A stretch of 64,000 nucleotides of DNA from Sclerodactyla briareus (lineage: Eukaryota; Echinodermata; Holothuroidea; Dendrochirotida; Sclerodactylidae): assembly GCA_026419785.1 (NCBI GenBank), contig JAODTK010000400.1, positions 1-64,000 of the forward strand. Direction: 5' to 3'. The notes below the pieces were generated by a model. That model ran no database searches and was not told where the DNA came from. It saw only the letters and a list, made by a program, of their open reading frames with translations. This document shows positions 1-64,000 of the stretch, piece by piece (the stretch's first letter is position 1; each line of letters opens with the position of its first letter). The position numbers and the translations under genes were made by a program.

Positions 1-3000
1 GTTGTCTTTTCTCAGTTGCTGGCCTATTTGAAGAATATTTCCTACGTTGCTACCTACAGTACATGAACAATAATCAATATCATCAATATACCCGTGATTC
101 ACGAAATGTTGCACAATACGGGAGTGATCATACGTTCCAGGACCCGAACGAAAGAAAAAAGGTGTCATTGTTGGGCCCCGAGTCCCCACCTATTCGGTCG
201 TCAATGTACGTACTATCGCATATTCCTACTGATACGTCAGGCATCTCAGTCACACTCAAGCTCAAACTGTCAATGTTGTTACGTGCAGATGAGTGTTTAG
301 AGCCTGAGGCCTACCTTCCCTTTTTCGTTAGTCCGTTCGGTCCCGGCACCGTAGAAAAACCATTATTAGATATCTGCCCTAATTCCGAGAAACGAATATT
401 AAAACACTGCGAATCATCAATCATTTACCACCGTTCAAAACTTCGCCAGCCTCAATCATTTGAGAAGGCTTCGAAGTTTGATCGGTGATCGATCATCGTT
501 TCAGACTTGCAGCAAGTGATGACTGAATGAGATAAACACACACAATAACATAACACGACGCACTCAACTTTGGAATTCCCTAAATAATTAAAGGACAACT
601 GCTGGTTGCGATAGGCTCCGCCTGTAAGGAAGCCGCGTTTCCATGCACAGCGGGCGGGCGGGCAGGGCGGGTGGCGTGCCGTTTTGGAAGACCTTTTCCA
701 TGCCCGCGGGCGGGCGGCAGGCGTTTCTCGAGTCAAACGCACCCTCTCTCACTTTTATGTGTATATCGTGTAGGTCCGTATTATTGTTATTATTATTATT
801 ATTATTTATTTTATTATTATTATTAATTATTATTATTAGTTATCAACCACCAGACGGCAACAGTGTTTAAAAACCTTGAACACCGTGTTCATTTTTGAAA
901 ACCATTGTTCTAACATTCACGCTTACGGGGCCCCCACTCTTAAAACTTCACAATTGACAGGCTTTTGAGATTTAATTAGCAATACTTGACATATCAAGGG
1001 TTTAAATAAACATGTAAATATGTGTTCAAATAGTGTTGGGCCTTAAACAATAGAGACAACTGTATAAAATCTCATCCCTATTGTTTAAACAGTTATGAAT
1101 TTGTTTGGAACATTATTTGAACATAACATGGTCTCCTCTACTCTCCATTACCCGGCTGCAAGCCAGGAGATTGCAGGCCCTCCCCGAAAATCCGATACGA
1201 AATACCACCGGACCTCTGGCGGGCGGAAAAAATCGCTACACTGACCGATTCGATAAAAACGCGCCCTCCCGCGTGCATGGAACGCGGCTTAATAGGGAAA
1301 CAAATTCCAACGGCAAAGTCCAGCCAAATTAATACTCTTTTGTGTTAATAACTATAATGTTAAGAGATAAAAAATCATTCGAATATCCTTTGTTCTCAGT
1401 TTCTTTTGTCATGTCGGTTTGGAGAAGATATGGCTTCCTAAAATTTCATATAATTTGTTGATTTTGGAAAACTGGCAACCGTTTCATGATGTCTTATCTA
1501 CAGAAAACATTATAAAGGGAAAAGTTTAAGACATATTTTATCGTTTTTTTTTTTTTTAATTGGTAGTGTGACGTCATCTAATGTTTTCCATTTGCAAAAT
1601 TGCCATTTAGCAGTGATAAAAAATCAATAATCTTTAAAAATTGTAGCTCTTATAACCGAACATGTATGAACATGAAAACAAAGTTTGATGCATAGTTGTC
1701 AATGCACATCTAGACATTTAATGATATTTTTGGGGTACTTCCCCTTTAAAAATCATTTTGAAGACGAAGGGAAAAACGAAGGATTTTGATCACAAATTGA
1801 CATTTTTCAAAGAGACTACTCCGCAATGCCTCAAAATCAGATGGACCAATAACATTGATACCAAACGAGGAATTCTATGATGTGACCAACCAAATCCCTT
1901 GGTCCATCCATATATCACACATAGGAGGGCCGCGATTAACTGAGCTCAGGGACTGCGTAAACGGTGGGGGGGGGGGCGGGTGGGGGGGGGGGGGGAGGGG
2001 TGCTGGGGGGCTTTAACCCAAGGGAAGTGCGCCCTAGCTTACTGGCAATCACCCTCCTATTTGGCAAATAAGTACAATTCATTCATGGTCCCTAGAATAT
2101 GCTGCTGCAATATTTGCTAAGTCCAGCTGCACAAAAACCTCTATTGAACTGCGAAAGTCAAGTGTTTGTGTAAACATTTGTTGATCCTTGGGTACGACTC
2201 CAATCTAGGGCAAGAGCAATGGGGATCTAAGAACAGTGGAGGTTGGTGCCTATTCTCCACTTTTTCATATTGTTCACACTTACTGTATGTTTTTGCGTCA
2301 ACTGAACATTTAAATCGAGAGCAAACTCCCTTCGGATTGCAAACCAGCCCCCGCAATAAAAAATATGGTACCAGCATGTCCAGATGTTGATACGATGTTT
2401 TTAGCCCGGTCCTCTGTCAACCTCTTCTTTGCACTATTATGCGTTCTCGCTCCGCGCCGCCTTCGTCCTCATGACAAACAGTGTTTCGCAACCTTTAGGC
2501 GTTAGCGCAATAACTCTTTAACGCTGAATCCGATTGTCTGACACGTGTACACTGTACGGCCCTAGTGAAATCTCGAAAGTGGCATTACTGCCAAGCTGGG
2601 GCGCTATTTGCCTAATTTTCGCATTTACGGCGAAATTTTTTTTTTAAGTTATCGGATTGGAACGAACCTGGTGGGTAGGACTATAGTTGATCCCCGAAAA
2701 TGTAGGACCCTAATTATAATTTTTTCTTACTTGTGTTAGAGGGCCGCAACTTTAAATTATGTGAGCAAATATCATGTCCCACTTCGAAATTCCTTTTTCT
2801 AATAAATTCAGGCCTCTCTTGAGTTACCCTGGGGAAAAGAGGCAATACGTCTTTAGTAATTTTTTTCCCGAAATACACATTCTGAAACATACCTTCTCAC
2901 TTTTAGGAGTGTTGTTACGTCTCAAAACACTGTGAAGGGCTCTCTCTCTCTACGCTAATGATCTTTACGATCCGCCCATCCGATGGGGCGTTCCGCGTAG

Positions 3001-3400
3001 ATATGGGCCGCATCAATGATCGCCCCCCCCCCCCCCCCACCACACACAATTTCATAATGCCTCCGCGATCCCTGTAGCTAGCTACTACCAATTACAAATG
3101 GCATTGTAGTTTCACTTTTCCCTCAATAGCCATCCCAAAAAATCTCTACTACTACTACTAAGACCGAGGTTCATAATACTCAAGGGCTGGGGGTAGATCC
3201 TTACTACCACAGAGGAAAAGAGGGGCATATCGAAGCAAAAATAATTTGGAAATGCTTTGTCGAGTTCATTCGAGTCAGAACTTTGGGGGAATTTGAGAAA
3301 TCTACATCACAGGGGATGATATTGATAGGCCCTGTACGGAGGCCGGCCATTCACACTCTACACAGGAAATGCTTAATCATTGCCGTGATATACCGAGAAA
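1..3400. other. Intergenic DNA, no gene recognised
   Basis: No exon, RNA gene or transposon domain could be supported here. Visible features are a TTA/ATT microsatellite near 779-840, a long G-rich tract at about 1,963-2,000 and a C run near 3,020-3,040. A 141-codon open frame at 63-488 on the plus strand matches nothing I recognise and has no coding context. Confidence 0.6.
779..840. repeat. TTA/ATT microsatellite
   Basis: An almost pure trinucleotide run of TTA/ATT with a few interruptions. It translates to poly-Leu/Ile in one frame, which explains a spurious open frame there. Confidence 0.9.
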
Positions 3401-3426
3401 GACGACTATTCCCTTACGAATGAATT

Positions 3427-4190
3427 AAATAATTCTCCAATATTCCGTGTATATTTTTTTTTAGTTTTAAATTGGACCCCATCCATAGTTCGTGGGTTAC
3501 ATGTCTCTCAAAGTTAAAGAACAACTGCAAACTTGGATACAACAGAGTTATATCGTGGAGGATGGAAACTGTATCAATAGGTCTAAACCCCATTTCAAAA
3601 CGATGTTCCAATCCTATGTGGAGTTTATTGGCCTTCAAAATTTGGTCCATTATGCAGAGAAATTGGGGAGAATCCTAATTGCGCAATAAACGCATGACAT
3701 CACACTTAGATAACCCGGCAAGTTATGTCCTTTATTTAATTGTTGCATTTTGTTGAATGAATCACATTTAGCAGAAGTTTCCTGCTGTCTTTCTCTCATC
3801 AAAGTAACTATCAGCACCAACCAACCCCACTACAGCATCCTCTCCCATAGACTAAATGCTATACAAAGTGAAAATAATGTGTGAATTTCGATAGAAAACA
3901 AAGATTGTTTGCAGGTTGTGCGAGTAAATGCCATCATTCCTTATTGCATATGGATGCTTCCAAATTGCGCAATCCCCATGCACAAACTTCAAAGGACTGT
4001 AACTCCGTAACGAAAGTCGTATGAACTTCGGGTTCGGACTGACGCATCCAGTTTTCATAATTCATCCTGCAATTGTCCTTTAATAATCCTCCAATATTTC
4101 GTGCATATTTTTGTAAGTTTTTTTTGGATTCCATCCGGTCAATCCATAGTTTCTTGGTTACAGGTCTCTCGAGTTAAATGTTTTGCATTT
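3427..4190. repeat. Family E repeat cluster with ~100-bp direct repeats
   Basis: The segment at 3,427-3,530 recurs in direct orientation at 4,081-4,190; both share an 'aataattctccaatat'-like start and a 'ccatagtt..tgggttacat' core. Between them lie a plus-oriented piece (about 3,518-3,690) and a minus-oriented piece (about 3,845-4,085) of the repeat I call family E. Its start reads 'ttaaaggacaactgcagg' or close to it. Other family E copies are near 14,133-14,290 and 23,630-23,870. No coding capacity is visible. The class is unknown; a non-autonomous transposon is my inference. Confidence 0.55.
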
Positions 4191-4914
4191 GGACTTTACT
4201 GTTAGAAAATTGTAAAGAAAAAAAAATCTGCTACATCAGAAGACCGTTCCTAATCGATTGCTAGTATTGGTACTGAGAGGTAAATATTCCATGGAAATGC
4301 AGGCACGACAGCGATGCCATCATTCTTGCGCTCCAGTTTGCTGTTGTCTATATTTTGCGCACTACATTCCTAAGAATCCGGCACTGGTGCTCCCGGGGTA
4401 TGCCGGCCGTGTGCGCAACGACGGCGCGCGATGCATGCGGGTCGCGTGAGGATGAGTCAGAGCAAACACTGTCTCAAAATATCCATCGAAGATTAAATGA
4501 TTGCGGACAACCCGGCAACCAGCAAATATTCTCTGTGTTCCACTGGAATCCACAAATCAAAGTTCAGTTTAAAAAATGATTAGTCCAGGGGGGTTGTGGT
4601 ATTGGATCGTAGTTGTTGCTGATTAGTTGGTGACTTTTTTTTAAGGGAGACAAAGACCTCTCCGGAATGTTGAAATACCGTATTCAACACAGTGAAATAC
4701 CGGAGATATTCTTCTCTGTGATGGTTCAATTGTGACGTCAGGCACGACCAGACGACATAACCAGTGCATTGGTAGACTGTCAGTACCCCTGAAAAACCCC
4801 TTCTGAGTGGGGAGGAGTACCATCGCATGACCAATACCAAGACTCTGCGGTGGGGGGGGGGGAGTGTCCACTGAGTTTTTTTGCGTGTGTTGGGGGGGTC
4901 TGAGAACCACGGAC

Positions 4915-5030
4915 ACTTTTTTTCTTCAAATAGAACTGCCAAAAAGCTCAGGGATTCCTTGACTTGACCAATTCTATAGGCCAAAACCTAAACGGGTTAC
5001 ATTGTAACCACTCATTATTAAGCAACATAC
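4915..5030 (+). repeat. Family A repeat, 5'-end fragment
   Basis: It contains the family A start, a short stem around 'aaaaagctcagggattcctt' followed by 'gacttgaccaattctatagg'. The same arrangement starts longer copies at about 25,505 and 47,319. The rest of the element is absent, so this is a truncated copy. Confidence 0.5.
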
Positions 5031-5109
5031 GCTATTTTCTCACATTTCTCACAGAATGACAGCATCTAGACAAACAAAGGTTCCTTTTAGTTTTCATGAG
5101 ACAGCTACA

Positions 5110-6300
5110 CGATATAATTTCAACTTGACAGACCAGCATTCTGGATGCGTGTTTTTCGAAAATTGTTTGTTTTAAAAATAAACTTCCACCATCGTTGTCT
5201 TACTACCTGACCCCCGCTCCTTGACCCCCGCTCCCCATAATTACTCTGTCGGGCGGTCGCGGACCCTGGGTTGAACAAATGTCAGGAATCATTTTCATCA
5301 CACCCCCCCTTCCCCCCGGGTGAAAGACTCTAGCTGCTAATATACCTGATCCAAGGTTGAGAATGTGTGAGATGTCCGGCTGTCCGCACACCCCGGACTC
5401 AAGTACTACTTGGTGCCGCGAACCAGTGGCGTCGTGCCCATGGGGCCCGGGGGGGGGGCGAGCCCCCCAAATTTTGGTCAGAGGTGTCATAAAATTTTGT
5501 CATAATTCCGACCTTAAAAAAGTATTCTCAGAATCGAAAAGTAGACTATATATCTGTTTGTTCTTTGATACCCCACACAACTTCAACTTCAACATATATC
5601 TAGCCGCGAGATATACCTTCGAATATGTCTGTCCAGAGCTCGCGTTTGATATTCGATTCCAACATTCATAGCGTCACCAAAGACCACCTGAGGCCATTAC
5701 AGCTCAAGACTTCTACTGTCCGAGAAAGGGCGAAAAAGCATGCAAAATTTGCGTACAATCCCGCTGGATCCCCTGAAATCTTTCAATTTTTTTTTGTTTC
5801 GTATTCATGGAAATAGTTCAAACTACACAAACAGCCCTCTCGGTGGTTACCAAATGGCGGTCCGCGCTGGCCAAATCAGCCCGCCAGATATACAATCCGG
5901 CACCCAAAATACCAAGTTGGAAAAATGTGGTTATTACGGTTTCCAGGTACAAGAGAAGGTGGAATTATTAACGACACGAGCTAAAACGCGGGGGATGCGG
6001 GTGATGTATCCCCCCACTTTGGGGGGGATGGCCTGTACAACATCCCCCCGTTTTGTCAGTCCCAATAATTATTTTTGTCAATGATATTCATTCATATTAG
6101 ACACTCTCCACTTTTAATTACAACGAAATATTCGTATAAGTTTGTAGGCGCCTACGAAGAGGCTGAGCTCGTAACTCAGTTACCCCAACACCAATGAACT
6201 GTCATTTACCTGACAGTCCTAACTACCCTATCTGATTCGATTGAGCTTTTGAGCTTAGACCCCTTACCCACTTCGCCTTCCGCGTAGGGAGACAAGTCCC
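5110..6300. other. Intergenic DNA, nothing recognised
   Basis: G/C homopolymer-rich stretches occur at about 5,205-5,460 and 6,000-6,050. I see no exon, RNA or transposon signature. Confidence 0.5.
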
Positions 6301-6309
6301 CCATCGCAT

Positions 6310-7036
6310 AGGTGGAAAAAAAAAAAACAAACAAAATCAGCCGAGCAGTAACCACGCAGAGACCACAGGGACACAGTACGGCACCAGTTCTTTCCAGTTC
6401 CTGGATGAAATTGTGTCGCAGTTGGAAGATATATCTAACCTTTTCGCAGCCGACTTCTGGATTGTCTGAGTGCCAGCTGGCGGATCTTCTTTCTTTGTGG
6501 GTACATCAAGACCCAGGGTAGCCCAGAAGTACCCAGAACTGAACCCTACCGTCTTGGAATTCAAATGGCAATGTTTCGCACCAGCATCCACCGGGGCGAA
6601 TCACTCCGCACGTAGCCAAGAAGCCTCCATGGATTGCCAGAGGAGTGTGCGGTCCTGTTTTTCCTCAGGTACCGGGCTCTACTCAGCTTCTGCTCTTGTG
6701 CCCGGTGTCGTCCCGTGAAAATGTTGCGCGCAGTTTTTCATCAACAGCCTGGAGAAGGTTGAAGACATGGTTGGAGAGTAAACCATGTCCCAGAGGCGCT
6801 TTGAGCGCCGTTGCTTGTGTTAACGTTGCCCACAAACTACTAACGGTTACTAATTTGCAGAAACTGGCCGAAACATTTATATCGGGCTCGGAGAACGAGC
6901 GAAATGTGTTTTGGACTGATTTTAAAACAGGGTTGAGCTCCATCACCAGCACCGCCCATCGCATTAACTTGATAGTCCTATCCTTAATTTGGATTGTATT
7001 TGCCTGTTGACTGACTGCGGTGATTTCTGCCCTCAA
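6310..7036. other. Unidentified coding-like island
   Basis: Long overlapping open frames occur on both strands (plus 6,645-7,010, 121 codons; minus 6,683-7,036, 117 codons), with base composition more even than the flanks. I recognise no domain on either strand and cannot choose the coding strand. It may be a single-exon fragment, a retrocopy or a decayed transposon ORF. It lies outside MED15. Confidence that it codes at all is low. Confidence 0.2.
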
Positions 7037-9640
7037 TACATAACAGGTTATGTTGTCTGAGCATATTTAGTTCTTGCGTCATTTTCATTTTAACTAATCA
7101 AATGTTATATAGCTTTCAATCAAAGATGCAACAATTCTCTTTAAACAATCCACAAATCGTGATACTATATTCATTCTTGAAGGCTGAGTAAACACAGCTT
7201 AAAAACCCTCAGTGTGGCCGTTTCCCGGCGTCTGTGGAGGTTTGTGAACAGCAAAATTTCTTAATGCCTCGCGCCAACCTATGGTGGGCCCCCGCTTAGA
7301 TAGTCCTCCAGCAAATCATCCCCCCACCCACTCCACAAAATCTACGCCCTGTTAACAACGATTTTCATAAACGCTGGAAAACGTCGATCGGTCGATGCAT
7401 ACATATCAAAATTTTACTATCAATAAAATATCAAAACTAATTTTTTTAGTAGATTAATATTGTGACCACTATATATATCCGGGCTATAGGAAATATTTTT
7501 GTTTGAATGAATGCTCAACTAGAAAAAAACTAACATTAGCGACCCACGATACACTCTTTACAAGTGCGTTGCTAGCTGCTTGGCGAATCATTGTGCCACT
7601 TTCCCACTTCAATTAATATAAAATCGCAGAAATGTACATTGTTGTCTTTTTAATGGGTGAGTTTTATATTTGAGGAATATAAAAAGGCCAGCTGGCCCCC
7701 ATCTTTGGCGTTTAAGAACACCAATTGACAAAACTTGCATAGCACGGCTTAAGGTGAAATGTCATTTCATTGTGAATTTTATCTATTTATTTATATCTAT
7801 CAGATAAAATGGCTATCTGGCACCACCAATTGGCCTTACTTTAATAGATTTGTACGCTGCGGGGACACCAATTATGCCGCTGCGCAAGTATAGGCCCAAA
7901 TTCGCATGAACATAGGAGGCTAAGGAGAATCTATGAAAACTATGTAAACTTTAACTTAATTAGTGAAAATGGTCACATACTTAATTAGTAATTGAAATGG
8001 TCATTTGGAAAGCACCCATTTGACATTTAAGAAATATTAATTCAGAAACAGTGGTTCCGCGGTGCGGCAACCAATGGTGTCGCTTCGCATGATATAGCCT
8101 TGAAAATCGTAAGAACATAGAGTGCATGGAAAGGTGAAATTCATACTACTGCTTATTCTTGAAATATCACACGAAAAATAGCATCTGGAGATCACCATTT
8201 GCATGAGAAACCTAATTTCCAAAAATTCGCAACGCTGCGCGTCAACTAAAGTTGCGCTTTGAAAATGTCAGCAAGGCAATCAGTGGTGTCGCGCAGCTCA
8301 AAATAGATCACGTGAAGTTAGTGGCACACTGATTATTCACACATTCTCTGGCTATCTGAACCCATATTGGGAATTCCGGGTAAAATGATCTGTGATGCAT
8401 AAACTAAAGAGGTGTAAAAGAAGTAAATGTAGCAAGAAGCCTATTCATCTGAAGTTCGGGAATATTTCCCGACTAAAAAAGTTGGAAGTCTCTCGAGGTG
8501 TGCTTTACTTCCATAAGTAACCGTAAGTGGGAATGTTTTGCCGATATATGACGAACATTTGTATGTATGTGGCTGTAAATAGTCAACCGCTGATGGGCTC
8601 CCAAAACTTTATTTTGCTCAGAAGCAAGTTAACGCAACACTAGTACTGGTAAATTGGAATCGAAGGCTCAGAAATAGCCGGCTTATATGGGGCAAGCGTG
8701 ACACATTCCCCAACCCACCCTACACCAAGTAATCGTAAGTTTGCAAAACGTTGAGCGTAGACAAACGTAACATAGTTTCACTGTGACTTCTGCCTTTAAC
8801 GTCGTGTCCGAACTTCCAGATCCAGTGCTTCATGAATTATTATCGCACATGTGAGTGAGGGAATGGTTTTCGTTTAGTGGTGAAATGTCATAATTAGCGC
8901 TTCAGCGATTACATCCTTAGAGCGCCCCGCCCTCAATACAGCCCGACAACTGCGACAATTTCTCGAAAACAAGACTGCAACTCCAAGAGTGGTTCCTTGT
9001 CGTGTTCACCTGCGTCTACTATTTCCTAAAATGTCACGTGTAGGGCCTATAATCCTGTACCAGGACCTAACACGAAACAGACCTTCCATCGCACTAAGTG
9101 AAGACTGAGCTCCAAAAACTCAACCCTCGTCAACCAACGGTACTCCGATCTTCGACATCAGCACACCAGTTCAACGCAGGACCGATGCCTCGAACGCGGT
9201 ATAGAAATCGTGCCTTCTCTGTTATTGCACGACCTTTTGGAACAGCTTCCCCTTTTTTCACATAACCAATAACGCGAGGCCCTGTCACTCGAATCTTTTA
9301 AAGCAGACGAGACTGAAAGTGCTAATTGGGTATTACCTTTAAGTAAGCGTGTGTACTCCTCGTTTCTCTTTTCCTTTTTTTCCTAATGTTCCTTTCCCGA
9401 ATGCTCTTAGGAACACTGTATCAATCGCTCTATGATGCGTGATATTTGGGAGATTCTGTCAGATTGATGTTTTGCCGCCGCCCTTGCCGCGCCCCCCTAT
9501 CCCAATTGATGGGTGTGTCCACGACCAGGCTCTGCCGTTACTTGCCTAACTGCGAAGTGGTGACCAAGCCTGCTTGCGCTTTCCCCCCCGGGGTTAACAG
9601 AGAAAGAGACTCATTTTGGGTGAAAATGTGGGAAATGTCC
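7037..9640. other. AT-rich intergenic DNA, nothing recognised
   Basis: Mostly AT-rich unique-looking sequence without a supportable gene. Between about 7,620 and 8,330 short segments resemble one another ('caccaat' and 'gaaatggtca' phrases recur), which suggests an old, degenerate duplication. Confidence 0.45.
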
Positions 9641-9649
9641 GCTTGAATT

Positions 9650-10022
9650 TTGGGAAGCTAGCTTGGAATGTTGGGAAATCCAGCTTTGAATATTGGAGAA
9701 ATCCAGCTTGTTAATTGGGAAATCCAGCTTTGATATGGGAAATCCAGCTTTGACTATTGAAAAGTCCAGCTGTGAATATTGGAAACTTCAGACTTTAAAT
9801 GTTGGGGAATCCAGCCTTCGAATGTTTTGGAAAATCCGCTTTGAATATTGAAACTCCAAGCTTTGAATATTGAGAATCTCAGCTTTTGAATGTGGGAAAT
9901 CCAGGCTTTGAATATGAAGGACATCCCCAGTTTTTGAATGTGGGAAATGCCACTCGAATCTGGGAAATCAGCTTTGAATATTGGAAATCCAAGTTTGTAT
10001 GTGGGGAAGTTCAGCTTTAATG
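9650..10022. repeat. 22-bp minisatellite, about 17 copies
   Basis: A degenerate tandem array. The unit is close to 'tgggaaatccagctttgaat' plus 'at', with copies varying by single indels and substitutions. On the minus strand it reads as repeated Phe/Ile/Gln/Ser peptide motifs; those frames are by-products of the repeat and not a gene. Confidence 0.9.
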
Positions 10023-10049
10023 TCCACTGAATAAGCAATAGGATTAAAG

Positions 10050-11590
10050 CTTACCGATTTACACAATTCTGGATATAGGATATCTGGGAGCCTGTATTGT
10101 CCCATGCATCTGCCTAGTGAAAACTCGAGTGGCTTTGAAAGTGTGTATTGCCCCAAGGCCTGAGACCCACTGATTTGCATACTTTATGCATTTTCCGACT
10201 TTTCCGCACTTTTCTTATGTAGACAACATTGGGTCCCCCGAATAAATTTGTGGTCAAATTTGTCACCCCATCTTATTTCAGCAGAAACATTGCTGATTGT
10301 GTTCTTTTTTTGGATCACGAGATGTTGATGATAACCAAATGCGATTGCACTTTCACGCATTTTCTAGCAAAAACAGGAGCGGAGGCCACTGGGCCCTACA
10401 CTGAAATTCTGAATGTGTGAGTAATCAGGATCAATGAAATCATTCAATGGAAATATTAATATTGGACACATAGAGCGCTAGGTGCGTGGTCATGGGGTTG
10501 GGTGTGGGAATTGCTTTATTTTCAAACTCTGCTTCATTCTTCTTCCTTCAAGGTTTGCCTATTGGCTTTGTACATAGAAGAAAATGCAATTGTGTCGGTG
10601 CTATTTGAAAGTATAAAGTTGGAAATTCTTGACACTAACCTCCTGACTTTGAGTATCTAAATAACCCACCAGAGTGGAAATACAGAGAAATACTGCATTG
10701 TATTCATTTCACATTTCTTCCTTGAATAGTCAATTGGTTATTTTGCATTGTGGTTGTTCATGACTGGCAAAATGCATGCACTTTTTCTGAAGAACTGTAT
10801 TCTCCAGCAATTGTGGCAAGTATCTGCAATAAGTTCATTTGAATTCAGCAATGTGCAGCAAAGTACACTTATCTGAACAGTATTGTTTTAGTACTAGAGG
10901 AGGTAAATCATTAAGAGGGATCTCTCAAAGCTTGAAATGATGGGAATTGATGTTCTCCTGAGCAGTGGCAAACACAAGGAGGGGGTTTGGGGGTTAGTAA
11001 CCCCTCCCCCCCCCCACATGACGGATGTGAATAATGAAATTTCAACACAAACACCATTTTTTACTGTTATGTAGAGCATTATTACAGCTGCAGTTTATCA
11101 TATTGCAACAGTAAGGGGGTCTACAGGCCCATAAATTGCATTTATTTGCTGATAGGGAGGGGGAGGCTACAAATGAGTGCGCCCATCCCTTGGGTCCCGA
11201 CCTCATGCACACGGGTAGGAATAACAATACTCCTGTACACTGTGTGTAGTTAGGGAAGGTACATCAACAATTGCGGTCTCCCTGACAGAATGGGATCAGA
11301 CTGAATTTCACACTAAATTTTGGTTATTCGATATGACCTCCTTTAGGAATGTAGTTTGTTCAAACACTTTGGATTTTGAGAAGGTATTGTGATGGTTCAC
11401 TATGTAATATTTTACTTCACACCCCCCCCCCCCCCCTCCTCACTTGCCCCTTGCTTGTTTCCTCTGAAAATTGGAAATAATAGAACAGCATAATATTAAT
11501 ATTGTTACAGTGTGATTAGTTCTTGAGCACATCGGTTGATTCGGTGTGGAATAAATTAGTAAGATTGTCATGATTACTTTCAAGACAGCC
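10050..11590. other. Intergenic DNA, nothing recognised
   Basis: AT-rich sequence with homopolymer C runs near 11,000-11,020 and 11,420-11,440. No gene or named repeat can be supported. Confidence 0.5.
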
Positions 11591-13680
11591 AATATGGAGG
11601 AGGAAAAGATGTCGCATCAGTGACTTCAACACTTGACAACACTTCCATACCCTCATATTCAAGGAATCCACCATTCTTCCAAGTACCTCTGACACTTTTA
11701 TGACCCCACCCAACTTTGCAACACTTCCATGTCCTCATAATCAAGAAATTCAATATTCTACCAAGTACGTTTGACACTTTCATGATTTCAAACCACTTGA
11801 CAGCACTTCCATGCCCTCATTTTCAAGGAATCCAACATTCTACAAGTCCCTTTGACACTTCTATGATTTCTAACCACCCGGTAACACTTCCATGCCCTCA
11901 TATATAAGGATTCCACCATTCTACTAAGTACTTTTGACACATTTATGACTTTGAACCACTTGGCAATGTTTCCATGCCCTCATATATAAGGATTCCACCA
12001 TTCTACTAAGTACTTTTGACACTTTCATTACTTCAAACCACTTGGCAACACTAGAACGTGCCTTTTTCAAGGCATCTGGCATGGGGAGTAGGAGGCCAGA
12101 ACAATACTATTGGCAGTGCTTCCAGTGTCATTTAGATAACTTTAGAACATCGATCCAAGTTCATATTACTTCACTTGCCTACTTGACAAATCCTACTCGT
12201 TGGTGGTGTCATGTGACTTGAGGACATCACTGCAGCTATTTACGGGGATCGGTCTGAGGAAAGTGTGTCAAGTACTTCTGATACTGCAGCGGTGGTATAT
12301 CATACCACTTCTGCATGCTTGTCATTAGATATGCATAGCAAGGTCAGGTACTTTGAAGATATCGTCGATGAGGTCATATCAGTTGACACCAAGGGGTGTT
12401 TTTAGCTGCGAGCCGGGCTCCGTATGGCGCCCATAAGCAACTGTTTGGTGCCCATGATCATGTTCTCATAAAATTGAGCCTGCATGGTTCCATTCCCACT
12501 AGAATGACCCCGGTTGACACATTTCCTGGGAGCTCTTTCAGTGGGCATTGGGTGTGTGAGCATCATATCCCCTAACAATAATCTCATGGAAGGCTGGTGT
12601 ACCTCCATGTCATTCAAACATATGTAGTGGGCTCGAAGACCTCTGAATAACACACACACACCCACAAACTACCAAGGCAACTATCATGTTCACTGGGATT
12701 ATACTTCAGACATGTATCACATCCCTTTTCCATATTCATTTTAAAAGTGTAGTAGGGTGGAGTACTTCGAAATGCTGCAGGATATCTTGATATCAATTGA
12801 CTTGCACACTCGTTTTCATAGACATCCGGCATGTGAGGGTAGTGAACTATTAATGCACTCTCAATGACGTCATATCACTCTGCAACACTCCCTCCCATTT
12901 GTCAAGTGTAATCGGCCGATTACTTCTGACACCACCGGTGGCCCCCTTTGACTGAAGAGCACAAAAACCCACTGCGAAGGCATACAATGAGTGAAGTAGG
13001 GCCCTGATGCAACTGTGGTGGTAGCCGGGTGAAGTATTTTCAACAATATATATCAGTATTTTCAACAATATATATCAGTATTTTCAAAAATATATATCAC
13101 ATGATGGGTTTACTATTGCTCATGCTACAGTGAACTCCTGCGCTTAGGATGTATCTGCCACTCATAGTAGGGTGAAGTGTCACTTTGACAGCAGTAGTAG
13201 GGTTGCCTTCATATCACCTGGCAACACTTCCCGACACTCATTTCCCAAGCATCCATCATTCGTAGTAGAATAAAGTGTCACTTTGGCAGCAGTAGTATGG
13301 CTGCCTTCATATCCCCTGGCAACACTTCCTGACACTCTTTCATAGCAGGGTGAAGTGTAGCTTTAGCAGCAGTAGTAGGGTTGTTTTCATATCAACACTT
13401 CCTGACACTCTTTCATAGCAGGGTGAAGTGTAGCTTAGCAGCAGTAGTCGGGTTGTTTTCATATCAACACTTCCTGACACTCATTTCCTTGGGCATCTGC
13501 CACTCATAGTATGGTGAAGTGTCACTTTGGCAGCAGTAGTATGGCTGCCTTCATATCCCCTGGCAACACTTCCTGACACTCTTTCATAGCAGGGTGAAGT
13601 GTAGCTTTAGCAGCAGTAGTAGGGTTGCCTTCATATCACCTGGCAACACTTCCTGACACTCATTTCCCAGCATCCATTCA
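11590..13680. repeat. Degenerate ~80-100-bp tandem array at the MED15 3' end
   Basis: Two clear blocks (about 11,600-12,060 with a spacing near 82 bp, and about 13,130-13,680 with a spacing near 95 bp) share a core reading 'ggcaacacttcc' followed by a 'ctcat' phrase and a 'catcca' or 'aatcca' phrase. Then come 'agtagggtgaagtgt'-like and 'catatcac' segments. Weak copies fill the stretch between. The last unit (13,631-13,680) is also the final coding piece of MED15 on the minus strand, so the array either grew out of the end of the gene or was captured as its C-terminus. Confidence 0.75.
13034..13099. repeat. Three perfect or near-perfect 22-bp repeats
   Basis: Three head-to-tail copies of 'gtattttcaacaatatat' plus 'atca', the third with one substitution. 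They lie inside the larger array. Their near identity suggests a recent expansion. Confidence 0.9.
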
Positions 13681-13762
13681 GAGGGAAGGTGTAGAGGTTC
13701 CGGCATGTGCAACAGCTGTGATTGGAGCATGTTGTGAACCAACTTGTGGAACGGCGTCTGAC
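13631..13762 (-). CDS. MED15: MED15 terminal exon (exon 12), C-terminus and stop
   Basis: An acceptor 'ctctccctcag' ends at 13,763. The first frame reads 'TPFHKLVHNMLQSQLLHMPE', which parallels the vertebrate MED15 segment ending in 'SRLLQLPD'. After a one-base frame shift the exon continues with 'GCWEMSVRKCCQVI' and stops at 13,631-13,633 (TGA); vertebrate MED15 has 'NTWAQSVHQAC' at that place. This region belongs to the conserved C-terminal part that anchors MED15 in the Mediator tail. The last ~45 bases match the unit of the adjacent tandem array. The indel is probably a sequencing error, since both halves align well. Confidence 0.8.
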   Translation of the reverse strand, partial: VRRRSTSWFTTCSNHSCCTCRNLYTFPLNGCWEMSVRKCCQVI

Positions 13763-13944
13763 CTGAGGGAGAGAAGAATGGACAAGGGATGCTAAAAAAG
13801 ACATGCTACGTTCTGAGAATAATTATGATCAGTTACCATGGCTGAAATAAACAGACAGCCTCCAGCCGCACTAACGAACTATGCAATAGATTGTCTGTCC
13901 TGTCCGGCCATCCATCTGTGGGGTTGAGTACTTTCAACTCAACT

Positions 13945-14020
13945 TCCTGCCATCCATCCATCACCACCCACCCACCCTCCATCCATCCACCTATCTATCC
14001 ATCCATCCATCTATCTATCT
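13945..14020. repeat. CATC/CTAT tetranucleotide microsatellite
   Basis: A run of 'ccatccat' and 'ctatctat' units lies just upstream, in gene orientation, of the last MED15 exon. It is within the last intron. Confidence 0.9.
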
Positions 14021-14132
14021 GTCAATATGAATGAACAATACCATGTGGATCATGGAAGAATGAGATAATTCAATTATGTTCATGTATGTTCTGATGTCAT
14101 AGAGAGAATTATTAGGGTGTTTCCTCAGTGAC

Positions 14133-14290
14133 CAATCTAACGTTAAGGACAACTGCAGGATCAAATATGGCCAACTAAAGCTGGGGAAGAAATTAAATGT
14201 ATCAGTCCTAACCCAGACTGAGTTTGGGGGCTTTAGAAGTTTGAGCTGGTGCATTGTGCAAGATGGAAAAGCATCCTCCATCATGTAATG
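14133..14290 (+). repeat. Family E repeat copy
   Basis: It starts with 'ttaaggacaactgcagg' and continues with the phrases seen in the 23,630-23,870 copy ('cagtcctaaccc' here, 'cagtctaaaccc' there). It ends near a 'gcattgtgcaa' phrase that parallels 'gtattgcacaa' in the other copy. It is intronic to MED15. Confidence 0.5.
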
Positions 14291-14339
14291 ATATGTCATA
14301 ATTGGCACATCCCAACAATATTCTTTTTTCCTAATAACA

Positions 14340-14800
14340 TTTGAAAAAAACTAAGTCATCTTTGAAAATTGAATAGGCTGTGCAGTAGGTTGGTAGGTGT
14401 TGATGGTTTACTTTTGTGTGAGACAGACAGAAGACCCAATGCAGAAAGTTTGTCAGAGAGTTATTTAGCACATTAAAACAATGAATACACAAGGATTTTC
14501 CTTCCCTTCTTTCCCTGGTTTCTTTGCATAGTGGACCAAAATTTGCAGGTCAATAACACCAGACAGGAATTAGAGTCTGGACCTGCAGTTTAGTTTCCCA
14601 TTCCCCCACAATTACCTCTTGTCATAGCTATCCTGGCACTTCCCCTTTGAAAAAACACGTATGACCAAATTTTTAGTCCAGGCAGTTTCGTCCAAGCGTC
14701 CAAGCACAGTTGCTGTTGTGTTTTGTGTATCAGATATAGTGCTGAGGGCCCAGTCATATTAGCATGACTATTGGGCTTTAAAGTAGCCGCTTACGACAGA
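14340..14800 (+). repeat. Interspersed repeat, copy 1 (partner at 18,150-18,790)
   Basis: Shared phrases in the same order appear in both copies: 'ggttggtaggtgttgatggtt' here against 'ggttggtgaggtgttgatggtt' there, then a 'gagacagacag' or 'gagagaacgacag' stretch. After that come a 'catagtggaccaaa' or 'cataatggaacaaa' stretch and 'ggtcaataac'. Both lie in MED15 introns on either side of exon 11. No coding domain is seen. Class unknown. Confidence 0.6.
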
Positions 14801-15179
14801 CTGAGTATACAACTGTGGACTCGGCTACAACACCCCTTCAGCCCTCACAGGGGTACCAATAGTTCGCTGTTCACTCACAGTAGAAGCATTGACGTTGTAC
14901 TGGGGATTCACCATCGGTTACTTCTCTGGAATGAGGACGCAGACCGGTGGCACACTGGGCAAGTTGTTCATCCTCTGTCAATTACAAAAGAGATTAAAAA
15001 AGTTTCTGGCATTTCTTTCAACAGCTGTATAAGCAAACTCCACCTCATCAACCAAGCTACTCATTTTGTTATTCACCATTCTTGTGTTATTCAACTGATG
15101 TATTATTATATATCTGTTTTATGTTACCTATTTTTCTCTGTAATCATCCTTAAAATGGTTGAAAAAAGTTGCAAAAAAA

Positions 15180-17090
15180 CATTGAAAACTATCTGGGCAG
15201 AGAACCAAAAATAATGGGTTCTTGTCCTCCCCTAAGAAAGCTACACACCAACTACAGCTTGATCGGACCAACTGTTCTGGACTGTATCGTGTTCAAAAGA
15301 TTTCACACTTTGCCCTTGGTGGCCTCAGATGACATTTGCCTGACCCCAAAACCTAAGGGATCATGTGTACTAAGTACTAATTATGGGGAACACACATACC
15401 AAGTATGATCTTCATCCTATGCAGGTGGGGTCGAGGTAGTTTGTTTACAAGCCAAAATTGGCCAAAACCATCAATTTTGACAATTTCCTAATTCTCCCAA
15501 AAGGTCCCCCCGACACACCAAAAATATAGGTTTTTTGTACTCCCCATAAGAAAGCACTTACACACCAAAGTTGCAGCTTGAATATCGGACAACTGTTCTG
15601 GACTTATCATGTTTACAACATTTCAGACTTTTTGAACCTCTGTGTGACCTCAGATGAGACATTTGACCTACCCCAAAACAATGGGTCCTGTACTAATTAT
15701 GGGGACACACATACCAATAGAGCTTCAATCCAGGCGGTTGGGGTCGAGTTGGTTTGTTTACAAGCCAAAATTGGCCAAAACATCAATTTTTGACATTTCC
15801 TAATTCTCCCAAAAGGTCCCCCAAACAACACCAAAAGTAATTGGGTTCTTGTACTCTCCATAAGAAAAGCTACACACCAAATTTCAGCATAATCGGACCA
15901 ACTGTTCTGGACTTATCATGTTTACAACGATTTCAGACTTTGACCTCTGGTGACCTCAGATGACATTGACTGACCCAAAACAAGTAGGGATCATGTACTA
16001 ATTATGGGGAACACACATACCAAGTATGAGCTCAATCCATCCAGGTGGGTCGAGTTATTTTGTTTACAAGCCAAAATTGGCCAAAAATCAAGCAAGTTTT
16101 GACACTTTCCTAATTTCTCCCAAAAGGTCCCCCAAACAACACCAAAAATAATAGGGTTCTTGTACTCCTCATAAGAAAGCTACACACCAAATTTCAGCAT
16201 GATCGGACCAACTGTTCTGGACTTATCATGTTTACAACGATTTCAGACTTTGACCTCTGGTGACCTCAGATGACATTGACTGACCCCAAAACAGTAGGGA
16301 TCATGTACTAATTATGGGGAACACACATACCAAGTATGAGCTCAATCCATCCAGGTGGGGTCGAGTTAGTTTGTTTACAAGCCAAAATTGGCCAAAACAT
16401 CAATTTTTGACAATTTCCTAATTCTCCCAAAAGGTCCCCCAAACAACACCAAAAATAATAGGGTTCTTGTACTCCTCATAAGAAAGCTACACACCAAATT
16501 TCAGCATAATCGGACCAACTGTTTTGGAGTTATTGTGTTTACAAGGATTTCAGACTTTGACCTCTGGTGACCTTAGATGACCGGTGACCTGACCCCAAAA
16601 CGATAGGGATCATGTACTAATTATGGGGAACACACATACCAAGTATGAGCTCAATCCATCCAGGTGGGGTCGAGTTATGGTGTTTACAAGCAAAACGTCA
16701 CGCACATACATACATACACACACACACACATACCTGTGTAGGGGGCCTAACGGGGACACACAAACGGGACATTGATCTTTCCCCTATGGAAATGGGGACA
16801 TCAGTGCAAAACCTACAGAGGGGTACCCCTACCACTACAAGTATCATTTTTAAGCAGTTTAAGGGAAACATAGGAACCGGGGATATCCCCCATTCCGTTT
16901 TTTTGTGGGGCGTTTTCCTATGGAAACGGGGACAAACCAAACGGGGATATCCCCGGTTTGCGGCGTAACCCCAGTTTACGTGAAAAGACTCCCGTGTGTT
17001 CCCCGTTTTACTGGATCGACAAATGACACACCACACATACATACTAACATGACTACATAGATTCCTCGACTTTTGTCAAGGATCAAAAAA
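15180..17090 (+). repeat. Family A element with ~310-bp internal tandem units
   Basis: At least five head-to-tail units of about 305-315 bp. Each carries 'cctaattctcccaaaaggtc', 'aagctacacaccaaatttcagc', 'cggaccaactgttctggac', 'gacctctggtgacctcagat' and 'tatggggaacacacatacc'. The array ends in an AC/CATA microsatellite (16,700-16,735), is interrupted by a small inverted-repeat insertion, and resumes with a tail hairpin at about 17,062-17,083 ('cctcgacttttgtcaagg'). Other copies lie at 20.8, 25.5/35.4 and 47.3 kb. The design of tandem core, microsatellite and terminal hairpin resembles pearl or HINE elements linked to Helentrons; that link is inference. Confidence 0.75.
16749..17007. mobile_element. 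Small inverted-repeat (MITE-like) insertion in the family A tail
   Basis: A ~259-bp segment begins 'aacggggacacacaaacggg' and ends with the imperfect inverted complement ('cccgtgtgttccccgtt'). It interrupts the microsatellite tail of the family A element: AC-rich sequence stands on both sides. The interior repeats 'atggaaacgggga'-like phrases several times. No ORF. Superfamily not assigned and no target duplication could be fixed. Confidence 0.5.
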
Positions 17091-17584
17091 TATGTCCTCG
17101 TCAAGCTCATTCACCTGCTCTTTTTCATTTTTATGGTATACTTGCCGAGCACATTAAACCTATTCAAGGCCCGGCAAGAGTTGACCCTGTCTGTGCAGCA
17201 ATTGTGCAGATAGCTGGAATACGAGTTTGGTAGCATGGAAGGCAATAACAAGAATCATTATCGCTGATTCGTTGAGAAATAGCTACACAGTGTACCGCTT
17301 TTTTCCCCCTTTGGGGGGGGAACAAAAAAATAGGAATAGTGTGGGACCGAAGTAGATAGCATATGGGCAGCTGGTTTGTTATCTCCACTCATCAATGCTC
17401 ATGTGGAGTACCAAACAGTTACTAGGGTCCACCTCTCAAAGTCCTTTTCAAATATGCATATATAAAGGCCAGGAATAAAAATTGGACTGAGTTGTACGAT
17501 TCTCCAGCCACTTGACCATACCAACCAAACCTGGCAGAAATTAGAAATCGCCCCGACTACACCATAAATTGAAGAGGTCCTTAC

Positions 17585-17750
17585 CGAGCTGGCAGAGCAA
17601 ATGGACCGTTCCGCTGTCTGGCAAGTGGCCGGGTCAAGAGTGACCTTGAACTTTGGAGGCAGACGGGCGACCTCTCCTTGAACGATGTCCGGCACACCGC
17701 TGGAAGGCGCGTCATCGATGGGCGCCTTCTTCAGAATTGGTGCAGTGAAG
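17585..17750 (-). CDS. MED15: MED15 exon 11, conserved C-terminal region
   Basis: The acceptor 'ttgtcattcag' ends at 17,751 and the donor 'gtaagg' begins at 17,584. The exon joins exon 10 in phase (AG + C gives Ser) and reads 'SFTAPILKKAPIDD', then 'VPDIVQGEVARLPPKFKV' and 'TLDPATCQ'. This parallels vertebrate MED15 'ITAPVV...IPSVLQGEVARLDPKFLV...LDPSHC'. It is the strongest single piece of evidence for the gene. Near the end the frame breaks by one base: the other frame gives 'VHLLCQL', matching vertebrate 'VHLICKL'. The break lies around 'cggaacggtcc'. The next conserved stretch, about 30 residues, was not found before exon 12. Confidence 0.9.
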
Positions 17751-18149
17751 CTGAATGACAAGGCGATAGGTAATCATTTGATTTGATTATCTACAAGATT
17801 AGGAATCTGAGACAGACAGACAGATAGATCTGTCTGTCTGCAGATAGATATATGGATACAAACTGACACCAGCACATCATGTACATTATGCTCGTTCAGT
17901 GATGCCTGTCAGCATTTTTTGTTGTGACGTCTAGTTCTGCTTTCGGCTATGCTGCAGTTTAGTTGAGGCTGCTGCAGTTTGCTGCGACCTGACCTTGACC
18001 TCTAAAGGGCAACTGCAGTGTCAACTATAAAGAGGATATCAGAGCTATCAGAATATAGGATGATACACATAGGCATGAGTTGAGCACCACCAACTTCTGA
18101 ATCTTTCATGGGTCCTTGAAATGCAGGTGGGGGGCTGCAAATGGCTCAC

Positions 18150-18790
18150 AGGCTGCTACTTGAAAATAGGTTGGTGAGGTGTTGATGGTTACCCATGCGA
18201 GAGAACGACAGTAGAACTGAGGAGATTCTTGAAACAATAAATCAATAAAATACATGCAAAATTCTCTGTATAAGCCAGTTCGTGGTTGTAAGTGCTCATG
18301 CTCACCACTGAACAGTTTGGGGGAATAGTTGAGATTCGCCCCCTAGCATATTGTTTCGGCTTATTTTAAAACTGTCCCCACTATTTGAAAATGCAACCAA
18401 TTCATCCCCTGATTTCCGCATATTTAATTACTTGATAACCGTATGGGGGAATCTGCAAAGTATTGTGTTGGCAGGATTTGTAATTTTCGGCAGGGGAGTT
18501 TCGAAAGATCGTTCTGCACAATGTATGTTCAACGTCGAACTGCCATTGTTCCCTCATCACCTTGACCAACTATCAATTATCATCTGAACTGGCTCATTGT
18601 TTACTGTGACACCATGCATCATTGCACAATAGGGACTGCTGCTGTTTTCTCTGCATAATGGAACAAACTTCGAGGGTCAATAACTCCACATGGGAACATC
18701 GTATTGAAATGGGGTTTGGACCTGTGGATGTAGTTTTCTATCCTCTACAATAACACTTCTGTTGTATCTGATCGCACAGTTGTCCTTAGT
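18150..18790 (+). repeat. Interspersed repeat, copy 2 (partner at 14,340-14,800)
   Basis: This is the second copy of the repeat at 14.3-14.8 kb, with the same order of phrases. An extra AT-rich stretch lies in the middle (about 18,330-18,590), so one copy carries an insertion or the other a deletion. Confidence 0.55.
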
Positions 18791-18823
18791 GGAGTCGCAG
18801 GTAGCCCCAATGAGCCAGCTTAC

Positions 18824-18993
18824 CTTGAAGGGTGGCCCAGTATCTTGTTCATGGCAGGGCCAAAGGCCTTCTCCAGGTTATGGTTGAGGTTAGGGGAGTT
18901 GATCTGCTCGTTGATGGCATTCAGCAGGGGTTGGAAGATCTGGTTGGATTTCGTGCTGCTGGATGTGGTGGTAGGAGTAGGATGGACCGCTTG
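18824..18993 (-). CDS. MED15: MED15 exon 10, conserved C-terminal region
   Basis: The acceptor 'taccgtgcag' ends at 18,994 and the donor 'gtaagctgg' begins at 18,823. The 170-nt exon is fully open in one frame, starts in phase 0 and ends in phase 2. It begins with a Pro/Thr/Ser-rich lead ('VHPTPTTTSSST'), then 'SNQIFQPLLNAINEQI' and 'NHNLEKAFGPAMNKILG'. Vertebrate MED15 has the same layout: a proline-rich lead, 'QPLLDAVLANI', then 'NHSLYRTFVPAMTAIHG'. This part belongs to the region that holds MED15 in the Mediator tail. It is the cleanest exon of the set, with no frame break. Confidence 0.9.
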
Positions 18994-18999
18994 CTGCAC

Positions 19000-20700
19000 G
19001 GTAAAAGAACAAATCTAATCACTTGTCGCAGAATGATTAATGAAAGGAATAGCCTCCCTGTGTTTAGTCGTAGAGTGTCATTGCTCTTGAGAACAGGCTT
19101 GATGTGTTTTTCGGCAGTTGTGGAGAGTTCTTCGAGTTCTGTTGCTCTTCTTCTCGGGTTGTCATGGTTCCAGGGTCGTTTAAAGGGCTCAGTTCCCACT
19201 AACTAAACTAAACTTGTGGCTACTTACACATGACCTCCCCATACATATGATAAGACATACATCGCAACATTTGAAAAGTTCTCCTTTAAATGTCCCTGAA
19301 AATCAAAGGACTAACGAAAAAAGAGATCTCTCATACAACAGTCCCAGAACTTTACTTTAACACAATAGGTGTCTAGGATGAGATATGGGTTTTCAACAAA
19401 TTTTGTTTCCTCTCCGTCGAGTCTCAATGCCCCGAAAAGCTAGAGGGATCACGCCACGTACTAGGAGGAGCAAAGGTCGACGGACCACAGAGTTCCTATG
19501 GACGAGTGCTCATCCAGGCTGGTATCGGCGCAGGTCAGAGGTTTCCACGTAAGAGGCGATATTGGTGAGGCAAAACACCAACAAGATACTAAATACACTG
19601 TTACTAAAATTTGGAAAACGGATCCCCTCTCTCTAATGATTAGGAGGGCCGTAAATGGGGTTGAGTGGTTCAAGCAGGGGGGGAGTAATCCATGACTTTA
19701 ATTGTATATAGCGACAAGTCGCCTATAAGTTTTGTTCTACTTCAACTTTATCGTAACCGACACTGGTAAAAATAATTATACAAGAAGGGGAGTGAAGTTG
19801 GAACATACAAAATGACACACGGCTGCACAGATACACTGAGTCGAGGAACTAGTACTAGGGGAAACCCACCTGTGATGTCGATTTATATTATTAGGCAATG
19901 TATCACTCTCTAACCATGAACATAAAGGAGATGGCAAGTGGCTAGTACTAGGAATTTGTCATATTTCCTATCCCAAATGTTAGATGGTCTTGTCTTTAGG
20001 TGCACAACTGTCTGGAAGCCCTACCCACCCCCTCGCACCTGTTAGACTTGACCACTCAGGTGACAGTACCAGGGCAATCGCCAAAAAAAGTGTCTCACTG
20101 GTTGCGGGATCGATGGTTTTATGTATTATTACACAAACAACCAACTAGTTTATGCAGACCAGTGGTCATTCAAACGAACATCAACATATCCCATTATAAC
20201 ACAATAAACAAATTCCTACAACAATTCCTAAATTAACGGAACAATTAGTTTCTCTTAATACGAAGTCCCTTTATTGTTGTCTTCTTCATTCCCCCCATCA
20301 CTCTTCTCTCCGTTTCCATAAATTCCCAAATTTGAAAAAAAAGTTATGCCTCAGTAACTCATTCTGTGTGGAAAAATCCAAATGAGATGTTCTAAATTCC
20401 CTTAGAAGCCCGGGCTACCTTGCCTTTATTTAAATCAAAACTTTCCTTCATGATTCAGGCCTTGTTTCCAAGCAGCCAAGAATGCCTTACAGCCCCCACC
20501 CTTCCCCTGAATGCACAGCAAAACACCCTCTACCACCAACACCAAACAACCTATCCCCACGAGGCAGTCAAAGATGTCCCAAAATATTATCTATAGGAAA
20601 ACCTCCACATTGTATAATCTATTAATTGCCGATTTTGACATATAACTGACATTGTATAGCAACACAGTCACAGACCATTTCCTGGGCACGCGTACCCCAG
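19000..20700. other. MED15 intron, no exon recognised
   Basis: Conserved MED15 residues that should lie between exons 9 and 10 (the 'KQLSKYIEPLRRMI'-type segment in vertebrates) were looked for here on the minus strand and not found. Open frames at 18,832-19,206 and 19,498-19,695 (plus) show no recognisable domain. The piece around 19,030-19,130 faintly resembles the tail of a non-LTR reverse transcriptase ('INERNSLP'). Confidence 0.4.
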
Positions 20701-21060
20701 GTAAAGAAGAGAGCGGGAACGAACCAGATAGCCAAGAGGCTAGTGATCCTTGACTGCCGTCATAAACCTTCACTTAAACTTTGTGAACCATAGTTACCTT
20801 GACTGACTCCAAGGAAATGTGGATTACACACTGATAATATCGTGGGAAATTATAGATCATTTCAGGCAAGGCATAGTGTCCGTCAACTTTGACCTCTCCT
20901 GAGCCAGGATGTACCGCTGACCTGACAAAACAATAGGGACCATGTTTCTCATTAAGAGAACCCACATACCAAGCATGGACCATGAATTATGTGTTAACTA
21001 AGATAAAATTGGTATGGTGTCTGAAAAATCTAAATTTTCACAATGGCCACCTGGTTGTTC
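20700..21060 (+). repeat. Family A repeat, degraded copy
   Basis: Family A phrases recur: an 'aagaggctagtgatccttga' start, a short hairpin 'ccttgactgactccaagg', 'tgacctgacaaaacaatagg', 'gaacccacataccaagcatg' and 'ggccacctgg'. It is a shortened, decayed copy in a MED15 intron. Confidence 0.5.
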
Positions 21061-21649
21061 CAGTTATGGCCAGCTATGGCCAATCATGTAAAACAGATAA
21101 ATGCTTTCAACTAGACACAGGTAAAAGAGGATATATCACAACCCATACCCCAGCATGTTGCCTCGTTCTAGCATGTTGTTTGGTAGGATTATTGCAAATA
21201 TGTTTGGAAATTTGAGGGAATATATGAACAAACACAGGGGGAGCGATGCCAAGGCCGCCTATAGACTGTACACAGTGAATGCTGCATTTTCGCAACGTTA
21301 ACTGAATGACGACGGGAAAATGTATTCAATCAGAAATGATTGAGGTTATTCTTTGATTTTGTAGATTTTCATTTGGATCCCATCCCTGCGGGGGTTTGCG
21401 TACAAGATTTTCAAAAGTACATGTTTAACATTGACTTCTTATTATAGGGAATAATGCATTCCCCTCTCCCCCCCCCCCCCCATCTTCCCCGTGATTTTGT
21501 CACAAGGCAAATTTTGCAAATAGCTGATGTGCCTTATTGCACAACAGAATCGGCTATGAAATTCGATCTGGGGATCTCAGCTGTCATAATGTAATTAATG
21601 AAAATACCAGGAAGTCCAGTCATATTAAAGACCTGGCACTTTAAGTTAT

Positions 21650-22215
21650 TCATTTGAACACTGAACAGCCACATCACGACCATACATACCGGGTGAGAGC
21701 TCTGATGGTTGAACAGCCCCCCAACTCACAGACCCAACATACTCGGTGAGAGCCTCGGATTGTTGAAAGCCAATAACAGACCCATACCATACTGGTGAGA
21801 GCTCTGATTGTTGACAGCCAATCACAGATCCATACAACTCGGTTGAGAGCTTTGCCAATTGTTGATCAGCCAATCAGCAGACCCATTAACATTACCTGGT
21901 GAGAGGTCTGATTGTTGAACAGACAAGCACAGACCATAAATACCCGGGTGAGAGATTCTGATTTGAATAGCCAATTCAACAGACCCATATCATACCTGGT
22001 GAGAGCTCTGTGTGGAACAGCCAATCACAGAACCAAGAAACATACCTGGTGAGAGCTCCGATTGTTTGAACAGCCAATCAACAGACCCATACATACCTGG
22101 TGAGAGCTCTGAGTGTTGAACAGCCAATCACAAGACCCCATACCATACCGGTGAGAGAGTACGAGTGTTGAAAGCCAAGCATAGACCCATTCATACCTGG
22201 TGAGAGGACTGATTG
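21650..22215. repeat. ~50-bp minisatellite, 11 units
   Basis: Eleven tandem units, each with 'cctggtgagagctctgattg' or a variant and then 'ttgaacagccaatcacagac'. 'Ggtgagag' occurs near 21,690, 21,747, 21,793, 21,841, 21,899, 21,948, 21,997, 22,047, 22,099, 22,150 and 22,199. Every unit contains a GT-GAGAG sequence like a splice donor on the plus strand, opposite to MED15. Confidence 0.9.
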
Positions 22216-22219
22216 TTCA

Positions 22220-23270
22220 ACTTGGAGGAGATGAGTAATCCTAGTAGTTGAGGTCGTTAGAGTAGTTACAGACTCAGTGAAGCTGGACTAGCTTGATCCT
22301 TCTGTTGGCCTTACTGAGGTTCACTGGCACAAAATGGATGATATACAAGAATGCACTCTCAATGAGAAATTGAAAACAGGAAAACAAATACCAGTTGGCT
22401 TTGTATGTCTCCAATTGTTACTGACTCTGCTACATGACTCTGTTATATACTGTCGGAATGATTTTCTGGGGATTGTGGCCTCATACCGGGTTTTTGCCAT
22501 TATGGAGAGAGTGCGAATTATGGATCAGTGCACACAACTGCTATAATGTCAACTGTGCGGTAGCACTTATGCCGTCGTGGTACAAAATGGATGGCACAAT
22601 GTGGAAAATAGTCTATTATAGTTTTTTGGCAATGCAGGTGCAGGGGCAATGTTTGACTTTGTTTCCCAATTTTCTGGCAGAGGCGCAGTCAACTGTAAAA
22701 ACAACAATTAAGAACATCATTCGCCTCACATCAACACAAACCCAATTATGCCGATCTATAATGATAACGCTAAAGAAGCCATGTTATCGTGAATTGATCG
22801 TGTGGTGTGATCACTGTCAAATTCATCATTATATCGGAAAAATTATGTTACAGTGGGTGTGTTTTTCGTTTGTTGTGATCAGGATAATTTTTGCTGGAGA
22901 CTCAAATGCAAAAGGGCAGTGATCGGTTATCAGCTGTTGGTTGTCAAGGGGGAATCATTTTGTTATACAGAACATACGTGCCAGCAGTGGGGGCCCTGGG
23001 GGGGCCTAACATAGTCAGTCTATGGGACTGATAGCTCTGTTAGATGATTGTTGTTGGTAATGGCGTCACCTGACTCGATAGCCAATCAGGTCCCTCTATT
23101 GGAGTTACGTCGAATAACGTAATTATCTAACAGTAACAATCGACTGAAACGCACCCAGTGTCACACAGACCAAGTAACAGCCATGGTGTGGAGGAAGGGG
23201 ATAGAAGAGCTGGGTGTGCATGAATGGGGAAGGGGAGGGGGTGGATGCATGAATGGGGAGGGGGCGTGGC
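22220..23270. other. MED15 intron with an unrecognised 162-codon frame
   Basis: A plus-strand open frame (22,434-22,922) is Trp/Cys/Ile-rich, with no domain I know and no splice context. I treat it as chance. Nothing else is seen apart from G-rich simple sequence at 23,190-23,270. Confidence 0.4.
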
Positions 23271-23275
23271 TTTAC

Positions 23276-23432
23276 CTTGATCTTTCTGTTTCTTGAGCGA
23301 CTCTATCAGGGCTGCCAACTGGGCCTTCTTCTCCCTCAGCTGGGCCTGTTTTCTGGCGATGACCCCACAGAGCCAGGGCCCCTCCCGGCATTCTGCCAGG
23401 GATCGGACGGACCCAACTGATGAAGGGTTTGC
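23276..23432 (-). CDS. MED15: Probable MED15 exon 9 (Ser/Pro/Gly linker plus basic segment)
   Basis: The acceptor 'catctctcag' ends at 23,433 and the donor 'gtaaagcc' begins at 23,275. It starts in phase 0 with 'ANPSSVG', close to vertebrate MED15 'VNPSSVMSP'. After a frame slip it reads 'WQNAGRGPGSVGSSPENRPS', then in a further frame 'QLREKKAQLAALIESLKKQK', a charged, helix-like stretch. The Ser/Pro/Gly part suits the MED15 linker. The helical stretch has no MED15 counterpart I can name, so either it is lineage-specific or I have the wrong frame. Position, strand and splice sites support exon status; the residue assignment is uncertain. Confidence 0.6.
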
Positions 23433-23629
23433 CTGAGAGATGAAAAGATGGAGGCCACATTCAGAGTCTATCATGACTGAAAACAGAATACGCTCTGAAG
23501 AGCAACACAAGGCTCCGCAGGTTCTCATGCATTCCTCCCGAAACACTGTGTATTAAAAAGGAAAAATTGTGGTTGATATTGAAATGAATTAGCAGGGTCT
23601 CTGTTCCATTTGTTCGGCAATGACTCCTG

Positions 23630-23870
23630 TTAAAGGACATCTGCAGGATGAATTATAAAACTGAATCCGAATGTGTTGTCAGTCTAAACCCTAAGTTTAT
23701 ACGACTTTCTGTTACAGAGTTACAGTCCTCGGAGTTTGTGCATGTGTATTGCACAATATCGAAAAGCAGCTAGGCAGCAATAATAAATATGTCATACTTA
23801 ACCCTGCAAACAATCTTGTATTCTATTGCAAATCACACATTATTTTCACTTTGAGAAAAGCATTTATCCT
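23630..23870 (+). repeat. Family E repeat copy
   Basis: It starts 'gttaaaggacatctgcagga' and includes 'gttacagagttacagtcctc' and 'gcaaatcacacattattttc'. The reverse complement of 3,845-4,085 shows the same order. It is intronic to MED15. Confidence 0.65.
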
Positions 23871-24344
23871 AATGGGAAGAATTGCTTGTAGGGGGTGGAT
23901 AGGTGGTGATGTTACTTTGGTGAGAGGAAGACAACGGAAGTTCTGCCAAATGCTAACTATTCACAAAATGAAACATGAAATACATGACCAAAGGTCCCGG
24001 ATTGTCCATGTGTACATCAGTTTATTGTTTGCAAGTCTCCACGATATTACATCTGTTGTATCCAAGCATGCAGTTGCCATTTAGTGAATCAGTAGGTCTG
24101 AGGAAGCTGTAGGCAAACTAAAAATCAAACTGGGATAGGATCTGGATAGGATTTTGCACCTCAATAGGCTCTGGAATACATTTTGAATGACCTTGAGTAA
24201 TTTCATACAACAAAAAATCATTGTATAAATGGTATTCACGGAGCAACCATTGTCCTGTGGCAATTCAATTTTTAGGCTAATTTGAACTTTTCAACATGCG
24301 ATAAAAAGGGACAGCAAGTAATACAGCACAGGTAATAGGCTCCC

Positions 24345-24580
24345 GTTCCCCAATTAGTATATTGGGGGGTGGGTAGGAACATGGGCCACAATTAGCATAT
24401 GGGTAGGTGGAAAATGGCCCAATTAGCTATGTAGGTGGAAAAATGGCACACTTAGCATATGGTTGGTAGGAAGCATGCGCACAATTATCTATGGCTAGTG
24501 GAACAATGGGCACAATTAGCATATAGTAGGTAGGAACAATGGCACAATTACATATAATAGGTAGGAACAATTGGCACAGG
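24345..24580. repeat. ~36-bp minisatellite, about 7 units
   Basis: Tandem units built on 'cacaattagcatatgg' followed by 'gtaggtggaaaaatggg' or 'gtaggaacaatgg', with some drift between units. Confidence 0.85.
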
Positions 24581-24729
24581 ACACAATGAAGAGAAATGAT
24601 AAGTCTGATCAAGCTCAAAACTAACAACCCTTGATCCATAGTCATAGATCCATCAACTAAACTAACCTGATCTTCAGTCTACAACCACCCTTAACTATGG
24701 TAGGGAGGGGGGGGTGGGGTGAACACTAC

Positions 24730-24845
24730 CTGGTTTTTCAATGATGTTGAAGGTGAGGTGGCTGTCTCATACCAGGCGAGGGCATCGACTGGGGCTGCTG
24801 GGGTGAAGGGGAGTGCTGTATGTAGGTCACAGGAGCAAGCACTTG
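24730..24845 (-). CDS. MED15: MED15 exon 8, Gln/Pro/Ser-rich linker
   Basis: The acceptor 'ccgtggtcag' ends at 24,846 and the donor 'gtagtg' begins at 24,729. Starting in phase 0 it reads 'QVLAPVTYIQHSPSPQQPQS' and then 'MPSPGMRQPPHLQHH', after which a TGA appears in frame. The alternative frame ends 'SPSTSLKNQ' in phase 0, which joins exon 9 ('ANPSSVG'). A one-base indel in the exon would reconcile both. 'MPSPG' followed by 'NPSSV' parallels 'VPSPGPLNTPVNPSSV' of vertebrate MED15. Low-complexity sequence of this type is the activator-responsive middle of MED15. Confidence 0.72.
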
Positions 24846-25504
24846 CTGACCACGGAGAAGAGGAAGATATCACATCAGTCTTGAAATTTACAGAATGGTT
24901 AAGTTTTGCTAAATCTGTGAGTCTACAGTTACCTACCTGAACTCCACAATTGCACCATAGTTTACCACAATCTAGCACCGTCGCCTGAACAGAATACACC
25001 ATCACTCCTAATTTTCCATTCTATTTTACTAACATACAATTTACCCCCTGGGATTGGAGCTTCAATTTCTTTCTCGTTTTGCATGATCTTTGAAAAGACC
25101 TTGGAGAGACCCGTGGAACTCTTTTGGTATTTGTGAACTTACGAGTAGCAAACCACCTGGAGGTTGAACATATCTTTACTCACCCTTTGCAAAACATATT
25201 CTGATCTGCACAGTATCAGGAAGGAAAGATATTAGTGAAAATGTTTCATACATCCATTTTGTAACGTAAGTTTCGGAAAACTTTTTTTTTTACCTGTGGT
25301 TGGCCTCATATCATTGAAAACCATGCTGTAGGTGGTCAATCCATGATTACCAGCACTTCAGGACACACCTGTTATAATAGTGTCACAAGATGTAGGGTAG
25401 CAATGTAATACCAGATCCTACATGTATCAAGAACAGAACAGTGCATATCTCTTGTATTATGGGCAATGCTTAGCCTCTACGTTTTGAAATGGTGGCATTT
25501 CTTC

Positions 25505-26280
25505 CCAGAAATTCAGAAAGCCAAAAGGCTTAGTGATTCCTTGACTCTTCCAGACAACCTATAGTAGACTAAGAACAAATGGGAGATTGTACAGCTCATT
25601 GGGGAACCCAACGTCTGACATACTCTTGTCAGAGAGCTACCCTAATTTCAAGGACTTCAGACTTTGACCTCTGGTGACCCTAGATGACCTCTACCTGACA
25701 CAGTGTTCCTGTGCTCCCCTAAAAGGCTACACACCATCTTTGAACCCGATCGGAACCAACCATTCTGGACCTATATCGTGTCACAAGGTTTTCAGACTTC
25801 GACCTCTGGGACCGGGGGTCAGATGTAACCTCTGACCTGCCCCCAAACAATAGGTTATGTACTCATCATGGGGAACACACTACCAAGTGTGAGTTTTCTC
25901 TATCCAGGTGGGGTCGAGTAATCGTTTTCACAAGCAAAATTGGCCCAATTATTGACTTTTCACAATTTCCCTATTTTTGAACAAAATTGACCCCCGACCT
26001 ATCCCCAAAACAATAGGGTTCCTGTACTCCCCATAAGGAAAGCTACACACTCAAATTTGGCCCCGCTCAGAACCAAAAAAAACCCATTCTGGAACTTATC
26101 ATGTTCACAAGGTTTGTTTGGACTTGACCTCTGGTGACCTCAGATGACTCTGACCTGACCTCAAAACAATGGGGTTCATGTACTCATCATGGGGAACACA
26201 CATACCAAGTAGGAGCTTCATCCATCAGGGTCGATTATCGTGTTCACAAGCCAAAATGCCAAATTATTGATTCCATGAAT
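25505..26280 (+). repeat. Family A element, left part, split by the DIRS insertion
   Basis: A family A start ('gccaaaaggcttagtgattc', then 'cttgactcttccagacaacc') is followed by two tandem units with 'gacctctggtgacc', 'ccccaaacaatagg', 'tggggaacacac' and 'tacacac'. It breaks off at 'aaattattgattccatgaat', inside a unit. The missing continuation of that unit ('tatttttgccaaaattcac') resumes at about 35,351, beyond the DIRS element. It is therefore one copy cut in two. Confidence 0.75.
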
Positions 26281-26297
26281 TAACCCCCCTTCGGTAA

Positions 26298-26470
26298 GGG
26301 GGGCTACTTACGGGGGCAACTAACTTTCTGGCTTACTACAAATTGCATTTTAAGCCAAACGGCCGCTCAGACACCCTATACCACTAAAAAGAGTTAAGCA
26401 CAGCGCTGGTACGGAAGCAGCCGTAACTTACTTGGTGCGGCAACCGACGCTGTACTAGCATTCCAACTAG
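26298..26470 (+). repeat. DIRS left inverted terminal repeat
   Basis: Reads 'cttactacaaattgcatt', 'accctataccactaaaaag', 'gttaagcacagcgctgg' and 'cttggtgcggcaaccgacg'. The same phrases in the same order are found on the minus strand at the right end. Just outside, a GC-rich hairpin 'ccccccttcggtaagggggg' lies at the very tip (about 26,284-26,303). Confidence 0.85.
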
Positions 26471-26540
26471 CACACCCGAGGTCGCCCTGCTTTAGTGGGG
26501 AGGAAACGGGCGTGGTCCGAATGTAAGTTGCCCCTCTTAG

Positions 26541-26605
26541 TAGTCCCCCTCAACGAAGGGGGGTAACTTACTTCAGAGCACTTACCTTCTGGACTACAAA
26601 TTGTC
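26541..26605 (+). repeat. DIRS internal complementary region (circle-junction copy)
   Basis: Contains 'gaaggggggtaacttacttc' and 'gcacttaccttctggactac'. It matches the outermost bases of the right end (minus strand 'acttacttcagggcacttgc' and onward) next to a second copy of the tip hairpin. Such an internal copy of the termini defines DIRS replication through a circular intermediate. Confidence 0.7.
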
Positions 26606-26959
26606 AGACCTCCCACCGCAAGGAGGTGGGTAGCCGGGGAGCGAATTAATCCAACTAGATTAGACCACTCACCGTAAGAAAGACGTCTGAGTACCACCTC
26701 CGTAGTCAAACCAGACTCCCGACTCCAGCAGGCATCATCCGTCACAAGGGCGGATTGTCCCCGATCCACCACACGCCCTACACAACACGCTCACAAGCGA
26801 GGGGGGCGCGCGTGGGGAATGGGAGGGGCGCAAAAGCCACGCTTACCCAATAGGGCCAGTGGCCCCCCCCGGCGCAAGGGGTCCCCCTGCCAGACGTCGT
26901 AACCCGAGACGGCGACCACAAAAAAAGACGAGCCGCGACCCCCGTGCGGGAGTAAGCGG

Positions 26960-27560
26960 TGGCCATCAAGTATCACTCCGCAGGGGTTCCGAAGGCCTGA
27001 AGCGTAAAGGTATTCTGAGATTTCATCCTTCCATCCCGCAGCCTGAGAATCTCCTAGGTACCCCTTTATAGAGCTGGAGAGGAGGAAATTCGACCCCCCT
27101 CACATCGTGAGCTTCGGCGGTCGAGACGGACTATCCCCCGGGTCCGCCGCCCGACAGGATCGCGCGTGACGATCCAGCGAGCATCGTATCCTTGGAGGCG
27201 CATGTATGAGGTCGCTGCGGTAAAAAACATCGACGTGAACAACCACGGAGGGGACGGGTCCGATCCAGGTAAACCCGAAGGGCCCGAACCGTACACCCAC
27301 CCTCACCCTCCACTCCTGAGAACTCCCCCAATGCCACGATGAAATCGCAGCCGGAGAAAATTGACCAGCCGTGTTTTAGTGAGAACGTCGGATCCGGAAC
27401 CAGGCGGACCCCGTTAGGCCCAAACGCATATGCCCCGGGAGGGTAGACAAAGCATTGCAAGGCACTACGGGCGAGCGATGCCTGCAGCAAGAGGACGCTG
27501 TCTAACTGACACTGGGCAAGACATCCGCTATCGTTCTAAGGCAGGCTCCGTCTTTGTATC
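26960..27560 (-). pseudogene. DIRS tyrosine recombinase, broken
   Basis: The recombinase catalyses integration of the circular DNA copy in this retrotransposon class. Pieces in different frames are 'GPNGVRLVPDPTFSLK' (about 27,410), 'VRALRVYLDRTRPLRG' (about 27,270), 'AHDVRG' (about 27,110; the His-x-x-Arg motif) and 'AGWKDEISEYLYASGL' (about 27,020; region of the catalytic Tyr). Frame shifts separate them and several stops lie between, so no intact protein is encoded. The order and spacing fit the C-terminal domain of DIRS polyproteins. Confidence 0.78.
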
Positions 27561-27626
27561 AGCAGGACGTCCCCCATGTCCCAGGGCGGAACTAGAGTGC
27601 GAACTCTAGCCCGATCCAAGAACATG

Positions 27627-28672
27627 TTACGAAGGGGAGGTCAAGTGGCTTTCGAAGAAACACCGTTGAGCCATCCCCGAATCCGCTATGTATAGACCGC
27701 AACAGGGAGTGGAGTAAACCCCGGCTCTGTTCACTTGCCGCCTAAAGGAACACGTAGAGGAAGGAAACTCGGCACCTCCCGAAGGGCCATGGACGGAGAA
27801 ACATAGCCGATCAGCACACCACCCTCGGTGCAATCCTAGTCGCGAATCATACAGCGTAGGGTGGGGGGAATCTCTCCAACCCGGGCCGACCCAGGCAGCC
27901 TCCTCCGAAAGGCCCGACGCCTGGAGGGAATCCCTGCCACGGGCCACGCAATAGGGCGAGAGCCTCTGGATGCGAGGGCGCGTTCCCAGACCGGAAAGCA
28001 CCAGGAGGTCCGGGGAAGAGACAGGGTAGAATTCGGGGCGCCCCCGCCGGCAATGCCAGAAGTGGCCGGAACCATGCGGGGGTGGCCCAAAATGCGCATC
28101 AGGAGGACCCAAACAGGGTCCCTGCCACCCGCGACCACCCTGTCGACTAGAACTGAACGGCGGGGAAAGGCGTAAGCGTGAAAAAGGCCCAATCCTGGGC
28201 CAGAGCATCGACCGCCCAGGCGCCCCTCGAAGGGGACTTGTGTGCAGAAGAGAGGGTAGTTTGCGTTAGAGGCGAGCGAACAGGTCACCTCCGGTACGGA
28301 CAAAACGACTTCGAACAACGCGTGACACAAACTCTGACGGGAAGAGACCACTCCGTTCGGAGCCTGAGTTGATGCGCGAGAGAGCGGTCCGCGATGGAGT
28401 TCCTCGGGAAAGGAAGGTGGAACCGCATTGGAAGGCGCACTCCTCGTGTAGCGCGCGGCACCCACTGGAAACAGGTACCAGGTCACGGACCAGAGCCTCC
28501 GGGAACGAGTCCCGCCATGCCTGTTTATTATGATCACCGCCGTGGGTACTGGTCGCAAAGGATCAGTACGAGGGCGGCCCGCCACTCTCGGATGCAGTAA
28601 TTTCAAAGCAGGACAAAACCCGCCAGCAACTCGAGGGAACGTTATGGGGTCCCCCATAACTCTGATTCCCAC
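27627..28672 (-). pseudogene. DIRS RNase H and connecting region, broken
   Basis: Two overlapping frames (27,836-28,672 and 27,627-28,208) carry the DIRS segment downstream of RT. 'ALKLLHPRVAGRP', 'NRHGGTRSRRLWSVTWYLF' and 'NAVPPSFPEELHRGPLSRAS' belong to RNase H and the region after it. Then comes the connector with 'PNSTLSLPRTSWCFP' and 'GIPSRRRAFRRRLPGSA', which leads into the recombinase. RNase H removes RNA from the RNA-DNA hybrid. The reading frame changes around 28,150 and again before the recombinase. Confidence 0.75.
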
Positions 28673-29875
28673 ACGTGAGCCAACGCGAAAAATGCGAGAG
28701 CAGTGAGCCCCCAGCCCTCCAGCGAGGTGTCCGACGAGGCAAAAAGTTGGAAGGGAAGGCGGGAACCGTACCCCTGCATGACGTTGTCCCGTTCAAGCAC
28801 CACTCTGTTATTCGGGTCAGGTGAGGCTGCCACGGCACTGGCGACGACAGATCCCGAGACGACGGGAGAAAAAAACGCAAGAGTTGGATCCTGGAGGGGG
28901 CGGCATGTACATGACAGAATAGGGAACCAGTACAATAGGCTCGGCATGAAGCCGAGGAGCACCAGCAAGCCCGCGCAGGGAGAGTTCTGCCTTGAAGCAG
29001 CCGGACACCCGGCTTGCGGGCCCATATCCCCAGGGTGGGGGTGGCCACCCGTCCGCTAAATCGATCTGCGCACAGATAAATGATCTGGGGGATGGTTGCA
29101 GGTAGACTTGGCAAGTTGACAAAAGCCATCCCAGGATCGTGCAAGCCCCAGAACCGTTGAGGGTGCTCTTCTGAACCTCGCCGCTGAGTCCCCCACAATA
29201 AGCCAGTCGTCCAGATAAGTGAGATCTGGACCCCCTGACGACGCAGGCCACCATGGCCCTCGTGACCGTGTAAACACACGGGGGCCGTCGACAACCCAAA
29301 CGAGAGACTGGTGAAATCGGTAGGAGGAAGCGCGGTAGCGGAAGCATAGGAGAAGAAGGAATCCTCCCGCATGACGGGAATGCCAGTATATGCATCCACT
29401 AGGTCCACCGACGTTGCCAGAGACCTCTCCGCAGGGTTGGAAAATCACGCTAGTGTTTCCATGCGGAGTGGGGTGGGCGGACGAACGGTTGAGAGGACGC
29501 AGGTTTCAATATGAAACGGCGCCAGAAACCGTCCCTCTTGGGGTCAGAAAGAAGGACGCCACAAACCGGGGCAATTCCTGTGGGAGGGAGAGGAGTAATG
29601 GACCATCTTGGCCAAGGAGGTTCGATCCCCTCTCCAACGCAGACGCCTGGGAGCGTCCCGTTGGGACCGCCATAGCCCAAAATCGCCCGGGCGTGGGGGA
29701 GGCGCCGTAAACTACAGGCGATACCCCTGGGAGAGCGCGGCCAGGACCACCGTCCTGATGGTGTGACAGTGGCCACCCCCCGCAAAGTCCGGGGACGACC
29801 CCAACAGGTGGGTCCGCTGGGGGGTTCTGGGACAGGGGGCCGGTAGTCACTTACCACCGGGCTGGCTGGAGGCAC
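28673..29875 (-). pseudogene. DIRS reverse transcriptase, broken
   Basis: RT motifs in order on the minus strand: 'SFFLTPRGTVSG' (about 29,540), 'DLVDAYTGIPV' (about 29,390), 'SYRFHQSLVWVVDGPRVFTR' (about 29,300), and 'YLDDWLIVGDS' with the catalytic Asp pair (about 29,210). The start of RNase H ('SDTSLEGWG', about 28,730) follows. These are the marks of DIRS or related tyrosine-recombinase elements rather than LTR or LINE types. At least four frame changes are needed to follow them. Confidence 0.85.
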
Positions 29876-30034
29876 GCCTCCTCGACACAGCGGGAGAATG
29901 ACGTGCCCACCCTGGGCTTGCGGGACGCTTGACCCCCCACAGGGTTCCCCTTCTGCTTACGGGGGTGGGGGCACCCCCGCCCTCCGGGAGGGCCAAGACG
30001 CGCTGAGCGCTCCCCCGGAGCGCGGCGGCTCGGA

Positions 30035-31760
30035 CTAGAAGACGTCCTTACGGGCAGAAGTCCGCCATCTTCCAGTACATCTCACCCGGGAAGCGTCCTG
30101 TTCCAGGACATGGGGAAAACAGCCTCCGAGGAGGTTGGGCCCAAAATAGTGGCGCTCTGGAGTTCGCCCCGGGCGAGCGGAGAGAGGTTCAGGTCCGGTA
30201 GGAACACATCTCCGCCGCAATGCCGTTGCCTCGAACGGCAATGCGGGCAAAAACTGATCGCAGGCCAGTCTAGTAACCGCCGACTGGACTCTCGCCATCA
30301 CCTCCCGCAGGGGGGTCTGTCTGCCGACGGCCGCCACCTGGGCGAACCACTTCACTAAGAAAGCTGGAGAGCCGAACCTTGATACCGACTCTCGCTGCAC
30401 GGTAAAAAAACGGAGATCGGCGTCTCGGTCCACCTGGGGCTGCTCCTGCCAACGGAAAGAAGTCCTTCCCCTCCTGGCCGGGAGAACCGACACCCTCCCC
30501 GAAAGGACCACCTGTCCCACGCCTGCTGGCGGCAGGGGAGGGGAAGTGGAGATGCATCGTACTGCGCCTGGGGAACTCGAATGGGCAGTCCTCCCGCTGT
30601 GGGACGCTCGCCGGGGACGTCCCGGCCTAGCCTGGAAAAATCTGGAACACTTCCAGCGGCATAGGGGGTAGGCAAGCGTAGGCGGATCCCGGTGCTGGTC
30701 CCAACGCGCCCAGCCTGTCGGATCCTCCTGCGCGGCCTCCTGGGTCCTGGGGGGGGGGGGGGGGGGGGGGGGACAGTCCAGGGAAAAAGCCCCGATCCAT
30801 TCGTCACCGCCGCGCGTAGTCCTGCCTCAATGAGGCCCGTGATGGGTGGCTCTTCCGTCGACTGAAGGGACTCTGGCCCGACGGGCCCCCCCCCCTCAAC
30901 AGAGGGGGCAGGAGAGTCAGCCTGTGAAGCCGGAGCGGTCCGACCCTGTCCACGGTCGGATGCGTGAACGTCGATCTCTGGTTCGAGGACCGTCGGGGGA
31001 ATATCGACGTCTGTCTCCCTCGACGGCTCCGTCCCTGAACAACAGGCGGAGATGTACGGGGAGGAACAACCAGACACTGAAAACCATCTCGGCTCGCGGA
31101 GTCCGGTGTTCGAGGAGGGTGGAGGGTGTACCATCGACCCCCGGTTCCCGTGCGTGATATGCCCGTCAACTCCGGCGTGGACAGCCCTTGACCAACACCC
31201 TCCGCCGTCAGAGACTGAAAAGCTTCCAACGTGGAAGCTAATTCCCCGCCTGAAGCATCGCGCTTCTTCTTAGGCTTAACTGGAACTTACGAGGAGGGGG
31301 TTGCTCCTCTTCCTCATCCGAGGACTACTGCAGGGGGGGACCCCGTTTTCCCCGTCACACGGCGGGCCCTTGCAGTCTGGGGCGGGATCGGAGGGCCAAC
31401 AAACTGGTCCGACCCGTCCCGAGGTCCCTGACTGAGTTCCCAGCTCGCCAGGAGGGGGGTGGCGCATCCCCGAAGAGAGCCCCCAAGCGGTAGAACCCCT
31501 CGCGGGTTTGTTTGGACTGCAAGCCCGAGGGGCAGCGCCCGCTAAAAACCCTGGCTGCGCACCATGAACTATGCCGCCTACGGGACGACCGACGTGAGAT
31601 CCCCACATGGCGGACCCAACAAGGGAGCCAGCAGTGGAGGGAGAAGGAAAAGACAGTACGCAAGATCCCGACGCGCCGTATAATGGGGGGACCAGATGGC
31701 ATCCCCACCAAGCGTGAATTTTGATCGCACGCAAGTGTCGACGCCGCAGTAAAAAACGGG
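30035..31760 (-). pseudogene. DIRS Gag-like ORF1, broken
   Basis: Upstream, in element orientation, of the RT region is a Pro/Arg/Ser-rich frame set (31,276-31,760; 30,804-31,229; 30,355-31,134; 30,035-30,520) that changes frame repeatedly. Recognisable parts include 'REGFYRLGALFGDAPP', and 'VKWFAQVAAVGRQTPLREVM' near the end of the region. The position fits DIRS ORF1, which is thought to act as the Gag protein. Sequence conservation of this ORF between elements is weak, so the call rests mainly on position and composition. A 27-bp-class poly-G run at about 30,748-30,772 breaks the frame. Confidence 0.6.
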
Positions 31761-32019
31761 AGGACCTCTGATGCTTGCGGGAGTGCGCTGGCTCGAGACA
31801 TTGTACTAAGCTCTTCGTCTTACAGATCTTTAACCAATGCAAGGCATTCATACTCACGATAAAATGATGGGCATGGATAGGTGCGATCTCTGTCATGAGA
31901 TGTTTTTTTGAGCGAGTAACTGAGGTCATTATATCCCCCAGCCTTGGGTCATGGATACCCTTTCCATTTAAAATGAGATTGACAGTCCCGCTTTCCCCGC
32001 ATTTGATAAATCAAAAAAA

Positions 32020-32490
32020 GTGTGGCCGTGATGACCTTGACAAAGGACCTCCACTTGATCAGGAACAAATGTAGTTACATCCACCAAGTTTCGTTCGAAT
32101 CCGACAACAAGTTTGAGGAAAATCGCATAAATCAGGCAAACTTGACCTTGAAAGGACAATTTTCGGGCACCCATGTTGACACCACCACAGTTTCGTTTCA
32201 GTCTGACGAAGTTTGAGGAACCGCATTAAATTATAAAAATTTGACCTCCGATGACCTTGAAATGACTCCATGTTTTTCGGGACGAATGGTACCCCTACCC
32301 ATCAAGATTCGTCTACATCGACCAAATTAATTCATAATTTGCATGAAACCTCCAAAATAGAGGGCAGCCGACATGCAGATGCCCACTTCGAACTCTCGAG
32401 ATTTCTGGGGGTGGCCATGTGCAACAAGTTTCGTGTCAATCGGTTTATCCATATTCTTGGCGGTTCTGGGTAGGAGAACATTTTGCATCT
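32020..32490 (+). repeat. Family D repeat
   Basis: Two or three internal blocks of 'gaccttgac', 'ccaagtttcgttcgaatccg' or 'acagtttcgtttcagtctga', and 'tttgaggaaaatcgcataaa'. Related phrases occur at 49,430-49,650 ('gccaagtttcgttcagctc'). Non-coding; class unknown. Confidence 0.5.
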
Positions 32491-32879
32491 ATAAATGACC
32501 TTCGAAAAGATAGTGTTAACGCACATCGAACACCCACTCCGTTTCAGAAAAGAAATTGTGTTGCTTGTCATAGTCCCTAGAATGTTTTGGTTGAAAAGAG
32601 ATTTTATTCTGCTGTACACAAAGTGGCTGATGTGAATTGGTCATGGCGATGATTTGGCCGCAAGCAAAATGAGGCCCCAAAATGTTGTGATGAAACAAGC
32701 TGTAGGCTGCCGAAAGGCTGACACCCCGCTTACACATGCCCTCCGAAAAAACTATTGGGTATTTATGCATCATGAACCAATGTAAACTGGGTAAAATAAG
32801 TTAAGAACAGTAAAATAAACACAAACACCATCACTAAGCTGTCCTCAACACGGAAAAGAAAAAAAAAAAACGGAAAACT

Positions 32880-32956
32880 GCGCACACGACAGGGAATCGG
32901 ACCGGGGACAGGCGAGATCCTGAAAACATTAGTGTTAACCACTACACCAGCTTGCG
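32880..32956 (-). repeat. tRNA-derived SINE head or tRNA pseudogene
   Basis: The minus strand reads 'gctggtgtagtggttaacac' (A-box-like) and, about 30 bases on, 'ggtccgattcc' (B-box-like). A D-stem (GTGT/ACAC) and a 6-of-7 acceptor pairing can be drawn, but the anticodon and T stems are degraded. It is therefore a pol III promoter relic and not a working tRNA. Confidence 0.45.
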
Positions 32957-34089
32957 ATCAACGTGATGTTGATTGGAAATGTGAAATATGTATCGAACGT
33001 ATCGATGGAATTATCGAGATGCATAGATGTTCGAGGACGTGGATTTTGTTACTACAAAACGCGTGAGGGTATATTTCGGAGAAATTGTTGAAACGTGATT
33101 GTAGACAATTCTAAGGACAGTGGCATTTCAATGACATCAGTGGAAAAAGGAATGAGAATCCGTTCGTGACCCTATACTTTGGCTGTTGTGTTTTGTTTGT
33201 TTACCCTGTGCCGTGAGACGGCAGGCAAAGGCACGTAAAATTCTATAATTTTATTATAAAAAATGAGCCCTATTTGTTTTGACCAGTTCATTGAATGAAA
33301 GGGAGCAGAATATCAGGATTACGTCCCGTATCGTTTCTTAACACAGTCAAAACATCTAGGAGAAACACAAATTTTACGGAAAGCCACTGTTCGCATTTGG
33401 CCCTGGGCAATGGCTGTGGTGTGGAAGCGAGCTCGTCTCTGCAATTGCTCTCAATTGACGTCTAAGCGAATCAGCTTCCTTCTGTTTTTCGGACTGATCA
33501 ACGCTCTATTGGTGTTTTATTTAATGGGACCACCTCTAATTCTAATTGCGGCGAAACACATCATAAATGATTAAGTCATTTCGATTCGTTGCCAATGGAA
33601 ATGCTAATCCTAAAATAAAGTTATCCTTTTATAAATCGTGTTTTACTTGTTAAGAAGCACAGAGACAACTGTTGAAGCCGAGTTGTTCTATATTAACGTC
33701 TTTCCTCTCCGACATGACAATGGTCAAATCTCGATTGAAGCTGTTCGGAACTGTCCGTCGCTCCAATTCTGAGATATCCTGACTATACACTTACAAAATA
33801 TTACGCACACTACATGCGCATGCGCTGTCATCGAATGCGATGACTTTTTTTTGGCATACACTTCACCAGAGAACGGTATATTATAACATAACATTACATT
33901 GACTAATTTTATTGAGGGGGGGGGGCGACTGGTCAAGGCTCCAGAATGTTAACCTCGCACCAAAACGACTACAATACAAGCGATTTCATCGCTACGTAAA
34001 AGCAAACGAACCAGAGTTAGTAATCAGGTAATGTACTCACACTAAGTACTCTACATAGACAATGTACTCGTAATAGTTCAAAGGACCCG

Positions 34090-35190
34090 GAACGCGCACC
34101 GCACCTAGGATTCCAACATGACCCCCCTGCGACCCTACTCTTAAAGTCAAAGTAGCAACTTTGGACCCCCTAGGGTTTACTGTTTACGAGATATAGGGCA
34201 AACGTGAAAATTGCAACGAACTGTAAAGGCCTCACCCCCCCCTTACCGAGGGAGGGTGGGGAGGGAAAGCATGACCTGTCCAAAGGGCCCCTTAGGGGAA
34301 CCAAAACACCCAAACTCCCCATGGGTCTATGGCCCCCCCCAGCACCAGTGAGGGAAAAGCCCCGACGGGCGAAATAAAGAAATGGCCGCTCGAGAAGACG
34401 GCTCTCTGAAAGGGAACAAAAATATGTCAGTCATGACAGAAAAGAAAAAGTTTGCCCCTACCCCAGCTATAGCCCCGCATAAGCTGCACATATGCGTGAC
34501 ATAGGAATAAGAATAGACTATAGACCACAACAAATGGCACCCCAAGGATCGTAGCGAATGCTAAAAGGAACCAATGAGGGAGCCTATCGATATGCAAATT
34601 AGGCAACTGTTGCCTGAGAGCCCAGCCTTTGAGTGGCCGTGAGGCCTAGACAACCGACACAGTGTGTAAAACACACACAAAGTCAACGGAGACGGAACCC
34701 AACCCATAGCCACAGTGGGTAAAGTCCCAGTGCAAATCAAGCGATAGGCGAAGGGGGGGAAAAACCGCTACGAACTAGTGAGGAAAAACACCCCTCCTGA
34801 GCCCAAGAGTGGCGGACAGAGCCCAGAACGGGCTTCAACGAACCTGTAACAAATAGCGGGAAGGAATACTAACCTAGCCCTTGCGGGGAGGGTGGGAGAA
34901 AACCCCAGCCCCCACGGAAGAACGGACGTCCCAAAACGAATGCCCAATACAACGAAACCGGGACACACACAAGACCGCACTGGCCCCCTAACGAAAGTTA
35001 CGATCCCAAGAATGGTCAGAATGAGTGAGTGTAAGTACATAAAATACACCCACAAACCCCAAAAAAGAATTATATCACCTGATATTGGTTGGAATATGGC
35101 CGAAAGTGGCGTGAGAAGCGTAAAAACCTCACGGGGATTGGCAGGAGCAGTAGTCCCCTGGTGTGTTAGTGTGCAACACCACCGAAAAAG
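34090..35190 (-). other. DIRS non-coding leader between ORF1 and the right terminal repeat
   Basis: C/G-rich sequence with no recognisable protein, lying between the right inverted repeat and the nested segment. A 150-codon minus frame (34,768-35,220) lacks any known motif and probably reflects composition only. Confidence 0.45.
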
Positions 35191-35350
35191 AATGATAGTA
35201 CAGCGTCGGTGCCGCACCAAGCTATTACGAAGCTGCGTGTCGGTACGCGCTGTGCTTACTCTTTTTTAGTGGTATAGTTGGTGTTAAGCAGTCCGTTTGT
35301 CCGCCATGCAATTTGTAGTAAGTCCAGAAGGCAAGTGCCCTGAAGTAAGT
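35190..35350 (-). repeat. DIRS right inverted terminal repeat
   Basis: Read on the minus strand it gives 'cttctggacttactacaaat', 'ctataccactaaaaaagagt', 'aagcacagcgcgtac' and 'cttggtgcggcaccgacgct', the same order as the left end. About 160 bp, with scattered indels. Confidence 0.85.
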
Positions 35351-36010
35351 TTCGTATTTTTGCCAAAATTCACAGCCCGACCTATACACAACATAGGTTC
35401 CATGTACTCCCCCTAAGAAAGCTACACACCAAATTTGGCCACCGATCAGACCAAGCATTCGGACTTATCGTGTTCACAATGTTTTTTGAACTTTGACCTC
35501 TGGTGACCTCAAGATGCTCTCTGACCCCTGACCCCAGAACAACGGGGATCCTGTACGCATCATGGGAACCATACCAGTATTAGCTTCCTCCTCCCAGGTC
35601 TGGTCGAGTATCGTCGTCCAAGCCAAATTGGCCAATTATTGACTTCTCATAAATTTCCATATTTTTGAACCAAAATTCACCCCGGACCTATACCACAACA
35701 ATGGGGTTCCTGTACTCCCCATAGGAGAAGCTACACACCAAATTTGCCCCCTCAGAACCCCAACCATTCTGTACTTATCATGTTTCCAAGGTTTTTGGAC
35801 TTTGACTTTCTGGTGGACCTCAGACCTGACCCCAAAACAATGGGGTTCATGTACCAATCAGGGGAAACACACATACAAGTGAGCTTCATCCATCCACGTG
35901 TCGTCGAGTTATGGGTTCACATTCAGCCAGTGTCACACACATACATACACACATACAACACACTATCAGATTGCATAGATTCCTCTTACTTCATCAGGGG
36001 GGGATAAAAA
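35351..36010 (+). repeat. Family A element, right part, with microsatellite and tail
   Basis: It resumes with 'tatttttgccaaaattcac', continues through two more units ('gacctctggtgacctcaaga', 'ccaaacaatgg'-type phrases), and ends with a CACACATACA microsatellite (about 35,935-35,965). The family A tail 'gcatagattcctcttacttc' and 'atcaggggg' follows. Together with 25,505-26,280 it makes one full element. Confidence 0.75.
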
Positions 36011-37380
36011 ACTGCAGCACCAACGCAAGTGAGTGGGTTATTAGCCCCAAAAACCCCCCCCCCCCCCCACCTTCCTCTCATCCCTACTCTCACACGTGGC
36101 TGTGCCTCTCGTATCTAATCACCAATATTCACTCAAGATGTACGACTGTTAATTCCCCCCCCCCCCCCCGTTAGACGCCTTCTCATAGGAACAAACGACA
36201 TTCATTCTCAGAACCCTGTGAACTCCGTAAACCTGTTCATGCTTGTGAGGTAATATCAGGCTGAATGATTGGCCTACCCTTCGCTGGTGACATCTGTTGA
36301 GAGTACGCAGGAGACGGGACCATTCCAGGCTGTTGGGGCAAGAAACGGAACAAAATAAATCGAAAAATAAGTCGCTTATCACATTTCCTGCAAACTGCTG
36401 GTTTGCACCTCTGTCGAGGTACTTTCATGGCTGGTTTCCAATTTTAACTAGGGCACCAGGCACAAATATTGGGGGGTGGGAGGGAGTCCCATGACGCTGT
36501 AGACCTCTCAACAATCTGTTGGCTCCACCTTTCCAAGTGTGGAAGCACTAGATCGTTTTTCCACTGCTCTATCGCTCATCGCAAAGACTGTAGTCACAAG
36601 CAGTCATGCAGTCCCTTTCCTAAAGAACGACTCAAACATGGGTGAATTCTGAATTTAGATGACACGCCAACACAACTGCTCTATACAGTAAAAGTCTCCA
36701 AGCAACGTTCCTTTCAGTCCTACTTCACTGTAAAGAGGCCTGGCTCTATCAATAGTAGTGGATGTAAGAATACATGCTATACCTGTGGAAGCACCAGTGT
36801 CCTATGCACATTATGGGAGGGAGGGTGAACCAGGCACATCAAATGGTTTTCAAGATTTACGCGTCTTCCCTCTATTCAGAATTGCATGTTACTTCTGTCT
36901 CAGCATACACATTACACATACGGTATGTGGTGCTCCAAGTTTCATTGAACATGGAGCGCACAGTGTAGCATTCAGCTATGAATGACCTCTCCCATGCATG
37001 CTGCATGCATCAGGAGAGATATAGAGCATAACAAACAGGCAGGTTGGAGCATATCGCCCACACCACTTAGTCTGTGGAGCATCTTCTCAACCGTTCATTC
37101 ATCTTTGATAAGACGGAGGGTGGGGAAGGGGGGTGGGGGGTGCAGGTTAGGATTCTAAGAAAAGAATTAGAGTTGCAACTGTGACATAGTGAAAGTTGAA
37201 ACGGAACTTGAAGCTTGCACCACTTCTAACCAGAGACTACTTGAGGATGTGGAGAAAGGATCACTGTGTTCTGACCCTGTTGGCCCGAGCTGTCAACCAC
37301 AGCTGACCCTCGATTTTCAGGAGATCATAAAAAGATCATAACGAATAACAATTTCTGAGCTGATAACATGCTGAAATGGA
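36011..37380. other. MED15 intron, nothing recognised
   Basis: Homopolymer C runs near 36,055-36,070 and 36,157-36,170, and a G-rich stretch near 37,110-37,145. No exon or named repeat supported. Confidence 0.45.
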
Positions 37381-37384
37381 ATGT

Positions 37385-37600
37385 TGGGCGTAAGAATGGT
37401 AGAATGGTTAGAGTGGTATCAGCGACACTTCACAACCAAAATATTCCGGGTATCGAATTCAAGCAGTCACAGGGTGTTTTCCTAGGTGCTGTATTTGCGT
37501 TGCGATGGACTCCTCATCCACGATCGGATCGGCCAGGGTATTAGATGAGCTGAGTTTTGGCTTCCTGAACCCATAGAATAAAATCAAATAAAATCAGATG
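37385..37600 (+). repeat. tRNA-derived SINE candidate
   Basis: It begins 'agaatggttagagtggtatc' (A-box-like), and about 35 bases later has 'gggtatcgaattcaagc' (B-box-like with one extra base). A body with 'gttgcgatggactcctcatc' and an A-rich end 'aaaatcaaataaaatc' follow. The layout fits a SINE. No target duplication could be fixed. Confidence 0.45.
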
Positions 37601-40075
37601 CTTCCAATGAAGTATGTAGAGATAATCCAAGCTCCTCTTGGGTCTATGCACCCTTCCACGAACGATAGGAACATGCAGGGCATGTGAACCCAGAGATGCA
37701 AAATTATGGGAAACGAGGCCTCCAATTGTCCAGAACAAGATTATGAACATGTGGAGATGAGAGTATACGTGCTACAACAAACCTGTAGCGTCACATTGGG
37801 AGGGTATCCCACGCAGTGGAGCAGAAACTGGTGCGTGGACACGAGAAGGGAGAATTATGCGGGTTGGACAAAAAAACAAAACCCCAAAATTCAAAATGCA
37901 TAGAACCCGTTCCAATTCAATAGGACTGTATGGCTTGGTACCCCACTTCAATCATTATTGTGGAACCATGACTAGGAGATTTTATCAGCCATGAAGAATT
38001 TGTGGGCTGATTTGTGTGACAAATGTTAACGCATGGAAGCAGGGGAATAAAAATAAATATCTTGCATTATTCATGCTATATTATTCTTAATCATATTAAC
38101 TTGCCCAATATAGTAGTTCACATGCACTTTTGGCATCCATGAAACAATATTGCTATATAAACCAATTGTGGCAAGCAGATAACTAACCGGTAGTTCTACC
38201 TTGAGCCTCAAATTTGTGAACACCCCATAAGGACAAATCGTCAATGGTAACACTGGCTAAGTATCATCATAATTAACACAATTTGTAGGAGATACATACT
38301 TTGGACATGGAAACTCTGACAATAAGCCATTACAATTGTATCATCTGTGCTGTGAAACAATGCAATGAGTGGGGGGGGGGAGGAAATCGGGTCGATTTTG
38401 GGGGGAAGGGGGGTGGTAATCAGGGGTCGATCATGGTTTTATCCAAATAATGATGAACCCCGGGGGGGGGGGGAATTCGAGCCATGCACAACAATACACC
38501 CGCAAGGATATTTTTGCTGAAATAGTTACCCTTGCGGACATTGTATGAATTCTGACAGTTGAAAAGAGTAGCGATGACAAGAATATGCGCATTGGAATCC
38601 TCCCTGGGACCTACAAAAAATAGCAATTAGCATCACACACGTCGCCAGTATCTTTGTGTATGATCATGAATGAAGTAGAAGAAGAAGACACGCAAAGAAG
38701 CGCAATCCAAGTGATGTGCGATGGCCTTCATACCCATACACACTTAATGTGTCATCGCCTCATCGAGCACGTCCGTGAATGAATAGTGTACACGTACAGG
38801 GATGCATACATTTGGGCATATTCTGCACAGTATCCAGTATAATTAGGCCGGTGGTTGCATTCAAAGTTCTAACAATCAAATCGCTCACTATCGATCCTGC
38901 ATGCATAGCATCAGCAATCACGCAACCTTTTAGATCATTCATTTTTTTGTACGGTGTCCGATCGGATGAATCTGATAGTGTGAACTGCTGTCCACCAGCG
39001 CCAGGCACACAGACATGTAGGTGTTAGCTGAAAACCTCTGCTACTTTGTTTACTGTTTATAACTGAATCTATTCTCACCAACACAGAAAATAATGAACAA
39101 AACATGACAGAGAAAATCAAGCCTGCACATTATTCGAATAAACTGGAGATAACGCATTACAATGATGTTCTAATAGCTGAAAAAGAACTTCCGTTCCAAC
39201 TCCCCATATTTACGTTGATTTTCGTTTCAGAAGTTTGAACTGTGGTGGAATAATTACGTTATTTCCACACATGGCGGCTCCCACCCACGACACTCCCAAT
39301 ACACCATTCATTCCGCCATGAGCAGCTATGCAATGCACCTATGTAAGTCTAGCTGTACGTATGCTCACAAAGCCCCGTCGCCCACCCCACAGTCTACACA
39401 CAATACCGAGTCAACGAACGCTCCAACAATTCATCGTTAATCACAGAGTCAATGCAACAACCGCATTGGAATTAAGTGTGTTTGTGATGAAGGTGTCACT
39501 AGGTGTGTATGAAGCCAATGAGAGGTGCCCAAATTGTGACTAGCTGCTGCAAATTCCACATCAAAGGCAAACAGCTAAGTACAGTCAGGGTTCCCTGGTT
39601 GGCTTCAAACCCTGAAAAACCATGGTGCTATTATCATTAACTGGAGAAGGCGCAATAGCAGGGGAAGAATTGTCCCCCATGCAAAGACCAAGTAATTGCA
39701 TCTGTATGTGTAATACTGTATCAGCAACATACATTTTGTGTTACTCTTTTGATTGCAGAAGAGCTGCAGAGACAAATTCTAGGTGATTAACCTGATGTGG
39801 GAAGTGCCAGTAAGTATGCATTTAGTTTCAACCCAAAGAGCCTTCCAGCAGGGCTTGGGCAACATTTTTACTCAGGCTATAGCCTATAGGTAGGGCGGAA
39901 TGATGCAAAAAGGTCGTTCGTCGAGTTGTACATGACCGCACGTTTATAGACATAGCAAAATTACAAAAACATGGCATGCTGCATAGTATCGTTCATTCGC
40001 CAGATCCACCATTGGCAGTGTCAATTAAGTATAGCAGTGATATCGCTGGATTGCCGGGGCTAGTGTAAAACTAAC
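37601..40075. other. MED15 intron, nothing recognised
   Basis: G-rich tracts near 38,370-38,415 and 38,460-38,473. Otherwise unremarkable sequence; the overlapping open frames at 38,760-39,120 occur on both strands and match no known protein. Confidence 0.45.
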
Positions 40076-40158
40076 CTGATGCTGTGGCAGTGTGGGCTGC
40101 CCGAGAACACAGGGGGTGCTGGTGGTTGCCATTGATAGGGGGGTGCCTGGGGGCAACT
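40076..40158 (-). CDS. MED15: MED15 exon 7, Pro/Ser/Thr-rich linker
   Basis: The acceptor 'ttgccccctgcag' ends at 40,159 and the donor 'gttagt' begins at 40,075. In one frame the 83-nt exon is fully open and reads 'LPPGTPLSMATTSTPCVLGQ', then 'PTLPQHQ', ending in phase 0. That fits exon 8, which starts in phase 0 with 'QVLAP'. Composition (Pro, Thr, Ser, Gln) matches the disordered middle of MED15. No residue-level homology can be claimed for such sequence; order, strand and phase carry the call. Confidence 0.7.
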
Positions 40159-40942
40159 CTGCAGGGGGCAAAACAAAATAAGTAATTTATGTCACAATTC
40201 TCAGCTAGACTCATCTCAGACAGATGATATTGCTTACGTATAATACTTATAATCTAGTGTTTATTGTACTGGAGAGGGCATTCCTTCATCCAGTTGGTGA
40301 GGTTTGTTGGCATCGATAGAGCATGTTGGATTGCACAGTTTCTCAGTGGATCTGAATAGTACATGGCTGGTTGAGGAAACATTGTCATCTGAATGGTATA
40401 ACTTACAACCCCACTTGCCTGATTTTATGCGCAAGAACCATTCGGCGGCTGTTCCAACTGATCAAAGCTTAGTTTAGTATGTGTCAGTCATAGTGGCAAT
40501 CTGGGGGTCATCCTGTTGGGTGGCAGGGGCTATTTTTTTTCTCCCCTGGCAGTAAGATTTATTGCTCTGTGAGAGTGACAATTTTACGCATTTTCCCTCC
40601 AGATTTTACAGTGATACTGGTAACCATGTTGTGACGCAAGTCGAGGGATCTGTCTATCCTGTTGTTCCCAATGCTACATTTCCTGATCTTTCATTTCCAG
40701 AATGCTGGACCCCCCTTTCCGGAGGAGCCTGCCAGAGGGAGAAGTGGGGGTGAGGAGAGTTCTCCTGACCCCGACAAATATGCTTCTGGGTCTGTCTTAT
40801 GAAACATGCAAGTCTGGGAAACATGGTCATTTCTCACCGTCGTATAGGCTTGTCACAGTTTTTTTTTTGTCGGCCACTGATGTCTATGCACAGTGTGGTT
40901 GAAGCAATGTCTTGCCGGGAGCCAAGGTTTCTAGGAACTCAC

Positions 40943-41123
40943 CACAAAGTTGGCTTGACGTATGATCTGTGCTTGGTTTGGGTTGAAGTTAGCGATGTTG
41001 TTGCATGGTAGCCTGGCTCATCTGTATATTGTGCTGCTGCTGTTGCTGCTGTTGGTTGCTGCTGCGCTGGAGTGCTGCTGAGTTGCTGGAGTGTTCTGTC
41101 TAATCAGATTCAAGGGGGCTGAT
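40943..41123 (-). CDS. MED15: MED15 exon 6, Gln-rich segment
   Basis: The acceptor 'tctctctcttcag' ends at 41,124 and the donor 'gtgagt' begins at 40,942. Pieces in different frames read 'NLIRQNTPATQQ', 'QQQQQQHNIQMSQATMQQ' and 'NFNPNQAQIIRQANFV'. A CAG/CAA-rich core is typical of the MED15 polyglutamine region, where activators bind and condensates form. At least two frame changes are needed, and CAG repeats are a usual place for indel errors. The polyglutamine is much shorter than in vertebrates. Confidence 0.7.
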
Positions 41124-41569
41124 CTGAAGAGAGAGAGCGATAATGTCAGAATTTTTGGGTGACACATGGGAAATTTCTGATCATCATATTGCATATTAGG
41201 TACTGGTATGAAAAATATTCTAGCATATTCATACATGCAAATAGACGAATCGCATGAGATATAATAGTTATAATTGTTTCCATAGAAGGTGGTATGAACA
41301 GTGAATATACGAGTTGGTTCCCGACCTGTCCAACTCGCCTGTTTTGGGATTAGTGGCGGTTTCGGTTAAAGTACTCAGTTGGTTCCAACCTCCTGATTTC
41401 AGTCGTCGAGAGAGCAATTTGCCAGTAAGCAATAATAACAGCAGAATCTAAAGAATTAATTGAGGCTGCTACAGTTTGCAGGCCCCTGAGCGCTTTAAAT
41501 CTAAACAGCACAAACCAGAGTGACAGTCCCACCCATTTCAAATTCAATGGGGGACTGAATGGTGACCAT

Positions 41570-42310
41570 ATCTAACGAGTGTTGCGAATTTGCATAAATT
41601 ATGCAATTAGACACAGTATTTGACTGCAGTGACCACTCTCCCCTCTAGTATCGGATAGAGTAGACCATATCCACAGTTTCATTAATTTTAGGCAAACATA
41701 CCAAATCTGCATGAACTATGAAAATTGACACATTAAAGACACGGCAAGGAAAACCTAACACTCACATTTTAAATTACCCAGGAGCGATGGCAGACAAATG
41801 CCACCAGGTCTCGTGGAATCCGACAAATTTCCCAAATTTGCATAAGTCATGCAATCATAATTAAATTAACTCAAGTGACTCTGAGTTCATGTATAAATAC
41901 CTCAGGGCCTGAAGGTAGGACCTATTCAAACCAAGTTTCATGAGGAATGACATACTGACAGTTGCATAAATCAGCAAGGAGCATTTCCAGGCTTGAAAAT
42001 CTTGATAGTTCATCATACTAACGACCAGTAACCTCTGTGCCAAATAACATCAATAAAGCTCCTACGGTTCATCTGCAATCTGGCTACAAGCTCAAACAAA
42101 AAAAGTAAAAAAAAGTAGGCTAATCACTATATTTTTTCTTTATAATTATTGACATCGTGTAAAATCTATCAGATCAGTTCACCTAACCCAGATGCCCAAA
42201 AGTTTCATTGAAATTGGATCACGTTTGGAGGAATCCTGCAAATGGAAAAGTGTGTGACATACCTGTACACAAAACACACGCCACTCGCTAAATCTCTCCC
42301 TGAATTTCAT
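41570..42310 (+). repeat. Family B repeat, copy 1
   Basis: Phrases shared with the copies at 53.3 and 55.4 kb are 'aaatttgcataa', 'atgcaattagacac', 'gtgactctgagttcatg', 'cggttcatctgcaatctggc' and 'gtgtgacatac', with 'ctaaatctctccctgaattt' at the end. It ends with a short AC-rich stretch and a decayed terminal hairpin. Non-coding. Confidence 0.7.
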
Positions 42311-42586
42311 TTCATGATGCTACAAACTTGCACAATAAATGACACAAAACAGGCTACCCGACTCACTGGACTTGCGTGCACACAATCTAACAGATCGTGA
42401 TCAACCAACTCATTTACAAAACACATCGGAATGGGTCTAGCCGTTGGGGAGGCATCTGCTAAAGAGAGTTGTGGCACACACACACCACAGTGCCAAAGGT
42501 TCTCTCTCTGAACTTTCATGAAAACCAGTGTCCACGTCCTGTGCGACCCGGCCCTAGAAGTGAGACTGAGATCGCACGATACGCAC

Positions 42587-42729
42587 TCTGCTGGATGTTG
42601 ACTGCTGATGTCCCGGCATGTTGGGGGGATCCCCTGTACGACCCCCGAGTGACATCTGAATATGTTGGACCCCCGGACCACGACCCCCTGGGGGCGGTTG
42701 GGCATGCCCTGCTGGCCATCATCGTGGAT
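42587..42729 (-). CDS. MED15: Candidate MED15 exon 5, Gly/Pro-rich
   Basis: The acceptor 'taatatcatacag' ends at 42,730. In phase 0 with exon 4 it begins 'IHDDGQQGMPNRPQG'. After a one-base slip it reads 'GPGVQHIQMSLGGRTGDPPN' and 'MPGHQQSTSS'. A possible donor 'gtgcgt' begins at 42,586. Vertebrate MED15 has a Gly/Pro/Met-rich stretch just after the KIX domain ('GMPPRGPGQSLGG'), which this resembles in type. The right end of the exon is a guess, and the call depends on its place between exons 4 and 6. Confidence 0.45.
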
Positions 42730-42764
42730 CTGTATGATATTACCAAGTGAATGTCACTTTCATA

Positions 42765-43110
42765 TGACATGGGAAAACGATGAGGGCAAGGGGGTGATAG
42801 AAGCCGAGAGATGGGGGGACTAAAAGTCAGAGAGACAAGGGGGAGGGGGGGACACTTTAATATGACCATGGGAAAACTGATGAAGGGGTAGGGGTGGATA
42901 GAAGCCAGAGAGATGGGGGGACTAAAAGTCAGAGAGACAAGGGGGGAGGGGGGGACACTTTAATATGACCATGGGAAAAACTGAATGGGGGACGGGGGGG
43001 GTGGACTAGAAGCCAGAGACGCTGGGGAGGGGGGGGGATGGGGAGGGGGGACTAGAAGTCAGAGCAGACAAGGGGAGGAGGGGGTGGACAAGAAGTCAGA
43101 GGAGAGAGGG
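42765..43110. repeat. ~100-bp G-rich tandem repeat, about 3 units
   Basis: Units start near 42,771, 42,870 and 42,972 with 'atgggaaaactgatgaaggg'-like sequence, followed by 'agaagccagagagatggggg', 'actaaaagtcagagagac' and 'acactttaatatgacc'. Strongly G-rich on the plus strand with many GGG-GGGG runs, so G-quadruplex formation is possible. Confidence 0.85.
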
Positions 43111-43919
43111 GGGGTGGCCAACAAGAAGTGAGAGAGATGAAAGGAGTAGTTACCAACTGTGAGTGTTAGTTGTGTCACAGTGGAAAGAAAAGGGTTGGAT
43201 AGCATATCAATAATGCCACATAGGAACATATTTAAAAACAAAAAGGGGGTTTGGAGCAGTAGCGTTTTTCCCCCACATATCTAACTCTGTCATAGCCAAA
43301 ATCCTGCAGGGGCTTTCAATGCCTACTTCGTTTATGAGGATGTTTCAAGGCGGACCGGTATTCGTTTCAGCGCGGTCGGGAGAGATCCGGAATGCGGATG
43401 GAAGGTCGAATAATGAATAAAATAGACCAATCAGCTATTGCGAAGTTCGCTCGAGCGATCGCACTTCGTCCCTGTCTGCTGCCAATCTCATCCCAGGTCA
43501 GAGTGGCGACCCTTGAGGAATCGGTTTGTTGTACTTGTACGCGTAGGTACTACTTTCACCCCCCGTGGCAGCAACCTCACTCCTCGGGGTTGTCGGAGAG
43601 CGTAACAGTTTCTATAATAAGGTTAATACATGTGCTCTGTTATCACTCAATGAAACAGCACGGGGCAATTCCATGTAAAAGAGGACATGACCATCAAATT
43701 TTAAACTAGAGAACCAGTGGTTCAGTAGCTCAACCACGGACAAATTTTCAATATTATGAACTAGTATGATGTGTTATTGGAGGTCTGCATTGATATCAGC
43801 TTATATATCCTGACCTTTGTGACAATGAGAGGAGCCATCATGAAGATAATAAACTTCATACGTGAGAGGAAATACAATATTTTTTCACACAATGGCCCGT
43901 AGGGCTCCTTTCAAATGAC

Positions 43920-44350
43920 GCTGACCTGACTTGGGGTGGTCAAAGGTCCCCAGGAAGTAATAATGAAATTATGTCCACCTCGGTCAATGTTCATCCAAAG
44001 CATGAACATTTAAGGGCCAAAAGCATGCAAATTGCATATTGTTCTACAATCTGAACACAATTGACTACTACCCCCTTCAATGACCTTTCCCTCCAAATTC
44101 CTGTACAATGCATAGGTACCCACTAATCAATATTTTACATGGTCATGTATCATGGCAATCCAACCTAATCGGCAGTTGACTATGACCACGGTCATAAAAT
44201 TGTGACAACGTTTGGTCAAGATCCATTGAAGCGGACGAACATGGATTTGGTGGTCAAGCAAGCAAAAGTAAATACAGACTCGATGGATAGAGAGATAGAA
44301 TGACATGGGCATTACAATAGCCCAACCAGCCAGATGGATGGCTAATAAAA
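43920..44350 (+). repeat. Family C repeat, copy 1
   Basis: It has 'tgacctgacttgg', 'tgacctttccctcc', 'catggtcatgtatcatggca' and 'ttggtcaagatccattgaag'. It ends with a GATA/GAGA run, 'gaatgacatgggcattacaa' and a hairpin 'tagcccaaccagcc...ggatggcta'. The same tail stands at 44,880-45,020 and 49,345-49,430. Confidence 0.65.
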
Positions 44351-44443
44351 GGGGGTCCAAAAATTCCAGCAAGCGAGCCGTCTGCTCGGAACCAAGTCAA
44401 TAGACTTTGGCCACTACTTATCTAAATTACTGAGAAAAAAATC

Positions 44444-44707
44444 ATGAGCGATGACAGCCACCTTTCAACATTATTTTCAATACTGCTGGTTATTCCCAGG
44501 AGGGAGGATTGCTGCTCCTCCCGCCAGAGAATCGAAACTCTTCCTCATTCGTTTCCACAGCGTATCAAACTTTATAATAGTGGACTTCCAGCGTTAAGAG
44601 CCCCCGCGTCCTGGTCCCCATTGGTTTTCCCCTCTTGCCATTGTCTTTGTAGGACTGTTTTCCCGTGTGTTGAGATTGTTCTATGTTTTCAGTCTATAAC
44701 TGTTTGA
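44444..44707 (+). pseudogene. Non-LTR retrotransposon RT tail, relic
   Basis: Reads 'RRIKLYNSGLPAL'-type sequence ('PHSFPQRIKLYNSGLPALRA'), then Pro/Ser/Cys-rich sequence. The 'F.P..I.LWN.LP' type motif closes many non-LTR reverse transcriptases. Short, isolated and decayed. Confidence 0.3.
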
Positions 44708-44879
44708 TGTCTATTATTTGATACTACTCATGTTTCGTGCCATGCTTTGGGGCCTGTTTTCATATGTTTGAAATTATCTTATGGTCTTATTGTTACAACC
44801 GTTTGACACTGTTTTATCATGTTTACTGTTTCTGTTTTATTTTAATGTTTGTACCTAATCTAATCTAAAAATTTGTATG

Positions 44880-44974
<95 letters not shown>

Positions 44975-45020
44975 ATGACATGGGCATCACAAACTTCAAC
45001 TAATCTTCAGTGGTTTGAGC
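44880..45020 (+). repeat. GACA/GATA microsatellite with family C tail
   Basis: About 11 GACA units followed by about 10 GATA units, then 'gaatgacatgggcatcacaa' and 'ggtttgagctaaaa' as in the family C 3' end. The body upstream is not family C, so this is a truncated copy or a microsatellite that grew from its tail. Confidence 0.75.
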
Positions 45021-45840
45021 TAAAAACTGTCCAAAATCAATCGACTTGGTATCGAATTGAAGCTAAAAGTCTGAATTTTCCAGCAATAATGATTTTTTCG
45101 ATGAAGAAGCAACCAGTATTTGTTTTACTCATAATTGATTAGTGGATGTCACAATTTTCATCCAAGAAACATAGCATCATAAAAAGCTTTCAAGCAGCAG
45201 CTGCAATAGAATTATCTTTTCATTCAAACCGTATCATAGTGTCACTAGGTCTAGGTATCACATATAAAAAACAAATTATGAATACGCAAATGTCTTCCAC
45301 TACATGATCAACTAATTAAGTTATAGTTAGAATATGTCACAGCATTACCCTAGATATGAAATTTTTTTCAATTTGTGTATGATATACATATTGGAGGGAA
45401 TATTTTTTTTTTAAATGCAAATCACATCAACTGAGGCCTATTACTTCCATGCACTAAATTATAACTCCCATCTGGCATCCCCAACCAGCTACATTACATC
45501 CCAGAAGCTGGATAGGGTGCTATGATCTATACAATGCACACTTCTAATAATGTACACTTTGTACTTTGTACATTAATAGTATTACGTTTTAAAAATGGTA
45601 GAGTATAATCAGTGGGGGTGGAATATGCATGGTTCCGCGAGGTCCTTTAGTGAACCCTCCCTGGCCTCAGGGTGTTAATATTCACATGACCGCTATATCC
45701 AAGGTATGTCATCATATACATCCTTTCCTTTTTCCACGGCGCACTCGTCACTGACGTTGGTGACTGGGAATGGCACTCAAATCAAGTGATGCTCGTTGGG
45801 TGTGTCGTGAGGTCACCGTTGCGAATGTTTCGACAGTGCG
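45021..45840. other. MED15 intron, nothing recognised
   Basis: AT-rich sequence with no exon or named repeat. Confidence 0.45.
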
Positions 45841-46250
45841 AGTAGAGCCATCTGATGAACACTACAAAGTATAGTTATTTCTGAGAAGGTGGAGGTGTCA
45901 TTGCAGTGCATGTTGAAGCGATCCCTGGTCCCAAGGGGCTATATCATTTTCAAACACGAAGTTTGCCCTCCAACCATACCTATCAATGTGTCGTGCGTCG
46001 GAAGAGGAAACGACAGGTCACTTCTCATTCCACTGAAAACATCCCACTGATTTGCTCCAATTATTCCTATCACATTCACATAAATGAGCACGAGTATGCC
46101 AAAGCACCCTATCTGAACATCACTCACTTGCCACACCAGCAGACCAGTTCTGTTCCTCTGGGACTGAGCGTCCAGTATGCCAACACTCGTAATTGAATTC
46201 ACGTCCAGTTGAAATCAGGGCTCTGTTTCTCTATCACCACGTTTTGAAAA
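45841..46250 (+). pseudogene. Non-LTR retrotransposon ORF start with 2A-like motif, relic
   Basis: A plus frame (45,906-46,196) begins 'MHVEAIPGPKG'. 'HVEAIPGP' resembles the 2A ribosome-skipping motif, D-x-E-x-N-P-G-P, with Asp changed to His and Asn to Ile. Further on, 'VPLGLSVQYANTRN' resembles the start of an APE-type endonuclease ('..NARSL/NVRS'). CR1-like elements of sea urchins and other marine invertebrates are known to start with such 2A-like sequences. The frame ends where the endonuclease should continue, so this is a fragment. The altered key Asn makes the motif unlikely to work. Confidence 0.4.
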
Positions 46251-47234
46251 GCAGCCACAAACTTTTTCACTCACCACACTTCATGTCACATCTAAACATT
46301 ATATATATCATATTTGCAGTACTTTCCTTCATCCATTAGCAGTGTTTTGTGCTATTGCGGGGTAGACAGCCAAATTCTGAGTGTTCTTGGGAATCCCTCC
46401 CCCCAAAACACTTATAGCGGGGGATTTTCCTCAATTAAAAAAAAAAAATTCCTACATCTCAGTTCAAATCAACTCAACGCTGGTAGGAAACATCTCCTTT
46501 AGACTTTAAATTGATCCCCTCCCATATGCAGTTCTTAAGTGCTGAGTTGCTAACATATTCAAAATTTCTTGTGCAAACACGGCCATCAAGTGCACTAACT
46601 CACCACAGCGGTTGGATAATCTTCATGACATGATCGCTCTTGAACACCACTACCTCTCCCATAAGCCACTTCTTCCTTTTTGATGACACGACCCCTAGCC
46701 ATGCCATGCCATGGCCTAGGGACCAACAGTACAGATAAATTAGCTGGGAAAACCCCTGCTCTCCCGTTTGATGCTATAGTTAGGCCGCACGAATGAGTGC
46801 ATTGAATATGGGAATGGGTCTTCAAACAATTTTGGTGTGTGTTGTTTCAGGCTTAATTTTTGCAAAGATTTCATGTAGCCCAACAAGCAACGAGTAGCTT
46901 CTAAACTATAACTGGATGCGTACCGCGCCAAAAAATTACTCAATTTTGCATGAAACCCAAGAGGAGGACCACAGCTGACCTTGTGTAAATGTGACAGAAT
47001 AATTGCATAATGTATTTGGTATCTAAAACAGTGCACCTTTGAGAAAACTTCACAAGTCCCCCCCCCCCTCTCCCCCAGTGGGATTTAGAAGGAATATTGT
47101 ATTATATCTTTGTATTCAGTACTATGATAGTTATACCTTTTCTTCAAAGGTACCAAAGAAAGGTGTTATGGAAGTGGTTTTCGCAAGAGTTGATAATTCG
47201 ATGGTTTTGGAACAGGGTGGTTGAGGAGTGTTAC
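46251..47234. other. MED15 intron, nothing recognised
   Basis: No further exon or transposon domain visible between the retrotransposon relic and MED15 exon 4. An A-run lies at 46,437-46,449 and a C-run at 47,060-47,070. Confidence 0.45.
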
Positions 47235-47298
47235 CTTGAACAGTCCATGTGTAGCAGCCGGCTGCTGGTGCATGTTATTCATTGACTCTTTCGTGCAG
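47235..47298 (-). CDS. MED15: MED15 exon 4, after the KIX domain
   Basis: The acceptor 'gtttcatcag' ends at 47,299 and the donor 'gtaaca' begins at 47,234. Joined in phase to exon 3 (G + CT) it reads 'AARKSQ', close to vertebrate 'NKKSQ' right after the KIX domain. It then needs a one-base slip to read 'MNNMHQQPAATHGLFK', which parallels 'DPMNALQSLTGGPAAG'. The exon ends in phase 0. Agreement of order and residues with vertebrate MED15 over a short exon makes this call fairly safe despite the indel. Confidence 0.65.
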
Positions 47299-47314
47299 CT
47301 GATGAAACAAGTAA

Positions 47315-48345
47315 ACCAGAAAGCCCCAGAGGCTTATTGAATCCTGACTGCCCTAGACCTTTAACTTAAAGCTTGTTAACCTCAGAGGAACTCCGACCTG
47401 ACTCCCGGTTGGATAACAGATGATAATAGTGTGGATATTACGTATAGATACTTTCCAGAGAGGAATAGCATAGCATCAGATTGACCTCTCAGAGGCCAGA
47501 TGACCGGCTGACCGACCCCAAAACAATAGGGACCTGTACTCTTTAAGGTGAAACCAATACCAAGGCATGAGTTACAATGTTACCAAAAGCCTGGTTGAAT
47601 TGGGCCGTGTATGAGAAAGGAAACAACATTTTCCACACAATCCAATCCCTCCCCAAAAATGACTTCCTGTCTACACAAACATTAAGGAGTTATTGTACTC
47701 CATAAGAAAGCGCATACCAGTACTAACAATTTGAAACCTGATCAGACCAGGCGTTCAGGACTTTGACTTTGACTTTTAATGACCTTAGATGACCTCTGAC
47801 CTGACTCTTAACAATAGGGATATTGGTAGTCAGTATGAGGAACCCACATACGAAGTCAGTATGAGCTCATCCATCCGGTGGGGGGGCGGGTTTGCTCTTC
47901 ACAAGCTAAAATGCCCCAAAATATCAATTTTCACCAATTTCCCATTCCAGCCTCCAAAAAATGACTGTGGCCTGCACCAAAAATAATAGGGTGCTTTGTA
48001 GTTGTACTCCCCCATACGAAGCACACACCAAATTTCAACTTGATAGACCAAGCCGTCTGGACTTATCAGTGTTACAAGGCTTCCCAGACTTTGACCTCGC
48101 TGTTGACCGGGTGCGGAGATGCTGGGGGGGGAGATGACCCCTGACCGCTCAGTACCCCCAAACAATAGGGATTATGTAATCATTATGGGGAACCCACATA
48201 CCAGTATGGGCTTCATCATTCACCCATCCGTGGTGTCGAGTATGCTCGTTCACAAGCCAGGCACACACAAACCATACACGCATCCAATACCACCTGTCAT
48301 GACTGCATCGATTCCCCTGACTGAAGTCAAGGAATTAAAAAAACA
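47315..48345 (+). repeat. Family A element, copy with two units
   Basis: It starts 'ccagaggcttattgaatcct', then 'gactgccctagacctttaac'. Two units carry 'ttgacttttaatgacc', 'tgacctgactcttaacaata', 'ccaaaaaatgactg', 'tgacctcgctgttg' and 'atggggaacccacatacc'. It ends 'catgactgcatcgattcc' and 'cctgactgaagtcaagg', a clear terminal hairpin at about 48,317-48,334. The short AC/CATA run (48,262-48,290) stands just before it. Confidence 0.75.
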
Positions 48346-48930
48346 AAGAGTGGTCAGGCAAAAACAACCTGGAAAAAAATACGGCGTCGGATCCTTTGGG
48401 GGGCGGCCCAAACAGGAGGGCAGTGATACCCTGATGAAGGGGAGGGGGGGGGGTAGGACAGAACCAATACCTTGACACACAGAACTCACCTACCACATCC
48501 CACAGCACCAATTCTGGGACAAATTGACCCTTGTTTTTTTTAGCTTTTTCAATTTTTGTGGATGATTTTCTTCAGCCTTATGAAGAATTCAGCACATGTG
48601 TTGGGAATTTTGTGTGATGCGGAGGGGAGCGGAGGTAGAGGGAGGGGTGGGGGGGGGCGGGAAGAAGGTGGTGGGGGTTGTGATCATGTCCCTGCAATGA
48701 GTTTTGTATAAACTCGTCTTGCATATATATGTACTCCTCAAGGTCTTCAGCCATTTTCTGTCAAGGTTGGTAGGAAAATCCAGGTGGAAGTTAGGTTCTG
48801 GCAACAGAAATTCACTGACAGACTATTCTTGAGCCAGAGCGGGCCAACCCCCCCCCCTTCCCTAGCCGGCACCACACAATAAAAGCCTGATCACAACACC
48901 AATGCCAGTAACAGTCATCATCATATTGAT
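48346..48930. other. MED15 intron, G-rich simple sequence
   Basis: G-rich runs at 48,437-48,455 and 48,640-48,665 and a C run at 48,848-48,858. No gene recognised. Confidence 0.45.
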
Positions 48931-49430
48931 TGTTTGAGTATGACCTTCATTCATCCAGGTGGGGTCAGGATGGTATTTATAAGCTGAGAAATACCCTTGA
49001 AATATCAGATTTTTCGTTCTTTCTTCCAGAAAGAATTTCCCCCTGAACCGCAAAATCAATGGGGCTCCTGTACGCTTCATAAGTTATTGTGTTTATAGGC
49101 TGATATTACATGATGTCTCTATTTTTTTTAACCAAAAAATTACCCACTATTCCACAAATCAATAGGGACGTTACTCTCCCGAGGAGAGATCCACACAAAA
49201 GTGGTTCATTAGGCCCCTACAATGACCTCTGACCTTAAAATTTACATGGTTCAGAAAACTTCAATGTCGGTGACCATTATGCTCAAGTTTGACCAAGATC
49301 TCAAGGAGCGAACAACAGATGGAGCCAATAAAGTGATTGTGAACAAATAGACATACAGATAGGTAGACATCCTGACATGCTGATTACAATAGCTCAACCA
49401 ATCATAGCTGGTATGAGCTAAAAGTAAATT
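48931..49430 (+). repeat. Family A fragment followed by family C copy 3
   Basis: 48,935-49,090 carries 'catccaggtggggtcaggat' and 'tcaatggggctcctgtacgc' from family A. 49,190-49,430 then has 'acaatgacctctgacctta', 'tttgaccaagatctcaagga', an ACA/GATA run and the family C tail 'attacaatagctcaacc...ggtatgagctaaaa'. The tail hairpin (TAGCTCA / TGAGCTA) is perfect here. Confidence 0.6.
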
Positions 49431-49900
49431 TGACCTATGATGACCTCAAAGTACCCCCAATGTTCCGGGGCCTGATGTAGTCTACATCAGCCAAGTTGAA
49501 ATCTGACGAACTGGTAAAAATCGCAAACTGATGCAAATTATTGGCTTCCACAGTTATATGGCAACACCCATTTTTGGCCCCATTCAAGATTCCACTGTGG
49601 CAGACATACGTGCCAAGTTTCGTTCAGCTCAATCAGACGGAGCGTTGGAGAGTTTCTGCCTATGTCTAAAGTTCCTGGCTGCGGAGACAGCAGCTACATA
49701 CCCCGAAACAATATCCCCTGACAATTTTTTTCCCCAAAACACCTGGTTTTCGGGTCTGCGAGCGACGACTGCCTATGATATACTTACACAATGCCCCCCT
49801 CTATTCAGCCTATTAGTCCCAATCTGGCAATTTCAACCACGCAATCTGGCCACCCATCTAAATCATTTAAGGGGAGATATTGATTATTAATATAGTGGGT
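49431..49900 (+). repeat. Family D repeat copy, with a non-genic 119-codon frame
   Basis: Shares 'tttgacctatgatgacctca', 'ccaagtttcgttcagctca' and related phrases with the copy at 32.0-32.5 kb. A 119-codon plus frame (49,531-49,890) covers it but contains repeat sequence and no known domain. Confidence 0.4.
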
Positions 49901-52900
49901 GGGAATATTATCTCACTACAGATTAGAGTTATCCACAGAGTTCATGTCTCAAGTAAGCAATTCCAATGTGTTCTGTGATGAGTCATTATCACTGAGTCAC
50001 TGTCCATGTCAATCCTACAGCAAAGGAAAGCATGTTTGGAGGAAACTTTTATAAATTGTGGAGTGTGCGACTTGAAATGTCACTTGTGCTCTTCTTGACA
50101 TGTCCCAGAGGCAAAGAACTAAGCATGGCAGCACTGTGGACCGCCTCTCTATTGACTGTGTGAGAGTTTGTTACACTACTTGTGCTACACAGTGCTTAGC
50201 TCAAAGGATTATACCACTATATTACATGGAATGGTGTGTCTGGTGACTTAACTTGTATGCCGCCCTAAACCCCAGCGGCAGATAAGACTGAACCATCCCT
50301 AACTAATACGTTTGCCAATTGGAATGTGCTACTGGAACTAGTCTCTAGCAATAATTCTCATCAAGCTAGCCTGAAGCAGTTGATGGAGCGATGAAGGAAA
50401 AAGTCGAGAAACATCCATTACACTGACACTCGCACAGGTACGGCAATAAAATTATGTGCCCACTCTTACCAAACTTTTGCTAATTAACATAATTAATCCA
50501 GTCCCCTGTTGTGGCGATTCTGTTTAAATGGCAGGTTAAATACGGAAGAGTCCATCACATAGAAACGAAGCCGATACACGTGCCGGACGGTTGGACGCAT
50601 GCATTAAAGCAAATATTGGCCGACCACAAACCGATTATATCAAGGGAGAGGAACCATCACTGCATGATTTATTCCCGAATAATTTTTGCCACGACACTCA
50701 CGGGTGAATAGTGAGTTAAAATATATGCCAAGGAATAACCGACAGACTGATTGCGTTCACCTCTAGTCCGTGGCCTGCCCCTCTTTCTTCGCTGTGTAGT
50801 TTTCTTCCTGTTCATTGCTCCGTCGATAATCGAGCATCTCCTCGGTTTGAAGACACGGCACCTGCGGGCGGCTACTTCGTACTTACTGCACTGCAAAGAC
50901 TTTATGAAGCCAGTGGAGGCAATTCACTGCAGTCTTCTTGAACATGACCACGCGCCCGATGTGCTCACCATTGAACGGAGCTGCCTAAATAGTGGGTATG
51001 AGGCAGACAACATCGAGACAGTCCCGAAACTCTATATACGAGTTACCATGGGAGGCACATTCACAGATTACTAGGAAACGCCTACCGCAACCAAAACCCA
51101 ATATCTGACGAGGCCCGCAAACGTGGACGACATGATGGGCAGAATTCTTAAACATTTGTTTTTCAAAAAAATATGTAATTGATATGAACATGTGGGTGAT
51201 ATCAGAGATTTGCGAGGCATTAAAGTGAAATATTGCAAAGGAGAAACCCTGAAATTCCCACCCGGACAATCCCACCCAGATAATTCCCCCTCAACAGCAT
51301 GTTTTTTGTGGTCAGAATTAGGGTTAGGGACTGAAGTTTGGGTGGGAATTGGGTGGGAATTGTCCGGGTGGTGGGAGTGTCTGGGAACCTTAAAAAACAG
51401 GTGTTGCAAGGTTTTTCATTATTAGAGGGCTGGTATGGGGGATGGCTAGGGTGCCAAAATTCTACCTATCACAAGCATGCTAAAGACCTTGACAGCTCTT
51501 CTATTTTTCAGCACTGGGGTTGAGCTCATGGGGTTGAGCTATACAGATCCTACTCTTCTAAATCCTCCCGAAAGTGTTCTTGAGGAATTTGATGGTGCCA
51601 GTGGCGCTAGCATTGCATAACATGTTAGTAGTAGTAGAGCGTAGGTTGAAGTTCTCGTCTATCGACATGCTCAGTGACCTACCTCCGCCCCGCAAGGTTT
51701 ATTGCTCCCTCGAAACTGTTGATGTCTTAAATTGTTGATTCGAAAACTCTTCTGAACAAGGTAGTCACAGGTCTCCAACTGGCTTAGCAGTATGTCTCAA
51801 TGTCCTGAGAGCGACTTCGTGGAGCTCCTCTCGAGGTCTGCCAACGTGACCAAAAGATCTCCTATGTGCTTGAATTGAAAAGGATACTGGGCCCAAGAAG
51901 ACTCCAGTGGGGAGCAAAACAAACCAGGAATGGATTGGAGCCCAAAACAAAGAAGAGATGTTATTGGCCCAGCTTCATCATGTAGCAAGGGGCCTGGGTA
52001 ACAGCGCCATATAATTCTTGATTCCCCGAATCGATTCGATATCGGGTGGCAAGGCATTTCCACTCACGACACCAGCATCGGGACAAGGAGAACTTATAAC
52101 AATCCTAGTTTGCTGCACTAATGGATTATAAATCCTGAGTTGGTACGCGATTGACGCTGAAAGGCTGAAGAAGGTTCCCAATTGGTAATGATTAGTGGCC
52201 ACAAACAGGACCGTTTGAAAACCAGGAGGAACCATATTTTTATCTGCAGCGAGAGGAGCAAGATTGACCAGTGGCTAACATTCAGCAACACAAACAGGAG
52301 TTCTGGAATCATAATCATGCAATATGAGCGCGCCCTTTTCCTTGAACAGACCTCGGAGTGCGTCGAGATCCATTTAGTTACGGATCCCAAAACAGAAGAG
52401 GAGTATTCAAGCAATGAGTTCGGGACAGGGAGGATAGGCCTCAAGCTTTGTTACCGCAGACAAGAAGAAGACAAGTTCCTCCTAATGAATCGACAAGCAT
52501 GTTTGCCTTATCACAGATTTTTTGGGAGATCAAAGTATTTGGTGATCACATCATCGAATTTCATCGGTTTTTATGCGTCATCTGACTGTGGGAACAGCGG
52601 AGTAAGTCTTCTTTAAAAAGCGAAATTTCTGATCAGTCAAGATCTTCGTTGTACCCCCAAGTCACAATCTATTTACAGGAAAATACTTCTTTATTAGGCA
52701 TCGAGAATCCCAGAGTTTGATGTTCTTCCTAATCGCCGAGTTGTTGGAAGCCATGTGGTTATTAAACAATTCTGCTGTTTATTCTTCTTCGGTTCCCAGC
52801 AAATTCCTACATATGTACATTCCTTCTAACTTCCAGTGCCAGATCTGTGATGAGCCTTTTCAGCCTTGATGCTGTTCATTTTCAGATTATCTTTTGTCAG

Positions 52901-53330
52901 TTTTCCAGTCACCCGTTCTTCGATATCTTGCAATATGTTCACCAGTCTCACCCAAGAGGGCCAGATATCATCAGCTTATTGTTGGTCCATGGTGAAGAAG
53001 TGTTGGTGGTTATTCTGATTGCCAATAGTCATGATCTAACTGAAATGGCAGGATAACTGCATCGATGTCATTTCCATCCGATTTAATGTCATTTCCATCC
53101 GAGTTGGCTAGTAAGTTATACAAGGTATCGCCCCCAGTGTCTCGCATGGTTGGGCGATCAATGATCCAATGTTACTTTCTAATTTAGTCACCATGCAAAA
53201 AATTACAGGCATTCCATGTGTCCCGCTTTCGTATTAGCATTACCCGAAACAGCCCGTACTAATCAGTGAACCATTTTTCAAATTCGAAAGGACTGATTAT
53301 TGACAATGTCTACAGAGGAGTAAAAGTTTG
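49901..53330. other. MED15 intron with several unexplained frames
   Basis: Plus frames at 50,751-51,074 (107 codons) and 52,182-52,616 (144 codons) are longer than average for this AT content but match no family I know. They lack clear splice context and face opposite frames of similar length. A large imperfect inverted repeat occupies about 51,255-51,385. No MED15 exon was seen. Confidence 0.35.
51255..51385. repeat. Imperfect inverted repeat, possible small MITE
   Basis: The left arm, 'aattcccacccggacaatcc', and the right arm, 'gggaattgtccgggtggtgg', are imperfect inverted complements about 90 bp apart, with extra 'gggtgggaatt' repeats in the right arm. A folded stem can be drawn. Confidence 0.5.
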
Positions 53331-54085
53331 GTGGAAATGTAACTACATGCCTAAATTTTGCAAATTGAGGCAATTTACCAAGTTCAAGAAAAAATCCGGC
53401 AAACTTCAAAATTATGCATAAATTACGCCAATTAGACATGTTGAAGGACCTCCAGTGACCCTGAATCCATGATAAAAAAAATTGGAACTCAGGTTAACCA
53501 TACCCACCAGGTTTCAGTGAATAATACAAGCAACTGGAAGATTTTTCGCATCAAATTACGCCAAATTAGGTACCCTGAATGACCTCATTGACCCCAAATC
53601 TTGTTAGAAGGTTTTGGAGACTGGAGGTAGAAGACATATTCAACAAGTGTTTTGTGAAATCCCCGCAAACTTTTGAATTTATCACACATAATTATGCAAA
53701 TAGATTGACTTAATACCATATTTTTACGCTGAAAAAATCTAATCAGTTCATCTACCTTAATATCCTGCCTCTATGTGCCAACCATCACCATAGCCTACTA
53801 AACGGTTCATCTGTAATCTTGCTAACGAGCCTAACAATAAATTACAATGAAATAGCTAATACCTCACTTAATTATGACTTTTGTGCCCAAAAATCTATCA
53901 TATATCGTGTTCCCCAACCCCGAAGCTACCTTGAAAATTTTGTCGCAATTGCACTTACCGTTCGAAAGATATCCTGCTAACGAGAAAGTGTGACACACAC
54001 ACACACACACACACACACACAACATACACACACGCCATAGGGACCACTAAGTCTCCTCCTGAATTTCATTCAGGGGAGACAAAAA
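53330..54085 (+). repeat. Family B repeat, copy 2 (best tail)
   Basis: Carries 'caattagacatgttgaagga', 'cctccagtgaccctgaatcc', 'ctactaaacggttcatctg' and 'aagatatcctgctaacgag'. A pure AC run (53,995-54,020) and 'cgccatagggaccactaagt' follow. The terminal hairpin 'cctgaatttcattcagg' is a perfect 7-bp stem with a TTC loop, at about 54,058-54,074. Confidence 0.75.
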
Positions 54086-54299
54086 AAAAAATGTCCCCAG
54101 TTTGTCTCTAGTCTGGACCGTGTAGGAAACATTCGTCAATAGCAGTGATATAAGATGTGATATAAGTTTGTTGTTATCGAGAATCTGTATCATTGTATTG
54201 AAAGCCTTGCTTCATTTCAAGCATTAGTAGATTAGGTATCCTATGGATGCTATAGCTTTCTCTGCTAAAACTTTGAAGGCGAAAACAAGCTCAGTGTGT

Positions 54300-55020
54300 G
54301 TTGATATGCTCTCTTGTGCTCTTGACCCACAAGCAACTTGGTCTTGAAGCAAATTCATTCAAGGCACTCCTCCCAATCATCCTCTCACAAATCGTCAACG
54401 AATCTATCAGCACAGGTGTTTCCCCCACTGCACTCAGACAGGTCATAATCACTCCAATAATAGAGAAGCGGAATCCCTTATCACACTCAACGGCCAGAAC
54501 AAAAACTACAGACTGGACCCTGTAACAAAAATACAATTCCCCTCCCAAAGTTATCGGGGAAGCAAGCAATGAAGAAATTTTACTGATAATTCTGAAAATC
54601 TCCATGAACCATAGTAATCAGCCTCCCGGTCACTACACAGCCAGGAATCAGCACTCCTAAAAGTCACCGCAAGAGGACATCGAGCAGGAAGGGAGTTTCC
54701 TTGTCATGCTCGATTTGAAGGCCGCATTCCATATGGTCAGCCATCCCATCCTGCTTGACTTGTCTTAGCTATGCCATCGGGATTTCTCGGATCCCCACTT
54801 GGGTGGTTGAGTCCTTCGATTGGATCGAGTGACCTGTATTTTTTATCAATGGACTCGTTCTGAAAATGCCTAGCTAGAGTTGGTGTTACCCAGGATCGAG
54901 TGTAGGTCCACAGGACATTTTTATGTACACCTTACCAATAAGTAGTAACATCATTTAAGGCAAATGACCTGAAAAGTTTCATGTTATGCAGATAAGACAG
55001 AGGCCAGTCTAATGTGGGTC
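54300..55020 (+). pseudogene. CR1/L2-like non-LTR reverse transcriptase, broken
   Basis: Plus-strand pieces in shifting frames match reverse-transcriptase blocks in the right order: 'LLPIILSQIVNESISTG' (about 54,370), 'VMLDLKAAFHMVSHPILL' (about 54,710), 'GSSVGPQDIFMYTLP' (about 54,895; block B) and 'CYADK' (about 54,985; normally YADD). The 'VLLDLSAAFDTVDH' pattern is typical of CR1, L2 and Rex groups. With the catalytic second Asp changed and stops between the blocks, it is inactive. It lies in a MED15 intron in antisense to the gene. Confidence 0.7.
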
Positions 55021-55434
55021 ACTGGCAATTAGTTGGCTTCAACCATCCTGTTGGACAGTGTTAGGGGTACAGGTTGCGGTGAAAGTTGGAAGGGGGAGGG
55101 GTGTACTATATCCCTCTCAATCAAAAATATAGGGGGGATGGTGTCCTCGTGCCCCCCCCTTCTCTCCCTCTCATGATTGCTACCCTTGATGGCAAGGTCA
55201 GTCTCATGTAGGTCACAGTCAAGTAGTTGATTTCATCCATCCTGATCTCAGAGAAGTTGGAAGAGGGGCGACTTGCTAGTTAACAGTTGAAAACACCAGA
55301 ATCTAGAAGAACCATAGAGGTTGCATCATAATTTGTCAGTTTTGCTAGTGTATGAAAGAGTCAGTAGCCAGTCCCACATTCAAATTTGTGAGGACTGAAT
55401 GATGTCCATGTTAGCAGTACCAAGTGTTTTGTGA

Positions 55435-56300
55435 ATACATGTGACAAAGTGGAGAATTTGAGTTAATTAGGAAAATTAGAGGCATGATTTGACGTTTTGT
55501 GACTCCTTCTCTAAACTTGAGATACTTCAGGACCAAGGGGATCACATCCACCCACCACTGAAATTCAAGAAACCTCATAAAACTATGCATACCGTATTCA
55601 TTCAGCTAGCGCCCATCTCCCGAGTGACGCCCACCCAACTTTTTTGCAATGCAGGTCGTTACCGACCTAGTCAAGTGAGTTAGGCCTGGGAACGGCAACA
55701 ATACAGTAAAAGTGTGAGTTAGGCTATGCTATACTTCATCTTTACTGGGACGTCAGCGACACGTCAAAGTTGAAGAGTTTACTGAAGAAGTGAGCCGAGG
55801 TTACTATGGGAAGTACCTCAGTTCGGGTATTTGTTAGATCATGAATAGGCTGTGTGAAAGTTGGGCGAATACGATGTGTAGGCCTAAAAGAAATTACTCT
55901 CGTAAGCGCCTATTCTGAAACTTTGCAAGTGCCCTGGGCGCTTAGTGGAATAATACGGTACATTATGCAAACCAAAACACTAAATTACCTAAACTCACAT
56001 TCTAAATTAGGCCGCATTGACCAAGTTTATTATGAATCAGACCACAAAAATCCCAGATTTATACAATCATGCAAATGAATGACCTTGATTGACCGTGATA
56101 TGTGCCAAACCACATCAGCAAGGCTTCTATAGTTTGTAACTTGCCAACAAGCTGAAACGATACAAAAACATCAGAATCGGCCTCACCGTTTCAGAAAAAT
56201 CCTGCTAACAGGGGAGCGTGACAATGTGACATACAAACGCACACACACACCAACCAAGTTATTGCTAAGTCTCTCCCTAAACTTCAATCAGGGGGACAAA
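55435..56300 (+). repeat. Family B repeat, copy 3
   Basis: Shares 'gagttaattaggaaaattag', 'gtttattatgaatcagacca', 'gccaacaagctgaaacgata' and 'gaaaaatcctgctaac' with the other copies. It ends in ACACAC, 'gctaagtctctccctaaact' and 'tcaatcagggggacaaac'. A stretch of other sequence (about 55,570-55,960) is inserted inside it. Confidence 0.6.
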
Positions 56301-56456
56301 CATTTCTGCCCCACTCCCTCAAATTTTTAGTTTCCCATAGGTCTATAATTAATTATAATTATTAATATTGTACTTAAGTGTCTATAGTACTTACAGTATT
56401 AAAAGTTAGGCTTAGTACTTACAGTGTCTATGAGATGGATAATTCAAAGGACTCAC

Positions 56457-56505
56457 CATTCGAATAGTGTTTCATATACCCCTTCACAAGAGTCAAGTAC
56501 TCCTC
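56457..56505 (-). CDS. MED15: MED15 exon 3, end of KIX domain
   Basis: The acceptor 'caacatttacag' ends at 56,506 and the donor 'gtgagtcc' begins at 56,456. The 49-nt exon is fully open: 'EEYLTLVKGYMKHYSN', ending in phase 1. Vertebrate MED15 has 'DEYLSLVARLIIHFRD' at this place, the last helix of the KIX domain. KIX is a three-helix bundle that binds transcriptional activators. Short exon length, strong splice sites and helix match make this a confident call. Confidence 0.82.
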
Positions 56506-57300
56506 CTGTAAATGTTGAAATTGTGCAGAGAATGGTACATATAGCAGTCATGTATAAAATGCACAGTACAAATTCCAATAACTAATGATTATATTTATTC
56601 AGCTTAGAGATGGAATCCCTAAAGTAGGTATAGCAATTTTTTGTAACACTGATTTTTGCCCTGCATGAAGTACAGCAGACATGGAATGGATTTCTTGGAT
56701 TGTGTGAAAACTTGTTCCTATATATATCCCAAACCCATCCACTAAAAAATTGAAATGAGCAGGGTTTGATTTAACTGGTATAGCATAGTAGTTTGCTAGC
56801 CAATTGGCATGATTGCTAATCATATCCACAATTGATTAGCATTTATGTGAATAGGCAACACACACTAAGGCTTGGGAAGTCTGCCATTTCCATTGAAGAG
56901 TGCTAATCAAAAACGAATCACTAAATTGAACTCTGGAAATGAGTGACTTTTTCTGATCCAAAAAGTGTCTTTGTGTGTGTCATAAATCCAAAAATGTTTG
57001 GTGTGTCATTCCCGCAGAAATTATGCGTAATGTCTCGCCTTTGGGTGCATTTAACAACAATGTAAGGCGGATTAGCTTTTCAATGATGCATGCATACCAA
57101 CGTCATTGAATTTTTTTGTGCAGCAACGTCAGCATTCACAAAACAATCTGTGTAACAATCTACAGTACAGAGATGCCTACTTAAACATTGCTTCCAAGAC
57201 TGTCATAAATATTATTTTTGATGGAGCCCACCTTGATATACGGTTTAGTTGGACTTATTAATATTGCCTACTATGACATTCTCTAAAACTTTTTTGAAAT
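56506..57300. other. MED15 intron, nothing recognised
   Basis: AT-rich unique-looking sequence. The minus frame at 56,599-56,829 has no domain. Confidence 0.45.
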
Positions 57301-57329
57301 TCTAATTTCTACTCTGGGAACGAAGAAAC

Positions 57330-57760
57330 AAGAAAATCGATGAGGAGACGACTAAACCTTCTCGAGGCTTGGCGGAGTGCAGACCGGCTACTGTCTTTCT
57401 TGCTTTGTTAGCTGTGAATCCTAATCCTGGGATAATCCTAATTTTTGGGTACATGGAATATGTCCAGCCATCTATGACTGTACTCAATGTGGCAAAGAGG
57501 TTACCACACACATCAACCACATTACGCTCATTTGCCCCTGCTGCAGTTTCTCAATGCTGGTCAACATGTCCTTGTTCAAAGTCTTTGGTGTGACCCGCAA
57601 TGATTACATCTCTCAGGTATCGAGCCTACGCTCTACCCAAATGTTCCAAACCGCTGTACAGTTTTGCACATTCTCCCAAAGTTCCCCCCAGATAACCCCT
57701 GCCCCGACCATGATTTCCAAGGCAAGACCCCAATCAAGATAAATATACATTTATATTAAG
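57330..57760 (+). pseudogene. Possible retrotransposon ORF start, relic
   Basis: The plus frame 'FLALLAVNPNPGI' resembles the 'LLL.GDVHPNPGP' start of many non-LTR endonuclease ORFs. It is followed by a Cys-rich stretch ('AAVSQCWSTCPCSK') where such ORFs often hold a zinc-binding region. The match is short and frames shift. Confidence 0.25.
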
Positions 57761-57779
57761 CGCCAAAATCAAAGGAACC

Positions 57780-58060
57780 TAATGCGCAGTGGCGCTATTG
57801 TCAAAGTAATGCCTTAGAGAAAATACATTGTCTTAAGCTTGTTTTTACATGTTCACGTTGGTGCCGACGTTGAGTTGTAGATGAGTTCGTTCCACAAGGC
57901 GGATCGTCAATGCCGCCACTGAATGATCTGAGATTCCATCGCGGATGTGTAGAACTGACTGTGGGTGTCACTGATGTGGGTAAGACTAATAATATATAAT
58001 AATCACAACACGTCATACGACCGTTGTCCACATCAATTTCATTCAGCCCAATGGACCCAA
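57780..58060 (-). pseudogene. Non-LTR reverse transcriptase tail, relic
   Basis: On the minus strand a frame reads 'WNELIYNSTSAPT', a pattern close to the 'LWN.LP....A.S...FK..L' tail of CR1/L2-type reverse transcriptases; 'KNKLKTMYF' follows. Only the last ~40 residues are present. Confidence 0.35.
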
Positions 58061-58457
58061 TTTTGGACAAATGGCTCTAGAGATGATAATCTGCTGGAAA
58101 ATGAAGAACATCCCATAATTTAATATTGCACTGGCCAGTGGAGAATCCAACATGTAATCTATAGAAGTAGTATTTGCAAGTTTTCATGTAAAGGCCCAAA
58201 CAAGCCCACATTTGACCGGATCACTACTCGCTTGCCCTCAAATTGCAATGTTATGTTGACTCATACTACTATCATTCACTCAGTCAGCTCCGTGAAGATT
58301 GCTCTCACCATTTTAAGCCATGTTTGGATCAAAATGATTATTAATGGACAACTGATTGGAAAACTTCTTCTGGACGAGCTTTGGGTGGGCTATGAAATAC
58401 TAATGAACGATTAGATAAAATCCAACCACCTATATTGTAGAGACATTTTTTCCATAC

Positions 58458-58532
58458 CCTATTTTTTCGCCTTGCTGTAGCTGACAGTTTCAATTTCTCT
58501 TGCCCTTCGCAGAGTTTCGGATTGTTCTCTCA
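58458..58532 (-). CDS. MED15: MED15 exon 2, middle of KIX domain
   Basis: The acceptor 'ttcttattttcag' ends at 58,533 and the donor 'gtatgg' begins at 58,457. The frame best matching vertebrate MED15 reads 'REIETVSYSKAKK' (vertebrate 'KDMESHVFLKAKT'), and exon 3 continues 'EEYL' as in vertebrate 'RDEYL'. The first part reads 'ERTIRNSA' in a second frame, aligning with 'EDAMRKAG' when joined to exon 1. One or two indels therefore lie inside 75 bases, in the 'gcgaagggcaagag' and A-run parts. This exon holds the second KIX helix. Confidence 0.7.
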
Positions 58533-60870
58533 CTGAAAATAAGAAGAAACAATCCATCAAACTTGTGCATCAATGTCATCCCTTAAGGCCCCGGTCACCA
58601 CTAACGATATCCGTGTAGTGCAAACGATCCAATATTATTGGTTCATGCCGATTAATACCGGGCCATTTTAATAATGACGGCTGGAACACACACTCCTGCC
58701 ACATGGAAGGGAGGACTTGATATTCGCTTTTCGCCAAACAACCATTCCATGTGTAAAAGCTCTTCCCGTCGTTTTGATACTCACATATTTCCTATTTAAT
58801 CATTGAGCTCAACGATTTATCGTACGACTCTTACCATTTTTTCGATATGACTCATTTAGGAATGAGGTTTTTTTTCGAACACGTTCGATCTTGATAAGGT
58901 ATTGGTGATAATGTACTAGTATTCCTGACAATTGTTACCACACAGACCCTCTCCTTCCTGGTTCAGCCTGAATCTAAAAAGATCGTGTGCACAGAACGAT
59001 AGAGAAATCGTTATAGTGTGACCGGCCCTAAACTCTCCATTCACTGCGATTTTGAAATTACATACTGCTCGGTGACAGGGTGGACATGGTTGGGGAATGC
59101 TCCATGTTCTGAACCCAAGCTCTGGCACCACAGTGTAGGGCACAAGGCACAACCATGTGTCCGGAGTTTGGGGATCTCTCACAAAAGGGCCTTGGGTTCT
59201 GACACCCCCCTGTTTTCCTGAGGAACCACGGTCATTCCAACCCCCCTTATGTTTCCCAAAATCATGTGTTTCCCACAGCTTGGATATAGAACCCTAGTCA
59301 TAACATAAAATAGGGCTCTTATAATCATAATGGATGTGTCCAGAACACTTGTGTCAAATGTCAAAGATTGGAGTGTTTGTAACATAGGACTGTCAGACCT
59401 TTGGGGCATACGAAATTAAATGTGGTCGAAGTAAATGGGCTGTAACCTATCTTCCCATGAAATATTATCACAGACAACGTACAAATCAGTGATGAGTGAA
59501 TCATCCCCATTTTTCCTTTGAAAATTGGCTATAAATAAATTGCTCATCAACTGACATGAAAATTTCATAACATATTTAAAAATACACATGAGAACAATAG
59601 AACAACCATAAATGCGGCAAACCTGGTTCTCGTTCCAACAATTCATTTACTATTATGATTCCAGCCTCAACAACAGTGTGAAAGGGAATCATAATCTTGC
59701 TCATATCAATCGACATGCTCGTTTTCACACAGCAGCGTTTCGGAATAGGCTTTTGTCGCATCAAATCAACGAAATTCCCCCCTCCCTCCAAATCAGCAAG
59801 ATTGCTGCATACTTTTGAAGTGCATAGCAGTCAGTTTGTACCAAACTATAACAGCATACATGTTTTCTACAATTCCTATTCCTCCCCGAATTGCGACACA
59901 AGTGTCCGACACTATTTCACGCTGCTTGTTTTATTGCATGGGCAACCTGAAAAGTGTACTGGCTCACATGGGCCTTCCCCCGTGTATGACCTCTGGCAGA
60001 ACGCAAGGTGTGTCCATTTGGCAACTCTCTGTAATTGGGCCAACACCTTTTCTACTATTGTCAAGTCATAGCATCCCGCCCACACAGTTTCTTGAGCTAG
60101 AAAATCATGCTCAGTACCCTATATACAGTATCACAGCATGGATTACCAGGATGGTGGGCAAAGTGCCATCCAATGATTGCTTTTTAGAGTATATTTGTAG
60201 TGTAACTTTCGAACTAACTAATTAGGGAGACCATGCATTCTGGACTAATCCTCTGGGTAAAGGCCTCCGTCAACAAGAATGCCCTGATAATCAGTTTAAC
60301 CTTGCAAACATTTTTCGGAGCAGTTATCGACTTCACAAAATGGCGAAGAGTTGAGTCTTTCCCCTTCTTTTCCTTCCCTTGGCCCAAACTGTACACGGAC
60401 AGTATTATAAGTTATTCATTAATTCCATGTATTTGTTTTCTTCCAGGCTGTATCGATTAGTCCACTCTCCCTTTTTTGCCTTTGAACAACTCAGACTTAA
60501 GTTCCTTCACCTTTATTTTCATTGTCCTCCTTTCCAGCACAAAGCTACCAATACTGTGGTAATCTATTGTATTGACCGATATGACGACTACATTGAAAAA
60601 AAAAAATCTGTTGAAATGATAGTTCAGTAAACGATTTGTTATTCATGGAATAGGACCCTGTTGCAAAACAAATACATTCGCTCAAATTGACTAATCACCA
60701 TTTTCTGTGATAGAAATGATTTTGAGTGTCTGCAATTTTGATGAATCCTTCGTGTAGATTAGGTATCGAACGATGCATTCCTTTTTCATATCATTGATGC
60801 TTATTTTCCCAAATATTTCGAAGGCTGAATGTAAACTTTCAATAAACAAACGATTTGTATCTTGACTTAC
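58533..60870. other. MED15 first intron, nothing recognised
   Basis: No transposon domain or further exon is visible. Overlapping plus and minus frames around 59,600-60,200 match nothing known. An A-run lies at 60,596-60,606. Confidence 0.45.
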
Positions 60871-60926
60871 ACTTTTCAACAACCTTCTTCCTATGAACCC
60901 GGAGTCTTCCACTCATCTTGGCTCAT
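60871..60926 (-). CDS. MED15: MED15 exon 1, start codon and KIX start
   Basis: ATG at 60,924-60,926 opens 'MSQDEWKTP', after which one frame gives 'RVHRKKVVEK' and the other 'GFIGRR'. The donor 'gtaagtcaag' begins at 60,870. Vertebrate MED15 starts 'MDVSGQETDWRSTAFRQKLVSQ', with the same Asp-x-Trp then Phe/basic pattern; 'KKVVEK' aligns with 'QKLVSQ'. I chose this ATG because it lies the expected nine or so residues before the KIX helix. A one-base indel near 'actccgggttcat' explains the two frames. The 5' untranslated end and promoter are not marked by any clear TATA box. Confidence 0.72.
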
Positions 60927-61800
60927 GCTGAGAGCGTGTGGTATGCTTGCTCTTCACACTAAGATGACGAAACAACGGCCTCCTCGAATCAAACGCCTGT
61001 GCAGCGATTCCCCCACCTGCATGTATATTGGAAACCCAAAATAATACTATAATGAACTTGGAAACTTTTCAATTAAATTTTATAAAACATTCATGGCTAT
61101 GTCATGTACAGTATATGTAGCATATACTAAATTGTTCCCCCCCCCCCTAATGTCGGGTCCCGAGGAGCAAGCTAGAATATGAAGGCTAGTTGCCCCTGAT
61201 TCGCAACTGTTACTCGTCACTCTGGGCTACAGTATGGCCTCTCTGTCCAACAAGAGGGCAGTCTTTGGTGGGGGCCGGGGAACCTGGAGGGTAGATCAGG
61301 GTTTAGCGCTGGCTTCGAAATTTTGGTGTCCTAGTCAGTGCCCTAAATCAGTGAAACAGGTCACTTATGGAAAATTTTGTCATGTTTCCTCCTTTCTTTG
61401 GACTCTTCAGGTGAACAAAACTAGATGAATTTTGGAGTCCATCACTGCAGAGTAGCCTGTGTCTATATCCATTTCTTTAATGCTTCCGACAGATCTTGAA
61501 AAAAGAGTGCTTTATTTGCACAGCCTCCCGGAAAGGAAATGTTTGTTTCACACTGAATATAGCCTACAACACAGCGAGAAAATCTCCTCATGTTATCTGC
61601 ACTGCTGGGCCGGGCGCCTGTGTGTGAACTTGCATTTTACTACCGTCCTGACTTGTTCTTCCCTTTGTGAGTGTTGTTTTTGACAGGCTATAGGCCTAAA
61701 GACAAGGGGGAGGCGGTCGCGTACATGTTGAACATATTAACTCTATATAGTCCAAATCAAGTTTAAGGCAGTCCTATGTAAATATACACATCATCATCAC
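60927..61800. other. Region upstream of MED15, probable 5' UTR and promoter area
   Basis: Sequence just before the start codon is GC-moderate, with 'gatgacgaaacaacggcctc' at 60,963. A C-run sits at 61,136-61,147. I see no second gene or clear core promoter element. Confidence 0.35.
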
Positions 61801-61829
61801 CATCACACATAACACTTTTACTCAGAAGT

Positions 61830-62290
61830 CCCTGCCTAGCATGGTTAGACGGGAGCACTCCGATGGCAAACTCTCTTCCACTCCAAGCTATCCGTGGCTA
61901 GTGCACGTCTATAACCTTTTGGACAGGAGGTCCCGACGACAACCTGGTCCCAAGTCCTCCGAGGCCTACCTCTCCTACTCCGACGACCACCAGTACCCGT
62001 GATCTCTCCAGACCTCTTAACCCCTTGTAGCATCCTCCATTCCTTTCAACATGACCGAACCTCTAAGTCTGCGACTTTGGACACAGTCACAAATAGTTAC
62101 TAGACCCAAGCGATCTCTTAGCTCAAATAAGAATTTCCATCCTCTAAAGTCTTCACAAATCATCTGACCATCCTCTCATATCATTTCTCTCGCAGATCTA
62201 ATCAGATCTTCTTCTTTAACCTGGCCCAAGTCCTCACTACCATAGAGGACACATTTCAACACAAGCTAACATACCTCTCCACTTCAAACA
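61830..62290 (-). pseudogene. Non-LTR reverse transcriptase C-terminus, relic
   Basis: The minus strand has 'LRDRLGLVTICDCVQSRRLR' (about 62,100) and then 'GRRSRRGRPRRTWDQVVVG' and 'DSLEWKRVC' (about 61,870-61,990). These parallel the common endings '..LGL..I.D.VR..RLRW.GH..R' and 'RGRPRKTW...V..D' of RTE/BovB-like or related non-LTR reverse transcriptases. A stop and a frame shift lie between them. It is inactive and upstream of MED15. Confidence 0.65.
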
Positions 62291-62559
62291 CAGAGATAAC
62301 ACCCCGAAGTGAGTGATAATGGTAGGTTGTACTTATTCCTCATGTTTTTCTGATGCCAATCTCAACCATTATCATCACCATACATCATTTCTTTCTCGTT
62401 TTAACAACTTCACCTTTCATCCCTGCTTTCGTATAGCCTATTTGTTTGTCATACAATTCATGGACACCCGGAAACTGAAGCAGGGCCGTTTCCTGCAGGA
62501 AAGTCTGGAGGTCTGTCGGTATGCAAAAAAAATTCAGAACCAGGGGGATCTCTCACGTC

Positions 62560-62815
62560 CACCCACTGACTAAGCCAAACCGCCACTGCCTTCCCCCACC
62601 CTTGCGGTGTCTCTCCATTCCCCCCCTCCAACCTGTTCTCCATTCCACCACCCTCGCCCCCCAACATCTTCTCTCCCCTCCTCCTGCTGCTACGCCCAAC
62701 CACTGCCATTCACTCACCCTGCATTTTTCTCTCCATTCCCACCCTCCCTCCCCTTCTCTGTCCCCTTCCTTCTCTGCCACCCATCACTGCCCTCGCCCAC
62801 CCTTGCGGTCCTCAA
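62560..62815. repeat. C/T-rich low-complexity tract
   Basis: A strongly pyrimidine-rich plus strand ('cccccacccttgcgg' appears twice, near 62,594 and 62,796), so that open frames on both strands are compositional. The two 'cacccttgcggt' ends suggest one ~200-bp tandem duplication. Confidence 0.6.
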
Positions 62816-64000
62816 TTAATACACCGCCTTGCTCAGGCTGTGAAATATTGTCTTAATTCACAAAGATGCACAAGATCAACAGAAGTGCTGTATCTTTCGT
62901 AAAATAATTCTCTTAAGAACTAAATAGAGCCTAACTTAGAGGCTAGGGAACACTAGGCGCGACTTATAAGTTAAGAGGTATCAATATTGAGGTTTGCCCC
63001 TTAAAGTTGCCAGATCTTGTTTGGATGTCGTAACATAGGCTTCCTACATTCCACATTGTAGGCCTAGGCTAAATAAAGTGCCTGTGGTCAACCAGCCCAA
63101 GGAAAGAGTGAGTAACACAGTACTTTGAGGCCTAACTTAGGCTTCCCAATTATTTACATAACGACTAACAGTGATATTCTGGCTTAATAAGTATCGTCAC
63201 TACCCTCATGTGCGGCACTTGTCCTATCCCTAGCCACACTAAATTTTTAGCCTAAGCTGATAGCCGAAACTCTGCAAATTGTTTTCTGTCTTCGTGACGG
63301 TTTCCATCGTTCTTCATTAGTCAAATCGCAATTTTCCGTAAAAATTTGGACGTATCTTCTTCCTGTACCCTTGTTTTCTATTCCTTCCTGAGAGAAAAGT
63401 CTGAATCTAGTGGCAGGTCCGACTCAGTTTCACATGCGCGAATTGAGGTGGGGTTCAAAATAAAATTAAGGCATACTGTTTTTTATTCTTCACAGTTTCT
63501 GAATTTTCATCATTTCACACACACCGGACATGTCCTTTTAGAGTTATCGATTTTTGGAGATCGTGATGAGGTGATCCATGGTTTTATTCTTATTTTTGAT
63601 CGGAGTCACAAAGGAAATTATTGGCAGTCAGAGTGCTAGATGCGCGCAAACTGGATGGATGACTATCCCTAGGCCTAGTCCCGTTATATTCCTTACACTG
63701 CATACTACAATAAGCGCCTATCCGGGGGTCCCGTCAGGGGCTATGATGGACCAGCTAATATACCAGTTTCGCGATGCTAACGTTGATCTCATTTCTACGC
63801 TACCTTCCAAACTTCCCACTCTCCGAAACTAATACTGCATAGGAAGCAGGGCTATCTATTATAGTGGTACAAAAACAGGAGTATAACTGCATAAAAACCT
63901 TCATGAATAAAACATACCTCAAATTTACCGAATTGGCCTTTAAATGTTTATCTGACCCAGAGCGTATGATCACTGTTTCTTTCTTTTTCGATTTCTACTG
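62816..64000. other. Upstream intergenic DNA, nothing recognised
   Basis: Plus frames at 63,346-63,639 and 63,578-63,832 lack any known domain. No gene supported. Confidence 0.45.

Follow-up and report, generated by a model that had tools for sequence, protein, structure and literature searches.

Three repeat families in Sclerodactyla briareus with the probable structure of non-autonomous Helentron-like elements

The window analysed here is a stretch of 64,000 nucleotides from the genome of Sclerodactyla briareus (contig JAODTK010000400.1, positions 1 to 64,000), which carries complete, partial and interrupted copies of three repeat families, here called A, B and C. Each family has an end marked by a microsatellite and a hairpin, referred to below as the tail, and a far end, the head. 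Searches of eight window frames with Pfam and of the window with Rfam returned nothing at the thresholds used. The copies, together with one related site, are as follows:

15204..16733, plus strand: family A copy A1, a tandem array of 310-bp units and the beginning of the microsatellite; head not found
17026..17083, plus strand: remaining tail of A1, a microsatellite remnant and hairpin, with ~290 bp of other sequence between this tail and the array
20073..20643, plus strand: family B partial copy with head
20730..21047, plus strand: family A partial copy, head side
25519..26272, plus strand: family A copy A2, first part, head intact (AGCCAAAAGGCTTAGTGATTCCTTGACT)
35346..36006, plus strand: family A copy A2, second part, microsatellite and degraded hairpin
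41587..42127, plus strand: family B-like fragments
43709..45022, plus strand: family C copy comprising the palindrome GAACCAGTGGTTC at its head, a subTIR, the GACA/GATA microsatellite (44880-44974) and a tail
47322..48336, plus strand (Helentron orientation minus): family A copy A3, the most complete in the window, palindrome and subTIR from 47322, hairpin (subTIR and IR) at 48316-48332
49357..49420, plus strand: second, poor copy of family C, tail with hairpin at 49390-49420; head not found
53122..54080, plus strand: family B copy B1, the most complete in the window, opening with palindrome and subTIR and carrying (AC)n at 53993-54033 and the hairpin at 54051-54080
55592..55658, minus strand: copy of another repeat, representing an empty site for family B insertion L028
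56171..56292, plus strand: family B copy B2, diverged, tail with CA microsatellite and hairpin at 56276-56292

The two parts of A2 (25519..26272 and 35346..36006) are separated by an insert of ~9 kb. Family C had initially been described from one tail, but its microsatellite (44880-44974) belongs to the copy at 43709-45022 and its hairpin (49390-49420) to the second copy.

The tail hairpins lie at 48316-48332 in A, 54058-54074 in B (within 54051-54080) and 49390-49420 in C, against a dinucleotide-shuffle expectation of 0.16, 0.30 and 0.00 hairpins respectively. As single-stranded DNA the consensus tail hairpins fold strongly, at -9.4, -8.0 and -15.0 kcal/mol, with z from -5.3 to -8.5. Across the 319.5-Mb genome to which the window belongs, the exact B hairpin has 429 matches (216+213), while the A tail has 26 (at most 2 mismatches) and the C tail 14 (at most 3 mismatches); the same patterns read backwards have 0 matches for each family. 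The order of microsatellite, spacer, hairpin and A-run, of which microsatellite plus hairpin had been proposed as a tail plan common to A, B and C, recurs in the copies inspected, comprising 20 of B, 20 of A with 3 more in the window, and 12 of C with 1 more in the window, although the microsatellite (AC, ACAT/ACAC or GATA/GACA) is weak or absent in some, for example L010, L012 and L024 of B, L064 and L067 of C, and the window C tail. An A-run of at least 3 follows the tail in 30/35 copies and is exactly 5 long in 17/35. When the window was scanned blind for a hairpin with an A-run and a subTIR upstream, 8 and 9 sites turned up on the two strands, compared with 9 and 7 in reversed or complemented sequence and 3-9 in ten random models, and the known window copies were not among them; with no excess over the controls, the plan is therefore visible only on comparing copies.

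The far ends of all three families consist of a short palindrome followed by a word of 10-12 bp matching the last hairpin arm in reverse complement. When the head word was compared with the reverse-complemented tail arm (12, 10 and 12 bp), the two differed by 0-3 edits in 35/35 copies (14 A, 14 B and 7 C), a figure that leans towards agreement because the head search patterns included the subTIR. Heads of the other families gave mean edit distances of 5.1, 3.9 and 5.1, and the distributions touch for A and B, where the greatest own distance and the smallest foreign distance are both 3. The palindromes (AGCC..GGCT, GGCGATCGCC and GCACC..GGTGC) exceed shuffles in A and B; the C palindrome, counted at 5 of 35 sites, is not above the control maximum (mean 1.3, maximum 5). 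All fold weakly (z from -1.2 to -2.1). Beside the palindrome, CTRR closing bases occur in 9/21 A and C copies, compared with 8.4% of random flank positions, or by family in 5/14 A, 0/14 B and 4/7 C copies. The closing bases of C are CTAG, placed inside the element by the empty site of L066 and less clearly by that of L056. Ends are sharp in the copies compared.

The tandem core units previously noted in family A are borne out by an array of 4.8 units of 310 bp at 15204-16695. Each unit is made of two diverged halves of ~155 bp (score 66 against a shuffle mean of 22.2, reached by 0/300 shuffles). Seven body comparisons were made, with 300 shuffles each and without correction, and the claim that the bodies are unrelated held in part: the A-B and B-C consensus comparisons fall within the shuffle range (138/300 and 37/300 shuffles reach the score), as do A unit against B unit (63/300) and B unit against C (110/300), and A unit against C is not clearly higher (34 against 28.6, 40/300), but the A and C tails compare above shuffles (42 against 21.7, 0/300). 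A core common to all three bodies was considered and rejected, since of the seven comparisons only the A-C tails and the A-unit halves beat all 300 shuffles.

Four insertions of B and C have aligned empty sites, 13 places in all (4 places for L028 and 5 aligned for L017 of B; 2 each for L056 and L066 of C), and these show integration into A/T-runs with no target duplication; a duplication of 1-2 bp could be hidden in the A-runs. For family A, 0/8 junctions searched yielded an empty site, and insertion into A/T-runs is indicated by junction comparison alone. A trace of a head in the C3072 empty site proved to be a loose-pattern match, the aligned sequence running through as in the other empty sites. 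Target site duplications, named beforehand as one observation that would tell against rolling-circle elements, were sought at the 13 places and in the flanks of 35 copies, and none was seen. No long direct repeats are common to those flanks; direct repeats of at least 5 occur in 11/35 copies against a shuffled mean of 7.3, and of at least 6 in 1/35 against 2.9.

Read on the minus strand, all three families run in the order T-run, subTIR, IR, microsatellite, body, subTIR and palindrome. A T-run precedes a subTIR of 10-14 bp, a short loop and the complementary IR, the subTIR and IR together forming the hairpin, before the spacer and microsatellite; in each family the consensus tail hairpin has this IR beside the 5' subTIR. 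HINEs are characterised by subTIRs of ~11-15 bp close to either end, and a microsatellite immediately inward of the IR is usual in them though not required. On the far side the body, which may contain tandem units, is followed by the second subTIR, the small palindrome and a T-rich flank. This is the order of the published HINE and Cg_HINE plan, as given in parts of PMC4067079 and PMC7492417. Because the match is on the other strand, the '3' hairpin' of the initial annotation is the conventional 5' end, subTIR plus IR. Of its shared-tail observation, the hairpins were where it had named them and the families recur genome-wide, but it had mixed two C copies, overlooked the far ends and mislabelled the 3' end. 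Its Helentron-associated (HINE) reading is supported, most of the tests proposed with it having been passed and a far-end subTIR and palindrome being present in all three families.

We consider families A, B and C to be three non-autonomous, Helentron-like rolling-circle transposon families of the HINE/DINE-1 type, with a probability of roughly 0.85. The analysis directly demonstrates both ends, the pairing of the subTIRs, insertion into A/T-runs and, for A by comparison of junctions alone, the absence of target duplication. Three other explanations were weighed. MITEs of cut-and-paste DNA transposons, with the inverted repeats acting as transposase-bound TIRs and a short duplication concealed in the A/T-runs, are distinctly improbable; short inverted repeats do lie close to both ends, 1-2 bp could be lost in such A/T-rich targets, and DINE-1 itself was formerly filed as a MITE, according to a section of PMC2374699, but here the head repeats are subterminal with the palindrome outside the subTIR, the IR arm occurs at one end alone, and a duplication of several bases is absent from the aligned empty sites. 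SINE-like retroposons, in which the 3' hairpin and A-tail would be the template for a LINE reverse transcriptase, could account for the pairing of a hairpin with an A-run at one end, but are very improbable given that this run is short and mostly exactly 5, where a SINE tail would be A-rich and variable in length, that the target duplications of several bases expected of SINEs are not seen, that the far end is sharp and bears a complementary subTIR, and that Rfam identifies no RNA family in the window. A tail plan shared by chance, from common microsatellites and easily arising short hairpins, would suit the blind scan, but is hardly credible and is refuted by genome-wide copies with the same ends (429, 26 and 14 matches, where the backwards patterns have 0) and by heads that match tails within families.

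Under the preferred Helentron-like reading, an autonomous Helentron Rep/helicase would nick the DNA adjoining the T-run and copy one strand of the element, stopping at the 3' palindrome; the copied strand would then be joined into a different T-run, with the microsatellite and tandem units carried along. A loose search of the genome recovered no autonomous Rep/helicase element sharing these ends; it is therefore the structure of the elements that points to rolling-circle copying, and their family likeness that suggests a Helentron Rep/helicase as the candidate enzyme.

Among known systems, Cg_HINE of the Pacific oyster carries a microsatellite together with a subTIR and its complementary IR at one end and a subTIR and palindrome at the other, with central tandem repeats, a T-rich target without duplication and several sequence-unrelated families (PMC7492417, in part); the comparison is one of plan, and the microsatellites here are AC, ACAT/ACAC and GATA/GACA. 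The autonomous partner of the oyster elements is likewise unresolved in the relevant part of that account (PMC7492417). DINE-1/INE-1 of Drosophila, from partial descriptions (PMC2374699; PMC4067079), shares 13-bp subTIRs, a partial IR and microsatellite near the 5' subTIR, central tandem repeats, a stem-loop near the 3' end and a T-rich target, and has a conserved core of ~90 bp; its microsatellite is GTCY, unlike those of A, B and C. HINE-Mo of a predatory mite has subTIRs near both ends, a palindrome near the 3' end and a T-rich, unmodified target, but as described in a portion of PMC4067079 the mite HINEs have no IR, which A, B and C possess, and their 3' subTIR is 38-60 bp from the end, where ours is nearer. 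Pearl elements of molluscs resemble family A in placing short repeat arrays centrally in a non-autonomous Helentron-type element; compared by description, from an excerpt of PMC7492417, their unit is ~160 bp against 310 bp in two ~155-bp halves.

Canonical Helitrons, as outlined in part of PMC4067079, share with A and C the CTRR close beside a palindrome (9/21 copies) and the lack of target duplication; such elements begin at TC, integrate between A and T and place the palindrome ~11 bp from the end. Our families begin instead with T-run, subTIR and IR, and CTRR is found in 0/14 B copies. Membership of the canonical group was rejected, since none of the three consensus ends begins with TC, the targets are T-runs, and CTRR occurs in a fraction of copies (A 5/14, B 0/14, C 4/7). 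Tentatively, and on balance doubtfully, A and C might join a Helitron-type CTRR finish to a start of Helentron type (T-run, subTIR, IR and microsatellite), and might owe their movement to a rolling-circle enzyme standing between the two groups, an enzyme whose remains could be the fragmentary GSPHxH Rep loci. An intermediate Helitron/Helentron state has been reported from an oomycete, in a passage of PMC4067079.

All three families are non-coding and are additions to the already known HINE/DINE-1 kind. They provide one more genome with several sequence-unrelated HINE-type families bearing microsatellites and tandem units, a fairly ordinary finding that overturns no prior knowledge but is relevant to the dispersal of microsatellites and to the recurrence of microsatellite flanks in repeat families. 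As the exact ends of A, B and C are now defined, a direct search for the autonomous partner becomes possible.

A loose first look through the genome gave 3 matches to PF14214 (Rep) at 2 fragmentary loci, on C2413 and C2926, both with the Helentron-type Rep motif GSPHxH, and one broken PIF1 match; this loose search placed no Rep or PIF1 match within the ends of A, B or C. An endonuclease-like frame near the Rep on contig C2413 was considered as a Helentron endonuclease and rejected, because an RT-like frame lies beyond it with a family A copy between (C2413:104755 to ~108010). Judged by eye, this arrangement suggests a LINE whose endonuclease-like and RT-like frames were split by the family A copy.

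The interpretation of repeat families A, B and C as HINE/Helentron-associated in the initial annotation is supported, and the observation behind it stands with corrections; the three families are non-autonomous Helentron-like elements, a known type of element. The genome searched comprises 319.5 Mb in 3171 contigs (C numbers), with the window at C396:1-64000. Hairpins quoted for all three families are present at the positions named for them. Genome-wide, the exact B hairpin has 429 matches, and the A and C tails have 26 (up to two mismatches allowed) and 14 (up to three), counts which for the diverged families are lower bounds; the same patterns read backwards gave 0 matches each across the genome. 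All 16 window intervals matching A, B or C lie on the plus strand, whereas B is divided 216/213 between strands genome-wide. Copies chosen non-randomly from the listed matches (23 B, 25 A and 12 C) gave, with those of the window, 25 B, 28 A and 13 C, or 66 sequences, and their frequent insertion/deletion differences would fit either old copies or a noisy assembly.

In every family, similarity between copies continues through the A-run that closes the tail (the microsatellite and hairpin end) and is lost beyond it; at the far end, or head, its onset is likewise sharp. The ends read as follows, the tails as consensus sequences.

A tail: CA-rich microsatellite, CTGTCATGACTGCATA, GATTCCTTGACTGAAGTCAAGGAATC, AAAAA
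B tail: (AC)n, CGCCATAGTGACCACTAA, GTCTCTTCCTGAATTTCATTCAGGCGAGAC, AAAAA
C tail: (GATA)n, spacer, hairpin, AAAA
A head: AGCCaaaaGGCT TAGTG ATTCCTTGACT
B head: AAGGCGATCGCC cccAGTG TCTCGCCTG
C head: GCACCAATGGTGC TG TAGCTCAAACC

Folded as single-stranded DNA, the tail hairpins of A, B and C reach -9.4, -8.0 and -15.0 kcal/mol (z -5.3, -5.5 and -8.5); the fully paired form of the C hairpin, TAGCTCAAACCAGCATAGCTGGTTTGAGCTA, occurs in three genome-wide tail matches. Each head carries a small palindrome, a weak fold (z -1.2 to -2.1), and after it a word reverse-complementary to the final arm of that family's own tail hairpin; such a word is a subterminal inverted repeat (subTIR). Both ends could be placed in 39 of the 66 sequences, the patterns leaving head or tail unmatched in the other 27; 35 remained once a copy lacking upstream flank was set aside and a co-amplified group of four was reduced to one. 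The A-run behind the tail is exactly 5 long in 17 of these 35 and at least 3 in 30. The head word lies 0-3 edits from expectation in 35/35, an agreement biased upward because the head search patterns include the subTIR; heads of other families average 5.1, 3.9 and 5.1 edits (minimum 3, 3 and 4), and the B word is also present in B heads located by similarity alone. Inverted repeats of at least 5 bp adjoin subTIR-like words, tail arms included, at 14/46 sites in A (shuffle mean 1.3, maximum 4), 4/12 in B (0.5, 2) and, a weak figure, 5/35 in C (1.3, 5). The closing bases next to the palindrome contain CTRR in 5/14 A, 0/14 B and 4/7 C copies, against 147/1750 random flank positions; an empty site, discussed below, places the CTAG of family C inside the element at copy L066, with less clear agreement at L056.

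On the other strand, all three families run T-run, subTIR, loop, complementary arm (IR), spacer, microsatellite, body with or without tandem units, subTIR, palindrome and T-rich flank. The oyster Cg_HINE has a 5' subTIR, complementary IR and microsatellite, then tandem repeats, then a 3' subTIR and palindrome (PMC7492417), and DINE-1 is similar (PMC2374699); the order of parts in A, B and C matches this plan. The terminal microsatellites and hairpins are real, but the hairpin initially annotated as 3' is thus the conventional 5' subTIR and IR, and the 3' palindrome, then overlooked, is found at the heads.

Insertion into T-runs without target duplication, in line with the initial expectation (between T and T, no duplication), is borne out for B and C by empty sites, related places that run through the insertion point without the element. 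We prepared 28 junctions and searched the genome with the joined flanks of 23 (9 B, 8 A, 6 C); four insertions have element-free places spanning the junction.

B copy L028: four empty sites, at window 55592-55658, C2618, C2378 and C329
B copy L017: ten places found, five fetched and aligned
C copy L056: two empty sites
C copy L066: two empty sites

The window interval 55592-55658 is itself a short dispersed repeat; C2618, C2378 and C329 hold further copies of it. In all 13 alignments the element interrupts a short run rich in A (in T on the opposite strand) and, an uncertain number of As aside, no target sequence is duplicated. L028 has about one A more than its empty sites and L017 some 4-5 more, as if A5 had arrived together with the element. 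The genome search returned no spanning places for the seven other B and four other C junctions, nor for any of the eight in A, a family whose flanks lack long direct repeats. Across 15-bp flank pairs of the 35 copies, the longest common word averages 3.6, versus 3.68 in shuffled pairs; words of at least 5 are shared in 11/35 copies (shuffled mean 7.3), of at least 6 in 1/35 (2.9) and of at least 7 in 0/35 (0.8). The slight excess of 5-base words is mostly A-rich, and no SINE-length duplications were seen in these flanks.

Genome searches for an autonomous partner gave three matches to the Helitron_like_N model at two loci, split across frames or with a stop, and one PIF1 match with two stops. 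Rep motifs at two loci read DSFVRIEFQQRGSPHAH and DYFYRVEFQQ*GSPHIH; S between G and P is the Helentron sign according to PMC4067079. The Rep fragment on C2413 matched only itself as a query, and the genome search found no Rep within A, B or C ends; since that search was a loose first look, it possibly missed a partner. On the minus strand of C2413, from 104755 to about 108010, an A copy some 3.2 kb long lies 1.2 kb from this fragment; by eye, the frames around it resemble a LINE that the copy has split. Likewise, no autonomous element of the oyster could be tied to Cg_HINE (PMC7492417). At C2926, about 121.1-121.8 kb (L034), an open frame resembles a parvovirus NS1-type helicase when judged by eye.

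The best reading is rolling-circle transposition in which a Helentron-type enzyme works in trans on A, B and C. What the copies themselves show is the ends and the behaviour at the target; judging from the wider family, the enzyme would nick next to the T-run, strand displacement would halt at the palindrome, and the displaced strand would be joined into another T-run. The microsatellite sits directly inside the IR and travels with the element, B being present at several hundred places; the families have therefore dispersed microsatellites, as initially suggested.

The A unit is made of two diverged halves of about 155 bp, one a duplicate of the other. TGACC[CT] words, the reverse complement of AGGTCA-like half-sites, are strongly strand-biased in A elements: one strand has 9.8 per kb, the other 0.6 (flanks 1.7 and 0.6). 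The corresponding figures are 3.1 and 0.7 in B and 1.6 and 1.1 in C; because of the tandem units, these counts are not independent.

The families also meet one another. Copy L066 of C is inserted in the A-run ending an A-like tail, and both its empty sites are that tail unbroken. A family A copy, 241-261 bp long, has a C-type subTIR word some 30 bp away, and its flanks on both sides recur at eight loci and at two more; this pair (L054, L068, L069, L071 and further loci) is a two-family composite multiplied with its flanks. One window copy of A is interrupted by an insert of about 9 kb (about 26283-35345) with inverted terminal repeats (26326-26463 versus 35190-35329, 81%); Pfam found 0 families in six of its frames, and its minus-strand frames appear retroelement-like by eye, perhaps, at a guess, DIRS-like. 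Other tandem arrays in the window, unassigned to any element, are as follows, with approximate unit lengths.

11621-12052: unit of about 82 bp
13159-13672: unit of 72-80 bp
21662-22221: unit of 48-102 bp
24368-24578: unit of 31 bp
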